IMG/VR virus record: IMGVR_UViG_3300031705_000001
Location: 62,001-126,000 of that record
Source of the DNA: a virus
Reading direction: 5' to 3' (one strand)
DNA length: 64,000 nt
Shown in pieces: positions 1-64,000 of the stretch (the first letter of the stretch is position 1; every line of letters starts with the position of its first letter). The notes under the pieces are model-generated. The model searched no databases. It had not been told where the DNA came from and was given only the letters and a program-made list of their open reading frames with translations. The position numbers were made by a program, and so were the translations under genes.

Positions 1-1
1 T

Positions 2-2155
2 GAAGGTTTTGAGAAAAACTTAAGTGAAGCAGATACATCAAGTATATCTACATTGTTTGGAGAATATGACAGCGGTTATTTAAATACTGAAGATATTAAT
101 AATACATTCTTCAAAACTAATTTAAAAAAGAAATACACCACAATTGACGGCGGAGCTAGCGGATCTTTTGCTAGTACTATTTTTAAAGGTTTGAAAGTTG
201 TATTAAAAAACAGGAAAGAATTTATTAATAAGACTGCTGTAGATTTTGTAAAAAACAGTGAATTTAACGGATACAAATTTAGTATTTTATTAAAAACAAA
301 CACAGATAATAATAAAAACGACATAGAATTTGAAGTTATTCAAAATAAGAAATTCAAATTTGTAATATTCTTTATTAATCTAAACTTAAGTGATTATTGG
401 ATAGATGGTAATATGAATAGAAAATTATTATATGAATTAAATCATAAAATTATATATGATCAAACAATTGGCGATTATGTATATGCAAATACAGCAATTG
501 ACGGAGCATTGAAGTGGAACACTGCTGATTTAACTGGAGGTTCACCTTATACAATCGAAGGTATTAATAACTTTGATGGATCTATTCCTGATTTCAACAA
601 TCAAATACTCAGAGGTGAAAATGGCTTATACGGAGACATATTAATGGATATTTACCCTAATGAGTCTGGTAATAAAATGTACAAAATTTCAATAGCATCT
701 ATTGAAAGCGATAATGTGATTACTATTAGAAATAGACCAGTGAATGTTATTGATGATACTGACTTCTTAGATATCTCTTATTTACCTAATTTATTACAAA
801 GTAATATTAAATATTATTATGTAGGTGGTGGAATTGACATATACAAAAACGTACTGGAAAAACTTTCTATTAATGAGGTTGCAGACATAATTAACAAAGA
901 TGATGACCGTATTACATATACATCAATAGAAGAGGACGGTACAGTAAATAATAACAGATTTACGATCAACTTTGAGGATGGAAATGAAATAATCAAACAA
1001 GCTACTCTTTCAATAGAAGAAGATAACAATAAACCGAAAAGCCATAAATTATCCAAGGGTATTATTGGATATGATTTGGTTTCATCAAAAGATACTTCAT
1101 ATTATCCATTTTTAATAAGACACAATGGATCATATACTGTTGATTTTAAACCAGTAATTACATTTACTGATATGTACACTCATTTCAAATCTAATAGAAT
1201 TCAAGCGAGCGCAGATAACAGGGAAATGGGATTAGAGTCTAAACTTTACAAACATTCATTGTCTGACAGTTATGAATTAACTACTGCTAAATCATATTAT
1301 GAAAGATATAATAGATGTGGAACTACGTTTAATTTAGGATTTATACAGGACGGTGGCTTACATGATAAGAATTGGGGTGTTATTAAAAACCATTTCTATC
1401 ATAAGGTAAATGAAATAAACCCAAGTGGTGTAACCAAATTATCTGAATCTTCTGATAAACTTCCATTGTATCCAGCAATTGATGAAATTGCAATTGCTAA
1501 AAAAGATATTAACGTGTTTAGATCTTCATGGGATTCTGGATATTATACTAGATCATTTCCTGGTGGAAAATCAGAAAGTGTTCCGGGAACGCTAGACAAT
1601 ACTGAAGAAAGATCATACTTTGCTTCAACATTAATGAAAATTAAAAATGAATATAGTATTGTATCGTTTACATATGAAATTGTAGAGGATTATGAAGAAT
1701 TGAATTATATCATGAAGAATTCGATAAACAAATCAGAGGTTTTGTTATTTGAAGACGATAAACAAATTACGGCAGATTTTTATATCACAGATGCTACTAT
1801 TAGGTTATTAAAGGAAGACGGTGTATTAGCTAGAATTCAGAAACACGTTAACGCAGAAAATTCAGCAGGTGATAAAACTACGCTTTCTGATGATGCTGAC
1901 TTTTATATAAATAAAAATATTATTGAACAATTTGTAGTGAATTCTATATCTTTATATACAAGGAGTTTTAAAGGAGCTGCATCTAGCATAGTAGATGTAA
2001 CTGACATTGAGTCATTAAGTGATGGTGAATATACACCAGACAATAATTTCATATATAAATCACACAGGCAAAAGCCTATGAATTTTAGATTGATATATAA
2101 TAAAAGATTAGGGTATTCTTACGACATTAAACCTATGATAAAAATAAAGTCTTAA
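2..2155 (+). CDS. Virion/tail structural protein, 5'-truncated by window edge
   Basis: The reading frame is already open at base 2 and runs to a TAA at 2153-2155. No in-frame ATG lies near the left edge, and the TTG at 53 is not a convincing start, so the gene begins upstream of the window. About 718 residues are visible. I do not recognise a family. The protein is Tyr/Asn/Asp-rich with no membrane segment or enzyme motif, as expected of a large tail or baseplate-associated protein. It sits directly before a collagen-like fibre gene (1 bp gap) and near other structural genes, so a virion role is inferred from context only. Confidence 0.6.
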   Translation, partial: EGFEKNLSEADTSSISTLFGEYDSGYLNTEDINNTFFKTNLKKKYTTIDGGASGSFASTIFKGLKVVLKNRKEFINKTAVDFVKNSEFNGYKFSILLKTNTDNNKNDIEFEVIQNKKFKFVIFFINLNLSDYWIDGNMNRKLLYELNHKIIYDQTIGDYVYANTAIDGALKWNTADLTGGSPYTIEGINNFDGSIPDFNNQILRGENGLYGDILMDIYPNESGNKMYKISIASIESDNVITIRNRPVNVIDDTDFLDISYLPNLLQSNIKYYYVGGGIDIYKNVLEKLSINEVADIINKDDDRITYTSIEEDGTVNNNRFTINFEDGNEIIKQATLSIEEDNNKPKSHKLSKGIIGYDLVSSKDTSYYPFLIRHNGSYTVDFKPVITFTDMYTHFKSNRIQASADNREMGLESKLYKHSLSDSYELTTAKSYYERYNRCGTTFNLGFIQDGGLHDKNWGVIKNHFYHKVNEINPSGVTKLSESSDKLPLYPAIDEIAIAKKDINVFRSSWDSGYYTRSFPGGKSESVPGTLDNTEERSYFASTLMKIKNEYSIVSFTYEIVEDYEELNYIMKNSINKSEVLLFEDDKQITADFYITDATIRLLKEDGVLARIQKHVNAENSAGDKTTLSDDADFYINKNIIEQFVVNSISLYTRSFKGAASSIVDVTDIESLSDGEYTPDNNFIYKSHRQKPMNFRLIYNKRLGYSYDIKPMIKIKS
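2092..2100 (+). promoter_or_regulatory. Candidate late promoter GATATATAA
   Basis: An exact copy of the recurrent GATATATAA motif, inside the end of the preceding gene and 56 nt upstream of the fibre gene ATG. It could drive the fibre gene late. Its position inside a coding region makes it weaker than the intergenic copies. Confidence 0.35.
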
Positions 2156-2156
2156 A

Positions 2157-3815
2157 ATGGCAATTAACATTCAAGAGATATTACACCCAAGCGATTCTGA
2201 CTCTATAAAGTTCGGGAAAATCAATTATAACTTTGACCAAATTTTAGCAAATGGCGGTGGACCAATGGGGCCAATCGGTCAAACGGGAGATCAAGGTTTA
2301 CCAGGTACAACTGGACAAAAAGGAGATCAAGGAGAAAAAGGAGATCAAGGAGATCAAGGTGTTGCTGGATTAACAGATACGCCGTGGTATAGAGTTGAGG
2401 TAAATGCTGGCAATGGTAGTACAAACACTGTTTCTATTTTAAAACCAAAGAGAAGTAGCGATAATAATTTACCTATAATATGGTTAGGAGATCCTGCATT
2501 TACAGAGAGTGTAAATGACGGTGATACGTTAACTAATGCTAGATTGACTATAGCTATAGACAATATATATGAAAACTATATTAAATTACAACATGTCAAT
2601 TTAGGTGTTATTAGTAGCTTAGTGATAACAAGCACTGAAGTTTCTGGTTTTTCTAAATTTAATTTGAAAAAGGATTATGGAAGTTCTAATGTAGAATTTG
2701 CAATCACAACAGATAAAATTACGTTCACATCAGATACTGCACCATTAACAATGACAGGTCACGGCGTTGGTTTAAAATCAATAAATAATCAAAACATTAC
2801 ACTTGAAACAACAGGTTCTGGTATATTAGATGTTGATATAGATGCAGAATTTAAAGGTTATTTAAGACTACCGTATGGAACAACAATACAGAGGCCGGCG
2901 ATTTCGAAAGTTGGGATGATTAGATTTAATCACACATTAGATATAGTTGAAGCATATTATTATAATTCAAATTCACCCGAATGGAGAGAATTATGTACTG
3001 AATGCGGGACAGCTGTTAATGATAGTATAAATATTATAGGTGGTAACATTAATGCAAATGCTGATGGAACGCCTATAACAACTGCAACACCAACACCTAC
3101 TGTAACTGCAACACCGACTGCAACACCAACTAGTAGTGGAGGCGGAGGAACAGGTTCTGACGCGGTCACAGTGACTGCAACACCAACACCGACTGCAACA
3201 CCAACATTATCAGTAACTGTAAATGTGACAAAAAATAATCCAACTGCGGTACCGACTGCAACACCGACTGCAACACCGACTGTTAGCACAGGTGGAGGGG
3301 GAGGAGGATGTCACTTGGCAGGTGAATTAATAACATTAGCAAACGGGCAAACTAAATTGATCGAGGAATTAATAGTAGGTGATTCATTATTATCATTAAA
3401 CATAAATGGACTCGGTGTTGATGAATCTGATTTATTGGAATTCAATACACCATTTGTTGATTACATAGACGAATATACAACAGCATCTGTTGTAAACATA
3501 AAGGTAGATACTTACACTTCATATTATAACATTAACAATGATGCACTTAAGATTACATACGAACACCCTGTTTTAGTTAAGACAGTTGCAAATGAAGTTA
3601 GATTTAAAATAACTAAAGATGTTGCAGTTGGTGATAAAATGTTGAATGAAAATAACGAATGGATTGATGTTACAAGTATTGTAAAAGTGACACCAACTGA
3701 ATCGTTTGTTACTTATTCATTAGATATTGAAGATTATGATGTATATTTCGCAAACGGATATTTAGTGCACAATTTAGTATTTGCAAAAGAGGAGGAATTT
3801 AGTAACCCCCTATAA
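2157..3815 (+). CDS. Collagen-like tail fibre protein with C-terminal Hint domain
   Basis: The 552-residue protein has three parts. Residues ~35-70 hold Gly-X-Y collagen-like triplets (GDQGEKGDQGDQG), typical of trimeric phage fibres. Residues ~300-384 are Thr/Pro/Ala repeats with Gly-rich breaks. Residues 385-539 look like a Hint (hedgehog/intein) domain: it opens with Cys385 after a run of Gly (CHLAGELITLANGQ), has a VGDSLLSL block, an EHPVLV block, and ends in ANGYLVHN with His538-Asn539. The next residue is Leu, not Cys/Ser/Thr, and only 13 residues follow, so normal splicing is unlikely; self-cleavage or transfer at Cys385 is the likely chemistry (inference). It is probably part of the host-binding fibre. 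Confidence 0.8.
   Translation: MAINIQEILHPSDSDSIKFGKINYNFDQILANGGGPMGPIGQTGDQGLPGTTGQKGDQGEKGDQGDQGVAGLTDTPWYRVEVNAGNGSTNTVSILKPKRSSDNNLPIIWLGDPAFTESVNDGDTLTNARLTIAIDNIYENYIKLQHVNLGVISSLVITSTEVSGFSKFNLKKDYGSSNVEFAITTDKITFTSDTAPLTMTGHGVGLKSINNQNITLETTGSGILDVDIDAEFKGYLRLPYGTTIQRPAISKVGMIRFNHTLDIVEAYYYNSNSPEWRELCTECGTAVNDSINIIGGNINANADGTPITTATPTPTVTATPTATPTSSGGGGTGSDAVTVTATPTPTATPTLSVTVNVTKNNPTAVPTATPTATPTVSTGGGGGGCHLAGELITLANGQTKLIEELIVGDSLLSLNINGLGVDESDLLEFNTPFVDYIDEYTTASVVNIKVDTYTSYYNINNDALKITYEHPVLVKTVANEVRFKITKDVAVGDKMLNENNEWIDVTSIVKVTPTESFVTYSLDIEDYDVYFANGYLVHNLVFAKEEEFSNPL
3081..3290 (+). repeat. Thr-Pro coding repeats (GCAACACCAACA/CCGACT units)
   Basis: Degenerate short tandem repeats encoding (A/P)TPT units occupy about 3081-3132 and 3173-3290. 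They flank a Gly-rich break (TSSGGGGTGS-type) that recurs in the next gene. They are GC-richer than the surrounding DNA and could recombine with the similar tract at 4116-4401. Confidence 0.75.
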
Positions 3816-3837
3816 ATATTCTTAGATAAAAGAAGAC

Positions 3838-3850
3838 GAATATATATAAT
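3838..3850 (+). promoter_or_regulatory. Candidate late promoter (GAATATATATAAT)
   Basis: A variant of the GATATATAA late motif in the 52-nt gap before the BACON-repeat gene, ending about 17 nt before its ATG. No GAAAC box lies 16 nt upstream, so it belongs with the late class. Confidence 0.4.
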
Positions 3851-3867
3851 ATAAAAAAGAAATAACG

Positions 3868-4440
3868 ATGAGCGCAACTAATCAATATACGAGAACAGTA
3901 AATATTACTCCAATAGGAACGTCATACACATGGAATCAGACTTCTATGCCTGTGTGGATTACGGTTACACAACTCGGTGCAACTGCAAACAACGAATGGC
4001 GGATTGAATTAGGAGTTAATACTGGTATTGCAAGGACTGCTACTCTTACTGTAACTCATGATAACGGCACTACTACTGATGCAATAACAGTATCGCAAGC
4101 TGCTGGTACAGGAATTACTGCAACACCAACTGCAACGCCAACTGCAACGCCAACTGCAACGCCAACTGCAACACCAACTGCAACACCAACAACTAGTGGA
4201 GGTGGAGGAACTGGTTCTGGAGCAACACCAACACCGACTGCAACACCATCACAATCAATTATTGCGACGTTTGCAACACCAACACCGACTGCAACACCAT
4301 CACAATCAATTATTGCGACGTTTGCAACACCAACACCGACTGCAACACCATCACAATCAATTATTGCGACGTTTGCAACACCAACACCGACTGCAACACC
4401 AACAACTAGTGGAGGTGGAGGAACTGGTTCTACACCATAA
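3868..4440 (+). CDS. BACON-like domain protein with Thr-Pro repeats
   Basis: Residues 1-~78 resemble a BACON-type immunoglobulin-like domain: a W-x-V-x2-L strand, then W-R-I-E-L-G-V-N-T-G, RTATLTVTH and a final DAITVSQAA. BACON domains are Bacteroidota-associated modules often linked to glycan or mucin binding. The rest is low complexity: (ATPT)n, a Gly-rich break, then three exact 17-residue repeats (TPTPTATPSQSIIATFA) and a second identical Gly-rich break at the C-terminus. It follows the Hint-tailed fibre gene and shares its linker style, so it is probably another host-contact virion protein. No catalytic motif is seen. Confidence 0.65.
   Translation: MSATNQYTRTVNITPIGTSYTWNQTSMPVWITVTQLGATANNEWRIELGVNTGIARTATLTVTHDNGTTTDAITVSQAAGTGITATPTATPTATPTATPTATPTATPTTSGGGGTGSGATPTPTATPSQSIIATFATPTPTATPSQSIIATFATPTPTATPSQSIIATFATPTPTATPTTSGGGGTGSTP
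4225..4401 (+). repeat. Three 51-bp direct repeats plus a partial copy
   Basis: The 51-bp unit starting ACACCAACACCGACTGCA is repeated exactly at 4225-4275, 4276-4326 and 4327-4377, with a 24-bp partial copy at 4378-4401. The unit is a multiple of three, so copy-number change keeps the frame. It sits inside a larger (ATPT)n tract that begins near 4116. Confidence 0.9.
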
Positions 4441-4462
4441 TAAACGATGAATATATAATAAT

Positions 4463-5266
4463 ATGAATAAATTAAAAAATATATTTGCTAATAAAAACAC
4501 TGTTATATTCATAGCAATTGCTTTATTTGCTTTACTGTTTCTTAGACAATGTAATCAAACTGAAAATCTTAAAAGAGAAGTAGAGATTGCTAAAGAAGAT
4601 TCTAATAGAAATTTCAATAATTATTTAGCATCAAAGGATACTATCAGAACAATGACTTCCAGTAATGGCAGTTTAGTCTCTGAGATTAGAAGCTATGAAC
4701 TTGATTTAAGTGATTTAAAAGATGATCAATCTATATTAATAAAGAAATATAAGAATGCATTAAATATAAATAAAGATTTAAATAAAGTAAATTCATTATT
4801 ATCTGCAAACATTGATATTAAAGATAGCATAATAGTAAATACGGTTTCTACAGAGGTAGATTCAGTAACAACTAAATTAACTTTTAATAAGTTTAATGAT
4901 TTTGGCGATAGTAATTCTAGAGATCTTAAAGGTATTATGTTTGTAACAAAGGATTCTACTGGATTTAATTACGGGGATGCAACGTTTGACATAACACATA
5001 AAATTAGTTTATTAGCTGCTATTGAAAATATCAACGGTGCTGATCAATTAAAAATATCAACAAAATATCCTGGATTAACTTTCACAGATATTGAAAACAT
5101 AAATCTAATAAATACAAAATTGAATAGAAAGCCAGTTAAGAAAGGTGGATTTGCTATAGGATTTGGTATTGGATATGGAATCAACTTAAACAATAATCAG
5201 GTCATAAGTACTGGTCCTTCAATAGGCATTGGATTATACTACTCACCAAAATGGTTAAGATTTTAA
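4463..5266 (+). CDS. Membrane-anchored coiled-coil protein, possible spanin
   Basis: The 267-residue protein has a short basic N-terminus, one strong transmembrane helix at residues ~13-28 (VIFIAIALFALLFL) followed by Cys30, a charged coiled-coil region to ~120, and a Gly-rich C-terminus (FAIGFGIGYGI, then GIGLYYSPKW) that looks like a beta-rich outer-membrane-contacting segment. This layout is common in Bacteroidota phages and would suit an inner-membrane spanin or other envelope-disrupting protein; that is inference. An alternative is a membrane-anchored virion accessory protein. It lies 22 nt after the BACON gene and 14 nt before a structural gene. Confidence 0.45.
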   Translation: MNKLKNIFANKNTVIFIAIALFALLFLRQCNQTENLKREVEIAKEDSNRNFNNYLASKDTIRTMTSSNGSLVSEIRSYELDLSDLKDDQSILIKKYKNALNINKDLNKVNSLLSANIDIKDSIIVNTVSTEVDSVTTKLTFNKFNDFGDSNSRDLKGIMFVTKDSTGFNYGDATFDITHKISLLAAIENINGADQLKISTKYPGLTFTDIENINLINTKLNRKPVKKGGFAIGFGIGYGINLNNNQVISTGPSIGIGLYYSPKWLRF

Positions 5267-5280
5267 AATAATATAAAAGA

Positions 5281-7344
5281 ATGGCACAATCATCAAGATA
5301 TTTCTATTTAGACTCTGATATTTTATTAGAGTTTATATACCACGATCAAAGTAATCCTACCAAATATCAAATTGAAGTAGATGATAACGGTAGTGAAGTA
5401 AAATTCCTAGACACTGTCAAAGGAGATCCTTCTAAACAACGCCACTTAATTAATGAATTGGGTAGTGCTGTAGTAAATTTTGATGTTACGTCATCTAGCG
5501 GATATTTGTCTGTAGAGAACTTTGCTGCTAGAACACTTTTATTACAAAACGGTAAAACATATAAGTTTAACTTAAGTCTATTACCAGATCCTTCTGCATT
5601 CAATTTATCTGGAGCACTTGGAATTTATTCATATTCTTCAACTACAAAGATAGGTCAATTTACACCAACACAAAACGGTACTATTGATTATACATATACT
5701 GGATTAATAGGTGGTAAAATAATTGTAGACACTAGAGCTAACCCTCTTTTTGCAAACCCTGATGAAAATACTGGTAATGATATCAACCAAACAATTGGAA
5801 GATACCACGCAGTAAAGTCTGATGCTACCGGATCTAAATATGCTTTATTAGGATATGATTCAACTGGAGATTATGATATGTTTAATTACATTAATAATAA
5901 TATTGATTGGACCGGTGGAAATGAAACAGATCTTTTAAATTCACAAACGAATGCAATGGATAATATTAATCATATCAAATATGATAGTATTAGATTACAC
6001 CTTAGAAGTGGATATAGTTTTGCGGCAAGAGGATATGAAGGTTTCTTATTTGAAGTTGCAGCCGCTAGAACATCTGGAGTTAAAAACAATTTAACACAAT
6101 TAGTATACTTAAATACAAGTAACTACGAATACGCAAATCCTAAACCTTTTATTTTAGGTGAAGCACTTTATAGTAAATTCATTGATCTTAAAGTACCTAC
6201 ATTAGTACAACAGAATACTGAATTTAATGATTTATTTTATGGAACAGGCGTTATAGGTTCTAGTGATCTAAATCCAACTGCTAACTATGAACTTACATTT
6301 AAGCTTATAGATTCTTTAGAGACATTTAATGGTTATGATTATTTTCAAACAGCTGAAGAAAACAAGTTTACAGTTTCTAGAGAAGATGAATTTCAAGATT
6401 TTACAGTGGTTGTAGAAGATGCTGATGATGGTGATTACTTTAAAATATACGGAGAAAAGGATGATTCAATTGGAGCATTCGAAGGATATATTCTAAATCA
6501 AATACAAACATCATCCGACGATATTATAGCAATGTTTGATGTAGATGTCTTTGAAACAATAGGTACATCAGAAGTTAAAACATTCCAAACAACTTATACT
6601 CAATATGATGATTTCAGTACTCCAATAGTTTTTAGACCTGTTATTATTAATAGTAACATAGCATCTAGTTTTTCTATTGATGTTACAATGAGAATATGGA
6701 ATCAAACTGATAATACACAGATTGTAAAAAGAGCTAGTTTATCAATTAATCAAGCCGCTAAATATGGTAAGAGATTGAGTAAGCTACGTATTAATTCTCC
6801 GAATCAATTAACTGAAGTTTATAATGTATTACCTGCAATGGCTTCTAATAAAATAGTAGAAGGTATATTTACAGATAATTTACCACAAAGTATTAAGCAC
6901 ATACCAACATTTATTGAAAGACATAACGTAATTGCTAGTAGTTCTAATATAATGTTTACTACTAATAATACAAACATAACAACACAAAGCGTTGAAGAAA
7001 TAGATACAAAGCCGTTCGTATCATCTGGTGATTTGAATATTGAAATTTCACCATTTGCAAGTTATTATAAATTTGTAATAGCTAAACAAAGAGGTGGAGA
7101 TATTGAATATGTTTCTTTAACAGGTATAAAGTCTGTTATAATGACGTTTGCGGATGGGAAACAAAAACTTAAATTTAATAACATATCTAATAAAGATATT
7201 GATATGGAAAGAGGTGAAGTACTCTTTCAAATAAATGAAGCAAACGCAAATACAATAAGAGGCATGCAGAATAAAACATTCTATATCAGTGTCAATAACG
7301 GAATAGATGAGAACATGATCTTGTCTGGTAAATTTAAAATTTAA
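5281..7344 (+). CDS. Virion structural protein, family not recognised
   Basis: The 687-residue protein has no transmembrane helix, signal peptide or enzyme motif. The sequence looks beta-rich, with many Asn/Thr/Tyr and repeated short hydrophobic strands. It starts MAQSSRYFYLDSDILLEF and is followed after 2 nt by a tail-tube-like gene. Size and position suggest a tail, baseplate or fibre-associated protein. I cannot name a T4 counterpart. Confidence 0.5.
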   Translation: MAQSSRYFYLDSDILLEFIYHDQSNPTKYQIEVDDNGSEVKFLDTVKGDPSKQRHLINELGSAVVNFDVTSSSGYLSVENFAARTLLLQNGKTYKFNLSLLPDPSAFNLSGALGIYSYSSTTKIGQFTPTQNGTIDYTYTGLIGGKIIVDTRANPLFANPDENTGNDINQTIGRYHAVKSDATGSKYALLGYDSTGDYDMFNYINNNIDWTGGNETDLLNSQTNAMDNINHIKYDSIRLHLRSGYSFAARGYEGFLFEVAAARTSGVKNNLTQLVYLNTSNYEYANPKPFILGEALYSKFIDLKVPTLVQQNTEFNDLFYGTGVIGSSDLNPTANYELTFKLIDSLETFNGYDYFQTAEENKFTVSREDEFQDFTVVVEDADDGDYFKIYGEKDDSIGAFEGYILNQIQTSSDDIIAMFDVDVFETIGTSEVKTFQTTYTQYDDFSTPIVFRPVIINSNIASSFSIDVTMRIWNQTDNTQIVKRASLSINQAAKYGKRLSKLRINSPNQLTEVYNVLPAMASNKIVEGIFTDNLPQSIKHIPTFIERHNVIASSSNIMFTTNNTNITTQSVEEIDTKPFVSSGDLNIEISPFASYYKFVIAKQRGGDIEYVSLTGIKSVIMTFADGKQKLKFNNISNKDIDMERGEVLFQINEANANTIRGMQNKTFYISVNNGIDENMILSGKFKI

Positions 7345-7346
7345 AT

Positions 7347-7898
7347 ATGGTTCTTAATAGTAGAAATAACGGTTTTGATTTTAGATTTCCTAGAGGATTT
7401 GTACCCAAAGAGGTAGCCGATAAATATAAGAAATATCTTAATAAGGTTCCAGGTGGATTATTATCTGAACCCGTTGATTTTGTTAATTATAGTATTCAAG
7501 GTATTAATATACCTGGTGTTTCATTTGATCCAATTACACAAGAGGATAACGATGGTACTAAAAGACATCATAGAGGTGCAATGCCAATTCAAAATACAAT
7601 TAACAGAGAATTTACAGTTAGTATGCAACTACTAGATGGTTTTATTAATTATTGGATTATGATGGATACTCTATTATATTATTATGCAAGATCAACTAAG
7701 CAAGCATATACTGAACCTTTAACTTTAAGAATACTAGATGCCGAAGGTGCATCAGTAGCATATTTAGAATTTACTGATTGTATTATGAATTCTATAAATG
7801 AATTAAGTTTAAACTTTGCAGAAAACGTATCTTCGTTTAACACATTCGATATTACGTTCTTTTATAATAAATTGAATCTACGTTTAGAAGTAGAATAA
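7347..7898 (+). CDS. Tail tube-like protein (gp19/gp54 family)
   Basis: The 183-residue protein has the order of elements seen in T4-type tube proteins: an N-terminal RFPRGF segment, a VNYSIQGINIPG strand pair, a short loop, NREFTVSMQLLDGFINYWIMM (strand plus helix), PLTLRILDAEG, and a C-terminal FDITFFYN strand. T4 gp19 is 163 residues and forms the inner tube; gp54 is a related initiator on the baseplate. This one lies among tail/baseplate genes and far from the sheath gene at 63240, so a gp54-like initiator or baseplate tube role is as likely as the main tube protein. Confidence 0.6.
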   Translation: MVLNSRNNGFDFRFPRGFVPKEVADKYKKYLNKVPGGLLSEPVDFVNYSIQGINIPGVSFDPITQEDNDGTKRHHRGAMPIQNTINREFTVSMQLLDGFINYWIMMDTLLYYYARSTKQAYTEPLTLRILDAEGASVAYLEFTDCIMNSINELSLNFAENVSSFNTFDITFFYNKLNLRLEVE

Positions 7899-7905
7899 AA
7901 TATAG

Positions 7906-7914
7906 GATATATAA
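7906..7914 (+). promoter_or_regulatory. Late-motif copy GATATATAA, very close to the ATG
   Basis: An exact GATATATAA ends only 3 nt before the ATG at 7918. If it works as a -10 element the transcript would be leaderless or start inside the gene, so its role is doubtful despite the perfect match. Confidence 0.3.
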
Positions 7915-7917
7915 CAT

Positions 7918-8286
7918 ATGAAAACATTTAACAAATACATTGTCGAAGAATCTATTTCTGAAAACGATATGGAACTAATCAACGAAGGACTACAAGAAGA
8001 ATGGACTCCGGAATTAGAAGCTAGAATTGATGAAGCACTTGCTTTATTTGATGAGCAATACATGAATGAAGATGGTACATATGACATCGAAAGCTTTAAC
8101 GAAGAAATAACTAATGAAGGATTCTTTGGATCTATTATTGGTGGTCTTACTGGATTTGCACTAGGTAAATCAGTTGGTAAGATGGTTGCTAAAGTCCTTG
8201 GTATACAAAAGGGTATTATTTACGATTTATTAACCTCAAGACTTGTTGGTGCCGCATTAGGTGCTAGTCTTGGTAAAAGAATATAA
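7918..8286 (+). CDS. Small protein with capsid-targeting-like N-terminus
   Basis: The 122-residue protein starts MKTFNKYIVEE, close to the MKTYQEFI-E leader of T4 internal head proteins. Acidic stretches follow (residues ~12-62) with several (I/L)xE sites (ELINEG, EITNEG), then a Gly-rich hydrophobic C-terminal half (SIIGGLTGFALGKSVG, LVGAALGASLGK) that resembles the glycine-zipper segments of membrane-active peptides. A reasonable guess is an internal head protein processed by the prohead protease, with a membrane-inserting C-terminal piece; this is inference. It directly abuts the RuvC-like gene. Confidence 0.6.
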   Translation: MKTFNKYIVEESISENDMELINEGLQEEWTPELEARIDEALALFDEQYMNEDGTYDIESFNEEITNEGFFGSIIGGLTGFALGKSVGKMVAKVLGIQKGIIYDLLTSRLVGAALGASLGKRI

Positions 8287-8937
8287 ATGAATTACTTAGC
8301 AGTAGACTTTTCCCTCAATTCCCCTGGAATATGCATATATAATGATAAGAGTAAGAACTTTCATTTTATTAGTTACATAAAACCCAAAACAGGTACTAAA
8401 GCAGAACAGAGACTTCAAGAAGAGATATCATTATTTAGTGATGTTACTTTAGTGAGCCAACCAGATTTTACAAATAAAGAATCATTCTCAAGTGCAGAAC
8501 TTTTAAAGATCAAGCGTTATGATAAGATGGCTGATGATATTATTAATTTAGTATTACAGAACTCTCATGATGGTGATGGTTTTACTATAGCATTTGAAGG
8601 TACTTCTTATGGTTCTAAAATGGGAACTAACAATATGATTGACATGGCGGCTGGCGCTGCAATCCTCAAACTTAAACTTTTAAGAACTTTAAATCCAGAA
8701 GATATTCTAACTGTTGCTCCAACCACTATTAAGAAATTTGCTGGTAAAGGTAATATGAATAAGCTTCAATTATTTGATGCCTTTCAGCAAAATGTGAACG
8801 AAGACCCAGTCTTGGCTAAAAGCCCTTTGTGGAAATACGTTAAAGGTTTGGAAGTTGAAAAGAAGATCCCAAAACCATTGGACGATTTGGTGGATGCTTA
8901 TTTCTTAGTTGCATACATATCTACACCTCAAGCCTAA
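8287..8937 (+). CDS. RuvC/RNase H-fold Holliday junction nuclease-like protein
   Basis: The 216-residue protein opens with a typical RuvC-type first strand (LAVDFSLNSPGICIY, Asp7), has a second acidic motif at IAFEGTSYG (Glu104) and a C-terminal Asp-rich helix PLDDLVDAYFLVAY that would supply the last metal ligands. The TVAPTTIKKFAGKG segment corresponds to the KPSTVKKALTG-type basic region of RuvC proteins. It probably resolves branched DNA before packaging, the job of the unrelated gp49 in T4. It starts at the base after the previous stop. Confidence 0.7.
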   Translation: MNYLAVDFSLNSPGICIYNDKSKNFHFISYIKPKTGTKAEQRLQEEISLFSDVTLVSQPDFTNKESFSSAELLKIKRYDKMADDIINLVLQNSHDGDGFTIAFEGTSYGSKMGTNNMIDMAAGAAILKLKLLRTLNPEDILTVAPTTIKKFAGKGNMNKLQLFDAFQQNVNEDPVLAKSPLWKYVKGLEVEKKIPKPLDDLVDAYFLVAYISTPQA

Positions 8938-9036
8938 TCTATCTTTGACTTTAAGACATTTATTATATGCACGTGGCGCAAAACTGTTTCATAATTACTA
9001 AAAAATAATTAAAAAATAATTAAATAGGCTAGTTTT

Positions 9037-9064
9037 GAAACAAACAGAAAGTGTGATATATAAT
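9037..9064 (+). promoter_or_regulatory. GAAACA-N16-TATAAT promoter for the 60-aa gene
   Basis: GAAACA at 9037-9042, a 16-nt spacer, and TATAAT at 9059-9064, with the next ATG at 9097. The -10 is embedded in a GATATATAA sequence (9055-9063), so the site reads as both promoter classes. The region 8940-9096 has no gene and is otherwise AT-rich, with an inverted copy of the box (GTTTCA) at 8986-8991. Confidence 0.6.
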
Positions 9065-9096
9065 AGGTAGTTAGCAAGATTAACTAAAATATTAAT

Positions 9097-9279
9097 ATGC
9101 AAAAACTAGTTACAATAGATTACTTCCACCTTAATAAGGTTCTCATAAAAATGGTGAGAAATAACCAGCTTAGTCAAACTGAGCGCGAAGAGTTATTACA
9201 CAAATCTGGACTGATTAAGTCAGAGAACGGAAAGTGGAAAGAAGATAATGGAGCTATTTTAACCATGGATAATAAATAA
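9097..9279 (+). CDS. Small hypothetical protein upstream of gp32
   Basis: A 60-residue, highly charged protein (MQKLVTIDYFHLNKVLIKMV...) with a helical N-terminal half and no recognised domain. It has its own promoter-like element and precedes gp32, whose own promoter overlaps the intergenic gap. Coding is supported by clean spacing and an A-rich leader; function is unknown. Confidence 0.55.
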   Translation: MQKLVTIDYFHLNKVLIKMVRNNQLSQTEREELLHKSGLIKSENGKWKEDNGAILTMDNK

Positions 9280-9281
9280 GT

Positions 9282-9309
9282 GAAACTTTGCTAAAGTTAC
9301 ATATATAAG
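9282..9309 (+). promoter_or_regulatory. GAAACT-N16-TATAAG promoter for gp32
   Basis: GAAACT at 9282-9287, a 16-nt spacer and TATAAG at 9304-9309. The box is part of a small dyad, AACTTT-GCT-AAAGTT (9284-9298), that could be an operator. The ATG of gp32 is 60 nt downstream, leaving a long A-rich leader. Confidence 0.6.
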
Positions 9310-9369
9310 TATTGAAAATAATTTCAAGGTAAACAATTAAACAATTAACAAACTAAACAATTTAAAGGT

Positions 9370-10278
9370 ATGAGCGAATCATTTGACATTTTTAATTTGG
9401 GCATCGAAGACGTGGAAACACATCAAGTCCAAGCAAGTACATCTTCACAAGAGATCTACAAACCATCCGCAGACGACGGAAAAGACGGAACTTACAAAGC
9501 ACTAATACGTTTTGTACCAAATCCTGAAAATCCTCGTAATTCACTAATTCAAAAATACGTACACTGGTTAACTAATTCTAGTGGTGACGGTAAATTGGTA
9601 GATTCTCCATCAACTATTGGTGAGAAATGCCCTATCGCAGATGTATTTTGGAAACTACGTAAATCAGATTCAGCAGTAGACCGTAAGTCTTCTGAGAAAC
9701 TGAAAAGACGTCAACAATACTACGCATTAGTAAAGATCATTAAAGATCCACAAAACACAGATTTAGAAGGACAATACAAAATCTTCAAATTTGGTTATAA
9801 GATCAAAGAAAAGATCGATGCAGAATTAAAGCCAAACTTTGGTGAACCAACTCAAGTATTTGACCTTTTCGAAGGAAAGAACTTTGAATTAGTTATCACT
9901 AGACAAGGTGAATATAACAACTATGATACATCTAAATTCTCAGCTAGTCAATCAGCGGTAATTATGGGCGATGCACCAGCAGAGCGTAATAAAGAAACTA
10001 TGACTGCTATTAAAGCAGAATTAGAGTCAGCTCCTTCATTGAAAGGATATGATTACCAAGCATGGGACGAAGATACAAGGTCATTTGTAAATGACGTATT
10101 AAGAATGTATCTTAATCCAGGTGATTCGATCGGTGAAATGACATCGAGCGCTCCTAGAAAAAAGACTAAAACTGCAACAGCAGTTGCAGAAAAGGCAGCG
10201 CCAACTAAAACAGAATCAACTTCAAGTGTTTCAACAGATGATGATCTAGATTCTTTTTTAGATGACCTTGATATCTAA
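9370..10278 (+). CDS. 32: Single-stranded DNA-binding protein (gp32)
   Basis: The 302-residue length matches T4 gp32 (301). The core contains YKALIRFVPNPENP, the HWLTNSSGDGK segment, RRQQYYALVKIIKDPQ and FKFGYKIKEKI, all typical of the gp32 OB fold, and the C-terminus is acidic (DDDLDSFLDDLDI), as needed for partner binding. Only one Cys (GEKCPIADVF) remains in the region where T4 gp32 has its H-C-C-C zinc site, so the zinc finger seems lost. It coats ssDNA for replication and recombination. An AAAGG just before the ATG is one of the few Shine-Dalgarno-like sites here. It overlaps the primase start by 17 bp. Confidence 0.93.
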   Translation: MSESFDIFNLGIEDVETHQVQASTSSQEIYKPSADDGKDGTYKALIRFVPNPENPRNSLIQKYVHWLTNSSGDGKLVDSPSTIGEKCPIADVFWKLRKSDSAVDRKSSEKLKRRQQYYALVKIIKDPQNTDLEGQYKIFKFGYKIKEKIDAELKPNFGEPTQVFDLFEGKNFELVITRQGEYNNYDTSKFSASQSAVIMGDAPAERNKETMTAIKAELESAPSLKGYDYQAWDEDTRSFVNDVLRMYLNPGDSIGEMTSSAPRKKTKTATAVAEKAAPTKTESTSSVSTDDDLDSFLDDLDI

Positions 10279-11338
10279 TATAGAACTTACTGAAGAGTTA
10301 AAGGATAAAATAAGATACGCACTTAAACAAGTAGTATCTCAAGTACATCCTGAACCTAATAAGAAACTACTTAAAGACATGCATGGGCGTATAACCTGTG
10401 CATGTCCTTATTGTGGTGATTCTTATTCGGATGACACTAAGAAAAGAGGCAATATATTCTGGGATACTCTACAGTATCATTGTTACAATTGTAGTCATCA
10501 TACAAATGTTTATACATTTTTAAAAGATCATGATGTTAAGATGGACACATCTGATGCATCTTTCTTGATCATAGATTACATAAAGCAAAACAAGATACAA
10601 GTCAACCCTGAGTCTGTATTAAAGCACCAAGCACTAGAAAAGGTTCATGAATTAGCAATAGACATTGATACGTTTAAAGTAAAATTCAGAGCAAAATCAA
10701 TAGTTCCAGGTGATTGGATATGGTTTCAATTGAAAGATAGATTATTACACAATAGACTTGACGACTTCTTATATTCAGAAAAAGAACACAGATTGTGGAT
10801 TTTAAACTTTAGTAAAGATAACAAAATAATAGGTGCACAGACGCGTAGGATGAAAGGATATGGCCAGAGATATTTGACATATGATTTACCTAAACTCTAT
10901 GAAGAAATGGGAGCACCGCTTGAAATGACTAATGAAGAGTTAAATACTCTTACGAAGATTTCAACATTGTTTGGTATTATGCAATTAAATTTCCAACGGC
11001 CTGTTACATTATTTGAAGGACCATTAGATGCAAAGTTCATGAATAATTCATTAGCGCTTGCAACTGCCGGAAGATCAACTGATGATTTTGATGAAATACC
11101 AACTGTCAGATATATGTTTGACAATGATATAACTGGTAAAAAGAAAATGGCAGAGAAGCTTAAAAAAGGCAGACCTGTATTCATGTGGGCTAAATTCCTT
11201 AAGGACAGTAAGTTAGATATATATAATATTAAAGATCTAAACGACTTAATGAAGAAATGCTTTGAGCTTAAAATCGATGCTCATAAAAAGATCGATCAAT
11301 ATTTCACTTCAAGTCAATTAGATTTATGGTACGTTTAA
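10262..11338 (+). CDS. 61: DNA primase (gp61-like)
   Basis: The 358-residue protein has an N-terminal zinc-binding module with CPYC at Cys48/Cys51 and CYNC near residues 73-76, followed by a TOPRIM-like part with FEGPLDAKF (Glu) and YMFDNDITGKKK (Asp-x-Asp). This is the layout of T4 gp61, which makes RNA primers with the gp41 helicase. Length is close to T4 gp61 (342). The start overlaps the end of gp32 by 17 bp, suggesting translational coupling; the C-terminus overlaps the next small gene. Confidence 0.85.
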   Translation: MTLISNIELTEELKDKIRYALKQVVSQVHPEPNKKLLKDMHGRITCACPYCGDSYSDDTKKRGNIFWDTLQYHCYNCSHHTNVYTFLKDHDVKMDTSDASFLIIDYIKQNKIQVNPESVLKHQALEKVHELAIDIDTFKVKFRAKSIVPGDWIWFQLKDRLLHNRLDDFLYSEKEHRLWILNFSKDNKIIGAQTRRMKGYGQRYLTYDLPKLYEEMGAPLEMTNEELNTLTKISTLFGIMQLNFQRPVTLFEGPLDAKFMNNSLALATAGRSTDDFDEIPTVRYMFDNDITGKKKMAEKLKKGRPVFMWAKFLKDSKLDIYNIKDLNDLMKKCFELKIDAHKKIDQYFTSSQLDLWYV

Positions 11339-11547
11339 TAGATATTAACAACATGGTTGAAGACAGTTTTGATGAATTTCAAAAGGACAGTGACAGATTT
11401 AAAGGCATGAAACTCATGATAGATTTTCAGTCATTAGATCTTAGCGTCAATGCCCCAGAAATTGCATTTCCAAAACCTAAATTTAAGAAGAGGCATATTA
11501 CTTCAACATTTATAAAACCTAACCCCAACAAGAAATCATTATTTTAA
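11326..11547 (+). CDS. Small protein with clamp-binding-like C-terminus
   Basis: A 73-residue protein overlapping the primase by 13 bp and lying one base before the uvsY-like gene. The N-terminal half is acidic and helical, the C-terminal half basic, and it ends in NPNKKSLF. Similar LF-ending tails occur on the polymerase C-half, RNase H and the gp33-like protein in this window, so clamp (gp45) binding is a reasonable guess. I recognise no family. Confidence 0.55.
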   Translation: MVRLIDINNMVEDSFDEFQKDSDRFKGMKLMIDFQSLDLSVNAPEIAFPKPKFKKRHITSTFIKPNPNKKSLF

Positions 11548-11548
11548 T

Positions 11549-11971
11549 ATGAGCAAAGAAAACATATTAGCATTAGATAGGAAGCTGAGCGGTCAAAGAA
11601 CCGAATGGACTAGAATTATCAAAGGATTAGCTCAAAGTTTAAGAAACATAAACGAATTAGAGGTAACCATTGCTGAAGTGCTTTCGTCTAGACAATCGCT
11701 TGTCGAACAGATGTCATATATAAATATGAAAGTTAAGGAACAAAAGGCTAAAATAGCCATTAGATATAGAGAAGCATATATCAGATATTACGAGTACGAT
11801 TACAAGCTTGGTGAAAAGCAGAAAGAAAAGTTTATTGAAACTGACTTAGCCACTGAAAACATGATATTGTCTCATTTAGAAAATCAAGTAGAATTTTTTA
11901 GAGACTCGGTAAAAACCCTAGATAATATGGGATTTGCCATTCGCAATAGACTTTCATTGAAGGATCTATAA
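11549..11971 (+). CDS. uvsY: Recombination mediator UvsY
   Basis: A 140-residue helical protein; T4 UvsY has 137. The C-terminal segment LDNMGFAIRNRLSLKDL lines up with the T4 segment around SRGFAIKHIQDM, and a basic RYREAYIRYYEYDYK segment sits where T4 has its lysine/arginine-rich DNA-binding part. UvsY loads UvsX onto gp32-covered ssDNA. It lies just before uvsW; the two genes are also neighbours in T4, which strengthens the call. Confidence 0.75.
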   Translation: MSKENILALDRKLSGQRTEWTRIIKGLAQSLRNINELEVTIAEVLSSRQSLVEQMSYINMKVKEQKAKIAIRYREAYIRYYEYDYKLGEKQKEKFIETDLATENMILSHLENQVEFFRDSVKTLDNMGFAIRNRLSLKDL

Positions 11972-11996
11972 CGATAAATAAAAATGCTCTTACAAT

Positions 11997-13505
11997 GTGG
12001 AGCTTAGTTTAACTGAAAACAAGCAGCTGCTTCGTATTGACGACGCAACTGAACTAGAATTAGAACAACTCAATATATCTTTGAATAAAAGAATTGAGTC
12101 ATGGCGATTTAACCCTCTGGTTAAAAAGGGACTATGGGATGGATACGTATCATATATTAAAGATGATAAGTGGATTCCTGCTGGTTTATGGAGAGAAGTC
12201 ATGGGTATATGCAAGGACTATAAGTTTGAGTTTAAACTTAATGGTATTGCAGAGATATTTGATACTGGTATTAATCAAGAAAGATTTAACGAATGGGCTT
12301 TAGCATTCTTTGATAAATCGGAAATCAAACCGAGAGATTATCAATTAGAAGCAGCCTTCAATATATTAAAATTCAAAAGATGTTTAAGTGAATTGGCGAC
12401 TTCTGCCGGTAAAACACTTATATCATTCCTAACCGTAGCATACTTATTAGAACACGAAAAAGCAAAGAAAATACTTTTTATAGTACCTAATGTTTCATTG
12501 GTATTACAAGCCAGTGAAGATTTCTTAGATTATAATTATAGAAATGCTATAGATATTAAAGTACAACAAATTTATAGTGGCCAAAAATTAAGACCAGGTA
12601 GAAACGTTATTATTGGTACATATCAATCACTTGTCAAAAAGGATAAAGCATACTTTGCAGAATTCGATGCAGTTATTGTAGATGAGACACATAAAGCAAA
12701 ATCTGCTTCAATTAAAACAATCTTACAAAAATGTCTTAACGCTGATTACAAATTTGGATTGTCAGGTACAATACCAAAAGAAGGTACATTAGACAGACTG
12801 ACATTAATGGCATATACTGGCCCTTTGATTACAGAGATCAGTGCAAACTATTTACAAAATGAAGGGTATATTGCTCATTGTAAAGTAAAGGTTATAAAAA
12901 TGGATTATGCACCACAGTCAACTAAGGATGCGTTCAGAGAAATGTCACAGAATAGATATGAATCAAAAGATGTATATAAGTTTGAGCAAAACTATGTGAT
13001 TAACTCACCAGGACGTCTTAATTTCATAACTAATATCATTTCTAAAGTAAAAGGTAATGGTTTAGTTTTATTCCATCGAATTGAACATGGTAAAAAGATA
13101 TACGAAAAGTTACGTCAAGAAAGTAATAAGACTGTATATTATGTTGATGGTGGAATTGACAAAGATGTTAGAGAAGAACACAAAAAGAAAATGGAAGCAG
13201 GTGAAGAGGTTGTTATTGTTGCATCTTATGGAACTTTCTCAACAGGTATTTCTATTAACAAAATACACAACATATTCTTTACAGAATCATTTAAATCAGA
13301 AGTTGTAATTAGACAATCAATTGGTCGTGGATTAAGACAACACTCATCAAAAGACTTTGTAAACATCATTGATTTCGTAGATGATCTAAGCTCACCTGAT
13401 TGGGATAATTATCTAATGAGACATTCTAAAGAAAGACAACGAATCTACAGGGAACAGAAGTTCCAGTACGATATAAAAAATGTGGATTTTGAAGGAGATA
13501 TATAA
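11997..13505 (+). CDS. uvsW: SF2 DNA helicase UvsW, GTG start
   Basis: The 502-residue length equals that of T4 UvsW within a residue or two. A small N-terminal domain precedes the helicase core: Q-like RDYQLEAA, Walker A ATSAGKTL (~residues 136-143), DETH box (Asp229), LSGTIPK motif III, and a C-terminal RecA fold ending in QSIGRGLRQH motif VI. UvsW unwinds branched DNA and R-loops and drives the switch to recombination-dependent replication. In-frame stops upstream leave only a GTG at 11997 as a near start (the ATG two bases earlier is out of frame). The stop codon is part of a GATATATAA motif. Confidence 0.9.
   Translation: MELSLTENKQLLRIDDATELELEQLNISLNKRIESWRFNPLVKKGLWDGYVSYIKDDKWIPAGLWREVMGICKDYKFEFKLNGIAEIFDTGINQERFNEWALAFFDKSEIKPRDYQLEAAFNILKFKRCLSELATSAGKTLISFLTVAYLLEHEKAKKILFIVPNVSLVLQASEDFLDYNYRNAIDIKVQQIYSGQKLRPGRNVIIGTYQSLVKKDKAYFAEFDAVIVDETHKAKSASIKTILQKCLNADYKFGLSGTIPKEGTLDRLTLMAYTGPLITEISANYLQNEGYIAHCKVKVIKMDYAPQSTKDAFREMSQNRYESKDVYKFEQNYVINSPGRLNFITNIISKVKGNGLVLFHRIEHGKKIYEKLRQESNKTVYYVDGGIDKDVREEHKKKMEAGEEVVIVASYGTFSTGISINKIHNIFFTESFKSEVVIRQSIGRGLRQHSSKDFVNIIDFVDDLSSPDWDNYLMRHSKERQRIYREQKFQYDIKNVDFEGDI
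13497..13505 (+). promoter_or_regulatory. Late promoter GATATATAA nested in the uvsW stop
   Basis: The last codons of uvsW (GAT ATA TAA) are the motif itself. The next ATG lies 37 nt downstream at 13543, a normal leader length for the late class. Confidence 0.55.
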
Positions 13506-13542
13506 TAAAATAATAACTACATACAAAAATAAAAATAATATT

Positions 13543-15129
13543 ATGCAAAAATTAAAATCTTTTGAACAATATGCCACAGAGGCAAAGATTTCAAATGCTA
13601 GAACAGTAGAAGAAGACGCTTCTACAAAAAGATCAAACGAAGCAGAAACTTACAAGAATTTATTATCTGAATTCAAAGTTACATCTGTAAAAGAATTAAC
13701 AGAAGATCAAAGATCTGATTTTTTCATCAAGCTAAGGGATTCAGAAGTTAATGAAGCACTTTCACTTATTGAAGAAGGTACAAGAGGTCAGTTTGGTAAA
13801 ATTGACAAAAAAGGTAATATCACTTCAGTTTATACTCATTATGATTCATATCCAGAAAACATTTTACCACTTCTTCAAAAAGATTACAAAAACGGTAAAA
13901 ACGTTGACGATGTAATTAAAAGAGGAGATAGTTCTGGTTTAGATGCTATGAATAAAATGAATTTCTATGGAGATAATAGTAAACCATCTACAGGAAGCAT
14001 ATCTAATATTTCTAAATATCTAAGAGATGCAAATGATAAAGGTGGAGCAGAATTTGTTTATTTATGGGATGAAGGTAATAAAGAATGGTTAATGGCAGAT
14101 CTTTACGGTAAAGGTCACGATGACGTATATCCTGCATTCGAATCACTTTCAGCTTCAGTAAATGAAGCAATTAAAGTAGAATATAAAAGAGACGCTAAAA
14201 AAGTAGCTACTGTTTATAATAATTTATTCGCTAAGAAATTAACTGATTTAGGTGCAATGTCTAAAGAAGGTAAATTAGGTTGTATTAAATACTTATTTGA
14301 AATGGCAATGGAAGACGCAAACTTTTCAAGAGAAGGTTTCAAGATTTCTAAAAACATTAAAGGATCAATTAAAAGCTTTGAAATTAAAATGTCAGGCTTA
14401 GGTAATTATTTCGTTAAGATTGGTGCAACAACAACTAAGAGAGTATTAGATCAATATTATTCAGATCTTGCAAATGCAGCAAGTTGGGCAGGTATTAGTA
14501 TTGTAGAAGGTACAGCACTTTATTTAGAGAGCATGAAAGAAGAAGCAGCAGGTCAATCATTATTAAATGCATTTAATATGGCATTTGAAGGTAATGAAAA
14601 TATATGCGAAGCAACTGCAGTAATGGATGCAATTGATCCTAAATCTAAAGGACTTGCAAAATTACTAAAGAAGAATAAAGTTACAATGGAAATATTGGAT
14701 ATGAACGGACCATCTGGTCATCCAGAAGTTGAACTTACAGGAAAAAGAAAAGATATAACAGCAGTACTCGCAGATGACGAATATGGATGGGATGACGCTG
14801 ACTTGGCAGAATACATCGAAGAATCTAAAGTCAATGAAGATATTAAGTGTTCAAATAAAAAAGGACATTCATATAAAGAAATAGACAAAGACGGAACAGT
14901 AGAATGTGAACACTGTGGTTTAAGAAATTCATTATCGGAAGCAGAAATTACTGAAGCTGAAGTTTCTTCAATTGAAGACTTTCAAGAATATGCAACTACT
15001 GTATTGAAAAAAGCATTCGGTGAAGAATTTGACGAAGCAAAGGCACAAAAGGTAATTGATGGCATTTTAGCTAAATCTGATGGAGATTACGGAACAGCAG
15101 TTGGAATCTTAACAAACTCATTAGGTTAA
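13543..15129 (+). CDS. Internal head protein candidate with targeting peptide
   Basis: An in-frame upstream extension to 13480 would overlap uvsW; the ATG at 13543 has the usual A-rich leader and gives 528 residues starting MQKLKSFEQYATEAK, the shared targeting-type peptide. Many (V/I/L)xE sites follow (e.g. KVNEDI, EITEAE). Near residues ~440-470 a likely zinc ribbon appears (CSNKKGH ... CEHCGL). The body is soluble, helical and of no family I know. Size and leader suggest a large protein packed into the prohead and perhaps injected. Confidence 0.65.
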   Translation: MQKLKSFEQYATEAKISNARTVEEDASTKRSNEAETYKNLLSEFKVTSVKELTEDQRSDFFIKLRDSEVNEALSLIEEGTRGQFGKIDKKGNITSVYTHYDSYPENILPLLQKDYKNGKNVDDVIKRGDSSGLDAMNKMNFYGDNSKPSTGSISNISKYLRDANDKGGAEFVYLWDEGNKEWLMADLYGKGHDDVYPAFESLSASVNEAIKVEYKRDAKKVATVYNNLFAKKLTDLGAMSKEGKLGCIKYLFEMAMEDANFSREGFKISKNIKGSIKSFEIKMSGLGNYFVKIGATTTKRVLDQYYSDLANAASWAGISIVEGTALYLESMKEEAAGQSLLNAFNMAFEGNENICEATAVMDAIDPKSKGLAKLLKKNKVTMEILDMNGPSGHPEVELTGKRKDITAVLADDEYGWDDADLAEYIEESKVNEDIKCSNKKGHSYKEIDKDGTVECEHCGLRNSLSEAEITEAEVSSIEDFQEYATTVLKKAFGEEFDEAKAQKVIDGILAKSDGDYGTAVGILTNSLG

Positions 15130-15148
15130 AATAATAAAACTCAAAACA

Positions 15149-16432
15149 ATGAAACAATTTCTATCATATCAACAATTTCTAGTTGAAAAAGTAAACGTAT
15201 CTATATTAGACGACTTAATTGTTGAAGGCGGTGCAGCAGGACACATGTCGCATCCTTTCGATGAAAGAGATTTAACATTTGGAGACTTTAAAGAGATCAT
15301 AAGTGCAGGACTTTCTGGTAATTTAACATTCGATGAAGAGCCTACAGAAAAAACGGATGGTCAAAATGTATTCGCTACAGTACAAGACGGAGAAGCTAAA
15401 TTTGCAAGAAACAAAGGTGATATGAAATCTCCAATGTCGTTAGCAGATTTTAAACAGAAGTTTGAAGGACATCCTAGTCCATTAGTACAAGATACATTTC
15501 AATTTGCTGCTGAAGATTTAGCACAAGCATTGATAAAATTACCAAGTAAAGATTTAGAAGTGTTTAACAACGGTAAGAGTTTCATGAATATGGAATTGAT
15601 TTACTCTAAGAACCCTAATGTAATTTACTATGATCGCGATATAATCCAATTTCATGGAATTAAGCACACTGACGGTGAAGGTAATATAATCGGTGACGAT
15701 AACAAATATGCATCTTCAATTGCTAAAGCTCTACAAAAAGTTAAGGCAGATGTTGGTAATACATTTACTGTAATTCCACCCCAAATCGTTAAGATAGGAA
15801 AGGATATTGATTTTGAAAAGAACAAAGATAAATTCATCAAAAAAGTAGAAGACTTAAAAGCTGTATATAAATTAACAGATGCTGATGAAGTTTCTAGATA
15901 TCACGAAATGTGGTGGAGAGATCAAATAGAATCTAATTTCCCAGATATATCGCAAGATCAAAAAGAAGGTCTATTATTAAGATGGGCATATGGTGATAAA
16001 AAGACGCTTAATTTAAGATCTCTTGATAAAGATCTTGGAAAAGATAAAGCAGCAGCCATTAAGAAATTTGACAAGGAAGATGTTAAAAAGAAATACAAAG
16101 AAAACATTAGACCTTTCGAGGATTTATTCTTAGAACTTGGAAGTGTTATTCTTAAAAATGTAAGTAACTTTGTTGCTGCAAATCCAAGTGATGAAATGCA
16201 AAGGTTACATACTCAAATTAGAACAGAGGCTGACAAGGTTAAAAAGGGTGGAGATATTAAACAAATAGAGAAAGTTGTTTCAGAACTTGAAAGACTTGAA
16301 CGAATCGGAGGTATTGAATCTATTATACCAACTGAAGGTATTGTTTTCATATATAAAGGTAAAACAATGAAACTTACAGGAACATATGCTGCGATAAATC
16401 AGCTAATGGGTATTATAAAATACGGTAGATAA
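15149..16432 (+). CDS. DUF6267-like nucleotidyltransferase with targeting peptide
   Basis: The 427-residue protein opens MKQFLSYQQFLVEK and then has an LIVEGG site suited to the prohead protease. The segment AGHMSHPFDERDLTF is typical of a phage family I recall as DUF6267. It carries covalent-nucleotidyltransferase (ligase) motifs: EKTDGQN with Lys68 as motif I, NMELIYSKNP as a motif III-like part, TEGIVFIYKG as motif IV and KTMKLTG as motif V. It probably adenylylates itself and joins or caps a nucleic acid; the substrate is unknown. The leader implies a particle-borne enzyme. It precedes a second ligase-like gene. Confidence 0.65.
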   Translation: MKQFLSYQQFLVEKVNVSILDDLIVEGGAAGHMSHPFDERDLTFGDFKEIISAGLSGNLTFDEEPTEKTDGQNVFATVQDGEAKFARNKGDMKSPMSLADFKQKFEGHPSPLVQDTFQFAAEDLAQALIKLPSKDLEVFNNGKSFMNMELIYSKNPNVIYYDRDIIQFHGIKHTDGEGNIIGDDNKYASSIAKALQKVKADVGNTFTVIPPQIVKIGKDIDFEKNKDKFIKKVEDLKAVYKLTDADEVSRYHEMWWRDQIESNFPDISQDQKEGLLLRWAYGDKKTLNLRSLDKDLGKDKAAAIKKFDKEDVKKKYKENIRPFEDLFLELGSVILKNVSNFVAANPSDEMQRLHTQIRTEADKVKKGGDIKQIEKVVSELERLERIGGIESIIPTEGIVFIYKGKTMKLTGTYAAINQLMGIIKYGR

Positions 16433-16479
16433 TTAAGATACATAATCTAGATTATTAAATACTGAATACAAAAAACACT

Positions 16480-18327
16480 ATGGCTTTACAAAACTTAAGA
16501 ACGTATTATCAATCATCTAACATCAATGACTTCGTGTCAATGTTAGATATTCCATGTGTCGTATCAGAAAAGATACAAGCGTCATCTTTCCATGTTAAAA
16601 GAACTAAAACAGGGTTTGAATACTTCAAAAGTGGTTCAAAACATGCAATGGACAGAGTAGACAGGACGATGATTAAATACTATGAAAGTGGTATTAAGTA
16701 TTTCAATACTATATTAACAGAATTGACTGAAGATATGCCATTGGATTGGAAGTTTGGATTTGATTATATGTTAGATAATAAAACGGTAGATATTGAATAC
16801 GATGCTTTACCCAAAAATCATTTAATATTAACACATATTCAAATATTAAAACCAAATGATTTAACACAAGTCAAAAAGGTTATTAGAGATCCTGTTATTT
16901 TAAATAAATGGGCAGATCTATTAGGAGCACAAAGACCTCCTGTTATATTCCAAGGTAAACTACAATCTAATCAAAAGGATGATCTACTTAATCTTCTAGA
17001 AATATCAGATAAAGATTTTGAAATCAAATACGGATCACAATCTTTTACAAGAACAATATACAACATATTCAACAATGGACTTAATACTCCAGCGTTAAAT
17101 CATTCATTAGATAATGACATTGATGGTTTAATAATTAATTTCTCTGATGGTAAAGGCATGAAAAGCTTTAAATTGGAGAGATTTGATAGAAAGCCACAAG
17201 AAGCAAGAAAACCATCTGATATGTACCAACTTTCAATTTTGGATTTGGTAGAATTTATTACTGCGTTTGACATTACTGCTATTAAGTTAGAAGAAGAAGA
17301 GGCTGATTCAAGATACATTGAAATAATCTCTAATATATTTAATGCGTATGTTGAAAAGAACGCAACAAAATATGTCGGCACTAATTTCAACTCTGCAGAT
17401 TTTTCAGAAAGGAAAGGTTTTGAACTTAATAAAGTATTCATAAAAAATGAAAAGACTTTATCATTAGTTCAGAATGAAATCTTATCAGAATTATTTAAAA
17501 TTGCTTTAGGCAGTTTTAGAAAAACAAGACACAAAGAAACTGACATCATTAATAAAGATTTAATGAATCAGATCAATTCAATAGTAGATGCTATTGAAAC
17601 GTCAGTTATGGCGAAAACCAATGAAAATGATGTTATGAACTTTAAATCATATTTAGTTAATCAAAAACTGCAGTATACAGAAACTCCAATATTAGAAGCA
17701 TTGACAGTTAATTATCCAGAACAAGGTAAAACACCAGTTAACATGTTTGTTGGTAGATTTCAACCGTTTACATTAGGACATATTAAAGTTATAGAAACAA
17801 TTCACAAACAGAATGGATTTCCTGTTGTAATATTCTTAGTTAAGTCTAAGACTAAAAAAGCAGAAGATGCATTTAAGAGACCATTCGACGAAGAAACACA
17901 AGTCGAAATGATTAAGAATCTAAAAAGCAAATATCCTATAGAAGAAGTATTTGTAATACCGACAGGCGGAATTGATCACATGTTTAATGCAATGAGACCT
18001 AAATACGAACCAGTATTATGGGGAACTGGAAGTGATAGAATGAAAACTTATGGATTCCAAGTAAATAAAGATTCTTATAGAGAAGATCTTGGCGTTAGAC
18101 CTGATTTCGGATTATATGAAATACCAAGAACAGGTAAAAACATTTCAGCAACACAGGTTAGAAACGCAATGTTAGATGACGATGAGAAGTTGTTTAAGAA
18201 GCTTACACCGAAACCAATACATAACATGTATAAAGAATTAAAAGCTAAATTAGAAGAGTCCATGGGAGTCGTAACAGAATCAGAAGACGACACTTTGACA
18301 TTTGATGAATTTATCAAAAATATATAA
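16480..18327 (+). CDS. RNA ligase-like / NMN adenylyltransferase-like fusion
   Basis: This 615-residue protein joins two enzymes. Residues ~1-250 look like an RNA ligase: SEKIQASSF with Lys31 as nucleotidyl acceptor, KFGFDYM as motif III-like, DIDGLIINF (~210-218) as motif IV and KSFKLERFD as motif V. Residues ~420-595 match the NMN/nicotinate adenylyltransferase fold: GRFQPFTLGHI (the T/H-x-G-H nucleotide motif) and ISATQVR near 565 (the ISSTxxR motif). Between them is a helical linker. T4-like phages carry both activities separately, for RNA repair and NAD recycling. It ends DEFIKNI, odd in resembling the targeting peptide. Confidence 0.75.
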   Translation: MALQNLRTYYQSSNINDFVSMLDIPCVVSEKIQASSFHVKRTKTGFEYFKSGSKHAMDRVDRTMIKYYESGIKYFNTILTELTEDMPLDWKFGFDYMLDNKTVDIEYDALPKNHLILTHIQILKPNDLTQVKKVIRDPVILNKWADLLGAQRPPVIFQGKLQSNQKDDLLNLLEISDKDFEIKYGSQSFTRTIYNIFNNGLNTPALNHSLDNDIDGLIINFSDGKGMKSFKLERFDRKPQEARKPSDMYQLSILDLVEFITAFDITAIKLEEEEADSRYIEIISNIFNAYVEKNATKYVGTNFNSADFSERKGFELNKVFIKNEKTLSLVQNEILSELFKIALGSFRKTRHKETDIINKDLMNQINSIVDAIETSVMAKTNENDVMNFKSYLVNQKLQYTETPILEALTVNYPEQGKTPVNMFVGRFQPFTLGHIKVIETIHKQNGFPVVIFLVKSKTKKAEDAFKRPFDEETQVEMIKNLKSKYPIEEVFVIPTGGIDHMFNAMRPKYEPVLWGTGSDRMKTYGFQVNKDSYREDLGVRPDFGLYEIPRTGKNISATQVRNAMLDDDEKLFKKLTPKPIHNMYKELKAKLEESMGVVTESEDDTLTFDEFIKNI

Positions 18328-18346
18328 TAAAACAAACAAATTAAAA

Positions 18347-19792
18347 ATGGATACATTTGACAATCACATAAATGAAAATTTCGAAGTACATTATTCTGAT
18401 GGGATAAGAGCTGCAAAAAAGTTTAAATCAGAAAAAGATGCAAGAGCATTCATGTCTGATGCTATAGAAAACAAAAAAGGTTTACAAGAAATTGCAATTT
18501 ACAAAGCAGGTTCTGGATTCCATTCTACTGCAGATACTAAGGCAGTTATTTCTTTTTGGGGAGAAGGTTCTTATTTAGATAACGTTTCTAAAAAAGATTC
18601 TAAATTAGCAGCTAAGAAATTAGAAGAGTCATTAACTGAAAGACACATCACAGTAAAACGAAAGTATACTGAAAATCACCCAGCAGTTAAAGTTGGTAAA
18701 GCAGCTAAAATCAGAAACAAAGTTTTAGAAGCTATCAAAGATGGTAAAATTACCAAAGAAGAATTCAATACGATTTTAAGAGAAATGACTACGGATTCTG
18801 GCAGATGGATGAGAAGAAACTCTACTTATTTAAATGTAAGCGAAGATGGAATTACACTTTCTAAAACAGGTAAAAGAGTACTTAACGAATTAACTCCGGT
18901 TATAAATACACCAGATATTAATGAAAAGGCAAGTGCTTTTAAAATAGCAAATGCAAATGCAGAAGAAATATTCGGAGAATTCGGAATAGCAACATTATCA
19001 TATGATGAGATTGCAAGAGTAATAAACATAAAGAGAGCTGACAAATTAGCCAAAAAATACGGTGAAGACAGTTTTATGGCATTAACCGAATTAGATATGG
19101 AAGAGCTTTTAAACAAGAATCCAAAATTAGTAATAGAAAATAAACAAAACAATAACATGAAAACAAATTTTATATTTGAAAGCTTTAAAGAATTCACAGA
19201 ATCTTTAAACGAGGCTACAAGAAGTCGTTTTAACATCAAGTCGTTAAAAATTGGAAAAAGACAATTTCCATTTCCAGGTATTAAAGAAACAGTAAAGTCA
19301 TTGTGGAATGAAGAAGTTGAAGATTATAAGAATCCAACTAGTATGGATTATATGAATAATCCTTCAGATTTAAAAAAGGTAAAATCAGCAATTTTAAAAG
19401 GTGTTAATGCTAACCTAAAGGAACAGATTCGTGCTGAATGGACAAATGGAGGCGAGGAGCTAGAACTTTCATTAGAATTGAAACATCGTGATTTCATTAG
19501 AGTTACATTAAGAACTGGTCGATTCCAAGAATATTGGAAAGATATGCTTAAAGCCGAAGTAATTTCTACTAGATATTCAGGTAGAGGTAACTATCCAGAA
19601 ACAACTGATGTTGGAAAGGGCTCAGTTTCACCAAATTCAATTATAATATATTTAAGAGAAGATGGCGAATATGGTAAGCAGATAAACCACATGCACCGCG
19701 CAGTATCGGACATTCTTGATGTATCGGAATCGGTTATTGATTTTTACAATGGTATACCTCAGATTGCAATAATTGGCTCAGAATCAGATTAA
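18347..19792 (+). CDS. Two-part targeting-peptide protein (possible internal start)
   Basis: The ATG at 18347 gives 481 residues starting MDTFDNHINENFEV; an upstream in-frame start at 18302 would overlap the previous gene. At residue 271 (ATG 19157) the frame passes through an A-rich, leader-like sequence (AAACAAAACAATAACATG) and begins a new targeting-type peptide, MKTNFIFESFKEFTESLNEA. The two halves look unrelated. Either this is a true fusion, a polyprotein cut at LNE-A, or a gene with an internal start giving a separate 211-residue product. Function unknown; presumed internal head protein. Confidence 0.6.
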   Translation: MDTFDNHINENFEVHYSDGIRAAKKFKSEKDARAFMSDAIENKKGLQEIAIYKAGSGFHSTADTKAVISFWGEGSYLDNVSKKDSKLAAKKLEESLTERHITVKRKYTENHPAVKVGKAAKIRNKVLEAIKDGKITKEEFNTILREMTTDSGRWMRRNSTYLNVSEDGITLSKTGKRVLNELTPVINTPDINEKASAFKIANANAEEIFGEFGIATLSYDEIARVINIKRADKLAKKYGEDSFMALTELDMEELLNKNPKLVIENKQNNNMKTNFIFESFKEFTESLNEATRSRFNIKSLKIGKRQFPFPGIKETVKSLWNEEVEDYKNPTSMDYMNNPSDLKKVKSAILKGVNANLKEQIRAEWTNGGEELELSLELKHRDFIRVTLRTGRFQEYWKDMLKAEVISTRYSGRGNYPETTDVGKGSVSPNSIIIYLREDGEYGKQINHMHRAVSDILDVSESVIDFYNGIPQIAIIGSESD

Positions 19793-19833
19793 AATCATAT
19801 TAAAAACAAAACAATAAACAAAACAATATAAAC

Positions 19834-20826
19834 ATGAAACACAAATTTTTATTCGAATCATTCGAAGAATTCACAGAATCTTTAAATGAATCATTTGCTT
19901 CAGCTATATTAGCGGGCATATTAACAGGTAAAGGCTCTAAAGCTGACAAATCATTAACTAAGGCATTTTATGGTAAAACTAAATTAGCGTTAGACAAAGT
20001 ACAAGATGAAGATATTATAGTGACTGATCCAATGACAGCATATAAAGAGAAGTCTGATAACGCAATCGTATTTTATATTTCAGATAATCAAAAAGAAAAT
20101 CCATATGCACCAAGCGACGCATACGAAAGTAGCAAAGTTATACCAGGTGGAGGTTATTTATTAGCACTTGCATCGGGAGATAATAGTTTTTATGAAAACA
20201 CATGGAAAAGAGGATTGATTAGAACAGGAAATAATCCAGCAGATTCCATAGGTATTTCTAAGAAGTATAAAGGTTGGGATGCAACGGGACTTTATAATGT
20301 TAAAAGAATTGCAGAAGTTGCTGATAGAGCAATTGTAATCAATTTAACATTATTACAACAAAAATATTCAACAGCGAACATAAGAGCTGAAAGAAATTCT
20401 GCTAAATCAGGTGCAATCGCATTCAAATCTGATAAAGATTTCAAATCTGATAACATGACAAGATACCAAGAAATTTTAGCAACTAAAGCTTCAAAATTAC
20501 CATTAGACAAAATGGTTGCAGATGCAATTGATTCATTAGCAGAACAAATCAAATCTGGATTAAAGTCTGGTGAAAAAACAAGATATGGTGATCCGATGAT
20601 TGGTAAATCATCAAAAGGTAAAGAAGTTAAATTAAGAGATGCTTCTCAGCACATGAACAATATATTAGATGACTACTCTAGATATGCTGATTATGTTAGA
20701 CAAGAAGAAGATGAAATCAAAGCATATGGTAAAGCTTCTAATTGGTATGGTAAATCTGCAAAAGAATATGCAAAAAGATGTGCTGATAATATCAAGAAAA
20801 TTGAAGACATGACATACGCTTGGTAA
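19834..20826 (+). CDS. Targeting-peptide protein, paralogue A
   Basis: A 330-residue protein starting MKHKFLFESFEEFTESLNES, nearly the same as the internal peptide of the previous gene. The LNE-S site would release the leader. The rest is clearly homologous to the next gene: an FYGKTKLALDKVQDEDII block, a block with TGLYNVKRIAEVADRA, then LTLLQQKYSTANIRAER and KDFKSDNMTRYQEI. I do not recognise the fold. Tandem duplication and leader suggest a packaged, diversifying internal protein. Confidence 0.65.
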   Translation: MKHKFLFESFEEFTESLNESFASAILAGILTGKGSKADKSLTKAFYGKTKLALDKVQDEDIIVTDPMTAYKEKSDNAIVFYISDNQKENPYAPSDAYESSKVIPGGGYLLALASGDNSFYENTWKRGLIRTGNNPADSIGISKKYKGWDATGLYNVKRIAEVADRAIVINLTLLQQKYSTANIRAERNSAKSGAIAFKSDKDFKSDNMTRYQEILATKASKLPLDKMVADAIDSLAEQIKSGLKSGEKTRYGDPMIGKSSKGKEVKLRDASQHMNNILDDYSRYADYVRQEEDEIKAYGKASNWYGKSAKEYAKRCADNIKKIEDMTYAW

Positions 20827-20858
20827 TAAAACAATAATAAAACAATAATAAAACAGAT

Positions 20859-21908
20859 ATGAAACACATTAAATTATTTGAACAATTCATAAACGAATCA
20901 GATTCATCATTAAACGAAGCATTTGCTTCTACTAAATTAGCAAATATATTAACAGGTGCTAATAAATTACCAGAAGGTCTTCCAGCTGCATTTTACAAAA
21001 TGACTAAACTTAAATTAGATAAAATAAAAGATGAAGATATCATCGAATTGGATCCAATGGTTGCTAGGAGAGAAAAACGAGCAAACGCAGTATACATGTA
21101 CTTTGTAACAGATGAAAAAGAAAACGATTACCATATACAAAATCCATATGATAAAGATGAAGAAATATCAATATACAACGGTGGTATTATTCCAGCAAAT
21201 ACTTTATTGGCAATTACTAATGTAGATAATAAATGGATGAATATTGATTGGGCTAAAGATAATAAATACACACGACATGGTTCTAACCTTAAATATGCAA
21301 CTATTGTACCTGATGTTGATGGACATCAAGAACTTCAACAATCTAAAAGGAAAGATTCAGCAGGAATCGACAAAGGAAATACAGGTCTAGATACTGTTAT
21401 GAAAGTAGCAAGAACTGCAGATATATGCTATTGTCTTGATTTAGATATTCTTACTGCAAGATATTCTACGGTAAACCTTAAAGATGAAAGAAAAGCTGCT
21501 CAGAAAGGAGCAACTGCATTCATATCAGATAAAGACTTTAGAAAACAAACACATGCAAGATATCAAGATATCATAGCAGATCGAGCTCTTGCAATGCCAC
21601 TTGATAAGAAAGTTAAAGAAGCGACAGAATTAATAGGTGAGATTATTGCAAACGCAAATGCTCGCGGACATAGAGATTCGAAAGGTGATATTCTGATAGG
21701 TACTGGTAGCCATAAATATAAAATATCAGGTATTTTGCAACACATGGACTTTCTATTGAATAGATTTTCAACATATGTACATTACACTGATCTAGATGCG
21801 CACGAATATAACGCTGGTTATGATATGGCATATCATAAAAGAAATATAAAAGATTGTGCCAAGAAGGTTTGGGATAGTATTAAAGACATTAAAAGATACC
21901 AAAAATAA
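20859..21908 (+). CDS. Targeting-peptide protein, paralogue B
   Basis: A 349-residue paralogue of the preceding protein with leader MKHIKLFEQFINESDSSLNEAFAS. Shared blocks: FYKMTKLKLDKIKDEDII, TVMKVARTADICYCLDLDIL, ARYSTVNLKDERKAAQKGA and RYQDIIADRALAMPLDK. The conserved arrangement of charged residues (DERK, KDF-R) hints at a structured domain rather than a scaffold, but no catalytic motif is recognised. It is spaced 32 nt from its copy. Confidence 0.65.
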   Translation: MKHIKLFEQFINESDSSLNEAFASTKLANILTGANKLPEGLPAAFYKMTKLKLDKIKDEDIIELDPMVARREKRANAVYMYFVTDEKENDYHIQNPYDKDEEISIYNGGIIPANTLLAITNVDNKWMNIDWAKDNKYTRHGSNLKYATIVPDVDGHQELQQSKRKDSAGIDKGNTGLDTVMKVARTADICYCLDLDILTARYSTVNLKDERKAAQKGATAFISDKDFRKQTHARYQDIIADRALAMPLDKKVKEATELIGEIIANANARGHRDSKGDILIGTGSHKYKISGILQHMDFLLNRFSTYVHYTDLDAHEYNAGYDMAYHKRNIKDCAKKVWDSIKDIKRYQK

Positions 21909-21915
21909 AACAGTT

Positions 21916-22236
21916 ATGAAACGCACTAAATTATACGAGGAATTTATCTCAAAGAAAACAGTAACAGAAGGTAGAAAAACAGTAGATCCTTCTACATTCG
22001 GAGATGATAAATTATCATATGACGATCAATTTAGAGGAAACACTTCATTGGCACAATCTCTTTCTTCAGATCTAGGATTTGATCCTAAAAAACCATGGTC
22101 AGAAGGAATTGGATTTGATAGTACAGATATGTACGCTTCCGGTAAAAAAGATGGAACTGTTTTATCAAATGCATTATCTAGTAAGTTCACATATGCTGAG
22201 TTATTAGACGCAGCTAAAAAGTTTTTAGAAGCTTAA
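21916..22236 (+). CDS. Small targeting-peptide protein
   Basis: The ATG at 21916, just after the previous stop, gives 106 residues starting MKRTKLYEEFISKKTVTEG; a longer in-frame start at 21856 would overlap the previous gene by about 50 bases and is less likely. The VTE-G site fits the prohead protease consensus. The body is hydrophilic and without recognised domain. It abuts the next gene (1 nt gap). Confidence 0.6.
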   Translation: MKRTKLYEEFISKKTVTEGRKTVDPSTFGDDKLSYDDQFRGNTSLAQSLSSDLGFDPKKPWSEGIGFDSTDMYASGKKDGTVLSNALSSKFTYAELLDAAKKFLEA

Positions 22237-22237
22237 T

Positions 22238-23056
22238 ATGTCAGATATTAGCAAAAAATTAACAGAAACAGTTTCAACCGCAGCAATGTCAGGTATGGGT
22301 CCAGTAGAATTACCGGGCAACGGAACATTAGGTTCTGGTGATGTACCAGCTGGTAGTGGCGATGCCGAAGAAGAATATAAAAAGAAAAAGAAAAGAATGA
22401 AACACTTAAAAACATTAGAATCTTTCATATCAGAAGGAGTAAATCTTAAACAATCTCATTTGTCATCTGAAGATTATCAAAAAGCTAAAAAACTTAAAGG
22501 TTTTGATGAAGCTGATTGGGAATGGAACGGAGATAAAGGACTTTATTCTAAAGTAAACGAATCTAGAGTTGATAAAACTTCAGATCAAGATAGAATTTAT
22601 TATGACTTTCTATTAACACTAAGAGATTCTGGTAAAACCAATATGTTTGGTGCAGCTCCATATTTACAAAAAGAGTTTGATCTTAGTAAAAGCGAAGCAA
22701 GAAATGTATTAGCAGAATGGATGAAATCATTTAATGAATCTAAAGTTAATGAAGCAGATGCTCAAAAACCAAGAGGCATAGATCAATTTGCAGAAGATAT
22801 GGAATCTGATAAGATGAATCCAGAAATTCATTTAGCTACATTTAGTGGTAAATCATTCAAAGCACAATCAACTGATAAAACATGGGAAGACGGAGTACCT
22901 GTAACTAAGAACTTCACAAGAGGTGGTTATAAGTCTACGAGTCCTAAAGGAGAACACTATATAATTGAAACAGATAGATTCTGGTATTTCGTTATAGGAA
23001 GAATGTGGTTCGCTGTTAAAAGAGCAGATTACGGAACACCTCCATTTGAGTATTAA
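22238..23056 (+). CDS. Two-part protein with internal targeting peptide
   Basis: The 272-residue frame has a 53-residue front part (Gly/Pro/Ser-rich, ending EEEYKKKKKR) and then, at Met54 (ATG 22397), a targeting-type peptide MKHLKTLESFISEGVN. The A-rich run encoding KKKKK looks like the leaders of other genes here, so the 219-residue product may have its own start. Sites KVNESR and KVNEAD fit LxE-type cleavage. The C-terminal ~75 residues form a compact beta-rich, Trp/Tyr-containing domain (DRFWYFVIGRMWFAVKRADYG). Function unknown. Confidence 0.6.
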   Translation: MSDISKKLTETVSTAAMSGMGPVELPGNGTLGSGDVPAGSGDAEEEYKKKKKRMKHLKTLESFISEGVNLKQSHLSSEDYQKAKKLKGFDEADWEWNGDKGLYSKVNESRVDKTSDQDRIYYDFLLTLRDSGKTNMFGAAPYLQKEFDLSKSEARNVLAEWMKSFNESKVNEADAQKPRGIDQFAEDMESDKMNPEIHLATFSGKSFKAQSTDKTWEDGVPVTKNFTRGGYKSTSPKGEHYIIETDRFWYFVIGRMWFAVKRADYGTPPFEY

Positions 23057-23097
23057 ATCAAAATTATCAACTGTTCGTAAGTTTTACGAAAATAATT

Positions 23098-23127
23098 AGC
23101 CAAACATTTTTTTGTTTGGCTTTTTTT
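23098..23127 (+). terminator. Rho-independent terminator
   Basis: A perfect 9-bp stem, AGCCAAACA / TGTTTGGCT, followed by a T run, closes the targeting-peptide gene train. A smaller 7-bp hairpin (TTCGTAA/TTACGAA) lies at 23074-23090. Confidence 0.9.
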
Positions 23128-23201
23128 GTTTATATTAGTAGTATAATAAAACAAGTGATATTGTTATGTTTAGAATAATAGACAAATTGTCCTAGAATTT
23201 C

Positions 23202-23229
23202 TAAACAAAATGTCAAACCTTCATATAAT
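23202..23229 (+). promoter_or_regulatory. TAAACA-N16-TATAAT promoter for the metabolic cluster
   Basis: TAAACA at 23202-23207 (one mismatch to GAAACA), a 16-nt spacer and a perfect TATAAT at 23224-23229, 14 nt before the ATG at 23244 and downstream of the terminator. It would drive the gene block that ends at 28743. Confidence 0.5.
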
Positions 23230-23243
23230 AATAAACACGAGAC

Positions 23244-23546
23244 ATGAGTAAATTAAATATTTTAGCTGAAGCTAATAAAATTGTTAACGAGCGATCAGAA
23301 GAAAAGGCCAGACAATATGGTCCATTTGAAGAAGGTATGCGTAGAGCTGCTATGGTTTTCAATGGCATGACTGGTAAAGATCTTAACGGATCTGATATGT
23401 ATGCTGCACTTGTTGCATTGAAATTAAGCCGACACTCTTATAACTATAAACAAGATAATCTATTAGATGCGGTTGCATATTTAGGTGCTCTTGATAATTA
23501 TGTTGAAAAACATGGTTATGGTGAAACTGAAGATCCTATTAAATAA
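23244..23546 (+). CDS. DUF6378-like (MazG-related) protein
   Basis: A 100-residue helical protein. It has an N-terminal ILAEANKIVNERSEEKARQYG segment and a C-terminal ALKLSRHSYNYKQDNLLDAVAYLGALDNY segment, the pattern of the phage DUF6378 family (ARQYG ... KxxR ... Dxx-D-AxYxA), which I associate with MazG-like nucleotide pyrophosphohydrolase folds. A role in nucleotide handling fits the neighbours, but the enzymatic residues of MazG are only partly visible. First gene of the block. Confidence 0.6.
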   Translation: MSKLNILAEANKIVNERSEEKARQYGPFEEGMRRAAMVFNGMTGKDLNGSDMYAALVALKLSRHSYNYKQDNLLDAVAYLGALDNYVEKHGYGETEDPIK

Positions 23547-23552
23547 TTACAT

Positions 23553-24647
23553 ATGACAGAATTCAAATATCTTACTGACTATATTTCAGATAAGTCTGCT
23601 AAAATTGGAATAGCAGCATTGGTTGGTAAATTAAGTCCAAAAATTAGCTCGCATAAATCAGGTTGGGCATTTCACCTAGCAAATCAATGTGTGAATGCTG
23701 GCTATGAAAACGTAGAAGTGATCACAGATATTACAACAAACTGGGATGACTTTGATGCAATTCTATTAGAACATGGTATGGAATTCAAAGGTACCTTCAA
23801 TATATTCGGAGGCGCTAATGATGATTTATATCATCAAATCATGAGAATTTTTAGCAGTACGTTGATTTATTCTTTACATCATGACATGCCATGTATTGGC
23901 AAGTTGATTGATCAACGATTACATACTGGAACTGATTTGTTTAAACAATTAGGCGATGTACGACCGGATGGATATTCTCAAGTTGATCATATAAAGGAAA
24001 TATGCGCTGTAGATATTCCAAGAATTGATTGCATTGAAAAAACTGATAAACTGTGCTTTGGTGATAGCCATTCATTTAGTCAGTATACACCAGGTTATAT
24101 GACACAACGTCATGATGGTTTGACTATGCATGGCGCACTCAAAAAAGGTTTAGATGCATACATATACCCATGGGTCAAATCTCTTAGGGTTTACATGGGC
24201 AACATTGATGTGCGACACCATTTAATGAGACAAAGTAACCCGTCAGCTTCAGTTAAAACAATACTAATTGACTTTGAAAATGAACTACGTGAAATGTACG
24301 AACGTGGAATAAAAGAAATAGAAGTTGTTCATGTATTACCAATTGAAAATGAAAGTAGAGCTTTACCAAAAACAGGGTATTATAAAGATACACCATTTGC
24401 AGGAACATGGGCACAAAGAACTGCATTGGTCAAAGAAATCAATGATGGTATAGACAGTATGTGTGAAAGAAATAATTGGCAATCACATAAACATCCAGAA
24501 GTTTATTATAATTCTAAAAATGAATTAACATTTGACGTAATGGAAAAGCCAAAATCAGTTCATATCGCCAGGGAATATTACAGATGGGATTTAACCAGTA
24601 ATGAACCTAATGCTAAATTAATTAAACAAACTATGTCACTTTTTTAA
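23553..24647 (+). CDS. GDSHS-motif protein, possible SGNH or glycosyltransferase-like
   Basis: The 364-residue protein has a C-terminal half with KLCFGDSHSFSQY (~residues 168-180), YMGNIDVRHHL (~219-229) and a late KSVHIAREYY, resembling blocks I, III and V of SGNH/GDSL hydrolases. The N-terminal half (KIGIAALVGKLSP ... NIFGGANDDLYHQI ... IGKLIDQRLH) loosely recalls the N-lobe of a GT-B enzyme such as T4 beta-glucosyltransferase, but this is weak. It ends TMSLF. Position among nucleotide enzymes suggests an acyl/glycosyl or phosphodiester reaction on a nucleotide or DNA; I cannot name the substrate. Confidence 0.45.
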   Translation: MTEFKYLTDYISDKSAKIGIAALVGKLSPKISSHKSGWAFHLANQCVNAGYENVEVITDITTNWDDFDAILLEHGMEFKGTFNIFGGANDDLYHQIMRIFSSTLIYSLHHDMPCIGKLIDQRLHTGTDLFKQLGDVRPDGYSQVDHIKEICAVDIPRIDCIEKTDKLCFGDSHSFSQYTPGYMTQRHDGLTMHGALKKGLDAYIYPWVKSLRVYMGNIDVRHHLMRQSNPSASVKTILIDFENELREMYERGIKEIEVVHVLPIENESRALPKTGYYKDTPFAGTWAQRTALVKEINDGIDSMCERNNWQSHKHPEVYYNSKNELTFDVMEKPKSVHIAREYYRWDLTSNEPNAKLIKQTMSLF

Positions 24648-24650
24648 AAT

Positions 24651-24794
24651 ATGAAAAAATACAAAATACTCATCACACCACATGACGACACTAAAGAATC
24701 TTATTCGTTTGAAATAAAAACAAAGGATATAGAGTGGGTTATGGAACAATATCAAAGAAATAGAAATCCATTCAAATGGAAAATCATAGAATAA
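24651..24794 (+). CDS. Small hypothetical protein (47 aa)
   Basis: ATG at 24651, three bases after the previous stop, and TAA at 24792-24794, one base before the next ATG. The product begins MKKYKILITPHDD and has an amphipathic beta-helix-beta look (KYKILITP ... YSFEIKT ... EWVMEQYQ ... FKWKII). The tight packing between two genes supports it as real. Function unknown. Confidence 0.6.
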   Translation: MKKYKILITPHDDTKESYSFEIKTKDIEWVMEQYQRNRNPFKWKIIE

Positions 24795-24795
24795 G

Positions 24796-26022
24796 ATGGA
24801 AATAAAAACTACTAAATATTACGATGAGTTTTTGAGATACTTTGAACTTGCTAAGAAACAGCAAGAGCTTAGTAACTTAGGTATTGTACCACATGAAGAA
24901 AGCGGCATGAATGATCCTTTAATGGAACACGTGCACTTATATGATGTAGTGGAAAGAAAATATGCAGGTTTTAGTCAGATCATAAACGATTGTTTTTATG
25001 GTTGGACAGAAGATCATCCATATTGGGAACACATGAAAGCCGGCAAAATATTCCCTCAAAGAGAAGAAGTTGCCAAAAACTGGACTGGAAAGCACAAAGA
25101 CTTTGGATTAGAAGAATGGTTATATCTGTTTATTCTACATCGAGTTTGTGGTAGTGCAATTAATTATGCTACCAAACCATCTGGTTATCACAACACAGTT
25201 ATCTTTGCATTACATGAATGTAAAACAATTGAAGAAATGTGCGAGGTTATTAAATATCATCCTACGCCATTTTATACTTCAGTTGGTTATCAGTTTCCAG
25301 CATTTCCTAAACCACCAAAGCCTTCAGGTAATGAAGATAGTTTTGTAGGTATGGAATCGTTTACAGAACCTGAATATGTTTACAAAAGAGGCGGAGATTA
25401 TTTCTTATGTGAATTTGCACCAAGACTTTCAAGAGACTTAGCTGTCTTTTTAAGAAGTGACGGTAAAAAAGATTTAAGAGAGATCGGAGAATGGATGTTT
25501 AAGTGGAATGCTGATAATGGCCTAAGAGCTTATAGATTCCAGTATGCTGCAGTTCTTGCAGATTTAGCAGATTGGTATCCAGAATATGTAAACAGAGAAT
25601 CAATGTTTTATTATGGTACAAATGCAGTAGAATGCATTGGATATCTTGCAGATCCTGTTGAAAAGAAAGGTAAAAAGAGTGAAGAATTCTTGGATGCAGT
25701 AATGACAAGAATATACGAAGATACAGGAAGCTTACCATATAATGCTGAAGATGTAGCATGTGATTTTATTAGATGGATTGAAAACTATTTAAGACCGGGC
25801 GCGGCATATAATCATATAGACTTTGATGGTATTTGGAACAGTTCATTTATATTAGATCATCCATATGGAAGACAGAAAGCGATGTTAGAATTAGGTCTAG
25901 TAGACACATTCAATGGTATCACATCATTTCCATCAGATGACAAAGTTATAGCATCTGTTAACCTAACGGCCGCCGAATATAAAAGCAAAATAAATAGTAT
26001 ACTACCAACGACATATGAATAA
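24796..26022 (+). CDS. Helical protein of possible base-modification family, copy 1
   Basis: A 408-residue soluble helical protein. The segment GLRAYRFQYAAVLADLADWYPEYVNRESMFYYGTN... aligns by eye with the corresponding part of the next protein, so the two are distant paralogues. The pattern of an aromatic-rich helix, then a conserved Gly-rich turn and a second helix recalls the helical (DNA-glycosylase-like) amino acid:DNA transferase / alpha-glutamyl-putrescinyl-thymine pyrophosphorylase group of phage base-modification enzymes; this is inference from motif layout, not a match I can prove. No thymidylate synthase Cys motif (PCH) is present. Overlaps the next gene by 8 bp. Confidence 0.4.
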   Translation: MEIKTTKYYDEFLRYFELAKKQQELSNLGIVPHEESGMNDPLMEHVHLYDVVERKYAGFSQIINDCFYGWTEDHPYWEHMKAGKIFPQREEVAKNWTGKHKDFGLEEWLYLFILHRVCGSAINYATKPSGYHNTVIFALHECKTIEEMCEVIKYHPTPFYTSVGYQFPAFPKPPKPSGNEDSFVGMESFTEPEYVYKRGGDYFLCEFAPRLSRDLAVFLRSDGKKDLREIGEWMFKWNADNGLRAYRFQYAAVLADLADWYPEYVNRESMFYYGTNAVECIGYLADPVEKKGKKSEEFLDAVMTRIYEDTGSLPYNAEDVACDFIRWIENYLRPGAAYNHIDFDGIWNSSFILDHPYGRQKAMLELGLVDTFNGITSFPSDDKVIASVNLTAAEYKSKINSILPTTYE

Positions 26023-27154
26023 AGAACAAGAATTGGAAAAGGATACGAAACTTATAATTGAATTTAATCCAAAAAATGGTTCAAGTAATGCAAACTTTTT
26101 AAAAAATAGTTTGTTTGAATTTAACGGAAATGACAAAATGAACAAACACAATATATCATATAAAGGCACTTCTGAAATCCTAATGAAAAAGGGAAAACCA
26201 ATGGAAAGTTGGATGAAGGATTGGACTCAAGAAGAAAGATTTGATAAATTCTTTGAATTCTGTCATGCTTTTGATAAGAGACAAGACAGCTTACTTTTAG
26301 AAGATTACCAAATATTCTCACATAGATTACACTGGCATGAACATCCATATTGTTATATGATGAAACATGAAACAGATTTAGAAAAGCTATTATATTATAC
26401 AATAGTATTTTCTTTTAGTAATGAACATTGGGGAACTATTAATAGATTGATCAATGACGGTGAAGTAAAAACAAGAAAACACTTTGTTGAAAACAGACAT
26501 GCTCGTAATGATCTATTTCAAATATATTATCCAAAGGGCACAATAGTTAAGGATTGGTTATTAGAAGGACCTAAAAAAGCAGCCAAAGATATGGCTCATA
26601 TTTTAGAGAATTTAGAAAGACCATACACTATGATGGAATTTGCTAAAATATTAGAAGCTTATTTTAAAGAACATCAAAACTTTAGAAGTCCATTATATCC
26701 ATGTAAAAACACTGCAAGATATGTTGCAATGAGTAGACCGGATCTAGTTGATCCAGAATCAGTGCTTTTTGGTGGAACTGGACATTTTGATGGTATGATG
26801 CAAATCTTTGGAGGACCAAACTTAAATGGTAAAGTAAAATACTCAATTGACGAAGATGGTCAATTTATAGCAGAGAATAAACATGCTGAAGAATGGATTA
26901 GACAAATGCAAGTTTTATCAGATCATCCAAGTAATCCAATGACTACTCAAACGATGTTAAATGTAGAGGATAAAACATGTTTTTTTTACAAACACATCGC
27001 AATCAGTCATGGTATTAAATCTCCCACTAAAAGAATTCCATATACTTGGATCTTTGATGGAGCATTTAATTTAGCAAAACATCCAACAGAGGATGTTATC
27101 GTAAACGCAGAAACAACACGTCACATTTGGGGTAAGAATTACCCTAACGAATAA
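26015..27154 (+). CDS. Helical protein of possible base-modification family, copy 2
   Basis: A 379-residue protein whose segment NFRSPLYPCKNTARYVAM ... VDPESVLFGGTGHFDGMM lines up with YRFQYAAVLADLADW ... VNRESMFYYGTNAVECIGY of the preceding protein. It also has EHWGTINRLIND, comparable with CGSAINYATKPSGYHN in copy 1. The N-terminal ~40 residues are polar and may be dispensable. ATG at 26015 overlaps the previous stop, implying coupling. Role proposed as for copy 1: two related enzymes acting on one modified-base pathway. Unproven. Confidence 0.4.
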   Translation: MNKEQELEKDTKLIIEFNPKNGSSNANFLKNSLFEFNGNDKMNKHNISYKGTSEILMKKGKPMESWMKDWTQEERFDKFFEFCHAFDKRQDSLLLEDYQIFSHRLHWHEHPYCYMMKHETDLEKLLYYTIVFSFSNEHWGTINRLINDGEVKTRKHFVENRHARNDLFQIYYPKGTIVKDWLLEGPKKAAKDMAHILENLERPYTMMEFAKILEAYFKEHQNFRSPLYPCKNTARYVAMSRPDLVDPESVLFGGTGHFDGMMQIFGGPNLNGKVKYSIDEDGQFIAENKHAEEWIRQMQVLSDHPSNPMTTQTMLNVEDKTCFFYKHIAISHGIKSPTKRIPYTWIFDGAFNLAKHPTEDVIVNAETTRHIWGKNYPNE

Positions 27155-27165
27155 ATACAAACAAG

Positions 27166-27843
27166 ATGAAAAATAAAGCAGATGATGCATGGCAAATTCT
27201 AAGAATTCAAGGAGAATTTACAAAAGGATTTGACACTTTTAATGAAATAGATGTACCATGTGTATCGATATTCGGAAGTGCAAGAACAAAACAAGGTAGT
27301 AAATGGTATAACGAAGCAAGAGAATTTGCTAAGCTTATATCATGTGAAGGATTCGGAGTAATTACAGGCGGAGGTCCAGGAATAATGGCTGCAGCAAATC
27401 ACGGAGCTCATGAAGTTTCAGGTAATTCTATAGGAATTGGCATTGAATTGCCATTTGAATCAGGTATGAACAAATATGTTGATTTAGGAATGGAATGCAG
27501 ATACTTTTTTACAAGAAAGGTAATGTTCTTAAAATATTCGCAAGGATTCGTTGTATTTCCAGGAGGACTTGGAACTCTAGATGAATTATTTGAAGCAATT
27601 ACATTAGCTCAATGTGGTCACAACGTAAAATACCCAATAGTATTAGTTGGAAAAGATTATTGGTCAGGATTAATTGATTGGCTAAAAGATACTGTATTGG
27701 AAAGTAATAAAATGAGTCCATCGGATTTTGACTTATTTAGAATCGTAGATACTGCAGTGGAAGCAAGAGATAAAATTATGGAATATCACAATAAGGAAAT
27801 GACCGCACCTGGTTATTTAGGTAGCAACAAAACAAACTTTTAA
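27166..27843 (+). CDS. LOG-family nucleoside 5'-monophosphate phosphoribohydrolase
   Basis: A 225-residue Rossmann-fold protein with the family hallmarks: VSIFGSARTK near the start, GFGVITGGGPGIMAAANHGA, RKVMFLKYS and PGGLGTLDELFEA (residues ~132-143; PGGxGTxxE is the LOG/YgdH/TIGR00730 catalytic motif). These enzymes cut the N-glycosidic bond of nucleoside monophosphates, releasing a base and ribose 5-phosphate. In a phage cluster with a dUTPase and a PLP enzyme it may remove unwanted nucleotides or make a free base for modification. Annotation names such as lysine decarboxylase for this family are historical. Confidence 0.85.
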   Translation: MKNKADDAWQILRIQGEFTKGFDTFNEIDVPCVSIFGSARTKQGSKWYNEAREFAKLISCEGFGVITGGGPGIMAAANHGAHEVSGNSIGIGIELPFESGMNKYVDLGMECRYFFTRKVMFLKYSQGFVVFPGGLGTLDELFEAITLAQCGHNVKYPIVLVGKDYWSGLIDWLKDTVLESNKMSPSDFDLFRIVDTAVEARDKIMEYHNKEMTAPGYLGSNKTNF

Positions 27844-27846
27844 AAT

Positions 27847-28743
27847 ATGGCACATAACAAACACACAAAAAGTCTAATGAATCAAGATATTAATCTGATG
27901 ATGCCAAATCGTCAAGCTTGGTTAGATTTAGCAGGAGATTGGAAAGATCCATTTTCAGAACCAGTTATCACAGAACATGATGGATTTAAAGTCGTAAGAG
28001 AAGATTTAATGGGATTTGGTTCTAAATGCAGGTTTGGTGATATCTTAGTTCAATCAGCACCAACAGATACATTAGTATATGTACAGCCAAGGTGTGGATT
28101 TGCAGGTATATCACTTGCATATCTTGCAGAAAAATACAATAAAAAATTAGTATTATTTAGTCCATCACAAAAAGAAATTTCAGATCATCAAGCGATATGT
28201 ATTGAACGTGGAGCAGAAATGAAATTTAAAAGAGTTGCTGCTATGCCAAACCTTAACGCACATGCTAAAAGATGGGCAGAAGATAACAACGCAACGTTTA
28301 TTCCACTAGGACTTAAGCACGAATTAGTTACAGCAGCCGCAGTGAAAGTTGCATATGATCTTGCAGAAAAACACGGATATCCAGAAGAAGTTTGGTCAGC
28401 AATTTCTACAGGAGTATTACAAAGATCATTACAGATTGCATGGCCTGATGCAGATTTTCATGCAGTTGCAGTTGCTCGTAATATCAAAACAGGTGAAAGA
28501 GGTAGAGCTGAAATGTGGTCTCATCCTAAACCATTTAATCAAAACGTAAGTCTTGATCAAATGCCACCATTTCCAAGTGCATATAACTACGATGCAAAAG
28601 CATGGGAATTTATGAAGAAACATGGAAAACCAGGAGCATGGTTCTGGAATGTAGGTGGAGATCCTAGACCAGAATCTGATCAAACAAAAATTATAACAGA
28701 CTCTCAAAGAGAATGGGGACAAATTCTAGAAATGGACAGATAA
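27847..28743 (+). CDS. PLP-dependent fold-type II enzyme (ACC deaminase-like)
   Basis: The 298-residue protein contains VVREDLMGFGSKCRFGD, which matches the K-R-E-D-L-x-G-F-G-x-x-K-x-R block of ACC deaminase / D-cysteine desulfhydrase proteins; Lys60 would hold pyridoxal phosphate. The next block, QPRCGFAGISLAYLAEKY, corresponds to the substrate-binding loop and helix, though the usual Ser-x-Asn is altered, and ISTGVLQRSLQIAWP sits where a phosphate-binding Gly/Ser-rich loop is expected. The reaction is unknown (deamination, beta-elimination or beta-replacement of an amino acid). PLP enzymes supply or trim amino acid groups in known phage thymidine hypermodification, which makes the context notable. 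Confidence 0.65.
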   Translation: MAHNKHTKSLMNQDINLMMPNRQAWLDLAGDWKDPFSEPVITEHDGFKVVREDLMGFGSKCRFGDILVQSAPTDTLVYVQPRCGFAGISLAYLAEKYNKKLVLFSPSQKEISDHQAICIERGAEMKFKRVAAMPNLNAHAKRWAEDNNATFIPLGLKHELVTAAAVKVAYDLAEKHGYPEEVWSAISTGVLQRSLQIAWPDADFHAVAVARNIKTGERGRAEMWSHPKPFNQNVSLDQMPPFPSAYNYDAKAWEFMKKHGKPGAWFWNVGGDPRPESDQTKIITDSQREWGQILEMDR

Positions 28744-28748
28744 TAGTT

Positions 28749-28776
28749 GAAACTATTAATCAAATACACATATTAT
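28749..28776 (+). promoter_or_regulatory. GAAACT-N16-TATTAT promoter for dUTPase and polymerase
   Basis: GAAACT at 28749-28754, a 16-nt spacer and TATTAT at 28771-28776, 21 nt before the ATG at 28798. The box sits in a dyad, ATAGTT-GA-AACTAT (28744-28757). Confidence 0.55.
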
Positions 28777-28797
28777 TAATATAACAAAAAATACAAA

Positions 28798-29265
28798 ATG
28801 GCAAATATAGACAATGAATGCAAAGATCTTGAAGTAAAAGACTTTTACACCAAATCAACAACACATTTAGCAGACATCATGGAAAACCAAAAAAAGATGC
28901 AAGAGCAGACTTATGGTTTTAACTTTGAAGATATGACGTTACGAGAGGTAATGAATTTCTGGCATGTTAACACTCACGCAGTAGTTGATGAGATACATGA
29001 AATGACAGATGCACTTGGAGGTATTAAAGATGGTTCTGGAAATGCAGTCTGGAAATACTGGAAAAAAGACTTTACAAAATATGATACGATGAAAGTATCA
29101 GATCTTTCCGAAGGTGATAAGAAAGAATTATTTATGGAATGGGTAGATATTCTCCATTTCTTTATTAACTATGCAGCTTCTATTGGCTTGGATGCAAAAA
29201 CAGCATACAACTATTATTTCGCTAAAGCAGAAGAAAATGTAAATCGCCAAAAAAACAACTACTAA
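28798..29265 (+). CDS. Dimeric dUTPase-like all-alpha NTP pyrophosphatase
   Basis: A 155-residue helical protein with the metal-binding pattern of dimeric dUTPases/MazG-type enzymes: VVDEIHEMTDALGG (E-x2-E), WKYWKKD, and ELFMEWVDILHFFINYAASIG (E-x3-D with the LHF helix), then TAYNYYFAKAEENVNRQ. It would hydrolyse dUTP to dUMP and pyrophosphate, keeping uracil out of DNA and feeding dUMP to thymidylate or modified-pyrimidine synthesis. The polymerase N-half starts at the very next base. Confidence 0.75.
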   Translation: MANIDNECKDLEVKDFYTKSTTHLADIMENQKKMQEQTYGFNFEDMTLREVMNFWHVNTHAVVDEIHEMTDALGGIKDGSGNAVWKYWKKDFTKYDTMKVSDLSEGDKKELFMEWVDILHFFINYAASIGLDAKTAYNYYFAKAEENVNRQKNNY

Positions 29266-30684
29266 ATGCTATTAGATATTGAGCAAACCGACAGGGAACT
29301 AATTATTTCTTACTACGACAAAGAGGGCAAAGTATCATTTAAAAGATATGGCGTTAATCAATTCCAAAATTGGGTAGTAACTAAAGATACTGATAAACAC
29401 AAAGATGCAACATATAGAAATTGGGATGGTAGAGCTCTAAAAAGAGGTTACGCTAAATCATTCAACAAGTTTAGTTTATTATATTTCATGGATTCTCTAC
29501 CAGAAAAAGACAGGGAAGAGATCTACGAATTTAATATGCCACGAACGTATTTTGTAGATATTGAAACAGAAATAGTTGATGGTTTCCCAAAAGCAGAAGA
29601 AGCTAAAACTAGAATTCTATCGTTTTCAATAATTACACCAGAACGTAAAGCAATTGTATTAGGATTAGAAGACATGTCTCAGGAAGATATGAAGAAAATA
29701 CAGGCAGATACCAACAAACATTTCAAAGACTACGACCAAGATTGGGAATTCTCATATCATAAATTTGATAATGAGTATAATATGTTATATACGTTTTTGC
29801 ATAAGTTTTTACCTAAGTTCCCAATGATGACAGGGTGGAATTTCATCAACTATGATTGGCAGTATATAGTCAATAGATGTAAACGATTACAGATCGATAT
29901 GGAGCAAGTGGCAATCACTGGTGCGTTAGATAGAAAGGATAGTCGTCCATTACATATGGGTATTTTAGATTACATGCAATTATATGACAAATATGATAGA
30001 TCGGTTGCTGTTAAAGAATCTAATTCATTAGACTTTGTTTCAGGAGCAGTTTTAGATGTTAAGAAAATTAAATATTCTGGAGGACTTCAAGAACTATATG
30101 AAAATGATTTTACTAAGTACATTTATTACAACGTAGTCGATTCATGTTTAGTATACTATATAGATCAACAGTTAAAATCGATGGAAGTTCTTTTAACTCT
30201 AGCAACCATTACTAAGATGCCATTATATAAAGCATCATCACCTGTTGCGATTACAGAATCACTACTTGCAAGAAAACTTGCAGAACAGAATAAAAAGATT
30301 GGTGTAGAATATGGTAAAGCCGATGCTCTTAAAGAAGGTAAATTCGAAGGAGCTTTCGTTAAGCAACCAATTGTTGGATATTATAGTGGAGTAAGTGCAT
30401 TTGATTTTGCATCGCTATATCCTTCAATAATGAGACAATTTAATATTTCCCCCGAATCATATGTTGAGCAAGTACCTGAAGCAGAAATTCCAACAAGACG
30501 AAAAGACAAAAAGGTAATTGTCTGTGAAAACGGAGTGGTATTCAAAAAAGAAGATTCTATTCTTAAAAAAATATTAGCAGATTTATATGAGCAAAGAAAG
30601 GACTATAAAAAGACCTCTTATGCGTATTACGAGAAGGCTGCTAAGCTAGAAAAGAAATTAAAAAAATTAAATAGAATTAAATAA
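29266..30684 (+). CDS. 43A: Family B DNA polymerase, N-terminal half (split gp43)
   Basis: The 472-residue protein contains the 3'-5' exonuclease with Exo I TYFVDIETEI (Asp98, Glu100), Exo II TGWNFINYDWQYI and Exo III YNVVDSCLVYYID, plus polymerase motif A, FDFASLYPSIM (Asp380). It stops in the fingers, after LADLYEQRKDYKKTSYAYYEKAAKLEKKL..., where T4 gp43 simply continues. Motifs B and C are not here but in the gene at 35759. The split appears genuine: both ends are clean and have their own signals. T4 gp43 is 898 residues; the two halves add to 874. Confidence 0.9.
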   Translation: MLLDIEQTDRELIISYYDKEGKVSFKRYGVNQFQNWVVTKDTDKHKDATYRNWDGRALKRGYAKSFNKFSLLYFMDSLPEKDREEIYEFNMPRTYFVDIETEIVDGFPKAEEAKTRILSFSIITPERKAIVLGLEDMSQEDMKKIQADTNKHFKDYDQDWEFSYHKFDNEYNMLYTFLHKFLPKFPMMTGWNFINYDWQYIVNRCKRLQIDMEQVAITGALDRKDSRPLHMGILDYMQLYDKYDRSVAVKESNSLDFVSGAVLDVKKIKYSGGLQELYENDFTKYIYYNVVDSCLVYYIDQQLKSMEVLLTLATITKMPLYKASSPVAITESLLARKLAEQNKKIGVEYGKADALKEGKFEGAFVKQPIVGYYSGVSAFDFASLYPSIMRQFNISPESYVEQVPEAEIPTRRKDKKVIVCENGVVFKKEDSILKKILADLYEQRKDYKKTSYAYYEKAAKLEKKLKKLNRIK

Positions 30685-30706
30685 TACTTACATTGTATAT
30701 TTAGTT

Positions 30707-30715
30707 GATATATAA
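30707..30715 (+). promoter_or_regulatory. GATATATAA motif ahead of nrdB
   Basis: An exact GATATATAA 26 nt before the nrdB ATG, with no GAAAC box 16 nt upstream (the -35 position reads TACATT). It is the late-type motif, unexpected for ribonucleotide reductase. Confidence 0.45.
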
Positions 30716-30741
30716 TTAACATCAAAACACTTAACACTTAT

Positions 30742-31719
30742 ATGAGCGATATTTTTCAAAAAAGAGTAAACATTTTACCATATCAATATCCACAGCTTTT
30801 GGCATATAAAGATGCTATCAGACATTCTTATTGGATACATACAGAATTTAATTTTACAACAGATATCGATGACTTTAAAACTAAGATTTCAACCAAAGAA
30901 CGAGAAGTTATTAAAAGATCAATGCTTGCGATTGCGCAAATAGAGGTAAATGTTAAAACTTTCTGGGCAGATCTTTATAAAAGAATGCCAATTACAGAAA
31001 TCGGAGATGTTGGAATGACATTTGCAGAATCTGAAGTAAGACATAAAGATGCATATGCACAGTTACTATTAATCTTAGGACTTGAAAAAGAGTTCGAACA
31101 TGTTGTAGAGATTCCTGCAATTAAAGACAGAATTGCATACTTGACTAAATATTTAGATGGAACAAGAAGCAGAGACAATAAAATGTACACAAAATCAGTG
31201 TTATTATTTTCTTTATTCATTGAACATGTAAGTTTGTTTAGTCAATTCTTTATTATGATGTCTTTCAATAAAGAGAAGAATCTTTTTAAAGGTATTTCTA
31301 ATGTTGTCGAAGCTACAAGTAAAGAAGAAGAAATTCATGGAAACTTTGGATCTGAATTGATCAATATTATTAAAGAAGAGAATCCTGAATGGTTCGATGA
31401 AGAATTCGAACAACTAATAGATTCAGCATGTAAAAAAGCATATGTAGCAGAATGCAAAATATTAGATTGGATATTTGAAAAAGGTGAACTTGATTTCTTA
31501 TCTAAAGAAAATATTAAAAACTTTATTAAAAACAGATTTAACAATTCATTAAATAGAATTGGAATGAAATCAATATTTGATATTGATCTTATTGAATTAG
31601 AAAAATCATTATGGTTTGACGTAGAGATACTATCAACTAAAGAAGGCGATTTCTTTTATAAGAAAAGCGTAGATTACAACAAGAAGTCTAAGTCAATAAC
31701 TGAAGACGATTTATTTTAA
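30742..31719 (+). CDS. nrdB: Class I ribonucleotide reductase small subunit
   Basis: A 325-residue R2 protein. Metal ligands are visible as Glu in AIAQIEVN (in place of the usual Asp), Glu and His in FAESEVRHKDAY, Glu in FIEHVSLF and the EEEIHG pair. The Tyr four residues after the HKDA His lies where the E. coli radical Tyr122 is, so a tyrosyl radical is likely. Together with the next gene it reduces ribonucleotides to deoxyribonucleotides. The C-terminus, TEDDLF, would dock on the large subunit. It follows the polymerase N-half by 57 nt. Confidence 0.9.
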   Translation: MSDIFQKRVNILPYQYPQLLAYKDAIRHSYWIHTEFNFTTDIDDFKTKISTKEREVIKRSMLAIAQIEVNVKTFWADLYKRMPITEIGDVGMTFAESEVRHKDAYAQLLLILGLEKEFEHVVEIPAIKDRIAYLTKYLDGTRSRDNKMYTKSVLLFSLFIEHVSLFSQFFIMMSFNKEKNLFKGISNVVEATSKEEEIHGNFGSELINIIKEENPEWFDEEFEQLIDSACKKAYVAECKILDWIFEKGELDFLSKENIKNFIKNRFNNSLNRIGMKSIFDIDLIELEKSLWFDVEILSTKEGDFFYKKSVDYNKKSKSITEDDLF

Positions 31720-31741
31720 AATTATTAAAAAACTAAAACAC

Positions 31742-33367
31742 ATGGAATACGAAAAGAATTACTGGCTTAACGAAGACAGTAGGCAATTTCTTTCAAGGGG
31801 TTATATTGACGAAACCCCAGAGCAAAGAATTAAAGATGTCGCAAATACAGCAGAGAGATATTTAAAAATTGATGGATTTGCGAGAAAGTTCGAAGATTAT
31901 ATGGAACGCGGATTCTATAGTTTATCAACTCCAGTTTGGATCAACTTTGGAAAAGATAAAGGACTTCCTGTTAGTTGCTATGGATCAAACGTTGATGATA
32001 CATTAGATAGCATCTTAAATGGAAGTAGAGAAATAGGAATGATGTCAAAATACGGAGGAGGAACTTCTGTATATTTAGGAAATATTAGATCAAGAGGAAC
32101 TAATATTTCAACAGGAGGTACAGCAGATGGACCAGTACACTATGCTAGAATGTATGATACAACAGTTGATGTATGTAAACAATCAGAAGCAAGACGTGGA
32201 GCATGTGCAGCTTGGTTACCAGTAGAACACAATGATATTTTAGAATTCTTAGATATTGGTAGTGAAGGTAATCCTATTCAAAACTTACAATTCGGAGTTA
32301 CTGTTGGTGATGAATGGATTGCAGAAATGAAAGCTGGAGATTCTGATAAGCGTAAAATATGGGCAAAGATTATTCAAAAGAGAAATGAATTTGGCTTTCC
32401 TTATATTATGTTTAAAGATAATTCAAACAACAATTCACCATATAAAGAATTAGGTTTAGAAATCACAGCATCTAATTTATGTAGTGAGATTCAGTTACCA
32501 ACAGATTCTTTTAATTCATTCGTATGTTGCTTAGGTTCTATTAACCTTTTACACTGGGATGAAATTAAAGATACTGATGCAATCGAAACATACACATTAT
32601 TCTTAAATGCAGTAATGGATGAATTCGTTAAGAAATCTACAAATATGCCAGGTATGGCAAGAGCACATCGTTTTGCTGAACAACACAGAGCATTGGGATT
32701 AGGCGTACTTGGATACCACTCGTTATTTCAATCTAAATTAATTACATTTGATTCTATTCAAGCAAAGGGATTAAATCATGATATATTTAGTACTTTAAAA
32801 GAAAGAAGTGAAAAAGCATCTAAATGGTTACATGACGAAAGAGGTTACAGATCAATTAGACCTGGATTTGCAAACACAACATTGCTTGCAGTTGCACCAA
32901 CTAAATCAAGTTCTTTTATATTAGGACAAGTTTCTATGGGTATTGAACCAATCAAATCTAATTATTTTATTAAAGATTTGGCAAAGTCAAAGACTATCTA
33001 TAAGAACCCATTCCTTATTGAAGAATTAATCAAATATGATTTAAATACTCCACAAGTTTGGGAAGATATTTTAAAAAGAGATGGATCTGTCCAACACTTA
33101 GACTTTCCAACTAAAGAAGTTTTCAAATCATTTGTTGAGTTATCTCCAAAAGAAATCGTATTACAAGCGGCACAGAGACAAAAGTTCATTGATCAATCAC
33201 AATCGTTAAACATTATGATACATCCAAGCGTACCAGCAAAGGATATTAATCAATTGTATTTATATGCACATGAAGAAGGCGTTAAGACGCTTTACTATCA
33301 ATTTAGTCAAAGTTCAGCGCAATCATTTGCAAGAGATATTCTTGAATGTTCAAGTTGCGAGGGTTAA
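31742..33367 (+). CDS. nrdA: Class I ribonucleotide reductase large subunit, no ATP cone
   Basis: A 541-residue R1 protein. It has LPVSCYGS (first redox Cys, ~79), GGGTSVYLGNIR, RRGACAAWLP, ASNLCSEIQLP (active-site Cys247 and Glu249), the second redox Cys in VCCLGSINL, and the C-terminal swinging-arm pair CSSC (residues 536 and 539). It is shorter than cellular NrdA because the N-terminal ATP-cone is missing, as in many phage enzymes, which removes overall activity control by dATP. It forms an operon with nrdB (22-nt gap). Confidence 0.9.
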   Translation: MEYEKNYWLNEDSRQFLSRGYIDETPEQRIKDVANTAERYLKIDGFARKFEDYMERGFYSLSTPVWINFGKDKGLPVSCYGSNVDDTLDSILNGSREIGMMSKYGGGTSVYLGNIRSRGTNISTGGTADGPVHYARMYDTTVDVCKQSEARRGACAAWLPVEHNDILEFLDIGSEGNPIQNLQFGVTVGDEWIAEMKAGDSDKRKIWAKIIQKRNEFGFPYIMFKDNSNNNSPYKELGLEITASNLCSEIQLPTDSFNSFVCCLGSINLLHWDEIKDTDAIETYTLFLNAVMDEFVKKSTNMPGMARAHRFAEQHRALGLGVLGYHSLFQSKLITFDSIQAKGLNHDIFSTLKERSEKASKWLHDERGYRSIRPGFANTTLLAVAPTKSSSFILGQVSMGIEPIKSNYFIKDLAKSKTIYKNPFLIEELIKYDLNTPQVWEDILKRDGSVQHLDFPTKEVFKSFVELSPKEIVLQAAQRQKFIDQSQSLNIMIHPSVPAKDINQLYLYAHEEGVKTLYYQFSQSSAQSFARDILECSSCEG

Positions 33368-33373
33368 AATAAA

Positions 33374-33459
33374 GGTGTGGTTTGAATACCACTCTTAGGA
33401 CCGAAACTAGTTTTCGGATAGAAGCCGGGGGTTCGCTACTTCCCGGCTTCGTTTTGTTT
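33374..33459 (+). ncRNA. Three-hairpin structured RNA ending in a terminator-like stem
   Basis: Between nrdA and the next gene lie three consecutive perfect hairpins: GTGGT/ACCAC (33377-33392), CCGAAA/TTTCGG (33401-33417) and a GC-rich 9-bp stem GAAGCCGGG/CCCGGCTTC with a 12-nt loop (33421-33450), followed by GTTTTGTTT. The GC-rich block stands out in AT-rich DNA. The last stem is a good terminator; the whole could be a small RNA, a leader element or just 3'-end protection of the nrd transcript. It does not fold into a tRNA cloverleaf. Confidence 0.5.
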
Positions 33460-33470
33460 AAAGAAAAATA

Positions 33471-33479
33471 GATATATAA
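33471..33479 (+). promoter_or_regulatory. Late promoter GATATATAA
   Basis: An exact copy 32 nt before the ATG at 33512 and just after the terminator-like stem, so it starts a new transcript for three small targeting-peptide genes. Confidence 0.6.
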
Positions 33480-33498
33480 CCTAATAATACAACAAACA

Positions 33499-33550
33499 AA
33501 ACAAAACAATTATGAAACACGTAAAATTATTTGAAGCATTTGCTTCAACA
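33499..33550 (+). repeat. Repeated start cassette, copy 1 of 3
   Basis: The leader plus first ~13 codons of this gene recur at 34592-34643 (a few changes) and, more diverged, at 34254-34305. The shared core encodes MKHVKLFEAFAS. It records duplication of the targeting-peptide cassette. Confidence 0.75.
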
Positions 33551-33823
33551 GTAAACGAAGCAAAATCTTATAAGAAAGAATTCAAAGAGATCAAAGATTA
33601 CTTCTATAATGTAACGCTAGACGGAAACCAAATAACAGTATGGGATTTTGAAGAAAACAAAGACTACGCAGTGGTATTCACATGGTATCCTGAAGAAGAA
33701 ACAGCAAATGGTGAAGACCAAAGGATTGCAAGGTCTGATGATGGCGACAAAATTAAAACAGCAGAAGACTTCATAGATTTCGTTAATGATCATGCGCCAG
33801 AAGAAGAAGAAAACTGGGACTAA
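33512..33823 (+). CDS. Small targeting-peptide protein, family member 1
   Basis: A 103-residue acidic protein with leader MKHVKLFEAFASTVNEAKSY; VNE-A fits prohead-protease cleavage. The mature part (KKEFKEIKDYFYNVTLDGNQITV ... AEDFIDFVNDH ... W) is homologous to the second half of the next gene (KKEFKNLENQYDASFDGDIISI ... DDFTSLID ... W), a small alpha/beta domain. Presumed internal head protein; the late promoter fits this. Confidence 0.65.
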   Translation: MKHVKLFEAFASTVNEAKSYKKEFKEIKDYFYNVTLDGNQITVWDFEENKDYAVVFTWYPEEETANGEDQRIARSDDGDKIKTAEDFIDFVNDHAPEEEENWD

Positions 33824-33843
33824 ATAAATTAAAATATAATATT

Positions 33844-34572
33844 ATGGCAAAAGCATTCGCAGTAACAGAAAATACACCAGATTATGGAGTAATACACTTG
33901 TATTTAAATCAAGGTGCAGCTAAAAAGAAATTAGCAGAACTAGAAAAAGCACAAAAAGAAGATCCTGATTTTGATGATGATGAAGTTGAATTTGAAATGA
34001 ACGATTTTAAATTAACAGATGGTACAGCATATGGTCATAAATCAGAAGGATCTATAGAATACGGAGATGCTCCTGAAGATTCATTTGAAGAAAGAAAAGA
34101 AGATGCAGCTGAATATTCTGAATGGGGCGCAGTTGTCGATTTAGCAAAACACAAGTATGTTCAAATTTACGTAGGATCTGCAATAGAGGTTGCACCATCA
34201 AAGGCATCAGTTTTTATTTATGAAGCAGATGAAATATCAGAACATGTTAAACAAAACAAAACAATTATGAAACACGTAAAATTATTCGAAGCGTTTGTTG
34301 CAAATATCAACGAAGCTAAAGTAAACCTTAAGAAAGAATTTAAAAACTTAGAAAATCAATATGATGCATCATTCGATGGTGATATTATATCAATTGTTGG
34401 TGAAAATCCATTTGATGATGGCAACGAATACACATTCAATTGGGATGGTACTGCAGTTTGGTCAGACGAAGATAACTACGGTGGTCAAGAATGGTCAAGT
34501 GAAGTAACATCAGTTGATGATTTCACATCTTTAATAGATGGTGGTTCAATTGACGGCGGAGACTGGCAATAA
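33844..34572 (+). CDS. Fused protein with internal targeting-peptide start at 34267
   Basis: The 242-residue frame joins an N-terminal 141-residue acidic part (MAKAFAVTENTPDYG...) with a 101-residue targeting-peptide unit beginning at Met142 (ATG 34267, MKHVKLFEAFVANINEAK). The join is encoded by AAACAAAACAAAACAATT, the same A-rich leader found before free-standing genes, and the second unit is a paralogue of the 103-residue protein upstream. A separate product from the internal ATG is likely, perhaps with a read-through fusion. Function unknown. Confidence 0.6.
   Translation: MAKAFAVTENTPDYGVIHLYLNQGAAKKKLAELEKAQKEDPDFDDDEVEFEMNDFKLTDGTAYGHKSEGSIEYGDAPEDSFEERKEDAAEYSEWGAVVDLAKHKYVQIYVGSAIEVAPSKASVFIYEADEISEHVKQNKTIMKHVKLFEAFVANINEAKVNLKKEFKNLENQYDASFDGDIISIVGENPFDDGNEYTFNWDGTAVWSDEDNYGGQEWSSEVTSVDDFTSLIDGGSIDGGDWQ
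34254..34305 (+). repeat. Repeated start cassette, copy 2 of 3 (internal, in frame)
   Basis: The diverged middle copy of the leader-plus-MKHVKLFEAF cassette, here inside an open reading frame rather than between genes. Confidence 0.65.
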
Positions 34573-34591
34573 TACAAAATAATACAAAACA

Positions 34592-34643
34592 AAACAAAAT
34601 AATTATGAAACATGTAAAATTATTTGAAGCATTTGCTTCAACA
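34592..34643 (+). repeat. Repeated start cassette, copy 3 of 3
   Basis: Close match to 33499-33550 covering the A-rich leader and the codons for MKHVKLFEAFAST. Confidence 0.75.
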
Positions 34644-34889
34644 TTAAACGAGAAATATTCATCATCAGACATTAAAAAACTTAGAGTGTTTACTGATGAG
34701 GTTGCAGATGACATTTATGATTCATATGAAGATGAATTCATGGATGGTAAATTAGACGAAGACGATTTTAGCCAAGAAGTAATGTTTGATTACATATCTG
34801 ATTGGGGTGAAAATAATGAAATGACAGTTAAAGAAATCATTGCTGATTTTTACTGGAAAGATTTACGAGATGAATTAGGTCTTAGATAA
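34605..34889 (+). CDS. Small targeting-peptide protein, family member 3
   Basis: A 94-residue acidic protein starting MKHVKLFEAFASTLNEKYSS; LNE-K would be the processing site. The rest is helical and Asp/Glu-rich (VADDIYDSYEDEFMDGKLDEDDF). It shares the leader but not clearly the domain of its two neighbours. Followed by a strong terminator. Confidence 0.65.
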   Translation: MKHVKLFEAFASTLNEKYSSSDIKKLRVFTDEVADDIYDSYEDEFMDGKLDEDDFSQEVMFDYISDWGENNEMTVKEIIADFYWKDLRDELGLR

Positions 34890-34915
34890 TATTAAAATTT
34901 AAAGTAAAATTAACC

Positions 34916-34948
34916 AAAGGACATACCATAACAGTATGTCCTTTTTTT
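34916..34948 (+). terminator. Rho-independent terminator
   Basis: A perfect 10-bp stem AAAGGACATA / TATGTCCTTT plus an inner C-G pair, loop of 7, then a T run. It separates the late-type small genes from the sliding clamp gene. Confidence 0.92.
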
Positions 34949-34950
34949 AT

Positions 34951-34978
34951 GAAACTATTTCATAGTTATAGGTATAAT
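34951..34978 (+). promoter_or_regulatory. GAAACT-N16-TATAAT promoter for the sliding clamp
   Basis: GAAACT at 34951-34956, a 16-nt spacer and a perfect TATAAT at 34973-34978, immediately after the terminator and 33 nt before the ATG. The box is part of a dyad AACTA-TTTCA-TAGTT (34953-34967). Confidence 0.7.
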
Positions 34979-35011
34979 ATTCAAATATCATTATCTAAAT
35001 AAATAACAATT

Positions 35012-35755
35012 ATGAAATTACAAATTGATCGCATTGACCAACATGCACTAACAGAGTTTATCAATCGCGTTAAACTAATCGACTCATTCATTTATATGAA
35101 AATAAAAGAGGGTCAAATCCATTCAACTGTTTATCTTCCACAAAGAGATGCTGTAAAGCACCACTCTATTGCTGCAGATAAAATCTTCCAAGTAAGTGAA
35201 TGGCCAGATACAGACAAAGAAATGAAGATTGCATTCTTTGAGGGTAACAAAGTTATTGAAGCTATTAAACACTTCGAACACGATGCTATCAAAGGTGAAT
35301 TCGAATTCATTGAAAACGATGAAGAATTCGTAGCATCAACATTACGTATCTTTAATGACGAATTAGAAATTACATTATCATGTTCAGAACCTTCTTTAGG
35401 ATTTAAAGATCTTTCAAAAGAACAACGTGATACTATTTTTGCAAGACAAGATTCTAATTTTGATTTTAAATTAGATACACATTCAATCGGAAAAGTTAAA
35501 AACCTATTTGGTTTAGACAAAGACGAAACATTCGGTATCAAATCTGATGTTGCAGGAATTAATGTAAGCGGGAAATCATTTAATGTAGTACTTACGCCCG
35601 ATACAAGTGGTAATGGTGCAGTTACAGTTTACAAGAAGTATTTAAATCTATTAGACAAAGAAGAACAAACTGTATATGTTTCAGATTCTAAGGTAGTTTT
35701 CGAATCAAACGATTCAGAAACTCTTTTGACAATCTCTACATGCCAAACTGCATAA
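35012..35755 (+). CDS. 45: DNA polymerase sliding clamp (gp45)
   Basis: A 247-residue protein close in size to T4 gp45 (228), with the repeated beta-alpha-beta pattern of processivity clamps (KIAFFEGNKVIEAIKHFEHD, then a linker and KLDTHSIGKVKNLFGLDKDE, NVVLTPDTSGNGAVTVY). It encircles DNA, tethers the polymerase and, in T4, activates late transcription through gp55 and gp33. The C-half of the polymerase begins 4 bases after its stop, so clamp and polymerase C-half share a transcript. Confidence 0.8.
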   Translation: MKLQIDRIDQHALTEFINRVKLIDSFIYMKIKEGQIHSTVYLPQRDAVKHHSIAADKIFQVSEWPDTDKEMKIAFFEGNKVIEAIKHFEHDAIKGEFEFIENDEEFVASTLRIFNDELEITLSCSEPSLGFKDLSKEQRDTIFARQDSNFDFKLDTHSIGKVKNLFGLDKDETFGIKSDVAGINVSGKSFNVVLTPDTSGNGAVTVYKKYLNLLDKEEQTVYVSDSKVVFESNDSETLLTISTCQTA

Positions 35756-35758
35756 TAA

Positions 35759-36967
35759 ATGAATATAGAAGAGTTAGAAAATAAATCAATTGATCAACTA
35801 ACAGATGATGAGGCGAAGTTGCTTGTAGACCACTACAAGCAGCTTTCTGCTAAATTCACTGCTTATGAACAGGCTGTAAAACTAAGTCTTAACTCTATTT
35901 ATGGTGCATTCGGTAACAAATGGTTTCACTTTTTCAACATCGACATAGCAGAATCTATAACTAAACAAGGTAAAAATGCAATTCTTTATTCTGAAACAAT
36001 ACTTAACAAATATGTTAATGATTTTTGGCACAAGGACACTGCAGTCCATAATCACTTCAATATTAAAGTCAAGGGTAAGATTGAAAAACCCTCAGTAATT
36101 TATATTGATACTGATTCATGTTATGTACAGTTTCAAGATTTATACGAATCTATTATTTGGGAAGATGAATCTAAGAAGATGGAAATTGATGTGTTTATTC
36201 TTGCGTTCTATGCATTTAGATTAAGAGACTACATCACAAAGTGCATGGAGAAATATGCAGATGTTAGAAACACAGATAACTTCTTAATGTTTGAATTAGA
36301 ATCTCTTGCATATAATGGAATTTGGATGTCAAAGAAAAAATACATTCAAAACATTGCATGGGACGATAAACTAGCAGTAACAGATAGACATCCATCTCTT
36401 AAGAAAGTAAAAACAATTGGTTTTGATACAATACAATCATCAACACCTAAGTTTGCTAGAGAACGTTTAGTAGAATGCCTTAAGATATTGTTTAGATCAG
36501 AAATACAACCAACTGCAACAGAGTTACAATTGCTTGTAGAGTATATGAAAAAATGTAAGAAAGAATTCAAATTAACTGACATAGATAATATTTCATTTAA
36601 TAAGAGAACTAACAACATTGATAAGTATATCTTAGATGATCAAGAAGAATTACAGATTGGGCTAAAATGTCCAGCAAATGTAAAAGCAGCAGGATACTAT
36701 AATTATATTTTAAATAATAATAAGAAGTATAAAAATAAGTATAAGCTGATTGGAAATGGTGAAAAGCTTAAGATCTACAATTGTATTGGTACAATCAGTG
36801 AGGTTTATGCATTTCTACCAAACGAACATCCTTATGAAATTGCACCAAAAGTGGACTACGATACTCAATTTGAGAAAGCAATGATTGATCCATTGAATAG
36901 AGTGCTTACGGCAATAGGATTACAAACGCTAGACACTAACCTAATTTACGCTTCGGCATTATTTTAA
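35759..36967 (+). CDS. 43B: Family B DNA polymerase, C-terminal half (split gp43)
   Basis: The 402-residue protein starts with ~35 residues of new or fingers-derived sequence (LTDDEAKLLVDHYKQL...), then motif B KLSLNSIYGAFGN, motif C YIDTDSCYV (Asp117, Asp119), the palm KKKYIQN block and the thumb. It ends TNLIYASALF, a short hydrophobic tail like the clamp-binding C-terminus of T4 gp43. It must pair with the N-half at 29266, which holds the exonuclease and motif A. The halves are about 5 kb apart with no intron or homing nuclease remnant seen between them. Confidence 0.9.
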   Translation: MNIEELENKSIDQLTDDEAKLLVDHYKQLSAKFTAYEQAVKLSLNSIYGAFGNKWFHFFNIDIAESITKQGKNAILYSETILNKYVNDFWHKDTAVHNHFNIKVKGKIEKPSVIYIDTDSCYVQFQDLYESIIWEDESKKMEIDVFILAFYAFRLRDYITKCMEKYADVRNTDNFLMFELESLAYNGIWMSKKKYIQNIAWDDKLAVTDRHPSLKKVKTIGFDTIQSSTPKFARERLVECLKILFRSEIQPTATELQLLVEYMKKCKKEFKLTDIDNISFNKRTNNIDKYILDDQEELQIGLKCPANVKAAGYYNYILNNNKKYKNKYKLIGNGEKLKIYNCIGTISEVYAFLPNEHPYEIAPKVDYDTQFEKAMIDPLNRVLTAIGLQTLDTNLIYASALF

Positions 36968-36971
36968 CATT

Positions 36972-37148
36972 ATGGAATTAAAAGAACTAATATATTTACT
37001 AGAAAAGGAAAATCCAAACAACATGACATTTGGCCAAAAGGTCAGAGAACTTGTATGGAAAATGAAAAAAGCTCAAAGTCAAGAAATTGCTGATGAGCAA
37101 CTAAGTGGACAAATAGATATGTTTGAAAAGAAACAATTATGGAAGTAA
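36972..37148 (+). CDS. Small hypothetical protein (58 aa)
   Basis: ATG at 36972, 4 bases after the polymerase stop; TAA at 37146-37148. The product is a charged helical peptide (MELKELIYLLEKENPNNMTF ... SGQIDMFEKKQLWK). It overlaps the next small gene by 10 bp. The segment QIDMF resembles a clamp-binding QxxMF motif (inference). No family recognised. Confidence 0.55.
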   Translation: MELKELIYLLEKENPNNMTFGQKVRELVWKMKKAQSQEIADEQLSGQIDMFEKKQLWK

Positions 37149-37315
37149 ATTTAACAACCGAACAACAGGAATATGTTGACGAGTACACTCTTATTTTAAA
37201 TAGATTGTCAAGTATTCAAGAAAGAATAATTGCTCTAAAGGAAGAGGCTGATACAACCGTAGCAGAATTGAATGAACTTAGGCTTCGAGAGCGTGAGGCG
37301 TTTCCTGAACAATAA
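37139..37315 (+). CDS. Small coiled-coil protein (58 aa)
   Basis: ATG at 37139 inside the end of the previous gene; TAA at 37313-37315, directly before the uvsX promoter. The product is almost all helix with heptad-like hydrophobics (YTLILNRLSSIQERIIALKE ... VAELNELRLRER). Likely a dimerising accessory factor of the replication genes; function unknown. Confidence 0.55.
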   Translation: MEVNLTTEQQEYVDEYTLILNRLSSIQERIIALKEEADTTVAELNELRLREREAFPEQ

Positions 37316-37343
37316 GAAACAATTCAATGTTTCATCATATAAT
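37316..37343 (+). promoter_or_regulatory. GAAACA-N16-TATAAT promoter for uvsX
   Basis: GAAACA at 37316-37321, a 16-nt spacer and TATAAT at 37338-37343, 20 nt before the ATG. The box forms a dyad GAAACA-ATTCAA-TGTTTC (37316-37333). Confidence 0.7.
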
Positions 37344-37363
37344 ATAAAAATAACAATATAAAA

Positions 37364-38470
37364 ATGGCAAAAAAAGATTTTAGCTTCAAAGACTTAAACA
37401 AAGAATTGGCTGATTTGAATCCATTGGGTTCAATAATGGAAAATTCCACATTTAGTGAAGTTACAGAGTGGATCGACACTGGTAATTATCATTTAAATGC
37501 ATGCGTGAGTGGTTCACTTTTCGGCGGTTGGCCTAATAGTAGAACATGTTCAATTGCAGGACCATCAGGTACAGGAAAAACATTCTTAGTTTTAAACTCT
37601 GTAAAAAGAGCAATAGAAATGGGATATTTTGTAATCTATTATGATTCAGAAGCAGCAGTTGATAAAGATCAAATGGTTAAGTTTGGTATTGATGTTTCTA
37701 AAGTAAATTATCAACCAATTAATACTGTACAAGAATTCAGAACTTCAGTTACTACATTAACAAGTAAGATGCAAGAAGTTAAGAGAAATGGTGGTACAAC
37801 GCCAAAGATCATGATGATTCTTGATTCTGCAGGTAACTTAGCTACACAAAAAGAAATTGATGATGCTAGATCTGGTAGTGAAAAGGCAGATATGACAAGA
37901 TCTAAGGTTTTAAAATCTATATTCAGGATCATAATGACGCCTCTCGCAGATCTTAAGATACCTTTCATTTTTACTAATCATACATATCAAACACAAGACT
38001 TTATCTCAAGGCAAGTAGCCGGAGGTGGTACAGGACCTGAATATGCTGCGTCAATCGTATTATATTTAGGTAAAGCACAACTAAAAGAATCTAGTGGTGA
38101 AAAAGCAGGGATTATTGTAACAGCTAAACCTAATAAGAATAGATTTGCTAAACCACATAACATTAAATTTCATTTACACTTTACAGAAGGAATGAATGCA
38201 TATGTTGGATTAGAACAGTATATTGATTGGGAAGAAATAGGTATTGCAAAAGGTACTATTGAAAAAGGTGTTAAAACTCCAAAATCTACAGCAAGAAATT
38301 GGATTTGTAAACATTTAGATGAAACTGTTCCAACTAGAGAATTCTTCTCTGAAAAAGTATTTACCAAAGAGATATTAGATAAAATTGAATTAAGAATTAA
38401 ACCTGTATTCAATTATAATACCGAAGGTAGAGAAATTGATCTTGAATCTATATTAGAAGATGAAGATTAA
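37364..38470 (+). CDS. uvsX: RecA-like recombinase UvsX
   Basis: A 368-residue protein (T4 UvsX has 391). Walker A is GPSGTGKTF (from residue 66), followed by VIYYDSEAAVDKDQM, Walker B-like PKIMMILDSAGNL and an L2-region QVAGGGTGPEYAASIVLYL. It forms filaments on ssDNA with UvsY help and pairs homologous strands. The C-terminus is acidic (ESILEDED). The next gene overlaps by 11 bp. Confidence 0.92.
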   Translation: MAKKDFSFKDLNKELADLNPLGSIMENSTFSEVTEWIDTGNYHLNACVSGSLFGGWPNSRTCSIAGPSGTGKTFLVLNSVKRAIEMGYFVIYYDSEAAVDKDQMVKFGIDVSKVNYQPINTVQEFRTSVTTLTSKMQEVKRNGGTTPKIMMILDSAGNLATQKEIDDARSGSEKADMTRSKVLKSIFRIIMTPLADLKIPFIFTNHTYQTQDFISRQVAGGGTGPEYAASIVLYLGKAQLKESSGEKAGIIVTAKPNKNRFAKPHNIKFHLHFTEGMNAYVGLEQYIDWEEIGIAKGTIEKGVKTPKSTARNWICKHLDETVPTREFFSEKVFTKEILDKIELRIKPVFNYNTEGREIDLESILEDED

Positions 38471-38759
38471 TGAAGATAAGTTACCTATAAAATATGTCTT
38501 AGGCATCGAGAGTGACTTACCAGGTTACCCGACTGCCTTCGATTTATTATTATCAGAAATAAAACTATGTGTTAGGATGCCAGACAGGCATAAAGGTAAC
38601 TTTACATTACATGCACTGAAAACATATAGATTTCCGGAAACAGAGGAATCTCATTTATTAGAATCTATTACAGAATTAGTAAAATTAGATTTAGTAGATG
38701 TACTCAACACTGAGCAAGATAAGTTATCTTGGAAAATAAAAACAAACCCTTTTGAATAA
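38460..38759 (+). CDS. Hypothetical protein following uvsX
   Basis: A 99-residue protein whose ATG overlaps the uvsX end by 11 bp. It has a compact alpha/beta look (IKYVLGIESDLPGYPTAFDL ... LHALKTYRFPETEESHLLES). T4 has small gene 40 between uvsX and 41, a similar place, but I see no sequence match that would justify the name. Confidence 0.6.
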   Translation: MKINEDKLPIKYVLGIESDLPGYPTAFDLLLSEIKLCVRMPDRHKGNFTLHALKTYRFPETEESHLLESITELVKLDLVDVLNTEQDKLSWKIKTNPFE

Positions 38760-38778
38760 CTCAAAACTACAGGGTATA

Positions 38779-38806
38779 AAAACAAAATATGTTTCGCACA
38801 TATAAA
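38779..38806 (+). promoter_or_regulatory. AAAACA-N16-TATAAA promoter for gp41
   Basis: AAAACA at 38779-38784 (one change from GAAACA), a 16-nt spacer and TATAAA at 38801-38806, 27 nt before the helicase ATG. Weaker match but same spacing as the other sites. Confidence 0.4.
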
Positions 38807-38833
38807 AAACAATAACTTCAACATTTAATAACT

Positions 38834-40150
38834 ATGCAATTCGGACAAGACTTTGAAAAAATATTCTTTAGATTCTCTTTAATTAAGACAAAGTACTTAA
38901 AGAGTATTAAAAGCGGATTTTACACATCACAGGAAATTGATATATTAAGTCAATTGTCTAATAAGTTCTTTGAGAAGTTTAACGAAACTCCAAAAAGAGA
39001 ACAACTTCTTTTGCTTATTCAAAGAAATGAAAAGGCTAAAGCTAAAATATCAGAAGAGATATTAAATCTTATATTTGAAGTTGACTTAGATCAATATGAC
39101 GAAGAATGGTTAACGTCTACAGCTGAAGCATGGATTAAATGGAGAACATTTGATACTTCATTAATCGATACTATTGAATTCATTAAAACAACTCAGGTAA
39201 CTCCTGAAAATGTAGATAGTATTGTTACTAAAGTTAAGGGTCTTATTAATGATAGAAATAACTTATCATTTAATTCAGATTTAGGTTTAGATTTCTTTGA
39301 TGTAGATTCACATGATCAAAAGGATTCAGAAAAGGTTAGTACTGGTTACAATTTCTTAGATAGAATGTTAGGCGGTGGTTATGACAAAGGTGGTAACTTA
39401 ATTGTGTATGCAGGTGAACAAAACATTGGTAAGTCAATATACTTAGCAAACGATGCAGCGAACTTCGTTAAGATGGGAACAAATACAGTAGTAGTTACTG
39501 CAGAGATGGCAGCACATAAATTCGTAAAACGTATTGGTGCTAATCTTTTAACTATTGAGATTAACGAATATGGTGATAAGGCTAAAAACAAAGATCATAT
39601 TAAAAGAAGATTAGAAACTGTAGGCGATGGTTTAACACCGCCTGGATCTTTATTTGTAAAACAGTTTCCAACATCACAAGCAACTGTATTAGATATTGAA
39701 GCATATGTTAATCAAATAGAAGAAGAAAGACAAATTAAAGTAGGTGCAGTCGTAATTGATTACATCAACATTCTTGCAAACTACAGAAACCAAAATACTG
39801 AGAATACTTATATGAAGATCAAGCAAATTGCAGAAGATCTTAGAGCAATGGGTATTCGTAATAATTGGTTAATAGTTACAGCAACACAGATTACTAGAAA
39901 TGGTTATAATTCAAGTGATATTGGAATGACAGACATTGCAGAATCTGCGGGTCTTTCACATACAGCCGATGTTATGCTTGGTATTATACAAGATGATATG
40001 ATGAGAGCTAACTCAGAATACTGGTTAAAGGTATTAAAAATTAGAGATGGAGAAGGAAAAGGAACCAAGTGTAAATTAAATATTAATTGGAATTACATGA
40101 GGTTGATCGAGACAGAGGAAACTACAAATTCAAACTTACACAGTATATAA
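38834..40150 (+). CDS. 41: Replicative DNA helicase (gp41, DnaB-like)
   Basis: A 438-residue RecA-fold helicase (T4 gp41 475). Features: STGYNFLDRMLGGGYDKGG entry, Walker A AGEQNIGKSIYL (~residues 193-204), the VVTAEMAAHKFVKR block, Walker B VGAVVIDYINIL, and VTATQITRNGYN sensor. It unwinds the fork 5'-3' together with the primase gp61. An in-frame-shifted ORF overlaps the end; the next gene is best started at 40153. Confidence 0.92.
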   Translation: MQFGQDFEKIFFRFSLIKTKYLKSIKSGFYTSQEIDILSQLSNKFFEKFNETPKREQLLLLIQRNEKAKAKISEEILNLIFEVDLDQYDEEWLTSTAEAWIKWRTFDTSLIDTIEFIKTTQVTPENVDSIVTKVKGLINDRNNLSFNSDLGLDFFDVDSHDQKDSEKVSTGYNFLDRMLGGGYDKGGNLIVYAGEQNIGKSIYLANDAANFVKMGTNTVVVTAEMAAHKFVKRIGANLLTIEINEYGDKAKNKDHIKRRLETVGDGLTPPGSLFVKQFPTSQATVLDIEAYVNQIEEERQIKVGAVVIDYINILANYRNQNTENTYMKIKQIAEDLRAMGIRNNWLIVTATQITRNGYNSSDIGMTDIAESAGLSHTADVMLGIIQDDMMRANSEYWLKVLKIRDGEGKGTKCKLNINWNYMRLIETEETTNSNLHSI

Positions 40151-40152
40151 TT

Positions 40153-40587
40153 ATGGCACACGATAAAATATTTAACAACAATTTCGAATCACCAGACACA
40201 GAGTTTACAACTATAAAATTCGAACTAGATCCTAATGTCAAAGACAATAAGGACGAAGAAGATAAAATTCACTATGATTTAATCGCAAGAAGAATTCATG
40301 AATTAATTGAATCATCGAGATTTAAGGTATTTAACAAAGTAGATGAATTAGGTAAATGTACCTCTTTAAAGAAGGCAGACATAAACGACATTTATGGATA
40401 TGTTATCGATGAAATGTCCATAAAAAACAGTCGTATTGATTTATTCAGCGAGCTATGCGTCTATTTCGATATTAATCCAACTAAATTTTACAGTTCACTC
40501 TCCAATGTATATAAAGAAGATTTAATACAAGAATTAGATTTGAAAACAGGTATATTAAAGAGAAAGAATATAATGAAACTTTTTTAG
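40153..40587 (+). CDS. Late transcription co-activator candidate (gp33-like)
   Basis: The ATG at 40153, 2 bases after the helicase stop, gives 144 residues. The C-terminal part (DIYGYVIDEMSIKNSRIDLFSELCVYFDINP ... EDLIQELDLKTGILKRKNIMKLF) has the layout of gp33: two helices, a second LIQEL helix, a short NLL/GIL segment and a hydrophobic clamp-binding tail. In T4, gp33 bridges the clamp gp45 and RNA polymerase in late transcription; gp55 is also present here. The match is by pattern, not strong identity. The polar first ~40 residues are extra. Confidence 0.5.
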   Translation: MAHDKIFNNNFESPDTEFTTIKFELDPNVKDNKDEEDKIHYDLIARRIHELIESSRFKVFNKVDELGKCTSLKKADINDIYGYVIDEMSIKNSRIDLFSELCVYFDINPTKFYSSLSNVYKEDLIQELDLKTGILKRKNIMKLF

Positions 40588-40588
40588 A

Positions 40589-41704
40589 ATGATAGAAGCA
40601 CATGTTTTAAAGAAAGGCGCAGGAAGAGTTTGGATACTCGGAGATTTGCATTTTGGTGTAAGAGCTAATTCTATGGAATGGCTAGAAATTCAAAAGCAAT
40701 TTTTTGAAGATGTGTTTCTACCGAATCTTAGAGCTAACGTAAAACCAGGCGATGTACTAGTACAAGTCGGTGATACCTTTGATAATAGACAATCTATTAA
40801 TATAAGGGTATTAAACTACGCGGTAACTTTATTTGAAGAACTTGGTAAAATTCTACCAGTTCATGTCATTTGTGGTAATCACGATATTTGGGCTAAGAAC
40901 TCAAACGAAGTAACTTCAATAGATTCACTTAAATGGATACCAAACGTACAGATCTATAAAGAACCTAAAATGATGGAATGGCATGGTAGGAAGGTATTAA
41001 TGATGCCATGGAGAAGAGATGCTGATCACGAAACAGAAACACTTGTAGAATACCCAACAGCAGAAATAGTATTTTGTCATTCGGAAGTTAAAGGTATTTA
41101 TTTAAACGCTAAAGTTAAAAATCAACACGGAACAGACTCAAACATATATGACAGATATTTAAGAGTTTATTCTGGGCATATTCATTTTAGACAAGAAAAA
41201 GGTAAGTTATTAATGGTTGGTACTCCATATCAATTGACAAGATCTGATGCAAATAATGCTAAAGGATTTGACCTAGTAGATTTAGAAGACATGTCAGAGA
41301 CATTTTATGTAAATGATATATCACCTAAGTTCATGAAATATAACATCATGCAGCTATATGATATGCCACTTGGAACGTTTAAACATCAGATCAAAAACAA
41401 TTTTGTAGATTTATTCGTCCCATCAAAGATCGCAACAACAAATGCATTAAGTCAACTTATTAATAAGATACAAAATATTAGTAGAAAACTTGAACCGAAT
41501 ATTTATCAAGAAGATAATTATATCGATAAGGATTTTCATGATATGGATGATGTAGAAGAAATGTATAAGAATTACAGTATAATGAATTTATGTAATGTAT
41601 ATGTTGAAAGTTTAGGTGATGATGAAGAAACTAAAAGCAGACTAAAAGAAAAACTAATGGCACTATATAATCAATGTGCTCATAATAACGGTATAGAAAT
41701 ATGA
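40589..41704 (+). CDS. 47: Recombination nuclease subunit (gp47, SbcD/Mre11-like)
   Basis: A 371-residue phosphoesterase with the Mre11 motifs in order: LGDLHFGVR, QVGDTFDNRQ, CGNHDIW, FCHSEVKG and YSGHIHFRQ. T4 gp47 has 339 residues. With gp46 it resects DNA ends for recombination-dependent replication and host DNA breakdown. Its TGA stop overlaps the gp46 start (ATGA), a rare non-TAA stop in this window. Confidence 0.92.
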   Translation: MIEAHVLKKGAGRVWILGDLHFGVRANSMEWLEIQKQFFEDVFLPNLRANVKPGDVLVQVGDTFDNRQSINIRVLNYAVTLFEELGKILPVHVICGNHDIWAKNSNEVTSIDSLKWIPNVQIYKEPKMMEWHGRKVLMMPWRRDADHETETLVEYPTAEIVFCHSEVKGIYLNAKVKNQHGTDSNIYDRYLRVYSGHIHFRQEKGKLLMVGTPYQLTRSDANNAKGFDLVDLEDMSETFYVNDISPKFMKYNIMQLYDMPLGTFKHQIKNNFVDLFVPSKIATTNALSQLINKIQNISRKLEPNIYQEDNYIDKDFHDMDDVEEMYKNYSIMNLCNVYVESLGDDEETKSRLKEKLMALYNQCAHNNGIEI

Positions 41705-43371
41705 GAATAGATTTTATAGAATTTAAAAACTTTGCATCTTACGGTAATCAATTACAAAGAATAGAGTTTGAAGAAGATGCTTCTGAATTGTTTTTGACAC
41801 TTGGAAAGAATGGCGATGGTAAAACTACTATTGCTAATGCTATTATATACGCGTTATATGGAAGAGTCGAAGGCGTTAAACTTGCAGATCTTCCTAATAG
41901 GATTAACAAAGAATTACACGTTAAGATCGCATTAAAATGCGGTTCTATAAATGTTATAATAGAAAGAGGTTTAATGCCTACTAAATTTAGTGTTAAATTA
42001 AATGGTGTAGAATTTGATAAGGCTGGTAAGAAATCAGTACAGGACTATTTAGAAGACGAGATATACGGTATACCATATCATGTATTTAAAAACATTATAA
42101 TTTTATCAGTTAATGATTTTAAGTCATTTTTGACAATGTCTAATCAAGATAAAAAACAAATTATTGATAAGATGTTTGGTTTCTCTATTCTTAATGATAT
42201 GCAAACCTCTATTAAAATGGAGAGAAAGAATATCAAAACAGATATAGATTCATACGAATCAGAGTTAAACCAAATTATAGATTCTATAGGATCTGTAAAA
42301 GGTAAACTTAATACATTACTAGAAGAATCACAAGAAAAGAACAATTCTAAAATAGATGAATTAAAAACAAATTTAATTCAACTTAATGAAAGCGTTAAGG
42401 CATTAGATCTAGAAAAGACTGGAATTGACAAAGAGATCAAATATGATACAACTGTTTATGAAACGGTAAGATCTGATGCATCTACATTAAAACATGAAAT
42501 TGAATATCTTAAGAAAAAGTTAGATTTATATGAGAGTGGAAAATGCCCTACATGTGAAACTGAATTAGATAGTCAATGGCACATGGATCAAAAGGAACAT
42601 TTTTGTACTAAAATTGAAACTGATACCAATCGTATCAAAGAACTTAAAGAATCATTAACAAGTGTCAAATCAAATATTGATCAATTAAGAATCAATAAAA
42701 ATGTATTAGAACAAAGAGCATCAGATATTAGATACAATATGAAATCTTTTAAATCTGAATTGCTTAAAATAAAAGATACACCAGATGATTCTCAGTTTGA
42801 ACACCTTAAGACTTTGATTACAGACTTTGAACAAAAAGAATCTACTAAATCTGGTAATAAAGATACATTGAATGCAGAATATGCATTTATGGAAATTGTT
42901 GAAAGGGTTTTAGGTGAAGATGGTGTTAAAAATCTTGCAGTCAAAACTATTTTACCAGGATTAAATTCAAATATTGCAGCGATGAGTCAAACAATGCACT
43001 TACCGTTCCATATTAGATTTGATGAGAAATTCAATTGTATTATTAATCACTTAGGTGAAGATATTAATCCAATGACACTTTCTACTGGTGAGAGAAAGAA
43101 GGCAGATTTTATTATTATCATTGCAATCATCAAGATACTTAAATTAAGATTCCCTCAATTGAACTTATTGTTCTTAGATGAATTATTAAGTTCTGTAGAC
43201 AATGATGGAGTATATAACATATTGAAAATTCTTAATCAAGTCATAAAAGAAAATAAGATAAATACCTTTGTGATAAACCACTCAGTTTTACCACATGAGA
43301 TATTTGATAAGAAAATTGAGATTTATCGTGAAAACGGGTTCTCTAAGTTTACTATAGAAACAATTGAATAA
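41701..43371 (+). CDS. 46: Recombination ATPase subunit (gp46, SbcC/Rad50-like)
   Basis: A 556-residue SMC-type ATPase (T4 gp46 560). Walker A LGKNGDGKTT (residues 34-43), two coiled-coil arms, a zinc hook CPTC (Cys282, Cys285), signature LSTGERKKADF and Walker B LLFLDELLSSVD. It works with gp47. The ATGA overlap points to translational coupling. Confidence 0.93.
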   Translation: MRIDFIEFKNFASYGNQLQRIEFEEDASELFLTLGKNGDGKTTIANAIIYALYGRVEGVKLADLPNRINKELHVKIALKCGSINVIIERGLMPTKFSVKLNGVEFDKAGKKSVQDYLEDEIYGIPYHVFKNIIILSVNDFKSFLTMSNQDKKQIIDKMFGFSILNDMQTSIKMERKNIKTDIDSYESELNQIIDSIGSVKGKLNTLLEESQEKNNSKIDELKTNLIQLNESVKALDLEKTGIDKEIKYDTTVYETVRSDASTLKHEIEYLKKKLDLYESGKCPTCETELDSQWHMDQKEHFCTKIETDTNRIKELKESLTSVKSNIDQLRINKNVLEQRASDIRYNMKSFKSELLKIKDTPDDSQFEHLKTLITDFEQKESTKSGNKDTLNAEYAFMEIVERVLGEDGVKNLAVKTILPGLNSNIAAMSQTMHLPFHIRFDEKFNCIINHLGEDINPMTLSTGERKKADFIIIIAIIKILKLRFPQLNLLFLDELLSSVDNDGVYNILKILNQVIKENKINTFVINHSVLPHEIFDKKIEIYRENGFSKFTIETIE

Positions 43372-43389
43372 AAATAGAATATATAGTTA

Positions 43390-44481
43390 ATGGCAACATA
43401 TAATTTAAAATACAACAAAGACGACAGTGTTATTAGACACGTTATTGTAGGTCTTTTAGCTGATCTAAATAGTAAGCTTAGTTTTTGGAGACAAGTCTCT
43501 AATGACGAAAGGGCTATTATAGATGTACCATTTTTCTATGCCGTTGCTGGAGATGAGAATTTTATAAAAGATAACTTTTTGTTTTCCAATATGAATGGAG
43601 AAAGCTGTGATCCTGATGGAACATTTGCAGATGGGAATTATGATAAAGTACCAAGAGGTATTGTTAACTTAACTTCATTTTCAGTAGATCCTGGAAAACT
43701 AGTCAATAAAAGAAATCTCGGTAATTATACTATGATGAATAATCAAGGTTTAATGGAAGGGTATGTTGCAGAATTCGAAATGATTCCATGTGTAATTGGT
43801 GTAGATATTGAAATATTATTATCTAGTCAATTAGATATGTTTAAGGTTACTGAATCAATCATCAAAAATATGTACAAGGCTAATTTCTATCACATAGACG
43901 CAGGTCACATAGATGATGGTATGTATAGAATTTCATCGGAATACATGATGCCAGACGATTACACACAGGACAAGCCAATCGAATATGGATTTGATGATAA
44001 AGAAAACCACAAAATAACATTTAGTTTAGAGATCAGTACATTTATACCTTCATTTGATTTTGAAGACGACATTTATACTAAATTTACAAGAACTGTATAT
44101 ACTGGTGGTGTTACTGGAAATTATGGAGATCCTAACAAAGTAGCTTTAGATCCATCTTCAATATATGAAGGTGAATTACCAAATCCATTAACATACACTG
44201 ATTCTACTTGTGCAATATATACATGGGACGCAGATTCTACTTCATGGATTTTAACACAAACTGCTCCAATTACTGAGTGCACAATCGACACATCATTACT
44301 TGGTACAGAATTAACTACAAATTCTCAATTATTGAGAACTTCAAGCAGAAGAAAGAATTCAAATAGAATATTTAAGTTCGGTAATACATCTGATATTGCA
44401 GAAGGAACGCCAGATAGGTTGAAACCTTCATTTGGTGATCCATTAGACGTTTCATCTACTGATCTACCATTCAACGAATAA
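43390..44481 (+). CDS. Tail sheath stabiliser/completion protein (gp15-like)
   Basis: A 363-residue protein with the order of features of T4 gp15 (272): an N-terminal IRHVIVGLLADLNSKLSFWRQ, a VPFFYAVAGDE strand, PRGIVNLTSFSVDP, an EFEMIPCVIGVDIEILLSSQLDMFKVTESIIKNMYK block (gp15 has a DDMFQIVEQILP helix in the same place) and a FSLEISTFIPSFDF end. A Thr/Gly-rich C-terminal extension follows. gp15 caps the tail and joins it to the head. Head and neck genes downstream support this. Confidence 0.6.
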   Translation: MATYNLKYNKDDSVIRHVIVGLLADLNSKLSFWRQVSNDERAIIDVPFFYAVAGDENFIKDNFLFSNMNGESCDPDGTFADGNYDKVPRGIVNLTSFSVDPGKLVNKRNLGNYTMMNNQGLMEGYVAEFEMIPCVIGVDIEILLSSQLDMFKVTESIIKNMYKANFYHIDAGHIDDGMYRISSEYMMPDDYTQDKPIEYGFDDKENHKITFSLEISTFIPSFDFEDDIYTKFTRTVYTGGVTGNYGDPNKVALDPSSIYEGELPNPLTYTDSTCAIYTWDADSTSWILTQTAPITECTIDTSLLGTELTTNSQLLRTSSRRKNSNRIFKFGNTSDIAEGTPDRLKPSFGDPLDVSSTDLPFNE

Positions 44482-44487
44482 ACAAAA

Positions 44488-44498
44488 GATATATATAA
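44488..44498 (+). promoter_or_regulatory. Late promoter variant GATATATATAA
   Basis: A GATATATATAA variant 17 nt before the ATG at 44516, in an otherwise A-rich leader, with no GAAAC box upstream. Confidence 0.5.
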
Positions 44499-44515
44499 AA
44501 AATTAAACAACACAA

Positions 44516-45700
44516 ATGGCAAAATTAAACAAAGGAATTATTTCACCAGTCATAGAGTCAAAACAAGGTTTTGTATTTCACGCGGGCGGACAAAATTTCA
44601 AAATGACAGGAAGTCATATAGAAAAAGTTGCAAACGTTTCTGAAGATTTCAAATCATTAGTTAAAGCAAACAATACGTTTAGTATAACTAACGAGGGTAT
44701 TTCATTCTACTACGATTATAATAACAAGAAAACTATTTCCAATATTGACGAATCAGCATTAACTAATTTCGATACATTAGTTGGCTTAAATGAAAAAATT
44801 GATTTCTTAAATGAAAACATTAAATCATATAAGAAATCTGGTAAAAAAGTAGCAGTTACTGAAGTTAAAAAAGAATTAGAACTTTTAGAATCAACAAGAA
44901 CTGATTTACTTAAAAATTCAATTATCGTTAATTTCTCATATAATGTTACTGAAAAGAAATTCTATGCAGGTAATATTGAGTTAGTACATACTGATTCTAT
45001 GATTTTATCAGAATCTTTATTAGCGTCAGCTTACATTAAGTACGAAGATAAAGAAACAATTAATTTATTTGAATTCGCTTGTAAAAACTTTAATAACTAC
45101 AGTGTATTAGATTTCATTAATGAATCAACTGACGGAGACGTTAGGGTTTTAGCAATGAGAACAGAAGACAACATGTTTGTTTATAGATTCAACGAGTCTA
45201 CTAAGATTGAGAAATTTACTAAATTACTAGCAGATGCTGCAGTTGAATATGTTGCTGAAAACACTGGAGCAGATATTACACCAATGGTTGAAGACATCTT
45301 AGAATCTTACAAAGAACGCAGAGCTCTTAAAACTCAGAAAACTCAATTGATGTATGAAATGATTGCATTTTTGAAAGATCAGAAAGGCAGATTATCTGAA
45401 GCTAACAGAAACTTACCAGATATTAAAGCAGCAGATCATTTATTAAATTCTGAAATCGAAAGAATTACAGAAGAATTAAACGATTTACAAAACGAAGATT
45501 TCTTAACTAGAGATGATGGATATGTTACTGCAGAAACTACAGTAGAATCTGAAGATTTACCTAAAGGATCTAAAGTTAAAGTTGATGCTCTTGAATTTAC
45601 CGGAAAGGGTAAATCAGACATATTAACAGTATTCGTAAACGACGAACCACAGAGAATAGAGAAAAACAAACTTCAAATTTCTGTTGAAGATTCTATTTAA
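44516..45700 (+). CDS. Hypothetical protein, probable virion component
   Basis: A 394-residue, mainly helical protein (FDTLVGLNEKIDFLNENIKSYKK and ERRALKTQKTQLMYEMIAFLKDQKGRL look coiled coil) with a beta-rich N-terminus (QGFVFHAGGQNFKMTGSH) and a small C-terminal beta domain containing LPKGSKVKVDALEFTGKGK, like a KOW/SH3-type barrel. It has a late promoter and a strong terminator, i.e. a one-gene late unit. No T4 counterpart recognised. Confidence 0.55.
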   Translation: MAKLNKGIISPVIESKQGFVFHAGGQNFKMTGSHIEKVANVSEDFKSLVKANNTFSITNEGISFYYDYNNKKTISNIDESALTNFDTLVGLNEKIDFLNENIKSYKKSGKKVAVTEVKKELELLESTRTDLLKNSIIVNFSYNVTEKKFYAGNIELVHTDSMILSESLLASAYIKYEDKETINLFEFACKNFNNYSVLDFINESTDGDVRVLAMRTEDNMFVYRFNESTKIEKFTKLLADAAVEYVAENTGADITPMVEDILESYKERRALKTQKTQLMYEMIAFLKDQKGRLSEANRNLPDIKAADHLLNSEIERITEELNDLQNEDFLTRDDGYVTAETTVESEDLPKGSKVKVDALEFTGKGKSDILTVFVNDEPQRIEKNKLQISVEDSI

Positions 45701-45723
45701 TCTAACCATATAACTATTTAAAT

Positions 45724-45754
45724 AAGCCCATTTGGAAACAATTGGGCTTTTTTT
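45724..45754 (+). terminator. Rho-independent terminator with promoter box in the loop
   Basis: Stem AAGCCCA / TGGGCTT (7 bp; extendable with a bulge), loop of 12 nt and a T run. The loop contains GAAACA, the -35-like box of the next promoter. Confidence 0.88.
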
Positions 45755-45762
45755 AGTATAAT
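45735..45762 (+). promoter_or_regulatory. GAAACA-N16-TATAAT promoter for the late sigma gene
   Basis: GAAACA at 45735-45740 in the terminator loop, a 16-nt spacer that includes the T run, and a perfect TATAAT at 45757-45762, 19 nt before the gp55 ATG. Terminator and promoter are physically interleaved. Confidence 0.65.
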
Positions 45763-45781
45763 ATTAAACATACATTACACT

Positions 45782-46165
45782 ATGGCTAAAAAAAGCAAAA
45801 ATTACCTAAATAATAAAGATTTATATAATCAAATGGTCCTTTCAAAAGATGCCGACAAACTCACACCGACTGCAGAGAAGATGTTAGTGTTGTTAGCCGA
45901 AAGAACTATTAACAAATTAAACTATGTTAACAGTGATGATCGGGATGATTGTCTACAGTTTGCAATATTAGATCTTTTGAAATACTGGAGAAATTTCAAC
46001 CCTAAATATCCAAATGCATTTGCATACTTTACAGAGATTGCAAAGAGAGGATATGCTAAAGGATGGAATAAAATTCACCCACAAAAATACAAAGGCACAT
46101 TATCAATAGATCGTATCACAACAGGTGGTGGAAGCGATGATGGTGGTGGAATGTTCAACATCTAA
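45782..46165 (+). CDS. 55: Late-transcription sigma factor (gp55-like)
   Basis: A 127-residue protein with the gp55 core: KNYLNNKDLYNQM, LVLLAERTINKLNY, a RDDCLQFAILDLLKYWRNFNPKYPNAFAYFTEIAKRGYAKGW helix-turn region equivalent to sigma region 2, and a short tail. It is smaller than T4 gp55 (185). The end, GGSDDGGGMFNI, could be the clamp-binding tail (T4 gp55 uses SLDFLYE). It would direct host RNA polymerase to the GATATATAA sites. Driven by a GAAACA promoter, i.e. before the late phase. Confidence 0.8.
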   Translation: MAKKSKNYLNNKDLYNQMVLSKDADKLTPTAEKMLVLLAERTINKLNYVNSDDRDDCLQFAILDLLKYWRNFNPKYPNAFAYFTEIAKRGYAKGWNKIHPQKYKGTLSIDRITTGGGSDDGGGMFNI

Positions 46166-46639
46166 ATGTCAATAAAAAATCTTAAACCATCTAATAATTC
46201 AGGTTTTATACAAGGATACTTTACACCAAAGAATCCTGACAAGTATATAGGACCACTCCCGATAATCTATAGATCATCATGGGAAAGGAAGTTTATGATT
46301 ATATGTGATAATAGAGAAGACGTAATTAAATGGTCAAGTGAACCTGTAGAAATACGGTACATATGGTCATTTGATAAAAGAGAACACAAATACTACCCAG
46401 ATTTCTATATGAAAACTAGCGGACTTGATGGAGATACAGAATTCTTGGTTGAAATTAAACCAGAAGCACAAATCACTATCCCAAAGCCACCGACTAAGAA
46501 CAGTCAAAAGGCACTGAAATCATATAAGTTTTTGGCAGAGCAGTATGTAAAAAATAGAGATAAATATAAATATGCGAAGGCGTATGCTGACAACAGAGGT
46601 TGGAGGTTTATAGTCTTAACAGAAAAGTCTCTTAAATAA
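46166..46639 (+). CDS. 4: Head completion protein (gp4/gp50-like)
   Basis: A 157-residue protein (T4 gp4 150) with the characteristic series YFTPKNPDKYIGP, IIYRSSWERKFM, VIKWSSEPVEIRYIW, HKYYPDFYMKT and FLVEIKPEAQ, a PD-(D/E)XK-like fold (Glu in RSSWE, Asp in PDFY, Glu-x-Lys in VEIKP). It finishes the head after packaging so that it can join the tail. The next gene overlaps its stop by one base. Confidence 0.85.
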   Translation: MSIKNLKPSNNSGFIQGYFTPKNPDKYIGPLPIIYRSSWERKFMIICDNREDVIKWSSEPVEIRYIWSFDKREHKYYPDFYMKTSGLDGDTEFLVEIKPEAQITIPKPPTKNSQKALKSYKFLAEQYVKNRDKYKYAKAYADNRGWRFIVLTEKSLK

Positions 46640-47265
46640 TGGGTAAGATAAAGAAAGATATTAAGGATTTAAGCAAAGAAGCTGGCGGAAAAGTCAAAGC
46701 ACGTAAAAGCGCTGAGAAATGGTTTGCTAAGGCTGTCAAGTCCGTTAAGGATCATACTGTATCAAAACATGGTAAACCATTTAAAACAGGTATGATTCAT
46801 GTATTTAGATATGAAAAACCCAAACACATGAAAACATTACCATGGTGGGATATGAATCCAGTAGTACTTGCATTAGAACCACATTCGAGCGGAACAGATG
46901 TTGGTATTAATCTAAATTTATTACCAGTTCAATTTAAAGAGGATTTATTAGATATGGTATATGATCGTATGTCTGGTCAAATAAAATCAAGCACTGGTAG
47001 ATCTAAAGAAAACAACGCAAAAACACAAAGTGAAATAAAACTAATATACAAAGATATTGTAAAATTCTTAGTACATTTTGGATTTGATTTTGCTATTAGA
47101 CAATATATACCAGAGTTGAAAAAGAACCAGAAAGTAGTTTCATATGAAAGTTGGGCAAAGATCGCATTGTGTGATTTCCAAGATCTATATGGTATTGGAA
47201 TCAACGAGGTCAAGAAAGCATTCAGAGAGCACCTAAAAACGCGCTCAAAAAGAAAAGATATATAA
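46639..47265 (+). CDS. Conserved phage protein with LPWWD motif
   Basis: A 208-residue protein with a basic N-terminus (KARKSAEKWFAKAVKSV) and the block GMIHVFRYEKPKHMKTLPWWDMNPVVLALE, which I recall as conserved (LPYYD/LPWWD) in unrelated myophages, often near portal or baseplate genes. Then GINLNLLPVQFKEDLLD and a basic tail. T4 has gp53 here, but the sequence does not resemble gp53. Likely a morphogenesis protein; function unknown. Its stop codon is the end of a GATATATAA motif. Confidence 0.55.
   Translation: MGKIKKDIKDLSKEAGGKVKARKSAEKWFAKAVKSVKDHTVSKHGKPFKTGMIHVFRYEKPKHMKTLPWWDMNPVVLALEPHSSGTDVGINLNLLPVQFKEDLLDMVYDRMSGQIKSSTGRSKENNAKTQSEIKLIYKDIVKFLVHFGFDFAIRQYIPELKKNQKVVSYESWAKIALCDFQDLYGIGINEVKKAFREHLKTRSKRKDI
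47257..47265 (+). promoter_or_regulatory. Late promoter GATATATAA nested in a stop codon
   Basis: GAT ATA TAA are the last codons of the upstream gene. The portal ATG is 26 nt downstream, a standard spacing for this class. Confidence 0.6.
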
Positions 47266-47291
47266 TAACAAGAACATAATAATATAATAGT

Positions 47292-48884
47292 ATGGCAGGA
47301 TTTAACGATAGAAACGGACCACTAAGTAACGGATCAAAACCCTTTAGCATTTCAAATGCTTTGAAGTCTTTATCCTCATTCGGTATGCGATATGACGACT
47401 TAGTATTAAGACAGTCACAAGCAATCGGCCCAATGGAAGCAGAAATTGGCTATGGTCAAATGAATCCATTTGGCGTTGACAACGATGACATCTATGGTGC
47501 ATTCGCAGCAATGTCAATGACAGATACTAATCTTAGATCTAATATACCGTTCTTTGATACAGCATATGAAGGTAAAAGAGATGAACTTAGAAAATTCTCA
47601 CTTAATGATGAGGTTGAAGATATCTTAGATATTCTTTGTGATGAATCAATAGTATACGATAATAAAAACTTTTTCTGTTACCCAGAAATATTAGGATTGG
47701 ATGTTTCAGACGACGTTGATAAAGATCTTAATAAATATTTTAGACAACTGTATCACTATTTTGGGTTTAACTCAGATCAATCAGCATGGTACTTCTTTAG
47801 AAAATTCTTAATTGATGGATATTTAGCATTTGAGATTATTTATTCACCAGATCAACAAGAGATTATAGGATTTAAAGAAATAGATCCAATTACACTTATT
47901 CCTGGATATAACCACGAAGATGGTAAGAAAGTTTGGGTACAATATAAAGATGATCCAGTTAAAGAAAGAAAGTTATATGATTCTCAAATAATCTATATTT
48001 CATATTCTTCAATAACAACAACATCAAGAGTTTCATATATTGAGAGATTAACAAGATCATTCAACTTGTTAAGAATAATGGAACACACAAGAGTTATATG
48101 GGCAGTAACTAACGCTTCATTTAGAATGAAGTTTGTTATACCTGTCGGTGGTAAATCTAAGACTAGAGCAAAGCAATCGCTTTCTCAGTTAATGAACTCT
48201 TATAAAGAATCAGTTGATTTTGATTGGGAATCAGGAACACTAGCAACAGATGGTAAACCAATGTTACAATTTAGTAAAGAGTATTGGCTGCCTTCTAAAG
48301 ATGGTGAATCACCAGAAATTGAAACATTAAACAGTGAAGGACCAGATCTTTCAGATACAGAAGCACTTAAATACTTCTCAGACAAATTAAAACACGTTTC
48401 AAAAATACCTTACTCTAGATTCTTATATGAAGATGGTGGTGGAGATTTCAATCTTGCTGCTGATGGTATGATTAGAGATGAAATTAAGTTTGGTAAATTT
48501 ATCAAACGTTTAAGATCTACATTCATGGAAATTTTATCTAAGCCTTTGTTTATTCAAATGTGTCTTAAATATCCTGAATTCACAAACGATCCACAATTCA
48601 AATCACAAGTCGCATTACGATTTAATGAAGAAAATGTATTCTCAGAATTAAAAGACATGGAATTAATGGAGAAACGTTTAGACTTTATTGCTACAATGAG
48701 AGACTCATTAATGACAACAAATCAAGAAACAATGGAAGAAGAATATTACTTCGATCAAGAATACTTAGTTAAGAAATATCTTAAATTAAGTGATGATGAA
48801 ATTAGAGGTAATGAAGCAGCCAAATCTAAATTAAAGAAAACGACTGCTGAAGAGCCAGAGGCTGAAGATCCATTCGCAATGTAA
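47292..48884 (+). CDS. 20: Portal vertex protein (gp20)
   Basis: A 530-residue protein (T4 gp20 524). The segments VEDILDILCDESIVYD, WYFFRKFLIDGYLAFEIIY, FKEIDPITLIPGY, ERLTRSFNLLRIMEHTRVIW, KIPYSRFLYEDGGGDFN and the C-terminal helices are typical of T4-type portals. It forms the dodecameric ring at one head vertex through which gp17 packages DNA. It starts the head cluster gp20 - core - protease - scaffold - capsid, the T4 order. Confidence 0.93.
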   Translation: MAGFNDRNGPLSNGSKPFSISNALKSLSSFGMRYDDLVLRQSQAIGPMEAEIGYGQMNPFGVDNDDIYGAFAAMSMTDTNLRSNIPFFDTAYEGKRDELRKFSLNDEVEDILDILCDESIVYDNKNFFCYPEILGLDVSDDVDKDLNKYFRQLYHYFGFNSDQSAWYFFRKFLIDGYLAFEIIYSPDQQEIIGFKEIDPITLIPGYNHEDGKKVWVQYKDDPVKERKLYDSQIIYISYSSITTTSRVSYIERLTRSFNLLRIMEHTRVIWAVTNASFRMKFVIPVGGKSKTRAKQSLSQLMNSYKESVDFDWESGTLATDGKPMLQFSKEYWLPSKDGESPEIETLNSEGPDLSDTEALKYFSDKLKHVSKIPYSRFLYEDGGGDFNLAADGMIRDEIKFGKFIKRLRSTFMEILSKPLFIQMCLKYPEFTNDPQFKSQVALRFNEENVFSELKDMELMEKRLDFIATMRDSLMTTNQETMEEEYYFDQEYLVKKYLKLSDDEIRGNEAAKSKLKKTTAEEPEAEDPFAM

Positions 48885-48911
48885 CACACTATTAAAAAAG
48901 ATATATAGATT

Positions 48912-49250
48912 ATGAAAATTATTAAAACATTTGAAGACTTCATTACAGAAGATGCAATGAGAGCCGGAGAAGATTCCAAGATAATTATTGACGATATTAA
49001 ATTAGATTCAGGTTCTACTATAAAATCTGCAGAGATTTTAGGAGCTGTAACAGCATCAATGACTGACGATGAATTTAAACAATATTTTTATGATAGTTAT
49101 GGTGAAAACGCTTTCGCAGAAGGTGAAATTGACCAATTAGTTAAGATATACAATGATATAGCTGCAGAAGAACTAGAAGCTGAAAAAGAAGCTGAAAAGG
49201 AAGGCGGAGAAGGCGAAGAGGATGAAGAGGATCCATTAGCAGGATTGTAA
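48912..49250 (+). CDS. Prohead core protein (gp67/gp68-like) with targeting peptide
   Basis: A 112-residue protein between portal and protease, where T4 has gp67 and gp68. It starts MKIIKTFEDFITED, the targeting-type leader, and ends in a strongly acidic tail (AEELEAEKEAEKEGGEGEED...). gp67 of T4 is a small acidic core protein cut by gp21. This link between the leader and a bona fide core position is the best internal evidence that the shared peptide means prohead entry. GATATATAG lies 3 nt before the ATG. Confidence 0.7.
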   Translation: MKIIKTFEDFITEDAMRAGEDSKIIIDDIKLDSGSTIKSAEILGAVTASMTDDEFKQYFYDSYGENAFAEGEIDQLVKIYNDIAAEELEAEKEAEKEGGEGEEDEEDPLAGL

Positions 49251-49306
49251 TAAGATATTTAGATAATAAAGTATGATATATATTAAAAATAGAAAAATAA
49301 AACATT

Positions 49307-51367
49307 ATGAAAAATACTAACGATTTATTAATCGTCGAGATGTCTTCATCAGCTCTAAGTGTAACAACTTCAGAGAACAAAGATTACATTCTTGAAGGTA
49401 TTTTTGGTCAAATCGATCAAAAAAACAAAAACAACCGTATATACACTGAGTCGGAGTATGTTCCACAAATTGAAGCATTACAAGCTAAAATTAAAGCTAG
49501 TAAGTTATTGGGCGAATTAGATCATCCTGCACAATTTGACATTTCTTTAAAGAATGTATCACATATCATTGAAGAACTTGTATATGACAAAGATAGTAAA
49601 GAAGTAAGAGGACGTATCAAATTATTAGATACAGACGCTGGAAGACAAGCTAAAGCTTTAGTAGATGCTGGTGTTCCTTTACAGATTTCATCTAGAGCTG
49701 CAGGTGCAGTTGAATCTAACGGACAAGTAAAGATTAAACAATTATTTACTTATGATCTAGTTGCTGATCCAGGTTTTGAAAACGCAGAGTTAAAGAGAGT
49801 TAACGAAACGTATGGTTATTCAAACGCAGGAAATTTAGCAATTTACGAAATGAATGGCACAGAAGCTATTGATAACCAACCTATTAAAAACACAAACACA
49901 CAAATAAAAGAAAATAAAAACATGGCAGAATTTGTAAAATCCGAGGATTTCAATAAGTACTCTGAGTATTTGGCGAATGAGATCAAGACATTAAAAGAAT
50001 CTATCGAAACTAAAAATGAAGAAGTTTCAGAAGATAAAACAGTACAAAACTTGAAAGATCATAGTGATCACGTTGTAGAAAACGTTAATCAATTAACAGA
50101 ATACGTAGAATACATCGCTGGTAAATTAGACGATAACATTCAATATTCTGAACATGTTGCTGAGAAAACAGATCAAAGTATTTCATATGCTGAATCTTTA
50201 GCAGAAACATTAGATAACAATATCTCTTATACAGAGCATGTTGCTGAAGCAGTTTCTAAAGTTAAAGACTTCGCTAATTATTTAGCAGAAGCACATAACG
50301 AAGGAAGTACTTCTCACGAATCTTTATTAGAGTATGTTGAATACTTAAAAGAAAACTTACAATCAGTTTCTGAATATGCAGAGTATATTGCAGAATCATT
50401 AAACGAAACAGTTATTGAAGTACCAGTTAACGCTGAAGCTGAAGAAACTGAAGAGGAAGAAGTTGAAGCAGCTGATAAAGTTGAAGGTGAAGAAGTTGCT
50501 AAAGAAGTAGCAGAAGCTGAAGCTCCTGCAAAAGACGCTGACGAAGCTGAAGAAACTGAAGAAATCGAAAACATCGGTGATAATTCTGAAGAAGGCGCAG
50601 TAGCTGCTGATTCTGATAAAGCTGGTAAAGAAGTTGAAGAAATCGAAGGTGAAGAAGTTGAAGCAGGAGATAATTCAAAAGAAGGTGATACTAAAGGTGA
50701 AGTAAATGGAGAAGACGCTGAAGATTTAGAATCTGACGCAATTAAATCTGATTCAGAAATTGAAGCAGAAACCAAAGCAGCTAAAGCTGGTGAAGGTGAA
50801 GAAGAAACTGAAGGTGAAGAAGGAGCATTAGATCCATTAGAATCTTACAAAAGCGAAATCTCATCTAAATTAGATAAATTAGTAGAAAATGCTACAGCAA
50901 AAGAAAATGAAAATCCTTCATTCTTTAGAGTTGTATCATCTACGACAAGAGAAAAGTATAACGCATTAAATGAATCAGCTAAAACAGAAGTTAGAAATAC
51001 AGTTTCTCAAAGAGGCTTTATGACTGAATCTGAAATCTCATCATTAATGAATAACGCAGAGCTTATTGTTGAAAACAAAGGTGCACAACCATTGTTTATT
51101 ACTGCAATGCCAGCGGAATACAGCGCAGCATGGGAAAACTTATCTGAATCTAAACAGAATCAAATAACAGCACAAGCTAAATACCACTCATTAAAAACTG
51201 AATACCAAGTTGCTAATTTCTGGCAAACTAGAGACTTAAGAGATACTAAAGTTGAAATGGAAAAAGTTGCAATGGTAACAGAATCTAAGGATGAAGCGCC
51301 TAAATCTACCATCGGTTACGATGTTACAGAAATGGCTGAAGCATTCAAAAAGAGATTTAACAAATAA
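49307..51367 (+). CDS. 21-22: Prohead protease-scaffold fusion (gp21 + gp22)
   Basis: One 686-residue frame. Residues 1-~195 are the gp21-type serine protease: LEGIFGQIDQKNKNNRIY, LLGELDHPAQFDISLKNVSHII (His in LDHP) and LQISSRAAGAVE (catalytic Ser in SSRA). An A-rich, leader-like stretch follows, then Met206 (ATG 49922) begins a scaffold: six 14-residue coiled-coil repeats (YxE-xx-AExL type, residues ~266-370, one spaced by an extra heptad), a Glu/Ala-rich acidic zone (~371-510) and a helical C-terminal domain. T4 makes gp21 (212) and gp22 (269) separately, so an internal start at 49922 giving a 481-residue scaffold is likely, as with lambda C/Nu3. Confidence 0.85.
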   Translation: MKNTNDLLIVEMSSSALSVTTSENKDYILEGIFGQIDQKNKNNRIYTESEYVPQIEALQAKIKASKLLGELDHPAQFDISLKNVSHIIEELVYDKDSKEVRGRIKLLDTDAGRQAKALVDAGVPLQISSRAAGAVESNGQVKIKQLFTYDLVADPGFENAELKRVNETYGYSNAGNLAIYEMNGTEAIDNQPIKNTNTQIKENKNMAEFVKSEDFNKYSEYLANEIKTLKESIETKNEEVSEDKTVQNLKDHSDHVVENVNQLTEYVEYIAGKLDDNIQYSEHVAEKTDQSISYAESLAETLDNNISYTEHVAEAVSKVKDFANYLAEAHNEGSTSHESLLEYVEYLKENLQSVSEYAEYIAESLNETVIEVPVNAEAEETEEEEVEAADKVEGEEVAKEVAEAEAPAKDADEAEETEEIENIGDNSEEGAVAADSDKAGKEVEEIEGEEVEAGDNSKEGDTKGEVNGEDAEDLESDAIKSDSEIEAETKAAKAGEGEEETEGEEGALDPLESYKSEISSKLDKLVENATAKENENPSFFRVVSSTTREKYNALNESAKTEVRNTVSQRGFMTESEISSLMNNAELIVENKGAQPLFITAMPAEYSAAWENLSESKQNQITAQAKYHSLKTEYQVANFWQTRDLRDTKVEMEKVAMVTESKDEAPKSTIGYDVTEMAEAFKKRFNK
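50102..50416 (+). repeat. 14-residue (two-heptad) coding repeats in the scaffold
   Basis: Successive units start at Tyr (or Phe) every 14 residues: YVEYIAGKLDDNIQ, YSEHVAEKTDQSIS, YAESLAETLDNNIS, YTEHVAEAVSKVKD, then one 21-residue unit, YVEYLKENLQSVSE and YAEYIAESLNETVI. The period of two heptads implies a long regular coiled coil. Confidence 0.8.
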
Positions 51368-51373
51368 AACATA

Positions 51374-51382
51374 GATATATAA
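51374..51382 (+). promoter_or_regulatory. Late promoter GATATATAA for the major capsid gene
   Basis: An exact copy just after the scaffold stop and 99 nt before the gp23 ATG, the longest leader of this class in the window. The leader contains a folded element at 51390-51434. Confidence 0.6.
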
Positions 51383-51389
51383 ATAACAA

Positions 51390-51434
51390 TCGACGATAAA
51401 GGGTGACAGAAGCAGAACACCCATTGAATGTCGA
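51390..51434 (+). promoter_or_regulatory. Folded 5' leader element of the capsid mRNA
   Basis: Two nested perfect stems: TCGAC/GTCGA (51390-51394 with 51430-51434) enclosing GGGTG/CACCC (51401-51405 with 51418-51422). It begins about 8 nt after the late motif, i.e. at or near the predicted transcript 5' end, and is followed by GTTTTT. Likely an mRNA-stabilising 5' structure or an attenuator. Confidence 0.5.
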
Positions 51435-51481
51435 GTTTTTAACTAAACACAAACAAACAAACAAAAAAACATTCTCAAATT

Positions 51482-52861
51482 ATGAATTTATTAAACGAAG
51501 CTGAGATCAAAAATACATGGGCACCGATAATCTCGGAAGCTACAGGTATTAACGAATCTAGCAAATTAGCATGGATGTCGACTTACTGTCACAACCATAA
51601 ACTTTACGAAGACGCGAACATCATGTCTTTAAACCCTAACATGAACTTAGCAGGTATGGGTGCAGTATCTTTCCCTTCAGCAGTATCTAACGGTGCAGCA
51701 GGTGGTGAAAATGGTTCTGGTGACAAGTCTCCGACTTTATTACCATTAGCAATGCAAGTAGCTGCTCAAACTATCGGTTTAGACTTAGTACCAGTAGTAC
51801 CAATGGCAGGACCAATGGGATTATTGTCTTACTTAGACTTTACTTACGAAGGTGGAAAAGTTGACGGAAACGTTACACCTACTTATATTAAAGGTGCAGT
51901 TGATGCAGTTGCTGCAGGTAACGATGTATTAGTTGGAACTTCTAGAATTGATGGAAAATCAATTATCAAAATTGTTGATGCATTAGACGGTGAAGCAAAT
52001 ATAGCTGCAAGATATGCAGGTGCTGAATTAGTTAAAGCTTTAGAAGATCACATTCCTGGATTCTCAGGTGCTGATGCAAACGATAAGCCAATGTCAAGAG
52101 ATCTTGGTGAATCTACTCCTGATAAAGTAATGGGTCTTTCTTTATTCTCTAAAAGTGTTGCTGCTGAAACTTTCCAAGTTGCTGCTGCAGTTACAAGAGA
52201 GCAAGTACAAGATTTAAAACAATTCGGTGTTGATGCTGTTGCTCAAGTAGAAGCAGTTTTAACTAACGAATTAACTCAATCTATCAATACTCACATTTTA
52301 TCTAAAATGAGATCTATTGCTGGTGAAGGTACTTTAGCTGGAAACTTAGAATTAGTTTACACTCAAGGTGGAAACACTTACGGTGATGTTAATAGAAGAA
52401 TCTTAACACACGTTTTAGCCGCTGCAAACTTAATTGCTAACAGAGGTAGAAGAGGTGCTGGTAACTTCGCTGTAGTTGATGCAAAAGTTGCTTCAGCTTT
52501 ACAAGGTGTTGCAGGATTTGTATCTAACCCAATGGCTAACACATTTAACCAAGTTGCAGGAGCAATCTACCCAGTAGGTTCTGTTGCTGGAATCAATGTT
52601 TACACTGATCCTAACATGGCTTTCGAAGGTGTTACTGCTGGAGGTAAAACTACACATGAAGTATTAGTTGGTAGAAAAGGTGATGGTAACGGTGCTGGAT
52701 TAATTTTCATGCCTTACTTAATGGCTGAATCAGTTCAAATGATCGCAGAAGGAACAATGGCTCCGAAAGTAGCTGTTAAATCTAGATACGCATTAGTTGA
52801 AGCTGGATTCCACCCAGGTACACAATACGAAAAATTCTATGTTGAAGGTTTAGCACTATAA
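51482..52861 (+). CDS. 23: Major capsid protein (gp23)
   Basis: A 459-residue HK97-fold protein with T4-type blocks: AWMSTYCHNHKLYEDANIMS near the N-terminus, LLPLAMQVAAQTIGLDLVPVVPMAGPMGLLSYLDF, REQVQDLKQFGVDAVAQVEAVLTNELTQSIN, and a C-terminal SRYALVEAGFHPGTQYE. It is shorter than T4 gp23 (521). PIISE-A near residue 20 fits the protease consensus and would give a short N-terminal removal, versus 65 residues in T4. GC content is locally higher and codons look more optimal than in neighbours, as expected of the most abundant protein. Followed by a strong terminator. Confidence 0.95.
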   Translation: MNLLNEAEIKNTWAPIISEATGINESSKLAWMSTYCHNHKLYEDANIMSLNPNMNLAGMGAVSFPSAVSNGAAGGENGSGDKSPTLLPLAMQVAAQTIGLDLVPVVPMAGPMGLLSYLDFTYEGGKVDGNVTPTYIKGAVDAVAAGNDVLVGTSRIDGKSIIKIVDALDGEANIAARYAGAELVKALEDHIPGFSGADANDKPMSRDLGESTPDKVMGLSLFSKSVAAETFQVAAAVTREQVQDLKQFGVDAVAQVEAVLTNELTQSINTHILSKMRSIAGEGTLAGNLELVYTQGGNTYGDVNRRILTHVLAAANLIANRGRRGAGNFAVVDAKVASALQGVAGFVSNPMANTFNQVAGAIYPVGSVAGINVYTDPNMAFEGVTAGGKTTHEVLVGRKGDGNGAGLIFMPYLMAESVQMIAEGTMAPKVAVKSRYALVEAGFHPGTQYEKFYVEGLAL

Positions 52862-52891
52862 TCTTAAACTAGAATAATTAATATTATTATT

Positions 52892-52921
52892 AAAAGGTCA
52901 TCTTCGGATGACCTTTTTTTT
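52892..52921 (+). terminator. Rho-independent terminator after the capsid gene
   Basis: An 11-bp stem AAAAGGTCATC / GATGACCTTTT capped by a stable TTCG tetraloop and followed by more T. Confidence 0.95.
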
Positions 52922-52947
52922 GTTGTAAACTTTCCAAAATTAAATTA

Positions 52948-52956
52948 GATATATAA
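52948..52956 (+). promoter_or_regulatory. Late promoter GATATATAA
   Basis: An exact copy between the capsid terminator and the next gene, 35 nt before its ATG. Confidence 0.6.
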
Positions 52957-52991
52957 TATAATAATGCTAAATAGAAAATAAAATAACAATT

Positions 52992-54560
52992 ATGAAATTA
53001 AAATCTAAATTAAAGCTTTACGAACAATTCGTAAACGAGAACATGCCAACGAACAAGTCGGTTGATCAAGTATCTATTGACACTGTAACTCCAGGCGACA
53101 CAGTTAGAACTGAAGTAATAAGAGACGTTGATACAATTCTAAATACACTGACAGAATTATCTGATAGAATTGGAACAGTTGGTGAATCTACTGAATTAGA
53201 ATCAGAAATTAATGATCTTTTTGAAGAACTTTTTGAATTAACTAATCTTACTTCGGTTAATGAAGGTTTATTAGATTTTATAAAATCTCCAATTAAATTC
53301 ACAAAAATTAAAGCTAACCTTAAAAAATATCAGAAAGCATTAGTTCAATCTGCAATTAATGATCTTGATTTTGCAAAGAAAAAGGAAGCTACAAAAGAAA
53401 AAACAGATGCAGCTGATTGGAAAAAGAAATTAGAAGTTCTTAATCAAGCAAATAAAGCTAAAAATCAAGCACTTTCAGATCAGTCTTCTGCCATAAGCGA
53501 CAGAATTAAAGAATTAACTGGCGGTGATGAAGGTTTAGCTAAAGTCGCTAGCTTAGGTAAAACTAAAGCTAAATTAATAGCTGCTAAAACAGTTATGAAA
53601 GCAACATCAGGTGAAGAAGCTAAACAACTTAAATTAGAAATTTCTACACTAGAAGATAGAATTGCTGATGATACTCAATCATTAAAGGATTATACATCAG
53701 CACAGGGTGATGCTCCAGCTGCTGAACAAACACCGGCAGAAGCAGAAGCTGCTGCAGATGCAAAATCAAAATCTCAGATGTCTGATAAAGATGATGCTAA
53801 AAAGGTACCAGCTGCAAATGATGACGAAGCCACTGCTAAAAAAGCTGATGATAAAAAGAAAAAAGAGGAAAAAGACGCAGCTGATAAGGTAAAGGCTGAT
53901 GAGAAGAAAGAAGCTGCAAAAGTTGCTGTTGAAGCAGCGCAAACTAAATATGATGAAGCAAAGGACGGTGATGATGAAGCTAAAAAATTAACAGCTAATG
54001 TTGAATTATTAAAAGCAAAATTAAAACAAGATGATGTTGATGGTAGTGATGACTTAGAAAAAAGTAAAAAACTAGTAGCTGATTTAGGAAAAGCACAAGA
54101 AGATTTAAAAGCACTAAGCGGATCTAAGAATCTTAAAGTTGCAACAAAACCCGTAGATAAAGATGGAAAGCCTATCGTGCCTAAAACACCAAATGAAAAC
54201 GAATCATTAGATACACCAACTGGTGATGATCTTAATGAAGCGACATTATCAGGATTACAATCATATTCAGATGAAGAAGACGAAGATGGAAAACCAGATT
54301 ATTCTTATATTAAAGATAAAGGTAAAGAAATTGGAGTTGAAGTTACTATAGATATTGATCCATTCGGAGACGGTTATGATGAAATGACAATGACCGGTGA
54401 TAAAGGTTCTATTATGAAACTAGCCGGTATGACAGGTCATGCTGATTTCGTTAAAGACGGAACATATGAAATAGAAGAATCAGTTGCAGTAGAATTACCT
54501 AAAACTATTAAATTAGATGAAGGTTTAACAATCGCTCAACGATTCGCAAAATTAATGTAA
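52992..54560 (+). CDS. Large Ala/Lys-rich targeting-peptide protein
   Basis: A 522-residue protein starting MKLKSKLKLYEQFVNEN. SVNEGLLDF (~residue 93) fits LxE-type cleavage. Residues ~95-230 form helices (IKANLKKYQKALVQSAIND ...), residues ~235-400 are a low-complexity Ala/Lys/Asp/Glu coiled region, and the C-terminal ~110 residues are a folded domain (EIGVEVTIDIDPFGDG ... KLAGMTGHADFVKDG). A second internal protein or decoration/core protein is likely given its place after gp23 under a late promoter. No T4 name can be assigned. Confidence 0.65.
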   Translation: MKLKSKLKLYEQFVNENMPTNKSVDQVSIDTVTPGDTVRTEVIRDVDTILNTLTELSDRIGTVGESTELESEINDLFEELFELTNLTSVNEGLLDFIKSPIKFTKIKANLKKYQKALVQSAINDLDFAKKKEATKEKTDAADWKKKLEVLNQANKAKNQALSDQSSAISDRIKELTGGDEGLAKVASLGKTKAKLIAAKTVMKATSGEEAKQLKLEISTLEDRIADDTQSLKDYTSAQGDAPAAEQTPAEAEAAADAKSKSQMSDKDDAKKVPAANDDEATAKKADDKKKKEEKDAADKVKADEKKEAAKVAVEAAQTKYDEAKDGDDEAKKLTANVELLKAKLKQDDVDGSDDLEKSKKLVADLGKAQEDLKALSGSKNLKVATKPVDKDGKPIVPKTPNENESLDTPTGDDLNEATLSGLQSYSDEEDEDGKPDYSYIKDKGKEIGVEVTIDIDPFGDGYDEMTMTGDKGSIMKLAGMTGHADFVKDGTYEIEESVAVELPKTIKLDEGLTIAQRFAKLM

Positions 54561-54563
54561 TAT

Positions 54564-55073
54564 TTAAAGAGAGCGTTTAGCGTTCTTTTTAGCAAGTCTA
54601 AGAAACTCTTGTCTCTCATCGAGCAAGAGTTTTTTACATTTCTTGCGAAACTCAATTGAAGATTTTAAGATACGGCTATCAATCATCGGAGCCTTTAAGA
54701 TATCATAATACTCAGGATGTAAGAAGTTCTCCAAATCAAAATTCATAAACTTAGCTTTGATTGGTTTAAGACTTATTGCACAAATCCACTCAACAGTATT
54801 ACAATTATCATGTAATGTAACTAGATCAACCAATATACCATTACTATGATCCCAGTACTTTTTAGTTAAAATAACACTACGAACTGCAGGTTTTTGCATT
54901 CTAAGGACACATGTTACAAATCTATCATCGTCTGACCATCGTTTTATATGCCTGTGGTCTACTAGGAACTTCCTGTAGAGCTTTGCTAGAGGTGCAAGTA
55001 TAATACCGTAACGATTTCTAGGATTTGGACCTGACGTACGTGTGATGTTTATATGCGAATATGATTTACCCAT
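54564..55073 (-). CDS. Lone minus-strand gene, hypothetical protein
   Basis: The only convincing gene on the minus strand. From the ATG at 55073 it encodes 169 residues (MGKSYSHINITRTSGPNPRNR...); an upstream ATG at 55088 would add MINIL. The protein is basic, Arg/Lys/His-rich, with no recognised motif. It converges on the preceding gene (3-nt gap) and is divergent from gp44, with only about 65 nt between the starts. Strand reversal suggests an acquired or separately regulated gene; a nucleic acid-binding role is possible from the charge, no more. Confidence 0.6.
   Translation of the reverse strand: MGKSYSHINITRTSGPNPRNRYGIILAPLAKLYRKFLVDHRHIKRWSDDDRFVTCVLRMQKPAVRSVILTKKYWDHSNGILVDLVTLHDNCNTVEWICAISLKPIKAKFMNFDLENFLHPEYYDILKAPMIDSRILKSSIEFRKKCKKLLLDERQEFLRLAKKNAKRSL
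54566..54590 (+). terminator. Possible terminator between convergent genes
   Basis: GAGCG / CGTTC (one G-U pair) with flanking A and T runs forms a weak hairpin followed by T5 on the + strand. It lies inside the end of the minus-strand gene, so it may serve the + strand transcript only. Confidence 0.4.
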
Positions 55074-55089
55074 TAATATATTTATCATT

Positions 55090-55118
55090 GAAACATTTTG
55101 CGGCTTTAGCAGTATAAC
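55090..55118 (+). promoter_or_regulatory. GAAACA-N17-TATAAC promoter for gp44
   Basis: GAAACA at 55090-55095, a 17-nt spacer and TATAAC at 55113-55118, 19 nt before the gp44 ATG. It overlaps the region just upstream of the divergent minus-strand gene. Confidence 0.5.
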
Positions 55119-55137
55119 ATGTAAATATACTTTATAT

Positions 55138-56094
55138 ATGAAATCAGTAAATCAACTCTTTACAGAGAAATACAGACCATCGACATTAGATGAACTAATA
55201 TTACCAGAAAGGGTAATGTCAAAATTCAACGATGGCCTTGTCCAGAATATGTTATTTGCAGGATCACCAGGAACTGGTAAGACATCTTGCGCAAAAGCAA
55301 TCGTCAATCAATTTAAACTACCGTATTTGTATATCAATGCATCTACAGATACTTCAGTTGATGTGATTAGAACCAGAATTACAGATTTCTGTTCTACTGT
55401 TTCAATCATGGATGAGCCGGGAATGTTTAAGGTGGTTATATTAGATGAGGTCGATGGAGTATCGGATCAATTCTTTAAAGCACTTCGTGCAACTATGGAA
55501 ACATTCTCTTCAAATTCAAGATTTATTGCAACTTGTAATTACATTAATAAATTACCAGATCCAATTCTTAGTCGTTTTGAAGTTATCGATTTTGATTTTG
55601 ATAAAGCAGAAGAAACAGAACTAACAAAGAAATATATCAAGAGAGTATATGAAATTTGTGGTAAAGAAGGTATGACAATTGAAAAACCAGCATTGGTTGA
55701 ATTTGTTAAACGTAACTTTCCAGATTTAAGAACTACTCTTAATAAACTACAGGGATATAAAACACAAGGTACTACCAATATCACAGCGGTGGATGTGAAG
55801 AAGTTCAATTCAGTTTATAAAGATGTATTTGAATTAATCTTTAACGAGACAGATCCTGCTAAAAACTACCAAGCATTAGTAGGAAATTATGCAAATAGAG
55901 TAGATGATGTACTACAAACATTGGGTGCAGAATTCATCGAGTATATTCAGCAGGAAAAAGGACAATATATAAAACATATACCATCTATTATCATAACAGT
56001 TGCAAAACACCAAGCACAAAGGACTCATGTAATTGATCCTGTAATAACGATGTTAAGCTGTGTATATGAAATACAAAGTATAATTAATTCATAA
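55138..56094 (+). CDS. 44: Clamp loader large subunit (gp44)
   Basis: The ATG at 55138 gives 318 residues (T4 gp44 319); an in-frame start at 55042 would overlap the promoter and the divergent gene. It is an AAA+ protein: FTEKYRPSTLDELILP, Walker A AGSPGTGKTS (~residues 41-50), Walker B KVVILDEVDGVS, and the SRFEVIDF SRC-type arginine finger region. It opens the gp45 clamp and loads it on primer-template DNA. Confidence 0.93.
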   Translation: MKSVNQLFTEKYRPSTLDELILPERVMSKFNDGLVQNMLFAGSPGTGKTSCAKAIVNQFKLPYLYINASTDTSVDVIRTRITDFCSTVSIMDEPGMFKVVILDEVDGVSDQFFKALRATMETFSSNSRFIATCNYINKLPDPILSRFEVIDFDFDKAEETELTKKYIKRVYEICGKEGMTIEKPALVEFVKRNFPDLRTTLNKLQGYKTQGTTNITAVDVKKFNSVYKDVFELIFNETDPAKNYQALVGNYANRVDDVLQTLGAEFIEYIQQEKGQYIKHIPSIIITVAKHQAQRTHVIDPVITMLSCVYEIQSIINS

Positions 56095-56140
56095 TAATTA
56101 ATAATAGTCATAGTATTAGACTAAGTAAAGAAATAAAAAT

Positions 56141-57412
56141 ATGAAAGTGGGAAAACACACACTATTGATCGACGGAAACTATTTTGTATTCAGTAGGCTT
56201 TTTGTTTTACCAAAACCTAAAACAGGACAACTGTTAGGCGATGATAAACAAAAGTCTCAGTTTATGAGAAAGTTAGCCATTGACTTTGCATCAGAGATGC
56301 GAAAGTTAAAAATGTTTGTAGATGACGTGGTTTTGACAGTAGATTCAAAATCATGGCGTAAAGACCTTTATCCAGAAGCGGATTATAAGGGTACAAGAAC
56401 ACAAAGCAGCAGTGTAAACTGGACTGCAGTATATTCAGTATATGAAGAATTTCAAAAGATTCTTGAAGCTAAAGGCGTTACAGTACATCAAATACAAGGA
56501 GCAGAAGCAGATGATGTTATTTTCGGATGGTCAACTGCACTTAATAATAGAGGTAAATCATGTTTAGTATGGTCAGGTGATAGAGATCTTATCCAATTGG
56601 TTAATTACTCTAAAACTAACGATGCGCACACATTGTGGTATTACAATACTAAAAAGTCTTTGTATGCATATGAAGGTTTTGAAAGAGACATGGAAGATTC
56701 AGTAACTGGATCAATGGACAATGATGATTTCCTTTTTAATATGGGAGGTGCAAGTTTAGCCAGAGATTCATACCAAAATAGTGTATTAAAATGGATCAAA
56801 GATCTTAAAATAAACATAACAGAAGTTGATTGTGATAGATTTATTTTCAACAAGATTTTAATAGGTGATAAATCTGATAATATACCATCAGTAGTTACTT
56901 GGCAAAAAGAAATGAAAAATGGTAAGCTTAGAACTTATTCAATCACTGAGAAATCAGCAGATATTATTTATGATCAGTTTGTTAAAGAATTAGATAATTT
57001 CACAATTGAGTACTTGTTTAATCAAGATTCTAGAAACAATTTAGTAGATATTATTTACAGAGTTATCGGACACAGTACATCAACATTGATTAAAGCATCT
57101 CTTGCTAATAATATAGCATTAATGTTATTACATATCAAAACTATTCCAGATTCGATTCAGCGTGCAATTTATGATGCAATTGATAAAGATTGGGAAGGAG
57201 CACTAGAAAAACCAGAACAATTCATGGATATGGAAAAGATCTTAGAAGGAACATCTTGGTTAGAAGATAAAGGTGGGTTTGGTCCAGATGCATTTGCAGG
57301 TATGGATATTCCAAAAGAAAAAACAGTTAAGGCAGCTCCTATGAAATTAGTTGGTAAAAAGACTGACACTTATAAAGAGCCAACGAATGCACCTAGCAAA
57401 AAATTATTCTAA
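56141..57412 (+). CDS. rnh: RNase H / flap 5'-3' exonuclease (T4 Rnh-like)
   Basis: A 423-residue FEN-family nuclease, longer than T4 RNase H (305). Acidic metal-binding motifs: TLLIDGNYFVFSR, VVLTVDSKSWRKDLYP, QGAEADDVIFGW and VWSGDRDLIQLV; then the helix-hairpin-helix IGDKSDNIPSV. It removes RNA primers from lagging fragments. The C-terminal ~60 residues are extra and end APSKKLF, possibly a clamp-binding tail as in cellular FEN1 (which has its PIP box near the C-terminus). Confidence 0.88.
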   Translation: MKVGKHTLLIDGNYFVFSRLFVLPKPKTGQLLGDDKQKSQFMRKLAIDFASEMRKLKMFVDDVVLTVDSKSWRKDLYPEADYKGTRTQSSSVNWTAVYSVYEEFQKILEAKGVTVHQIQGAEADDVIFGWSTALNNRGKSCLVWSGDRDLIQLVNYSKTNDAHTLWYYNTKKSLYAYEGFERDMEDSVTGSMDNDDFLFNMGGASLARDSYQNSVLKWIKDLKINITEVDCDRFIFNKILIGDKSDNIPSVVTWQKEMKNGKLRTYSITEKSADIIYDQFVKELDNFTIEYLFNQDSRNNLVDIIYRVIGHSTSTLIKASLANNIALMLLHIKTIPDSIQRAIYDAIDKDWEGALEKPEQFMDMEKILEGTSWLEDKGGFGPDAFAGMDIPKEKTVKAAPMKLVGKKTDTYKEPTNAPSKKLF

Positions 57413-57588
57413 TGACGCACGAAGATCTTACAGATATCGAACTTATATTAATAGAAGCAAACGCTTATAACTTAAGAGATGAAGTTAAAGAACTTGCTGT
57501 TGAATTAATAGATAAATATAAGAGCCTTTTAGAAAAAGATGCATATGCGATTGCATTTAAACGAACAACCACAATACTCAACATATAA
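57412..57588 (+). CDS. Small helical protein (58 aa)
   Basis: The ATG overlaps the rnh stop (TAATG at 57410-57414) and the TAA is at 57586-57588, 5 bases before the next ATG. The product (MTHEDLTDIELILIEANAYN...) is helical with an EVKELAVELIDKYKSLLEK amphipathic segment. Overlap and spacing support expression in the same operon. Function unknown. Confidence 0.6.
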   Translation: MTHEDLTDIELILIEANAYNLRDEVKELAVELIDKYKSLLEKDAYAIAFKRTTTILNI

Positions 57589-57593
57589 ACAAT

Positions 57594-58022
57594 ATGCTAG
57601 ACGAAACTAAACTATTTGATTTTGTGAAAATTATGTTCACGAAACCAGATCAATATAACAATATTAAAAATCATGCAAAGAAACGTCATCATTTTATGAT
57701 CAATCGCTTCTTTGCAATTAAATATCCTGCGAACGCAAATATGTTTAATCTAAATGGTATAAACGGCGGCAACGTGGTTCAATCATGGGCAATGGTAGCA
57801 CAAAGATTTAAAGGTGTTCCTGGATGGTTTTATACAAAGACCAAAAAAGCACCGAAAATACAGCTAGATAAATATACTCCATCAGAAGCTGCAGTTAGTT
57901 TTTTCTTATTAAAAAATGAAATTGGGCTGCGTGAATTCAATGAATTGAAAATACATGCAAAGGCAGAACTGTTTAATGATTTAAAAAATATAGAAAGACA
58001 ACAAGATGTTTATAGAAAATAG
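57594..58022 (+). CDS. Hypothetical protein; possible clamp-loader small subunit
   Basis: A 142-residue protein in the gp44/RNase H operon. It has FDFVKIMFTKPDQYNNIKNHAKKRHHFMINRFFAIKYP, a pattern (conserved INR, hydrophobic helix) vaguely like the gp62 clamp-loader subunit of T4-like phages, which must exist to work with gp44. The match is weak and T4 gp62 is longer (187). It ends with TAG, rare here, and the next gene overlaps by 17 bp. Confidence 0.5.
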   Translation: MLDETKLFDFVKIMFTKPDQYNNIKNHAKKRHHFMINRFFAIKYPANANMFNLNGINGGNVVQSWAMVAQRFKGVPGWFYTKTKKAPKIQLDKYTPSEAAVSFFLLKNEIGLREFNELKIHAKAELFNDLKNIERQQDVYRK

Positions 58023-58656
58023 AGATATTTTTACAGAGGTTATTGATATTACGCTATATAAATACAATTCTATAGATGTTAAATTGTGGGGTTTAATTCA
58101 GCGCAGTATTAATACTAAAAGAATAACAACAGATTCGTATTTGATATCAGTAGATGACATGAGTGAATTTATTAATAAATGGTTTGCGTCAGATGTTAGT
58201 AGATTTCAATCGGTTAATGAAGTATCAATACACAAAGAAGCGACTTCTATTTATTTTATTTGGCAAATGTTGAATAATATAAAAAATTTAACTTGGATTA
58301 AAGTAACTTTAAACAAGAATTTGAGTTATAGTAGAATAGTAAATATTGATCAGATTAAAACAATTAAGTATAATATTAAAACAATTAGAGGATCTCTAAG
58401 GCTCTTTGATTTATTTGATACTCGTGAATTAAACATAACTAATGACATATTAGAGCGTTGTAAACTATTATCAAATAATCAAATGTACAGTGTATTTAAG
58501 TTAAAGAAGTTCATGACGATTCTTGATATGTATTTGACAGATGATTCTGCGAACGAAACATTCGGTGTCATAAATGCAATAATTCAAAAATTAGAGCCAT
58601 TTGAAGCAGATGATCCAGAAATACTTTTAATAACGGATAGAAATTCTGATATATAA
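58006..58656 (+). CDS. Hypothetical protein of the gp44 operon
   Basis: A 216-residue protein with no recognised motif. Its ATG lies 17 bp inside the preceding gene. The sequence is mixed alpha/beta and rich in Ile/Asn/Lys (DITLYKYNSIDVKLWGLI, KKFMTILDMYLTDD). The last codons GAT ATA TAA are a late-type promoter motif for the next gene. Confidence 0.6.
   Translation: MFIENRDIFTEVIDITLYKYNSIDVKLWGLIQRSINTKRITTDSYLISVDDMSEFINKWFASDVSRFQSVNEVSIHKEATSIYFIWQMLNNIKNLTWIKVTLNKNLSYSRIVNIDQIKTIKYNIKTIRGSLRLFDLFDTRELNITNDILERCKLLSNNQMYSVFKLKKFMTILDMYLTDDSANETFGVINAIIQKLEPFEADDPEILLITDRNSDI
58648..58656 (+). promoter_or_regulatory. Late promoter GATATATAA nested in a stop codon
   Basis: The motif supplies the last two codons and the stop of the upstream gene; the neck-protein ATG is 29 nt downstream. 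Confidence 0.6.
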
Positions 58657-58685
58657 TAAAAATAAGACTTGTAGTCATTACGTTA

Positions 58686-60635
58686 ATGGTAAATAACTTT
58701 ACATCAGATCAAATAGGCGATGCATTCCTCGCTAAATTAATTACTCCATATGAAAATGTCACTGACATTAATTCATGGAACATAATAGCAGGTGTAAATA
58801 CTCCTAATACGGTAGGTACTTTAGCAATGACAGCGGGTGACTCTATTGTAGTTGGAAATCTTACTAATCTTGATTTAACAACTGGTGATAAAATAATAGT
58901 AGGAAATACAGAATTCGAAGTAGCATTTATTATTAATGCATTTACATTTACAGTAGTAACACCTCCGATATTTACAGGAACAGCACTTCAATTTTACAAA
59001 CCACTGGATGCTAATAACTCATTTGATTATGAATTCAAATGGTCACAAGAGCCATTGAACAGTGATGGTGGTATCATGTCAGAGTACGCACCACTGAACA
59101 TTACAAATGGAGCTGCAGATTTATTAGGTCTTGTATTTGATCCTCTTAAACCACTTTGGATTACTGTTAGATTTACTGTTAATAGATTATCAACAGCACA
59201 TTCGTTATCATTATTAAGTATTACTTTTAATTTAGAAACAGTAGAAGGCGTAATAGTATCATGTCCACAATATTGTACTGATTGTACAGATCCAGCAGCA
59301 ATGAATGGATGTGCAAATATTACGGTAGAATGTTCTGAAAATTTATTTGATCCATATGCTTTACAAAAGCCTACGAATTTATATAAACAACTATCTGATG
59401 TATCAACTAATATATTTGGACACAAGGTCAAATACTTTAGAGTAGAACCTGATAAAAGATCAAGTGACGTTATATTAATGGAGTATTCACTTTATAATGT
59501 AAAAGAAAACAAGGAGATCAAGATAATGGTACCTGATAACGAAATGCCATCTAATGAATTTAGATTTGACATATATGGAATGGGTTTCGAAGATTTTGAA
59601 ATTCATATAACATCAGCCCAATTTGAAGCAGCTTTCGGTACAGGAAAACAACCTAGAATGAGAGATTACTTGTACTTTCCACTTAATAATAGAATGTATG
59701 AAGTTAGTGGCGTATCATTTGCAGATGAATTTAATTTGACAACAACATATTGGAGAGTATTACTTAAGAAGTACGAAGATAGAACAAGTACAATACATAC
59801 TGATGATACAACAGAGACAGCTCTTACAGATTTAGTAACAGGCTTAGATGAAGTATTTGGAGAACAAGTACAAGAAGAATATACAAAAGTTACAAAGCCA
59901 GAACAATATCAAACAGTATTCACCGAGGTTGGTGATGGAACTAGAGATAGAATTCACAATGGCCTAAGTATATTAGATACTGAGATCAGAAACAAATGGA
60001 CTATAGTTAGTAAAAATGCATACGATCTTAGTAGTATTAAAGATATTGGAATAGAAGCGTTAGTTTACAAAAGAAAATCAGTATTGGCAGCAGATTCCAA
60101 TTTAGCAGTTACAGTATGGTTTAAACCTAACTTAACAGTAACAAATCCAAGTGCAACCATATTAGATGGTTTAATTAACGATAAAGGTTTAAAGATAACA
60201 ACATCCAACGATGCAGTGTCTGTTCAAATAAACAACGATGTACATCAATTTACATATGATACACCAGTTGCTTCAGATGCATGGTATGGATTAGTATTCA
60301 ATTTAAATAACAAATATAATAAAATATCAACAACTGTATTTAAGTTAGAGCCTGGTAATAATTTATTACCAAGTAATACAACACAGAACAGTATCACGAA
60401 GATATTAGATGAAACCAAATCTATAGCGTCATATGGATGGTCAACTAGTAAACAATATGCTCTTATGCCAGGACAATTAAAACTGACTAATATAAGAATG
60501 TTTACAAAACCAATTGAAGCTGAACAAAGACTTAATATATTGCAACAATACATTGTCAGAGATAATCACCTTGCAACTATTATAGATAACGCAATACCTT
60601 CGATCCAACTGAGACGCTACAATCAAAACAGATAA
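58686..60635 (+). CDS. Neck protein with gp14-like core, enlarged
   Basis: A 649-residue protein. Residues ~235-370 resemble T4 gp14 (256): KVKYFRVEPDKRSSDVILMEYSLYN, EFRFDIYGMGFEDFEIHITSAQFEAAFG and RMRDYLYFPLNNRMYEVSGVSF, the last matching the gp14 EGDLIYFPMDNSLFEI block. The N-terminal ~230 residues are a beta-rich Thr/Asn domain containing a Cys cluster (CPQYCTDC ... NGC), and the C-terminal ~170 look like a LamG/concanavalin-type sandwich (AVTVWFKPNLTV ... WYGLVFNLNN). It lies just before the terminase genes, where T4 has gp13-gp14-gp15. The added domains are unusual for a neck protein. Confidence 0.6.
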   Translation: MVNNFTSDQIGDAFLAKLITPYENVTDINSWNIIAGVNTPNTVGTLAMTAGDSIVVGNLTNLDLTTGDKIIVGNTEFEVAFIINAFTFTVVTPPIFTGTALQFYKPLDANNSFDYEFKWSQEPLNSDGGIMSEYAPLNITNGAADLLGLVFDPLKPLWITVRFTVNRLSTAHSLSLLSITFNLETVEGVIVSCPQYCTDCTDPAAMNGCANITVECSENLFDPYALQKPTNLYKQLSDVSTNIFGHKVKYFRVEPDKRSSDVILMEYSLYNVKENKEIKIMVPDNEMPSNEFRFDIYGMGFEDFEIHITSAQFEAAFGTGKQPRMRDYLYFPLNNRMYEVSGVSFADEFNLTTTYWRVLLKKYEDRTSTIHTDDTTETALTDLVTGLDEVFGEQVQEEYTKVTKPEQYQTVFTEVGDGTRDRIHNGLSILDTEIRNKWTIVSKNAYDLSSIKDIGIEALVYKRKSVLAADSNLAVTVWFKPNLTVTNPSATILDGLINDKGLKITTSNDAVSVQINNDVHQFTYDTPVASDAWYGLVFNLNNKYNKISTTVFKLEPGNNLLPSNTTQNSITKILDETKSIASYGWSTSKQYALMPGQLKLTNIRMFTKPIEAEQRLNILQQYIVRDNHLATIIDNAIPSIQLRRYNQNR

Positions 60636-60653
60636 GCGTATCCAAGATAGGTT

Positions 60654-60662
60654 GATATATAA
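60654..60662 (+). promoter_or_regulatory. Late promoter GATATATAA for the terminase operon
   Basis: An exact copy 17 nt before the gp16 ATG. A TATAAATA (the classic T4 late box) follows at 60665-60672, but it is too close to the ATG to be the main element. Confidence 0.6.
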
Positions 60663-60679
60663 CCTATAAATAATAATTT

Positions 60680-61345
60680 ATGAGCGAAGAAAAGAAAAAG
60701 AATATATCTGAACAAGCGGATCAAATTCGCCAAGAGTTAGATGACTTGATAGGAAATACAGGAATGATGGATGTAGAAACAGATCCAGTCGACCTTCCAA
60801 TTAAACAACCACGCACAGATTCAGTGCCTCGTGTTAGTTATGTTGAATTAAAATCAGCAGCAACTAAAAAGGCACAGAAAACAATAACAGCTCTTATGAA
60901 ATTTTATCTCGATGCAGATATTATTGAAAGAGATGAATATATTAGAGCCAAAAAAGAAATGGATGAGATGACTATGTCGTCTTTGATCTATCAACTACAA
61001 GCTGGCGAGAGAGCATTAACTACACTTTTACAAACAATTGACGATGGTGAATTAGCACCAAGAATGTTTGAAGTTCTTGCAACTTTACAAAAATCAATGT
61101 TAGATATTATTAAATCGCAGACAATGTATTTAATGGCTTCAGAAGAATCTACTAAAAGAATTGCTCGTGATATAGAAATCTATAGAAAAAGAGACGATGT
61201 AAAAGAAATAGAAAGTTCTGGTGGAAACACAAAGGATAAGAATATACAAAGAGGTACGAAGGATCTAATGTCTGCAATTCAAAAGGGTATTAAAAGTAGT
61301 ACTGAAGAAAGCGACATAGAAGACATAGAAATTACAGAAGAATAA
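60680..61345 (+). CDS. 16: Small terminase subunit (gp16)
   Basis: A 221-residue protein (T4 gp16 164) dominated by helices: a polar N-terminus with a DPVDLPIKQP stretch, SYVELKSAATKKAQKTITALMKFYLDADII, a central coiled coil (MTMSSLIYQLQAGERALTTLLQTIDDGELAPRMFEVLATLQKSMLDIIK) that forms the ring, and an acidic tail. It recognises DNA and stimulates gp17. Located one base before the large subunit. Confidence 0.88.
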   Translation: MSEEKKKNISEQADQIRQELDDLIGNTGMMDVETDPVDLPIKQPRTDSVPRVSYVELKSAATKKAQKTITALMKFYLDADIIERDEYIRAKKEMDEMTMSSLIYQLQAGERALTTLLQTIDDGELAPRMFEVLATLQKSMLDIIKSQTMYLMASEESTKRIARDIEIYRKRDDVKEIESSGGNTKDKNIQRGTKDLMSAIQKGIKSSTEESDIEDIEITEE

Positions 61346-61346
61346 A

Positions 61347-63179
61347 ATGGCAAACGATTCATACGTCGGTGATAATAAATGGATACCAAAGGACGAGAGC
61401 GATGTAGATTCAGGCAAAATTGTTTGGTCTACTAAACAAGTTGACGATCTTATGGTTGCAATGGATCAAGGTTTTAGACCTAAAGTTGCTATGCCATTTT
61501 ATGAGGGTAAAACATTCCTAAAAAAAGGTAATCTAGTATTTGAATATACTGATGAAGAAATAAGTGAGTTAGCAAAGTGTGCTACTGACATTGTCCATTT
61601 TGCAGAAACATACGCAGTTGTAATGACTGATAATGGTATTCAACAAGTAAAGCTTAGAGAATATCAAAAGACAATGTTGAGAAACTTTCAAGAAGAAAGA
61701 TTCAATATTGTATTAGCATCACGTCAGATGGGTAAAACAGTTACCGCATCTATATTTAATGCATGGTACTTAATATTCAATACAGATAAGAACACATTAC
61801 TACTTGCCAATAAATCAGATTCAACAAAAGAAATTATAGATAAGGCGAAAGTTGTAGTTGAGAACGTTCCATTCTTTATGAAACCAGGTATCGTTAAATA
61901 TGATGTAATGAATGTTAAGTGTGATAATGGTTGTAGATTAGTAGGACAAGCTACCACAGCGAAAGCAGGTATTGGTTTTACAATTCATAATCTATATCTT
62001 GATGAGTTTGCACATATTCACCCAACGATTGTGGATGCGTTCTATGAGAATGTTTATCCAACGTTATCAGCATCTAAGGTATCTCGTATTACAATAACAT
62101 CAACGCCTAATGGATTTAATAAATTCTATCAAATATATGCGGCAGCAGATAGAGGCGAAAACGAATATAAGCCAATGCGAATTGACTGGTGGGAACATCC
62201 AGACAGAGATGATGCATGGTATGAAAGAGAACTTGGAAATTTAGGTTCTATAGAAGCATTTAATAGACAGTACGGAAATGAATTCGTTTCATCTTCTAAT
62301 CTATTATTAGATCCTATTGATTTAAAGAAAATGCGAAAGCGAGTACAGAAATATGTACACCATGATTTTGAAATATTTGATGACACAGGAATAGATACAA
62401 ATGGTTTTTTATTATTTGATCCAACATTCGACATAGAAACAGTACAAGATAAAGATAAATTCTGGGTATTTTCTGTAGATATTGCAGAAGGAAACGGAGG
62501 AGATCATTCAGTTATTAATATATTTGAATTAATACCGATGTCTGTTGGTGAAATAGAAGCACAATTGAATCCAGGTGCAATGTATGATTTCTTTAAATTA
62601 AATCAGATAGGGATATTCAGGTCCAACGAACATGTCATTGAAGATTTTGCTAAAGTACTTTATATCTTAGCATGTGATATCTTTTATAATGAGAATGTTA
62701 AGATGATCGTAGAATACAACACATATGGGTCTATATTATTCCAATACTTAAGATCTGTATTCCCGCAAAGAAATGATTTTGATGATGATATGGTAGTTAA
62801 GTTTAGACATAGACATGATTCTAAGACTTTAAAACATGGACTTAAAATTAAATCAGATAATAAAGCTATATTTTGTCAGAATTTTTCAAAACTGTATAAA
62901 ATAAATAGGATAAATATAACAGATGAAACGACTATAAACGAAGCAAGTCTTTTTGGTGGTTTACCAAGAGGCGGGTATGGAGCTCAAATGGGAAATGACG
63001 ATGCAGTCATGACAGTTATAAGTTCTACTGAGTTTTTTAACACAACTGATTATGCAGATTGTGTAGAAGAACTTCTAGATTTTATAGATCCAGACATTCA
63101 CGATAAGATGGAGATGGTATTATATAAAGATAATAAATCCGATGGAGATTTACAATATGACATATATGACCTGATCTAA
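61347..63179 (+). CDS. 17: Large terminase subunit (gp17)
   Basis: A 610-residue protein, the same length as T4 gp17. ATPase: LREYQKTMLRNF (adenine motif), Walker A ASRQMGKTVTA (~residues 123-133), Walker B NLYLDEFAHI (~215-224), coupling motif TITSTPNG. Nuclease: SVDIAEGNGGDHSVINIF (~375-392) and a later IVEYNTYG, with Asp in GNDDAVM as final metal ligand. It is the packaging motor and headful nuclease. Confidence 0.96.
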   Translation: MANDSYVGDNKWIPKDESDVDSGKIVWSTKQVDDLMVAMDQGFRPKVAMPFYEGKTFLKKGNLVFEYTDEEISELAKCATDIVHFAETYAVVMTDNGIQQVKLREYQKTMLRNFQEERFNIVLASRQMGKTVTASIFNAWYLIFNTDKNTLLLANKSDSTKEIIDKAKVVVENVPFFMKPGIVKYDVMNVKCDNGCRLVGQATTAKAGIGFTIHNLYLDEFAHIHPTIVDAFYENVYPTLSASKVSRITITSTPNGFNKFYQIYAAADRGENEYKPMRIDWWEHPDRDDAWYERELGNLGSIEAFNRQYGNEFVSSSNLLLDPIDLKKMRKRVQKYVHHDFEIFDDTGIDTNGFLLFDPTFDIETVQDKDKFWVFSVDIAEGNGGDHSVINIFELIPMSVGEIEAQLNPGAMYDFFKLNQIGIFRSNEHVIEDFAKVLYILACDIFYNENVKMIVEYNTYGSILFQYLRSVFPQRNDFDDDMVVKFRHRHDSKTLKHGLKIKSDNKAIFCQNFSKLYKINRINITDETTINEASLFGGLPRGGYGAQMGNDDAVMTVISSTEFFNTTDYADCVEELLDFIDPDIHDKMEMVLYKDNKSDGDLQYDIYDLI

Positions 63180-63200
63180 ATAAATTTCGAAATAAGAGTA

Positions 63201-63209
63201 GATATATAA
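63201..63209 (+). promoter_or_regulatory. Late promoter GATATATAA for the tail sheath
   Basis: An exact copy 30 nt before the sheath ATG, in an A-rich leader. T4 gene 18 also has its own late promoter. Confidence 0.65.
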
Positions 63210-63239
63210 TAAAAGTAAAAAAACAAAAATAGAAAAATT

Positions 63240-64000
63240 ATGGCACTAAGTCCTCAATTACTACAGTTCAAGAGCTCAGGCGTATATCGCTTAGAGTTTG
63301 ACAAATCACAAACGGTAAACATTCCAGCAGAAACTATTAGATTAGTTGTAGGATCCTCTAAAAAAGGACCTTATAACACTCCGGTATTTATTGAAAATAT
63401 TGAGCAATTCACTCAAGTATTCGGTGGTATCGACAAATCTTTAGAAAAGAAAGGTATGTATTTCCACAGATCATGTATCGAAACTCTTTCAAGAGGACCG
63501 ATCTTGGCTTTAAATTTAACAGTAAAAGACGCAGCAGACAGAATTGCATTGGTATCGCCAGCAACTAACTCTTCACAAGAAGGATTAGCAGCTACAACGG
63601 CATCGGTTCAATACAGTACAGTGTTTGATACAGATAAATTTTGGGTACCATCTGATATAAAAACATTAACAGCAGCAAATAATATTTCTGCAACTTCAGA
63701 CAACGCAATTTCATTCGCGAACATCAAACAAGAACCTATTACAGTTATCATAAGACAAGCTGCTAATACTGCAGGTTTTGAAATGACAGCAAGAGAATGG
63801 TATGGTGAAGGAAACGTACCAGAAGGTATTGAAGATTTAGATTACGTATCTGATTACATGGTAGACGTATTTGTATTTAAAGGATCTTTCGATGCTTCTA
63901 TATTACAAAATGACCCTACATACGGTGCATTCTTTACTGAAAAAGGTTTAGAAAGATCTAAATTAGCTAGCTTTACAGCTTTGAGAGAAGTTAGTTTAGT
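63240..64000 (+). CDS. 18: Tail sheath protein (gp18), 3'-truncated by window edge
   Basis: The ATG at 63240 opens a frame that runs to the right edge (253 complete codons). It begins MALSPQLLQFKSSGVYRLEF and continues with IRLVVGSSKKGPYNTPVFI and EQFTQVFGGIDKSLEKKGMYFH, the pattern of the T4 sheath N-terminus (SPGV ..., a VG-x-x-x-x-GP strand, and a F-G ... box). ETLSRGPILALNL follows. It directly follows gp17, as in T4. The sheath contracts to drive the tube into the host. Confidence 0.9.
   Translation, partial: MALSPQLLQFKSSGVYRLEFDKSQTVNIPAETIRLVVGSSKKGPYNTPVFIENIEQFTQVFGGIDKSLEKKGMYFHRSCIETLSRGPILALNLTVKDAADRIALVSPATNSSQEGLAATTASVQYSTVFDTDKFWVPSDIKTLTAANNISATSDNAISFANIKQEPITVIIRQAANTAGFEMTAREWYGEGNVPEGIEDLDYVSDYMVDVFVFKGSFDASILQNDPTYGAFFTEKGLERSKLASFTALREVSL

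Follow-up and report, generated by a model that had tools for sequence, protein, structure and literature searches.

In phage T4, the internal proteins IPII and IPIII bear a capsid-targeting sequence (CTS), a short N-terminal peptide that starts with MK, sits on proteins with unlike bodies and is cleaved by gp21. The giant phages SPN3US and phiKZ likewise have protease-removed propeptides on several head proteins, as well as ejection proteins; in the parts of the reports available to us, two SPN3US propeptides are 20–24 residues long and the others 111–254, with cuts after AxE (PMC5694885, PMC10052503). Phage P1 uses an N-terminal packaging signal, the first 30 residues of DarB being enough to carry a reporter into the capsid according to the accessible part of that study (PMC9024508). 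Polyvalent proteins of phages and conjugative elements are multi-domain, and the available text describes many as predicted to be packaged and injected and some as proteolysed (PMC5512222). According to the accessible part of a T4 head review from 2023, it is still mysterious how certain proteins reach the scaffolding core (PMC9958956).

Here we analyse a family of leader peptides in an uncultured T4-like virus (record IMGVR_UViG_3300031705_000001, approximately 150 kb), of which a 64,000-nt stretch, "the window", was studied. The virus resembles T4 in having an S77 protease and the gene order portal, slot, protease, capsid. T4 ipII and ipIII start with MKTYQEFIAEA, which by eye has MK and F-I-x-E-A in common with our leader, but the core differs (KLFExF here, TYQEF in T4). 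Unlike in T4, there are many more cargo proteins, the tag is also found on the gp67/68-slot gene, internally and at C termini, and modules occur in strings. For SPN3US and phiKZ, by contrast, the accessible text describes no single short motif common to all propeptides, and for SPN3US a C-terminal propeptide only on the protease (PMC5694885, PMC10052503). P1 belongs to another phage group, and its Dar N termini are described, in the part available, as having no consensus (PMC9024508). Several unlike domains per polypeptide, a mark of polyvalent proteins, also occur here (the ligase and NMNAT domains of the 16480 protein, the modules of the 13543 family); however, the cutter proposed for polyvalent proteins in the available text is their own peptidase domain (PMC5512222), whereas here the borders are prohead-protease-type LxE motifs accompanied by a common tag.

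The leader family

The core consensus is MK-x-[IV]-K-[LT]-F-E-x-F-[ILV]. These genes of the window carry it, or a looser form, at their N termini (a slash within a sequence marks the predicted cut):

7918..8286 (+), 122-aa protein with the loose leader MKTFNKYIVEE
19834..20826 (+), 330-aa protein whose body is a homologue of the 20859 body, leader MKHKFLFESFEEFTESLNE/S
20859..21908 (+), 349-aa protein, leader MKHIKLFEQFINE/S, then SLNE/A
21916..22236 (+), 106-aa protein, leader MKRTKLYEEFISKKTVTE/G
33512..33823 (+), 103-aa protein, leader MKHVKLFEAFASTVNE/A
34605..34889 (+), 94-aa protein, leader MKHVKLFEAFASTLNE/K

An earlier note on this DNA had proposed at least 13 leader starts, some of them internal, and 18347 as a looser case. 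Each of the 13 that it listed is an ATG that opens a frame with the leader or a variant of it, the internal ones are in frame with no intervening stop, and 18347 is an ATG whose frame begins with a loose form. With an 11-column matrix, nine window sites score at least 8 bits (13543, 20859, 21916, 22397, 33512, 34267, 34605, 48912 and 52992), and 7918, 15149, 18347, 19157 and 19834 are looser, scoring below 8 bits. The 7918 protein has six homologues in the compared loci, most with similar leaders, and a sub-threshold glycine zipper match. Beyond the window, the record has seven more leaders (10600, 13796, 14962, 23892, 24589, 25007 and 25356), the one at 14962 being internal to a longer ORF.

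Chance can be excluded, because N-terminal leader scores stand far above those of reversed, shuffled and interior controls. Across 2637 non-redundant ORFs, 348 N termini scored at least 12 bits (0 reversed, 0 shuffled) using a matrix trained on 209 of the same leaders. We also used a held-out matrix, trained on 158 leaders from pattern-fetched loci (among the matches listed), on 853 test proteins from loci fetched by the major capsid protein (MCP) and from the record itself. It found 64 N-terminal leaders at 12 bits versus none in reversed, shuffled or interior windows, and 70 at 8 bits versus 0 reversed, 1 shuffled and 0 interior, with some training loci sharing contigs with test loci. A narrow DNA pattern run against the whole record gave nine forward matches, with none on the reverse strand or in the control. 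Among six named records, the DNA pattern matched only LR756500 (two matches), with no match in PTm1, Lak-A2, Mel-JY01, T4 or P-SSM2. The group of uncultured T4-like phages with the tag includes a 482-kb member. Loci L096–L213 were fetched by the leader pattern and are among the matches listed, so counts on them are no census. A literature search, which covered few subscription papers, found no published virion mass spectrometry of a leader-bearing phage.

Putative cleavage motifs and head genes

The earlier note had most leaders followed by (L/V/I)-x-E, and this holds: of 209 leaders, 155 have [LIVMF]xE at precisely the position where the leader ends. E occupies the site position in 78% of the 209 (22% do not have it), even though the search pattern that found them did not require it, and Ala directly follows [LIVMF]xE in 40 of the 155 (26%, background 7.6%). 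The motif adjoining the leader end thus looks like a gp21-type site (LxE), as in a T4-type CTS. In genome G018, with 24 pattern matches, the MKYLKLFENF leaders mostly have no E (three stretches read), and neither phrog_207 nor phrog_138 was matched.

The head genes of the window are as follows:

48912..49250 (+), 112-aa protein with leader MKIIKTFEDFITE/D, its gene lying between portal and protease, the T4 gp67/68 slot
49307..51367 (+), S77 prohead protease, matched at residues 27–138, with a long scaffold-like C-terminal region
51482..52861 (+), major capsid protein (phrog_138) with N-terminal LNE/A, ISE/A, INE/S and LYE/D
52992..54560 (+), 522-aa protein encoded next after the MCP, with leader MKLKSKLKLYEQFVNE/N

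A family member had been placed in the gp67/68 position, and related loci bear this out: the slot gene has a leader in 81 of 83 loci, which ties the leader to prohead assembly. This survey covered 86 loci, 84 with a protease; near-identical loci were kept and at least two records were counted twice (L087/L242, L080/L248), and the matches listed hold 42 distinct N termini, one of which (L081) scores below 8 bits. The head cluster of genome G016 has no ORF in the slot. The 49307 protein matches PF03420 (1.9e-11, 44.3 bits, cut-off 27) and also phrog_207, so a gp21-type protease is encoded by the same phage, as in T4. We found phrog_207 in 18 of 19 hand-chosen records (the record itself, 13 obtained via the capsid protein and five via the leader). 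In two loci (L074, L218) a cargo module also lies within the protease-scaffold ORF. Among homologues of 52992 the E is often missing, and several of them fall short of 8 bits. To judge from the nearest capsid proteins, which belong to Tenacibaculum and Prevotella phages, the host is perhaps a member of the Bacteroidota. The leaders are a sequence family, positioned at LxE motifs and present on the slot gene, in a phage with a protease gene.

Internal tags, C-terminal tags and modules

The remaining features of the window involve tags within or at the end of proteins, or multi-part proteins:

13543..15129 (+), 528-aa predicted polyprotein with an N-terminal leader and at least five modules, phrog_1987
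15149..16432 (+), 427-aa ligase-like protein with a leader, a variable linker and then a second site
16480..18327 (+), 615-aa RNA-ligase-2-like and NMNAT/PPAT-like protein without an N-terminal leader
17626..17661 (+), internal tag-like NDVMNFKSYLVN (residues 383–394), between the two enzyme domains of 16480
18292..18324 (+), C-terminal tag of 16480, TLTFDEFIKNI (residues 605–615), preceded by VTE/S
18347..19792 (+), 481-aa two-part protein with the loose leader MDTFDNHINE and a later in-frame internal leader at 19157
19157..19219 (+), internal leader MKTNFIFESFKEFTESLNE/AT
22238..23056 (+), 272-aa protein whose N part ends GSGDVPAGSGDAEEEYKKKKKR, followed by an internal leader
22397..22441 (+), internal leader MKHLKTLESFISE/G
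33844..34572 (+), 242-aa two-part protein with an internal leader at 34267
34267..34314 (+), internal leader MKHVKLFEAFVANINE/A

The tag is thus not confined to N termini: it also turns up internally and at C termini, in some cases with no start Met. The 2637 ORFs contain 36 internal matches of at least 12 bits (3 reversed, 4 shuffled), a count that includes ORFs merely called from a start too far upstream. Relatives vary the arrangement: the 19157 leader is in frame in L141, L097 and L105, has no Met in L254 and belongs to separate genes in L180, and the N part of the 22238 protein ends in a C-terminal tag in L132 and in the same tag without Met in L131. The 33844 fusion recurs on a different contig (L250), and its internal leader is preceded in frame by the stretch AAACAAAACAAAACAATT, which sits 5' of the neighbouring leader genes. 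We consider assembly error an unlikely source of the fused internal leaders, because contig G012 has the same three fusions (L249/L250) and distant relatives keep some in frame.

The C-terminal tags and module structure were absent from the earlier note and emerged in this analysis. Some long proteins resemble polyproteins whose exchangeable modules have LxE sites at their borders. In the 13543 protein, which matched no Pfam family at E 0.01, the borders read VNE/A, IEE/G, ICE/A and ITE/A, and module order differs in some relatives. For eight of nine hand-chosen modules, a site is present at the module start in 70 of 77 instances versus 17.6% of windows (one N-terminal instance left out); of 14 instances of the ninth, the NMNAT module, 13 failed when borders were judged strictly. 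Homology accounts in part for the conserved E ahead of a module, so what is informative is that the left neighbours differ. Modules are rearranged at LxE motifs: two of them delimit exactly the NMNAT domain that L251 and L137 lack. In the all-against-all search, module order was reversed in two protein pairs only.

An RNA-ligase-like enzyme had been listed among the possible cargo. The predicted fold supports a ligase-like identity for 16480, where the tag is C-terminal, and less strongly for 15149. In Foldseek, the predicted N half of 16480 best matches T4 Rnl2 (1.6e-7, prob 1.00, low whole-alignment TM), pointing to an Rnl2-type nucleotidyltransferase fold, and its EKIQASS (residues 30–36) is similar to ligase motif I. 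The NDVMNFKSYLVN segment is followed by PILE/AL, and residues 388–395 form a short helix in a low-confidence predicted linker. Of 15 family members whose C terminus is complete, 11 have the C-terminal tag. The predicted 15149 fold weakly resembles the nucleotidyltransferase fold of many RNA ligases over residues 65–213 at Z 5–6.5, below the Z 8 caution line, with a best Foldseek E of 0.22. Its homologues keep similar leaders, and F10 and E13 of the leader, E26-G27-G28 of the second site and EKTDG are invariant in 11 of 11 aligned sequences.

A proposed capsid-entry tag and its alternatives

We think it very probable that the leader is a T4-CTS-like, protease-removable capsid-entry tag for a large modular set of head cargo. 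The earlier note's capsid-targeting reading appears the best supported, given the LxE end, the S77 protease, the slot gene and the T4 ipII/ipIII start. The leader segment would dock a protein onto the prohead core as it grows, the S77 prohead protease would cut after the adjoining [LIV]xE to free mature cargo within the head, and the freed cargo would presumably be ejected along with the DNA. Either end of a protein, or the junction of two cargo domains, could carry the tag, and some cargo may consist of polyproteins of exchangeable modules with LxE sites between them, so that several proteins could be delivered per entry event. From this we infer docking, cleavage, packaging and injection, and a cargo function in anti-defence or early takeover.

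It is highly improbable that the leader proteins are one old duplicated family whose bodies diverged past recognition, leaving the leader as a relic. Some neighbours are indeed paralogous: the claim that bodies are mostly unrelated held except for 19834/20859, which are homologous, and 33512/34267, which are weakly alike, and one body family is repeated in G018. However, 360 leader proteins fall into 276 body clusters (a crude 4-mer measure), bodies match unlike Pfam families (GNAT, ATP-grasp, 2H phosphoesterase, AAA, NMNAT), and related bodies occur with the leader, with a C-terminal tag or within a polyprotein, so we rejected simple paralogy as a general account. An alignment of 104 leader proteins (101 from the first 120 representatives of the 276 clusters, and three chosen by hand) has MKxIKLFExFxNE in common and little else; as with a T4-type CTS, a short N-terminal peptide is common to unlike bodies. 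PADLOC gave weak single matches only. A 2H phosphoesterase in relatives resembles the anti-CBASS protein Acb1; a PDB sequence search with the L117 2H protein gave no match.

The common 5' end might instead be a translation-start or mRNA element (an A-rich start plus first codons) in which the peptide has no role. An SD-like core lies within 20 bases upstream at only 1 of 14 sites, and approximately 20 nt upstream of the ATG are common to 33512, 34267 and 34605, both of which would fit; but we rejected this very unlikely account because copies occur internally, at C termini and without Met, and because codon choice is free. Synonymous variation is about what is seen elsewhere: every one of the six Leu codons is used at the L position, and the 360 leaders come in 331 distinct DNA forms. 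The preferences for E and the next residue act at the protein level. Docking to the tail or baseplate, a membrane or the replication compartment, rather than the prohead core, is unlikely, though less so. Individual leader proteins have matches in lysozyme, CHAP or tail-lysozyme families, and G018 combines leaders mostly without E with no detected gp21-type protease. Against this stand the leader-bearing slot gene, the LxE at the leader end and the cargo module within the protease-scaffold ORF.

The capsid-entry tag may belong to a wider plug-in cargo system, to which we give even chances. Across this group of uncultured T4-like phages, proteins of any function would be placed between LxE sites, tagged at either end, strung as polyproteins and cut by the prohead protease in the head, so that tens of ready-made proteins are carried, perhaps against host defences from the onset of infection. 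RNA-ligase-like and NAD-synthesis-like enzymes and, in relatives, the Acb1-like 2H phosphoesterase are among the proteins that this reading takes in. The hundreds of natural examples, which vary in tag position and in cargo but keep the core motif, provide a direct consensus for what the prohead core may recognise. The leader family predicts which uncharacterised phage proteins get packaged, and from the module strings the N termini of the mature proteins can be predicted precisely. Should the tag prove functional at either end, it would also guide the design of proteins to be loaded into phage heads.

Head genes and leader

The parent IMG/VR virus record is 149,989 bases long (the window covers 62001-126000), and its portal, S77 protease and major capsid protein mark it, at the level of sequence, as a T4-like phage.

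47292-48884: portal, a T4-like head gene
49307-51367: S77 (gp21-type prohead) protease with a long scaffold-like region
51482-52861: major capsid protein

Within the phage collection, the capsid protein is closest to its counterparts in LR756500 (51% identity), in Lak phages (37%) and in Tenacibaculum phage PTm1 (32%); two other IMG/VR contigs, L016 and L017, encode capsid proteins 100% identical to that of the window. Nearly all relatives listed have LINE|A-, I[SE]E|A- and KLYE|DA-like motifs in the N-terminal region of the capsid protein (bars mark putative cleavage points).

An earlier note claimed a set of leader starts, and all are present in the window. On an 11-column leader matrix, the record has 16 sites of at least 8 bits and several looser ones, including 7918, 15149, 18347, 19157 and 19834. 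Because circularity had to be limited, we separated training and test loci: a matrix was trained on 158 leaders from pattern-fetched loci and tested on 853 proteins from capsid-protein-fetched loci and the record itself, with a few training loci on the same contig as test loci. It gave 64 N-terminal matches of at least 12 bits, and none in reversed sequences, interior windows or shuffles. With the full matrix and the same 12-bit threshold, 2637 non-redundant ORFs gave 348 N-terminal matches, versus 0 in reversed and 0 in shuffled controls.

Among 86 head loci, which are related to one another and come in some cases from the same record, the protease is present in 84. In 83 of these the T4 gp67/68 slot immediately upstream of the protease is filled by an ORF, and 81 of the 83 ORFs begin with a leader of at least 8 bits. 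A leader is also present on 52992, which follows the capsid protein gene; many homologues of 52992 retain the leader core and have lost the E.

T4 ipII and ipIII (from NC_000866) begin MKTYQEFIAEA, which has the same layout but a different core. From sequence, we propose that the leader works like the T4 capsid-targeting sequence, as a putative capsid-entry tag. In 78% of 209 leaders, E stands three residues past the core F, and [LIVMF]xE occupies exactly that position in 155. The next residue is Ala in 40 of the 155 and Ser in 27; Ala thus follows in 26%, versus 7.6% after such triplets elsewhere.

Internal and C-terminal tags

The 360 leaders have 331 DNA forms, with all six Leu codons used at one position. 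This free codon variation, and copies where no start codon is needed, indicate that the tag is a protein signal. The GSGDVPAG...KKKKK family, for example, has an internal tag at 22397 and in loci L141, L251, L206, L254 and L122, a C-terminal tag in L132, and a C-terminal tag without Met in L131. At 33480-34640 of the window, the leaders at 33512, 34267 and 34605 are near-identical, together with the roughly 20 nt of A/C-rich DNA that precede each; at 34267 this preceding stretch is translated in frame, as KQNKTI.

The 16480 protein lacks a leader at its N terminus. The predicted fold of the N half resembles T4 RNA ligase 2 (Foldseek 1.6e-7), that of the C half resembles NMNAT/PPAT, and the C terminus of the protein is VTE|SEDDTLTFDEFIKNI. 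Among the 15 family members whose C terminus is complete, 11 carry such a tag there; the other four are distant (22-25% identity), and one, L187, has LFNEFVKE near its end. Another tag-like segment is found in the region that joins the two domains, and in closer relatives PI[LT]E|AL comes after it. The structure model has short helices at both tag positions, next to low-confidence linkers. The NMNAT domain is missing from L251 and L137, where the gap is bounded by the inter-domain LxE and by the LxE that precedes the C-terminal tag. In L137, NMNAT is encoded by a separate gene that begins with a leader of its own.

Module strings

By sequence comparison, the 528-aa protein 13543 consists of modules strung together. 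Module order differs between L180 and the window and between L115 and L199, the only two pairs to pass a strict test; further relatives have other combinations, in L154 and L157 homologous modules occur as short leader-bearing proteins, and the protease-scaffold ORF of L074 and L218 contains one such cargo module. In L074 (3505-5709), it is flanked by LVTE and an acidic stretch. Of 77 instances of eight modules, 70 have [LIVMF]xE where the module starts; the background over every window of these proteins is 17.6%. The ninth, the NMNAT domain, has the motif there in only one of 14 instances, and [LIV]xE ends 5-12 residues further upstream in 12 of the 14 (PILE|AL, VNE|AL, FISE|A). Strings at L105:7370-9787 and L176:8331-11006 have a repeated short module (GNAFGDAVRKAK... 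/ GRAFVAAAKKAK...), with E before each copy.

All 11 aligned members of the 15149 family keep F10 and E13 of the leader as well as a second site, E26-G27-G28, and the linker is variable. In Microcystis phage Mel-JY01, the 15149-type domain is preceded not by a leader but by a domain resembling NMNAT, with the junction NIIAE|GG.

Protease-removed propeptides of giant-phage head proteins (PMC5694885, PMC10052503), a P1 packaging signal (PMC9024508) and multi-domain 'polyvalent' proteins (PMC5512222) are already reported. In the portions of the literature searched, we found no description of a common tag used at both termini of cargo proteins, nor of cargo strings bordered by prohead-protease sites.

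Extent and cargo

A narrow DNA pattern for the leader matched in 17 of 19 records, with one control match in total (G008 17, G015 13 and the 482-kb G016 38). Among six named records searched, it was not found in T4, PTm1, Lak-A2, Mel-JY01 or P-SSM2, and LR756500 had two matches. The T4-type protease family phrog_207 was detected in 18 of the 19 records, the exception being the 182-kb G018 (L236-L238), where no match to phrog_138 (major capsid protein) was found either. G018 has 24 leader-pattern matches on both strands, and most of its leaders in the 60 kb examined read MKYLKLFENF and lack the E. This record could be a fragment or represent a different system, and it weighs against a simple capsid-entry-tag reading. 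Many G018 leaders sit on a repeated paralogous body (KNYTINPDGSIDVDG...).

The 360 leader proteins form 276 crude clusters. A Pfam scan of 104 gave few matches: GNAT 4, Acb1 3, ATP-grasp models up to 3, AAA models 2-3, and NMNAT, CHAP, lysozyme and others 1 each. The Acb1-like proteins have at least two HxT motifs, and one of three scanned singly passed the Acb1 cut-off (28.3 vs 27). Two leader-tagged proteins lie in the record outside the window:

25007-25354 (L004:1152-1499): GNAT acetyltransferase
10600-11553 (L001:1501-2454): ATP-grasp-like protein

Leader-tagged 2H phosphoesterases that have at least two HxT motifs and are similar to anti-CBASS Acb1 and to 2'-5' RNA ligases occur at L184:979-1518, L117:3747-4295, L245:3684-4226 and L163:2-478, and another of this kind, with a loose leader, at L237:9555-10097.

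T4 Ip1-3 are reported to block GmrSD restriction enzymes (PMC12373910). By analogy, we infer that the leader proteins may serve early takeover of the host or counter-defence.
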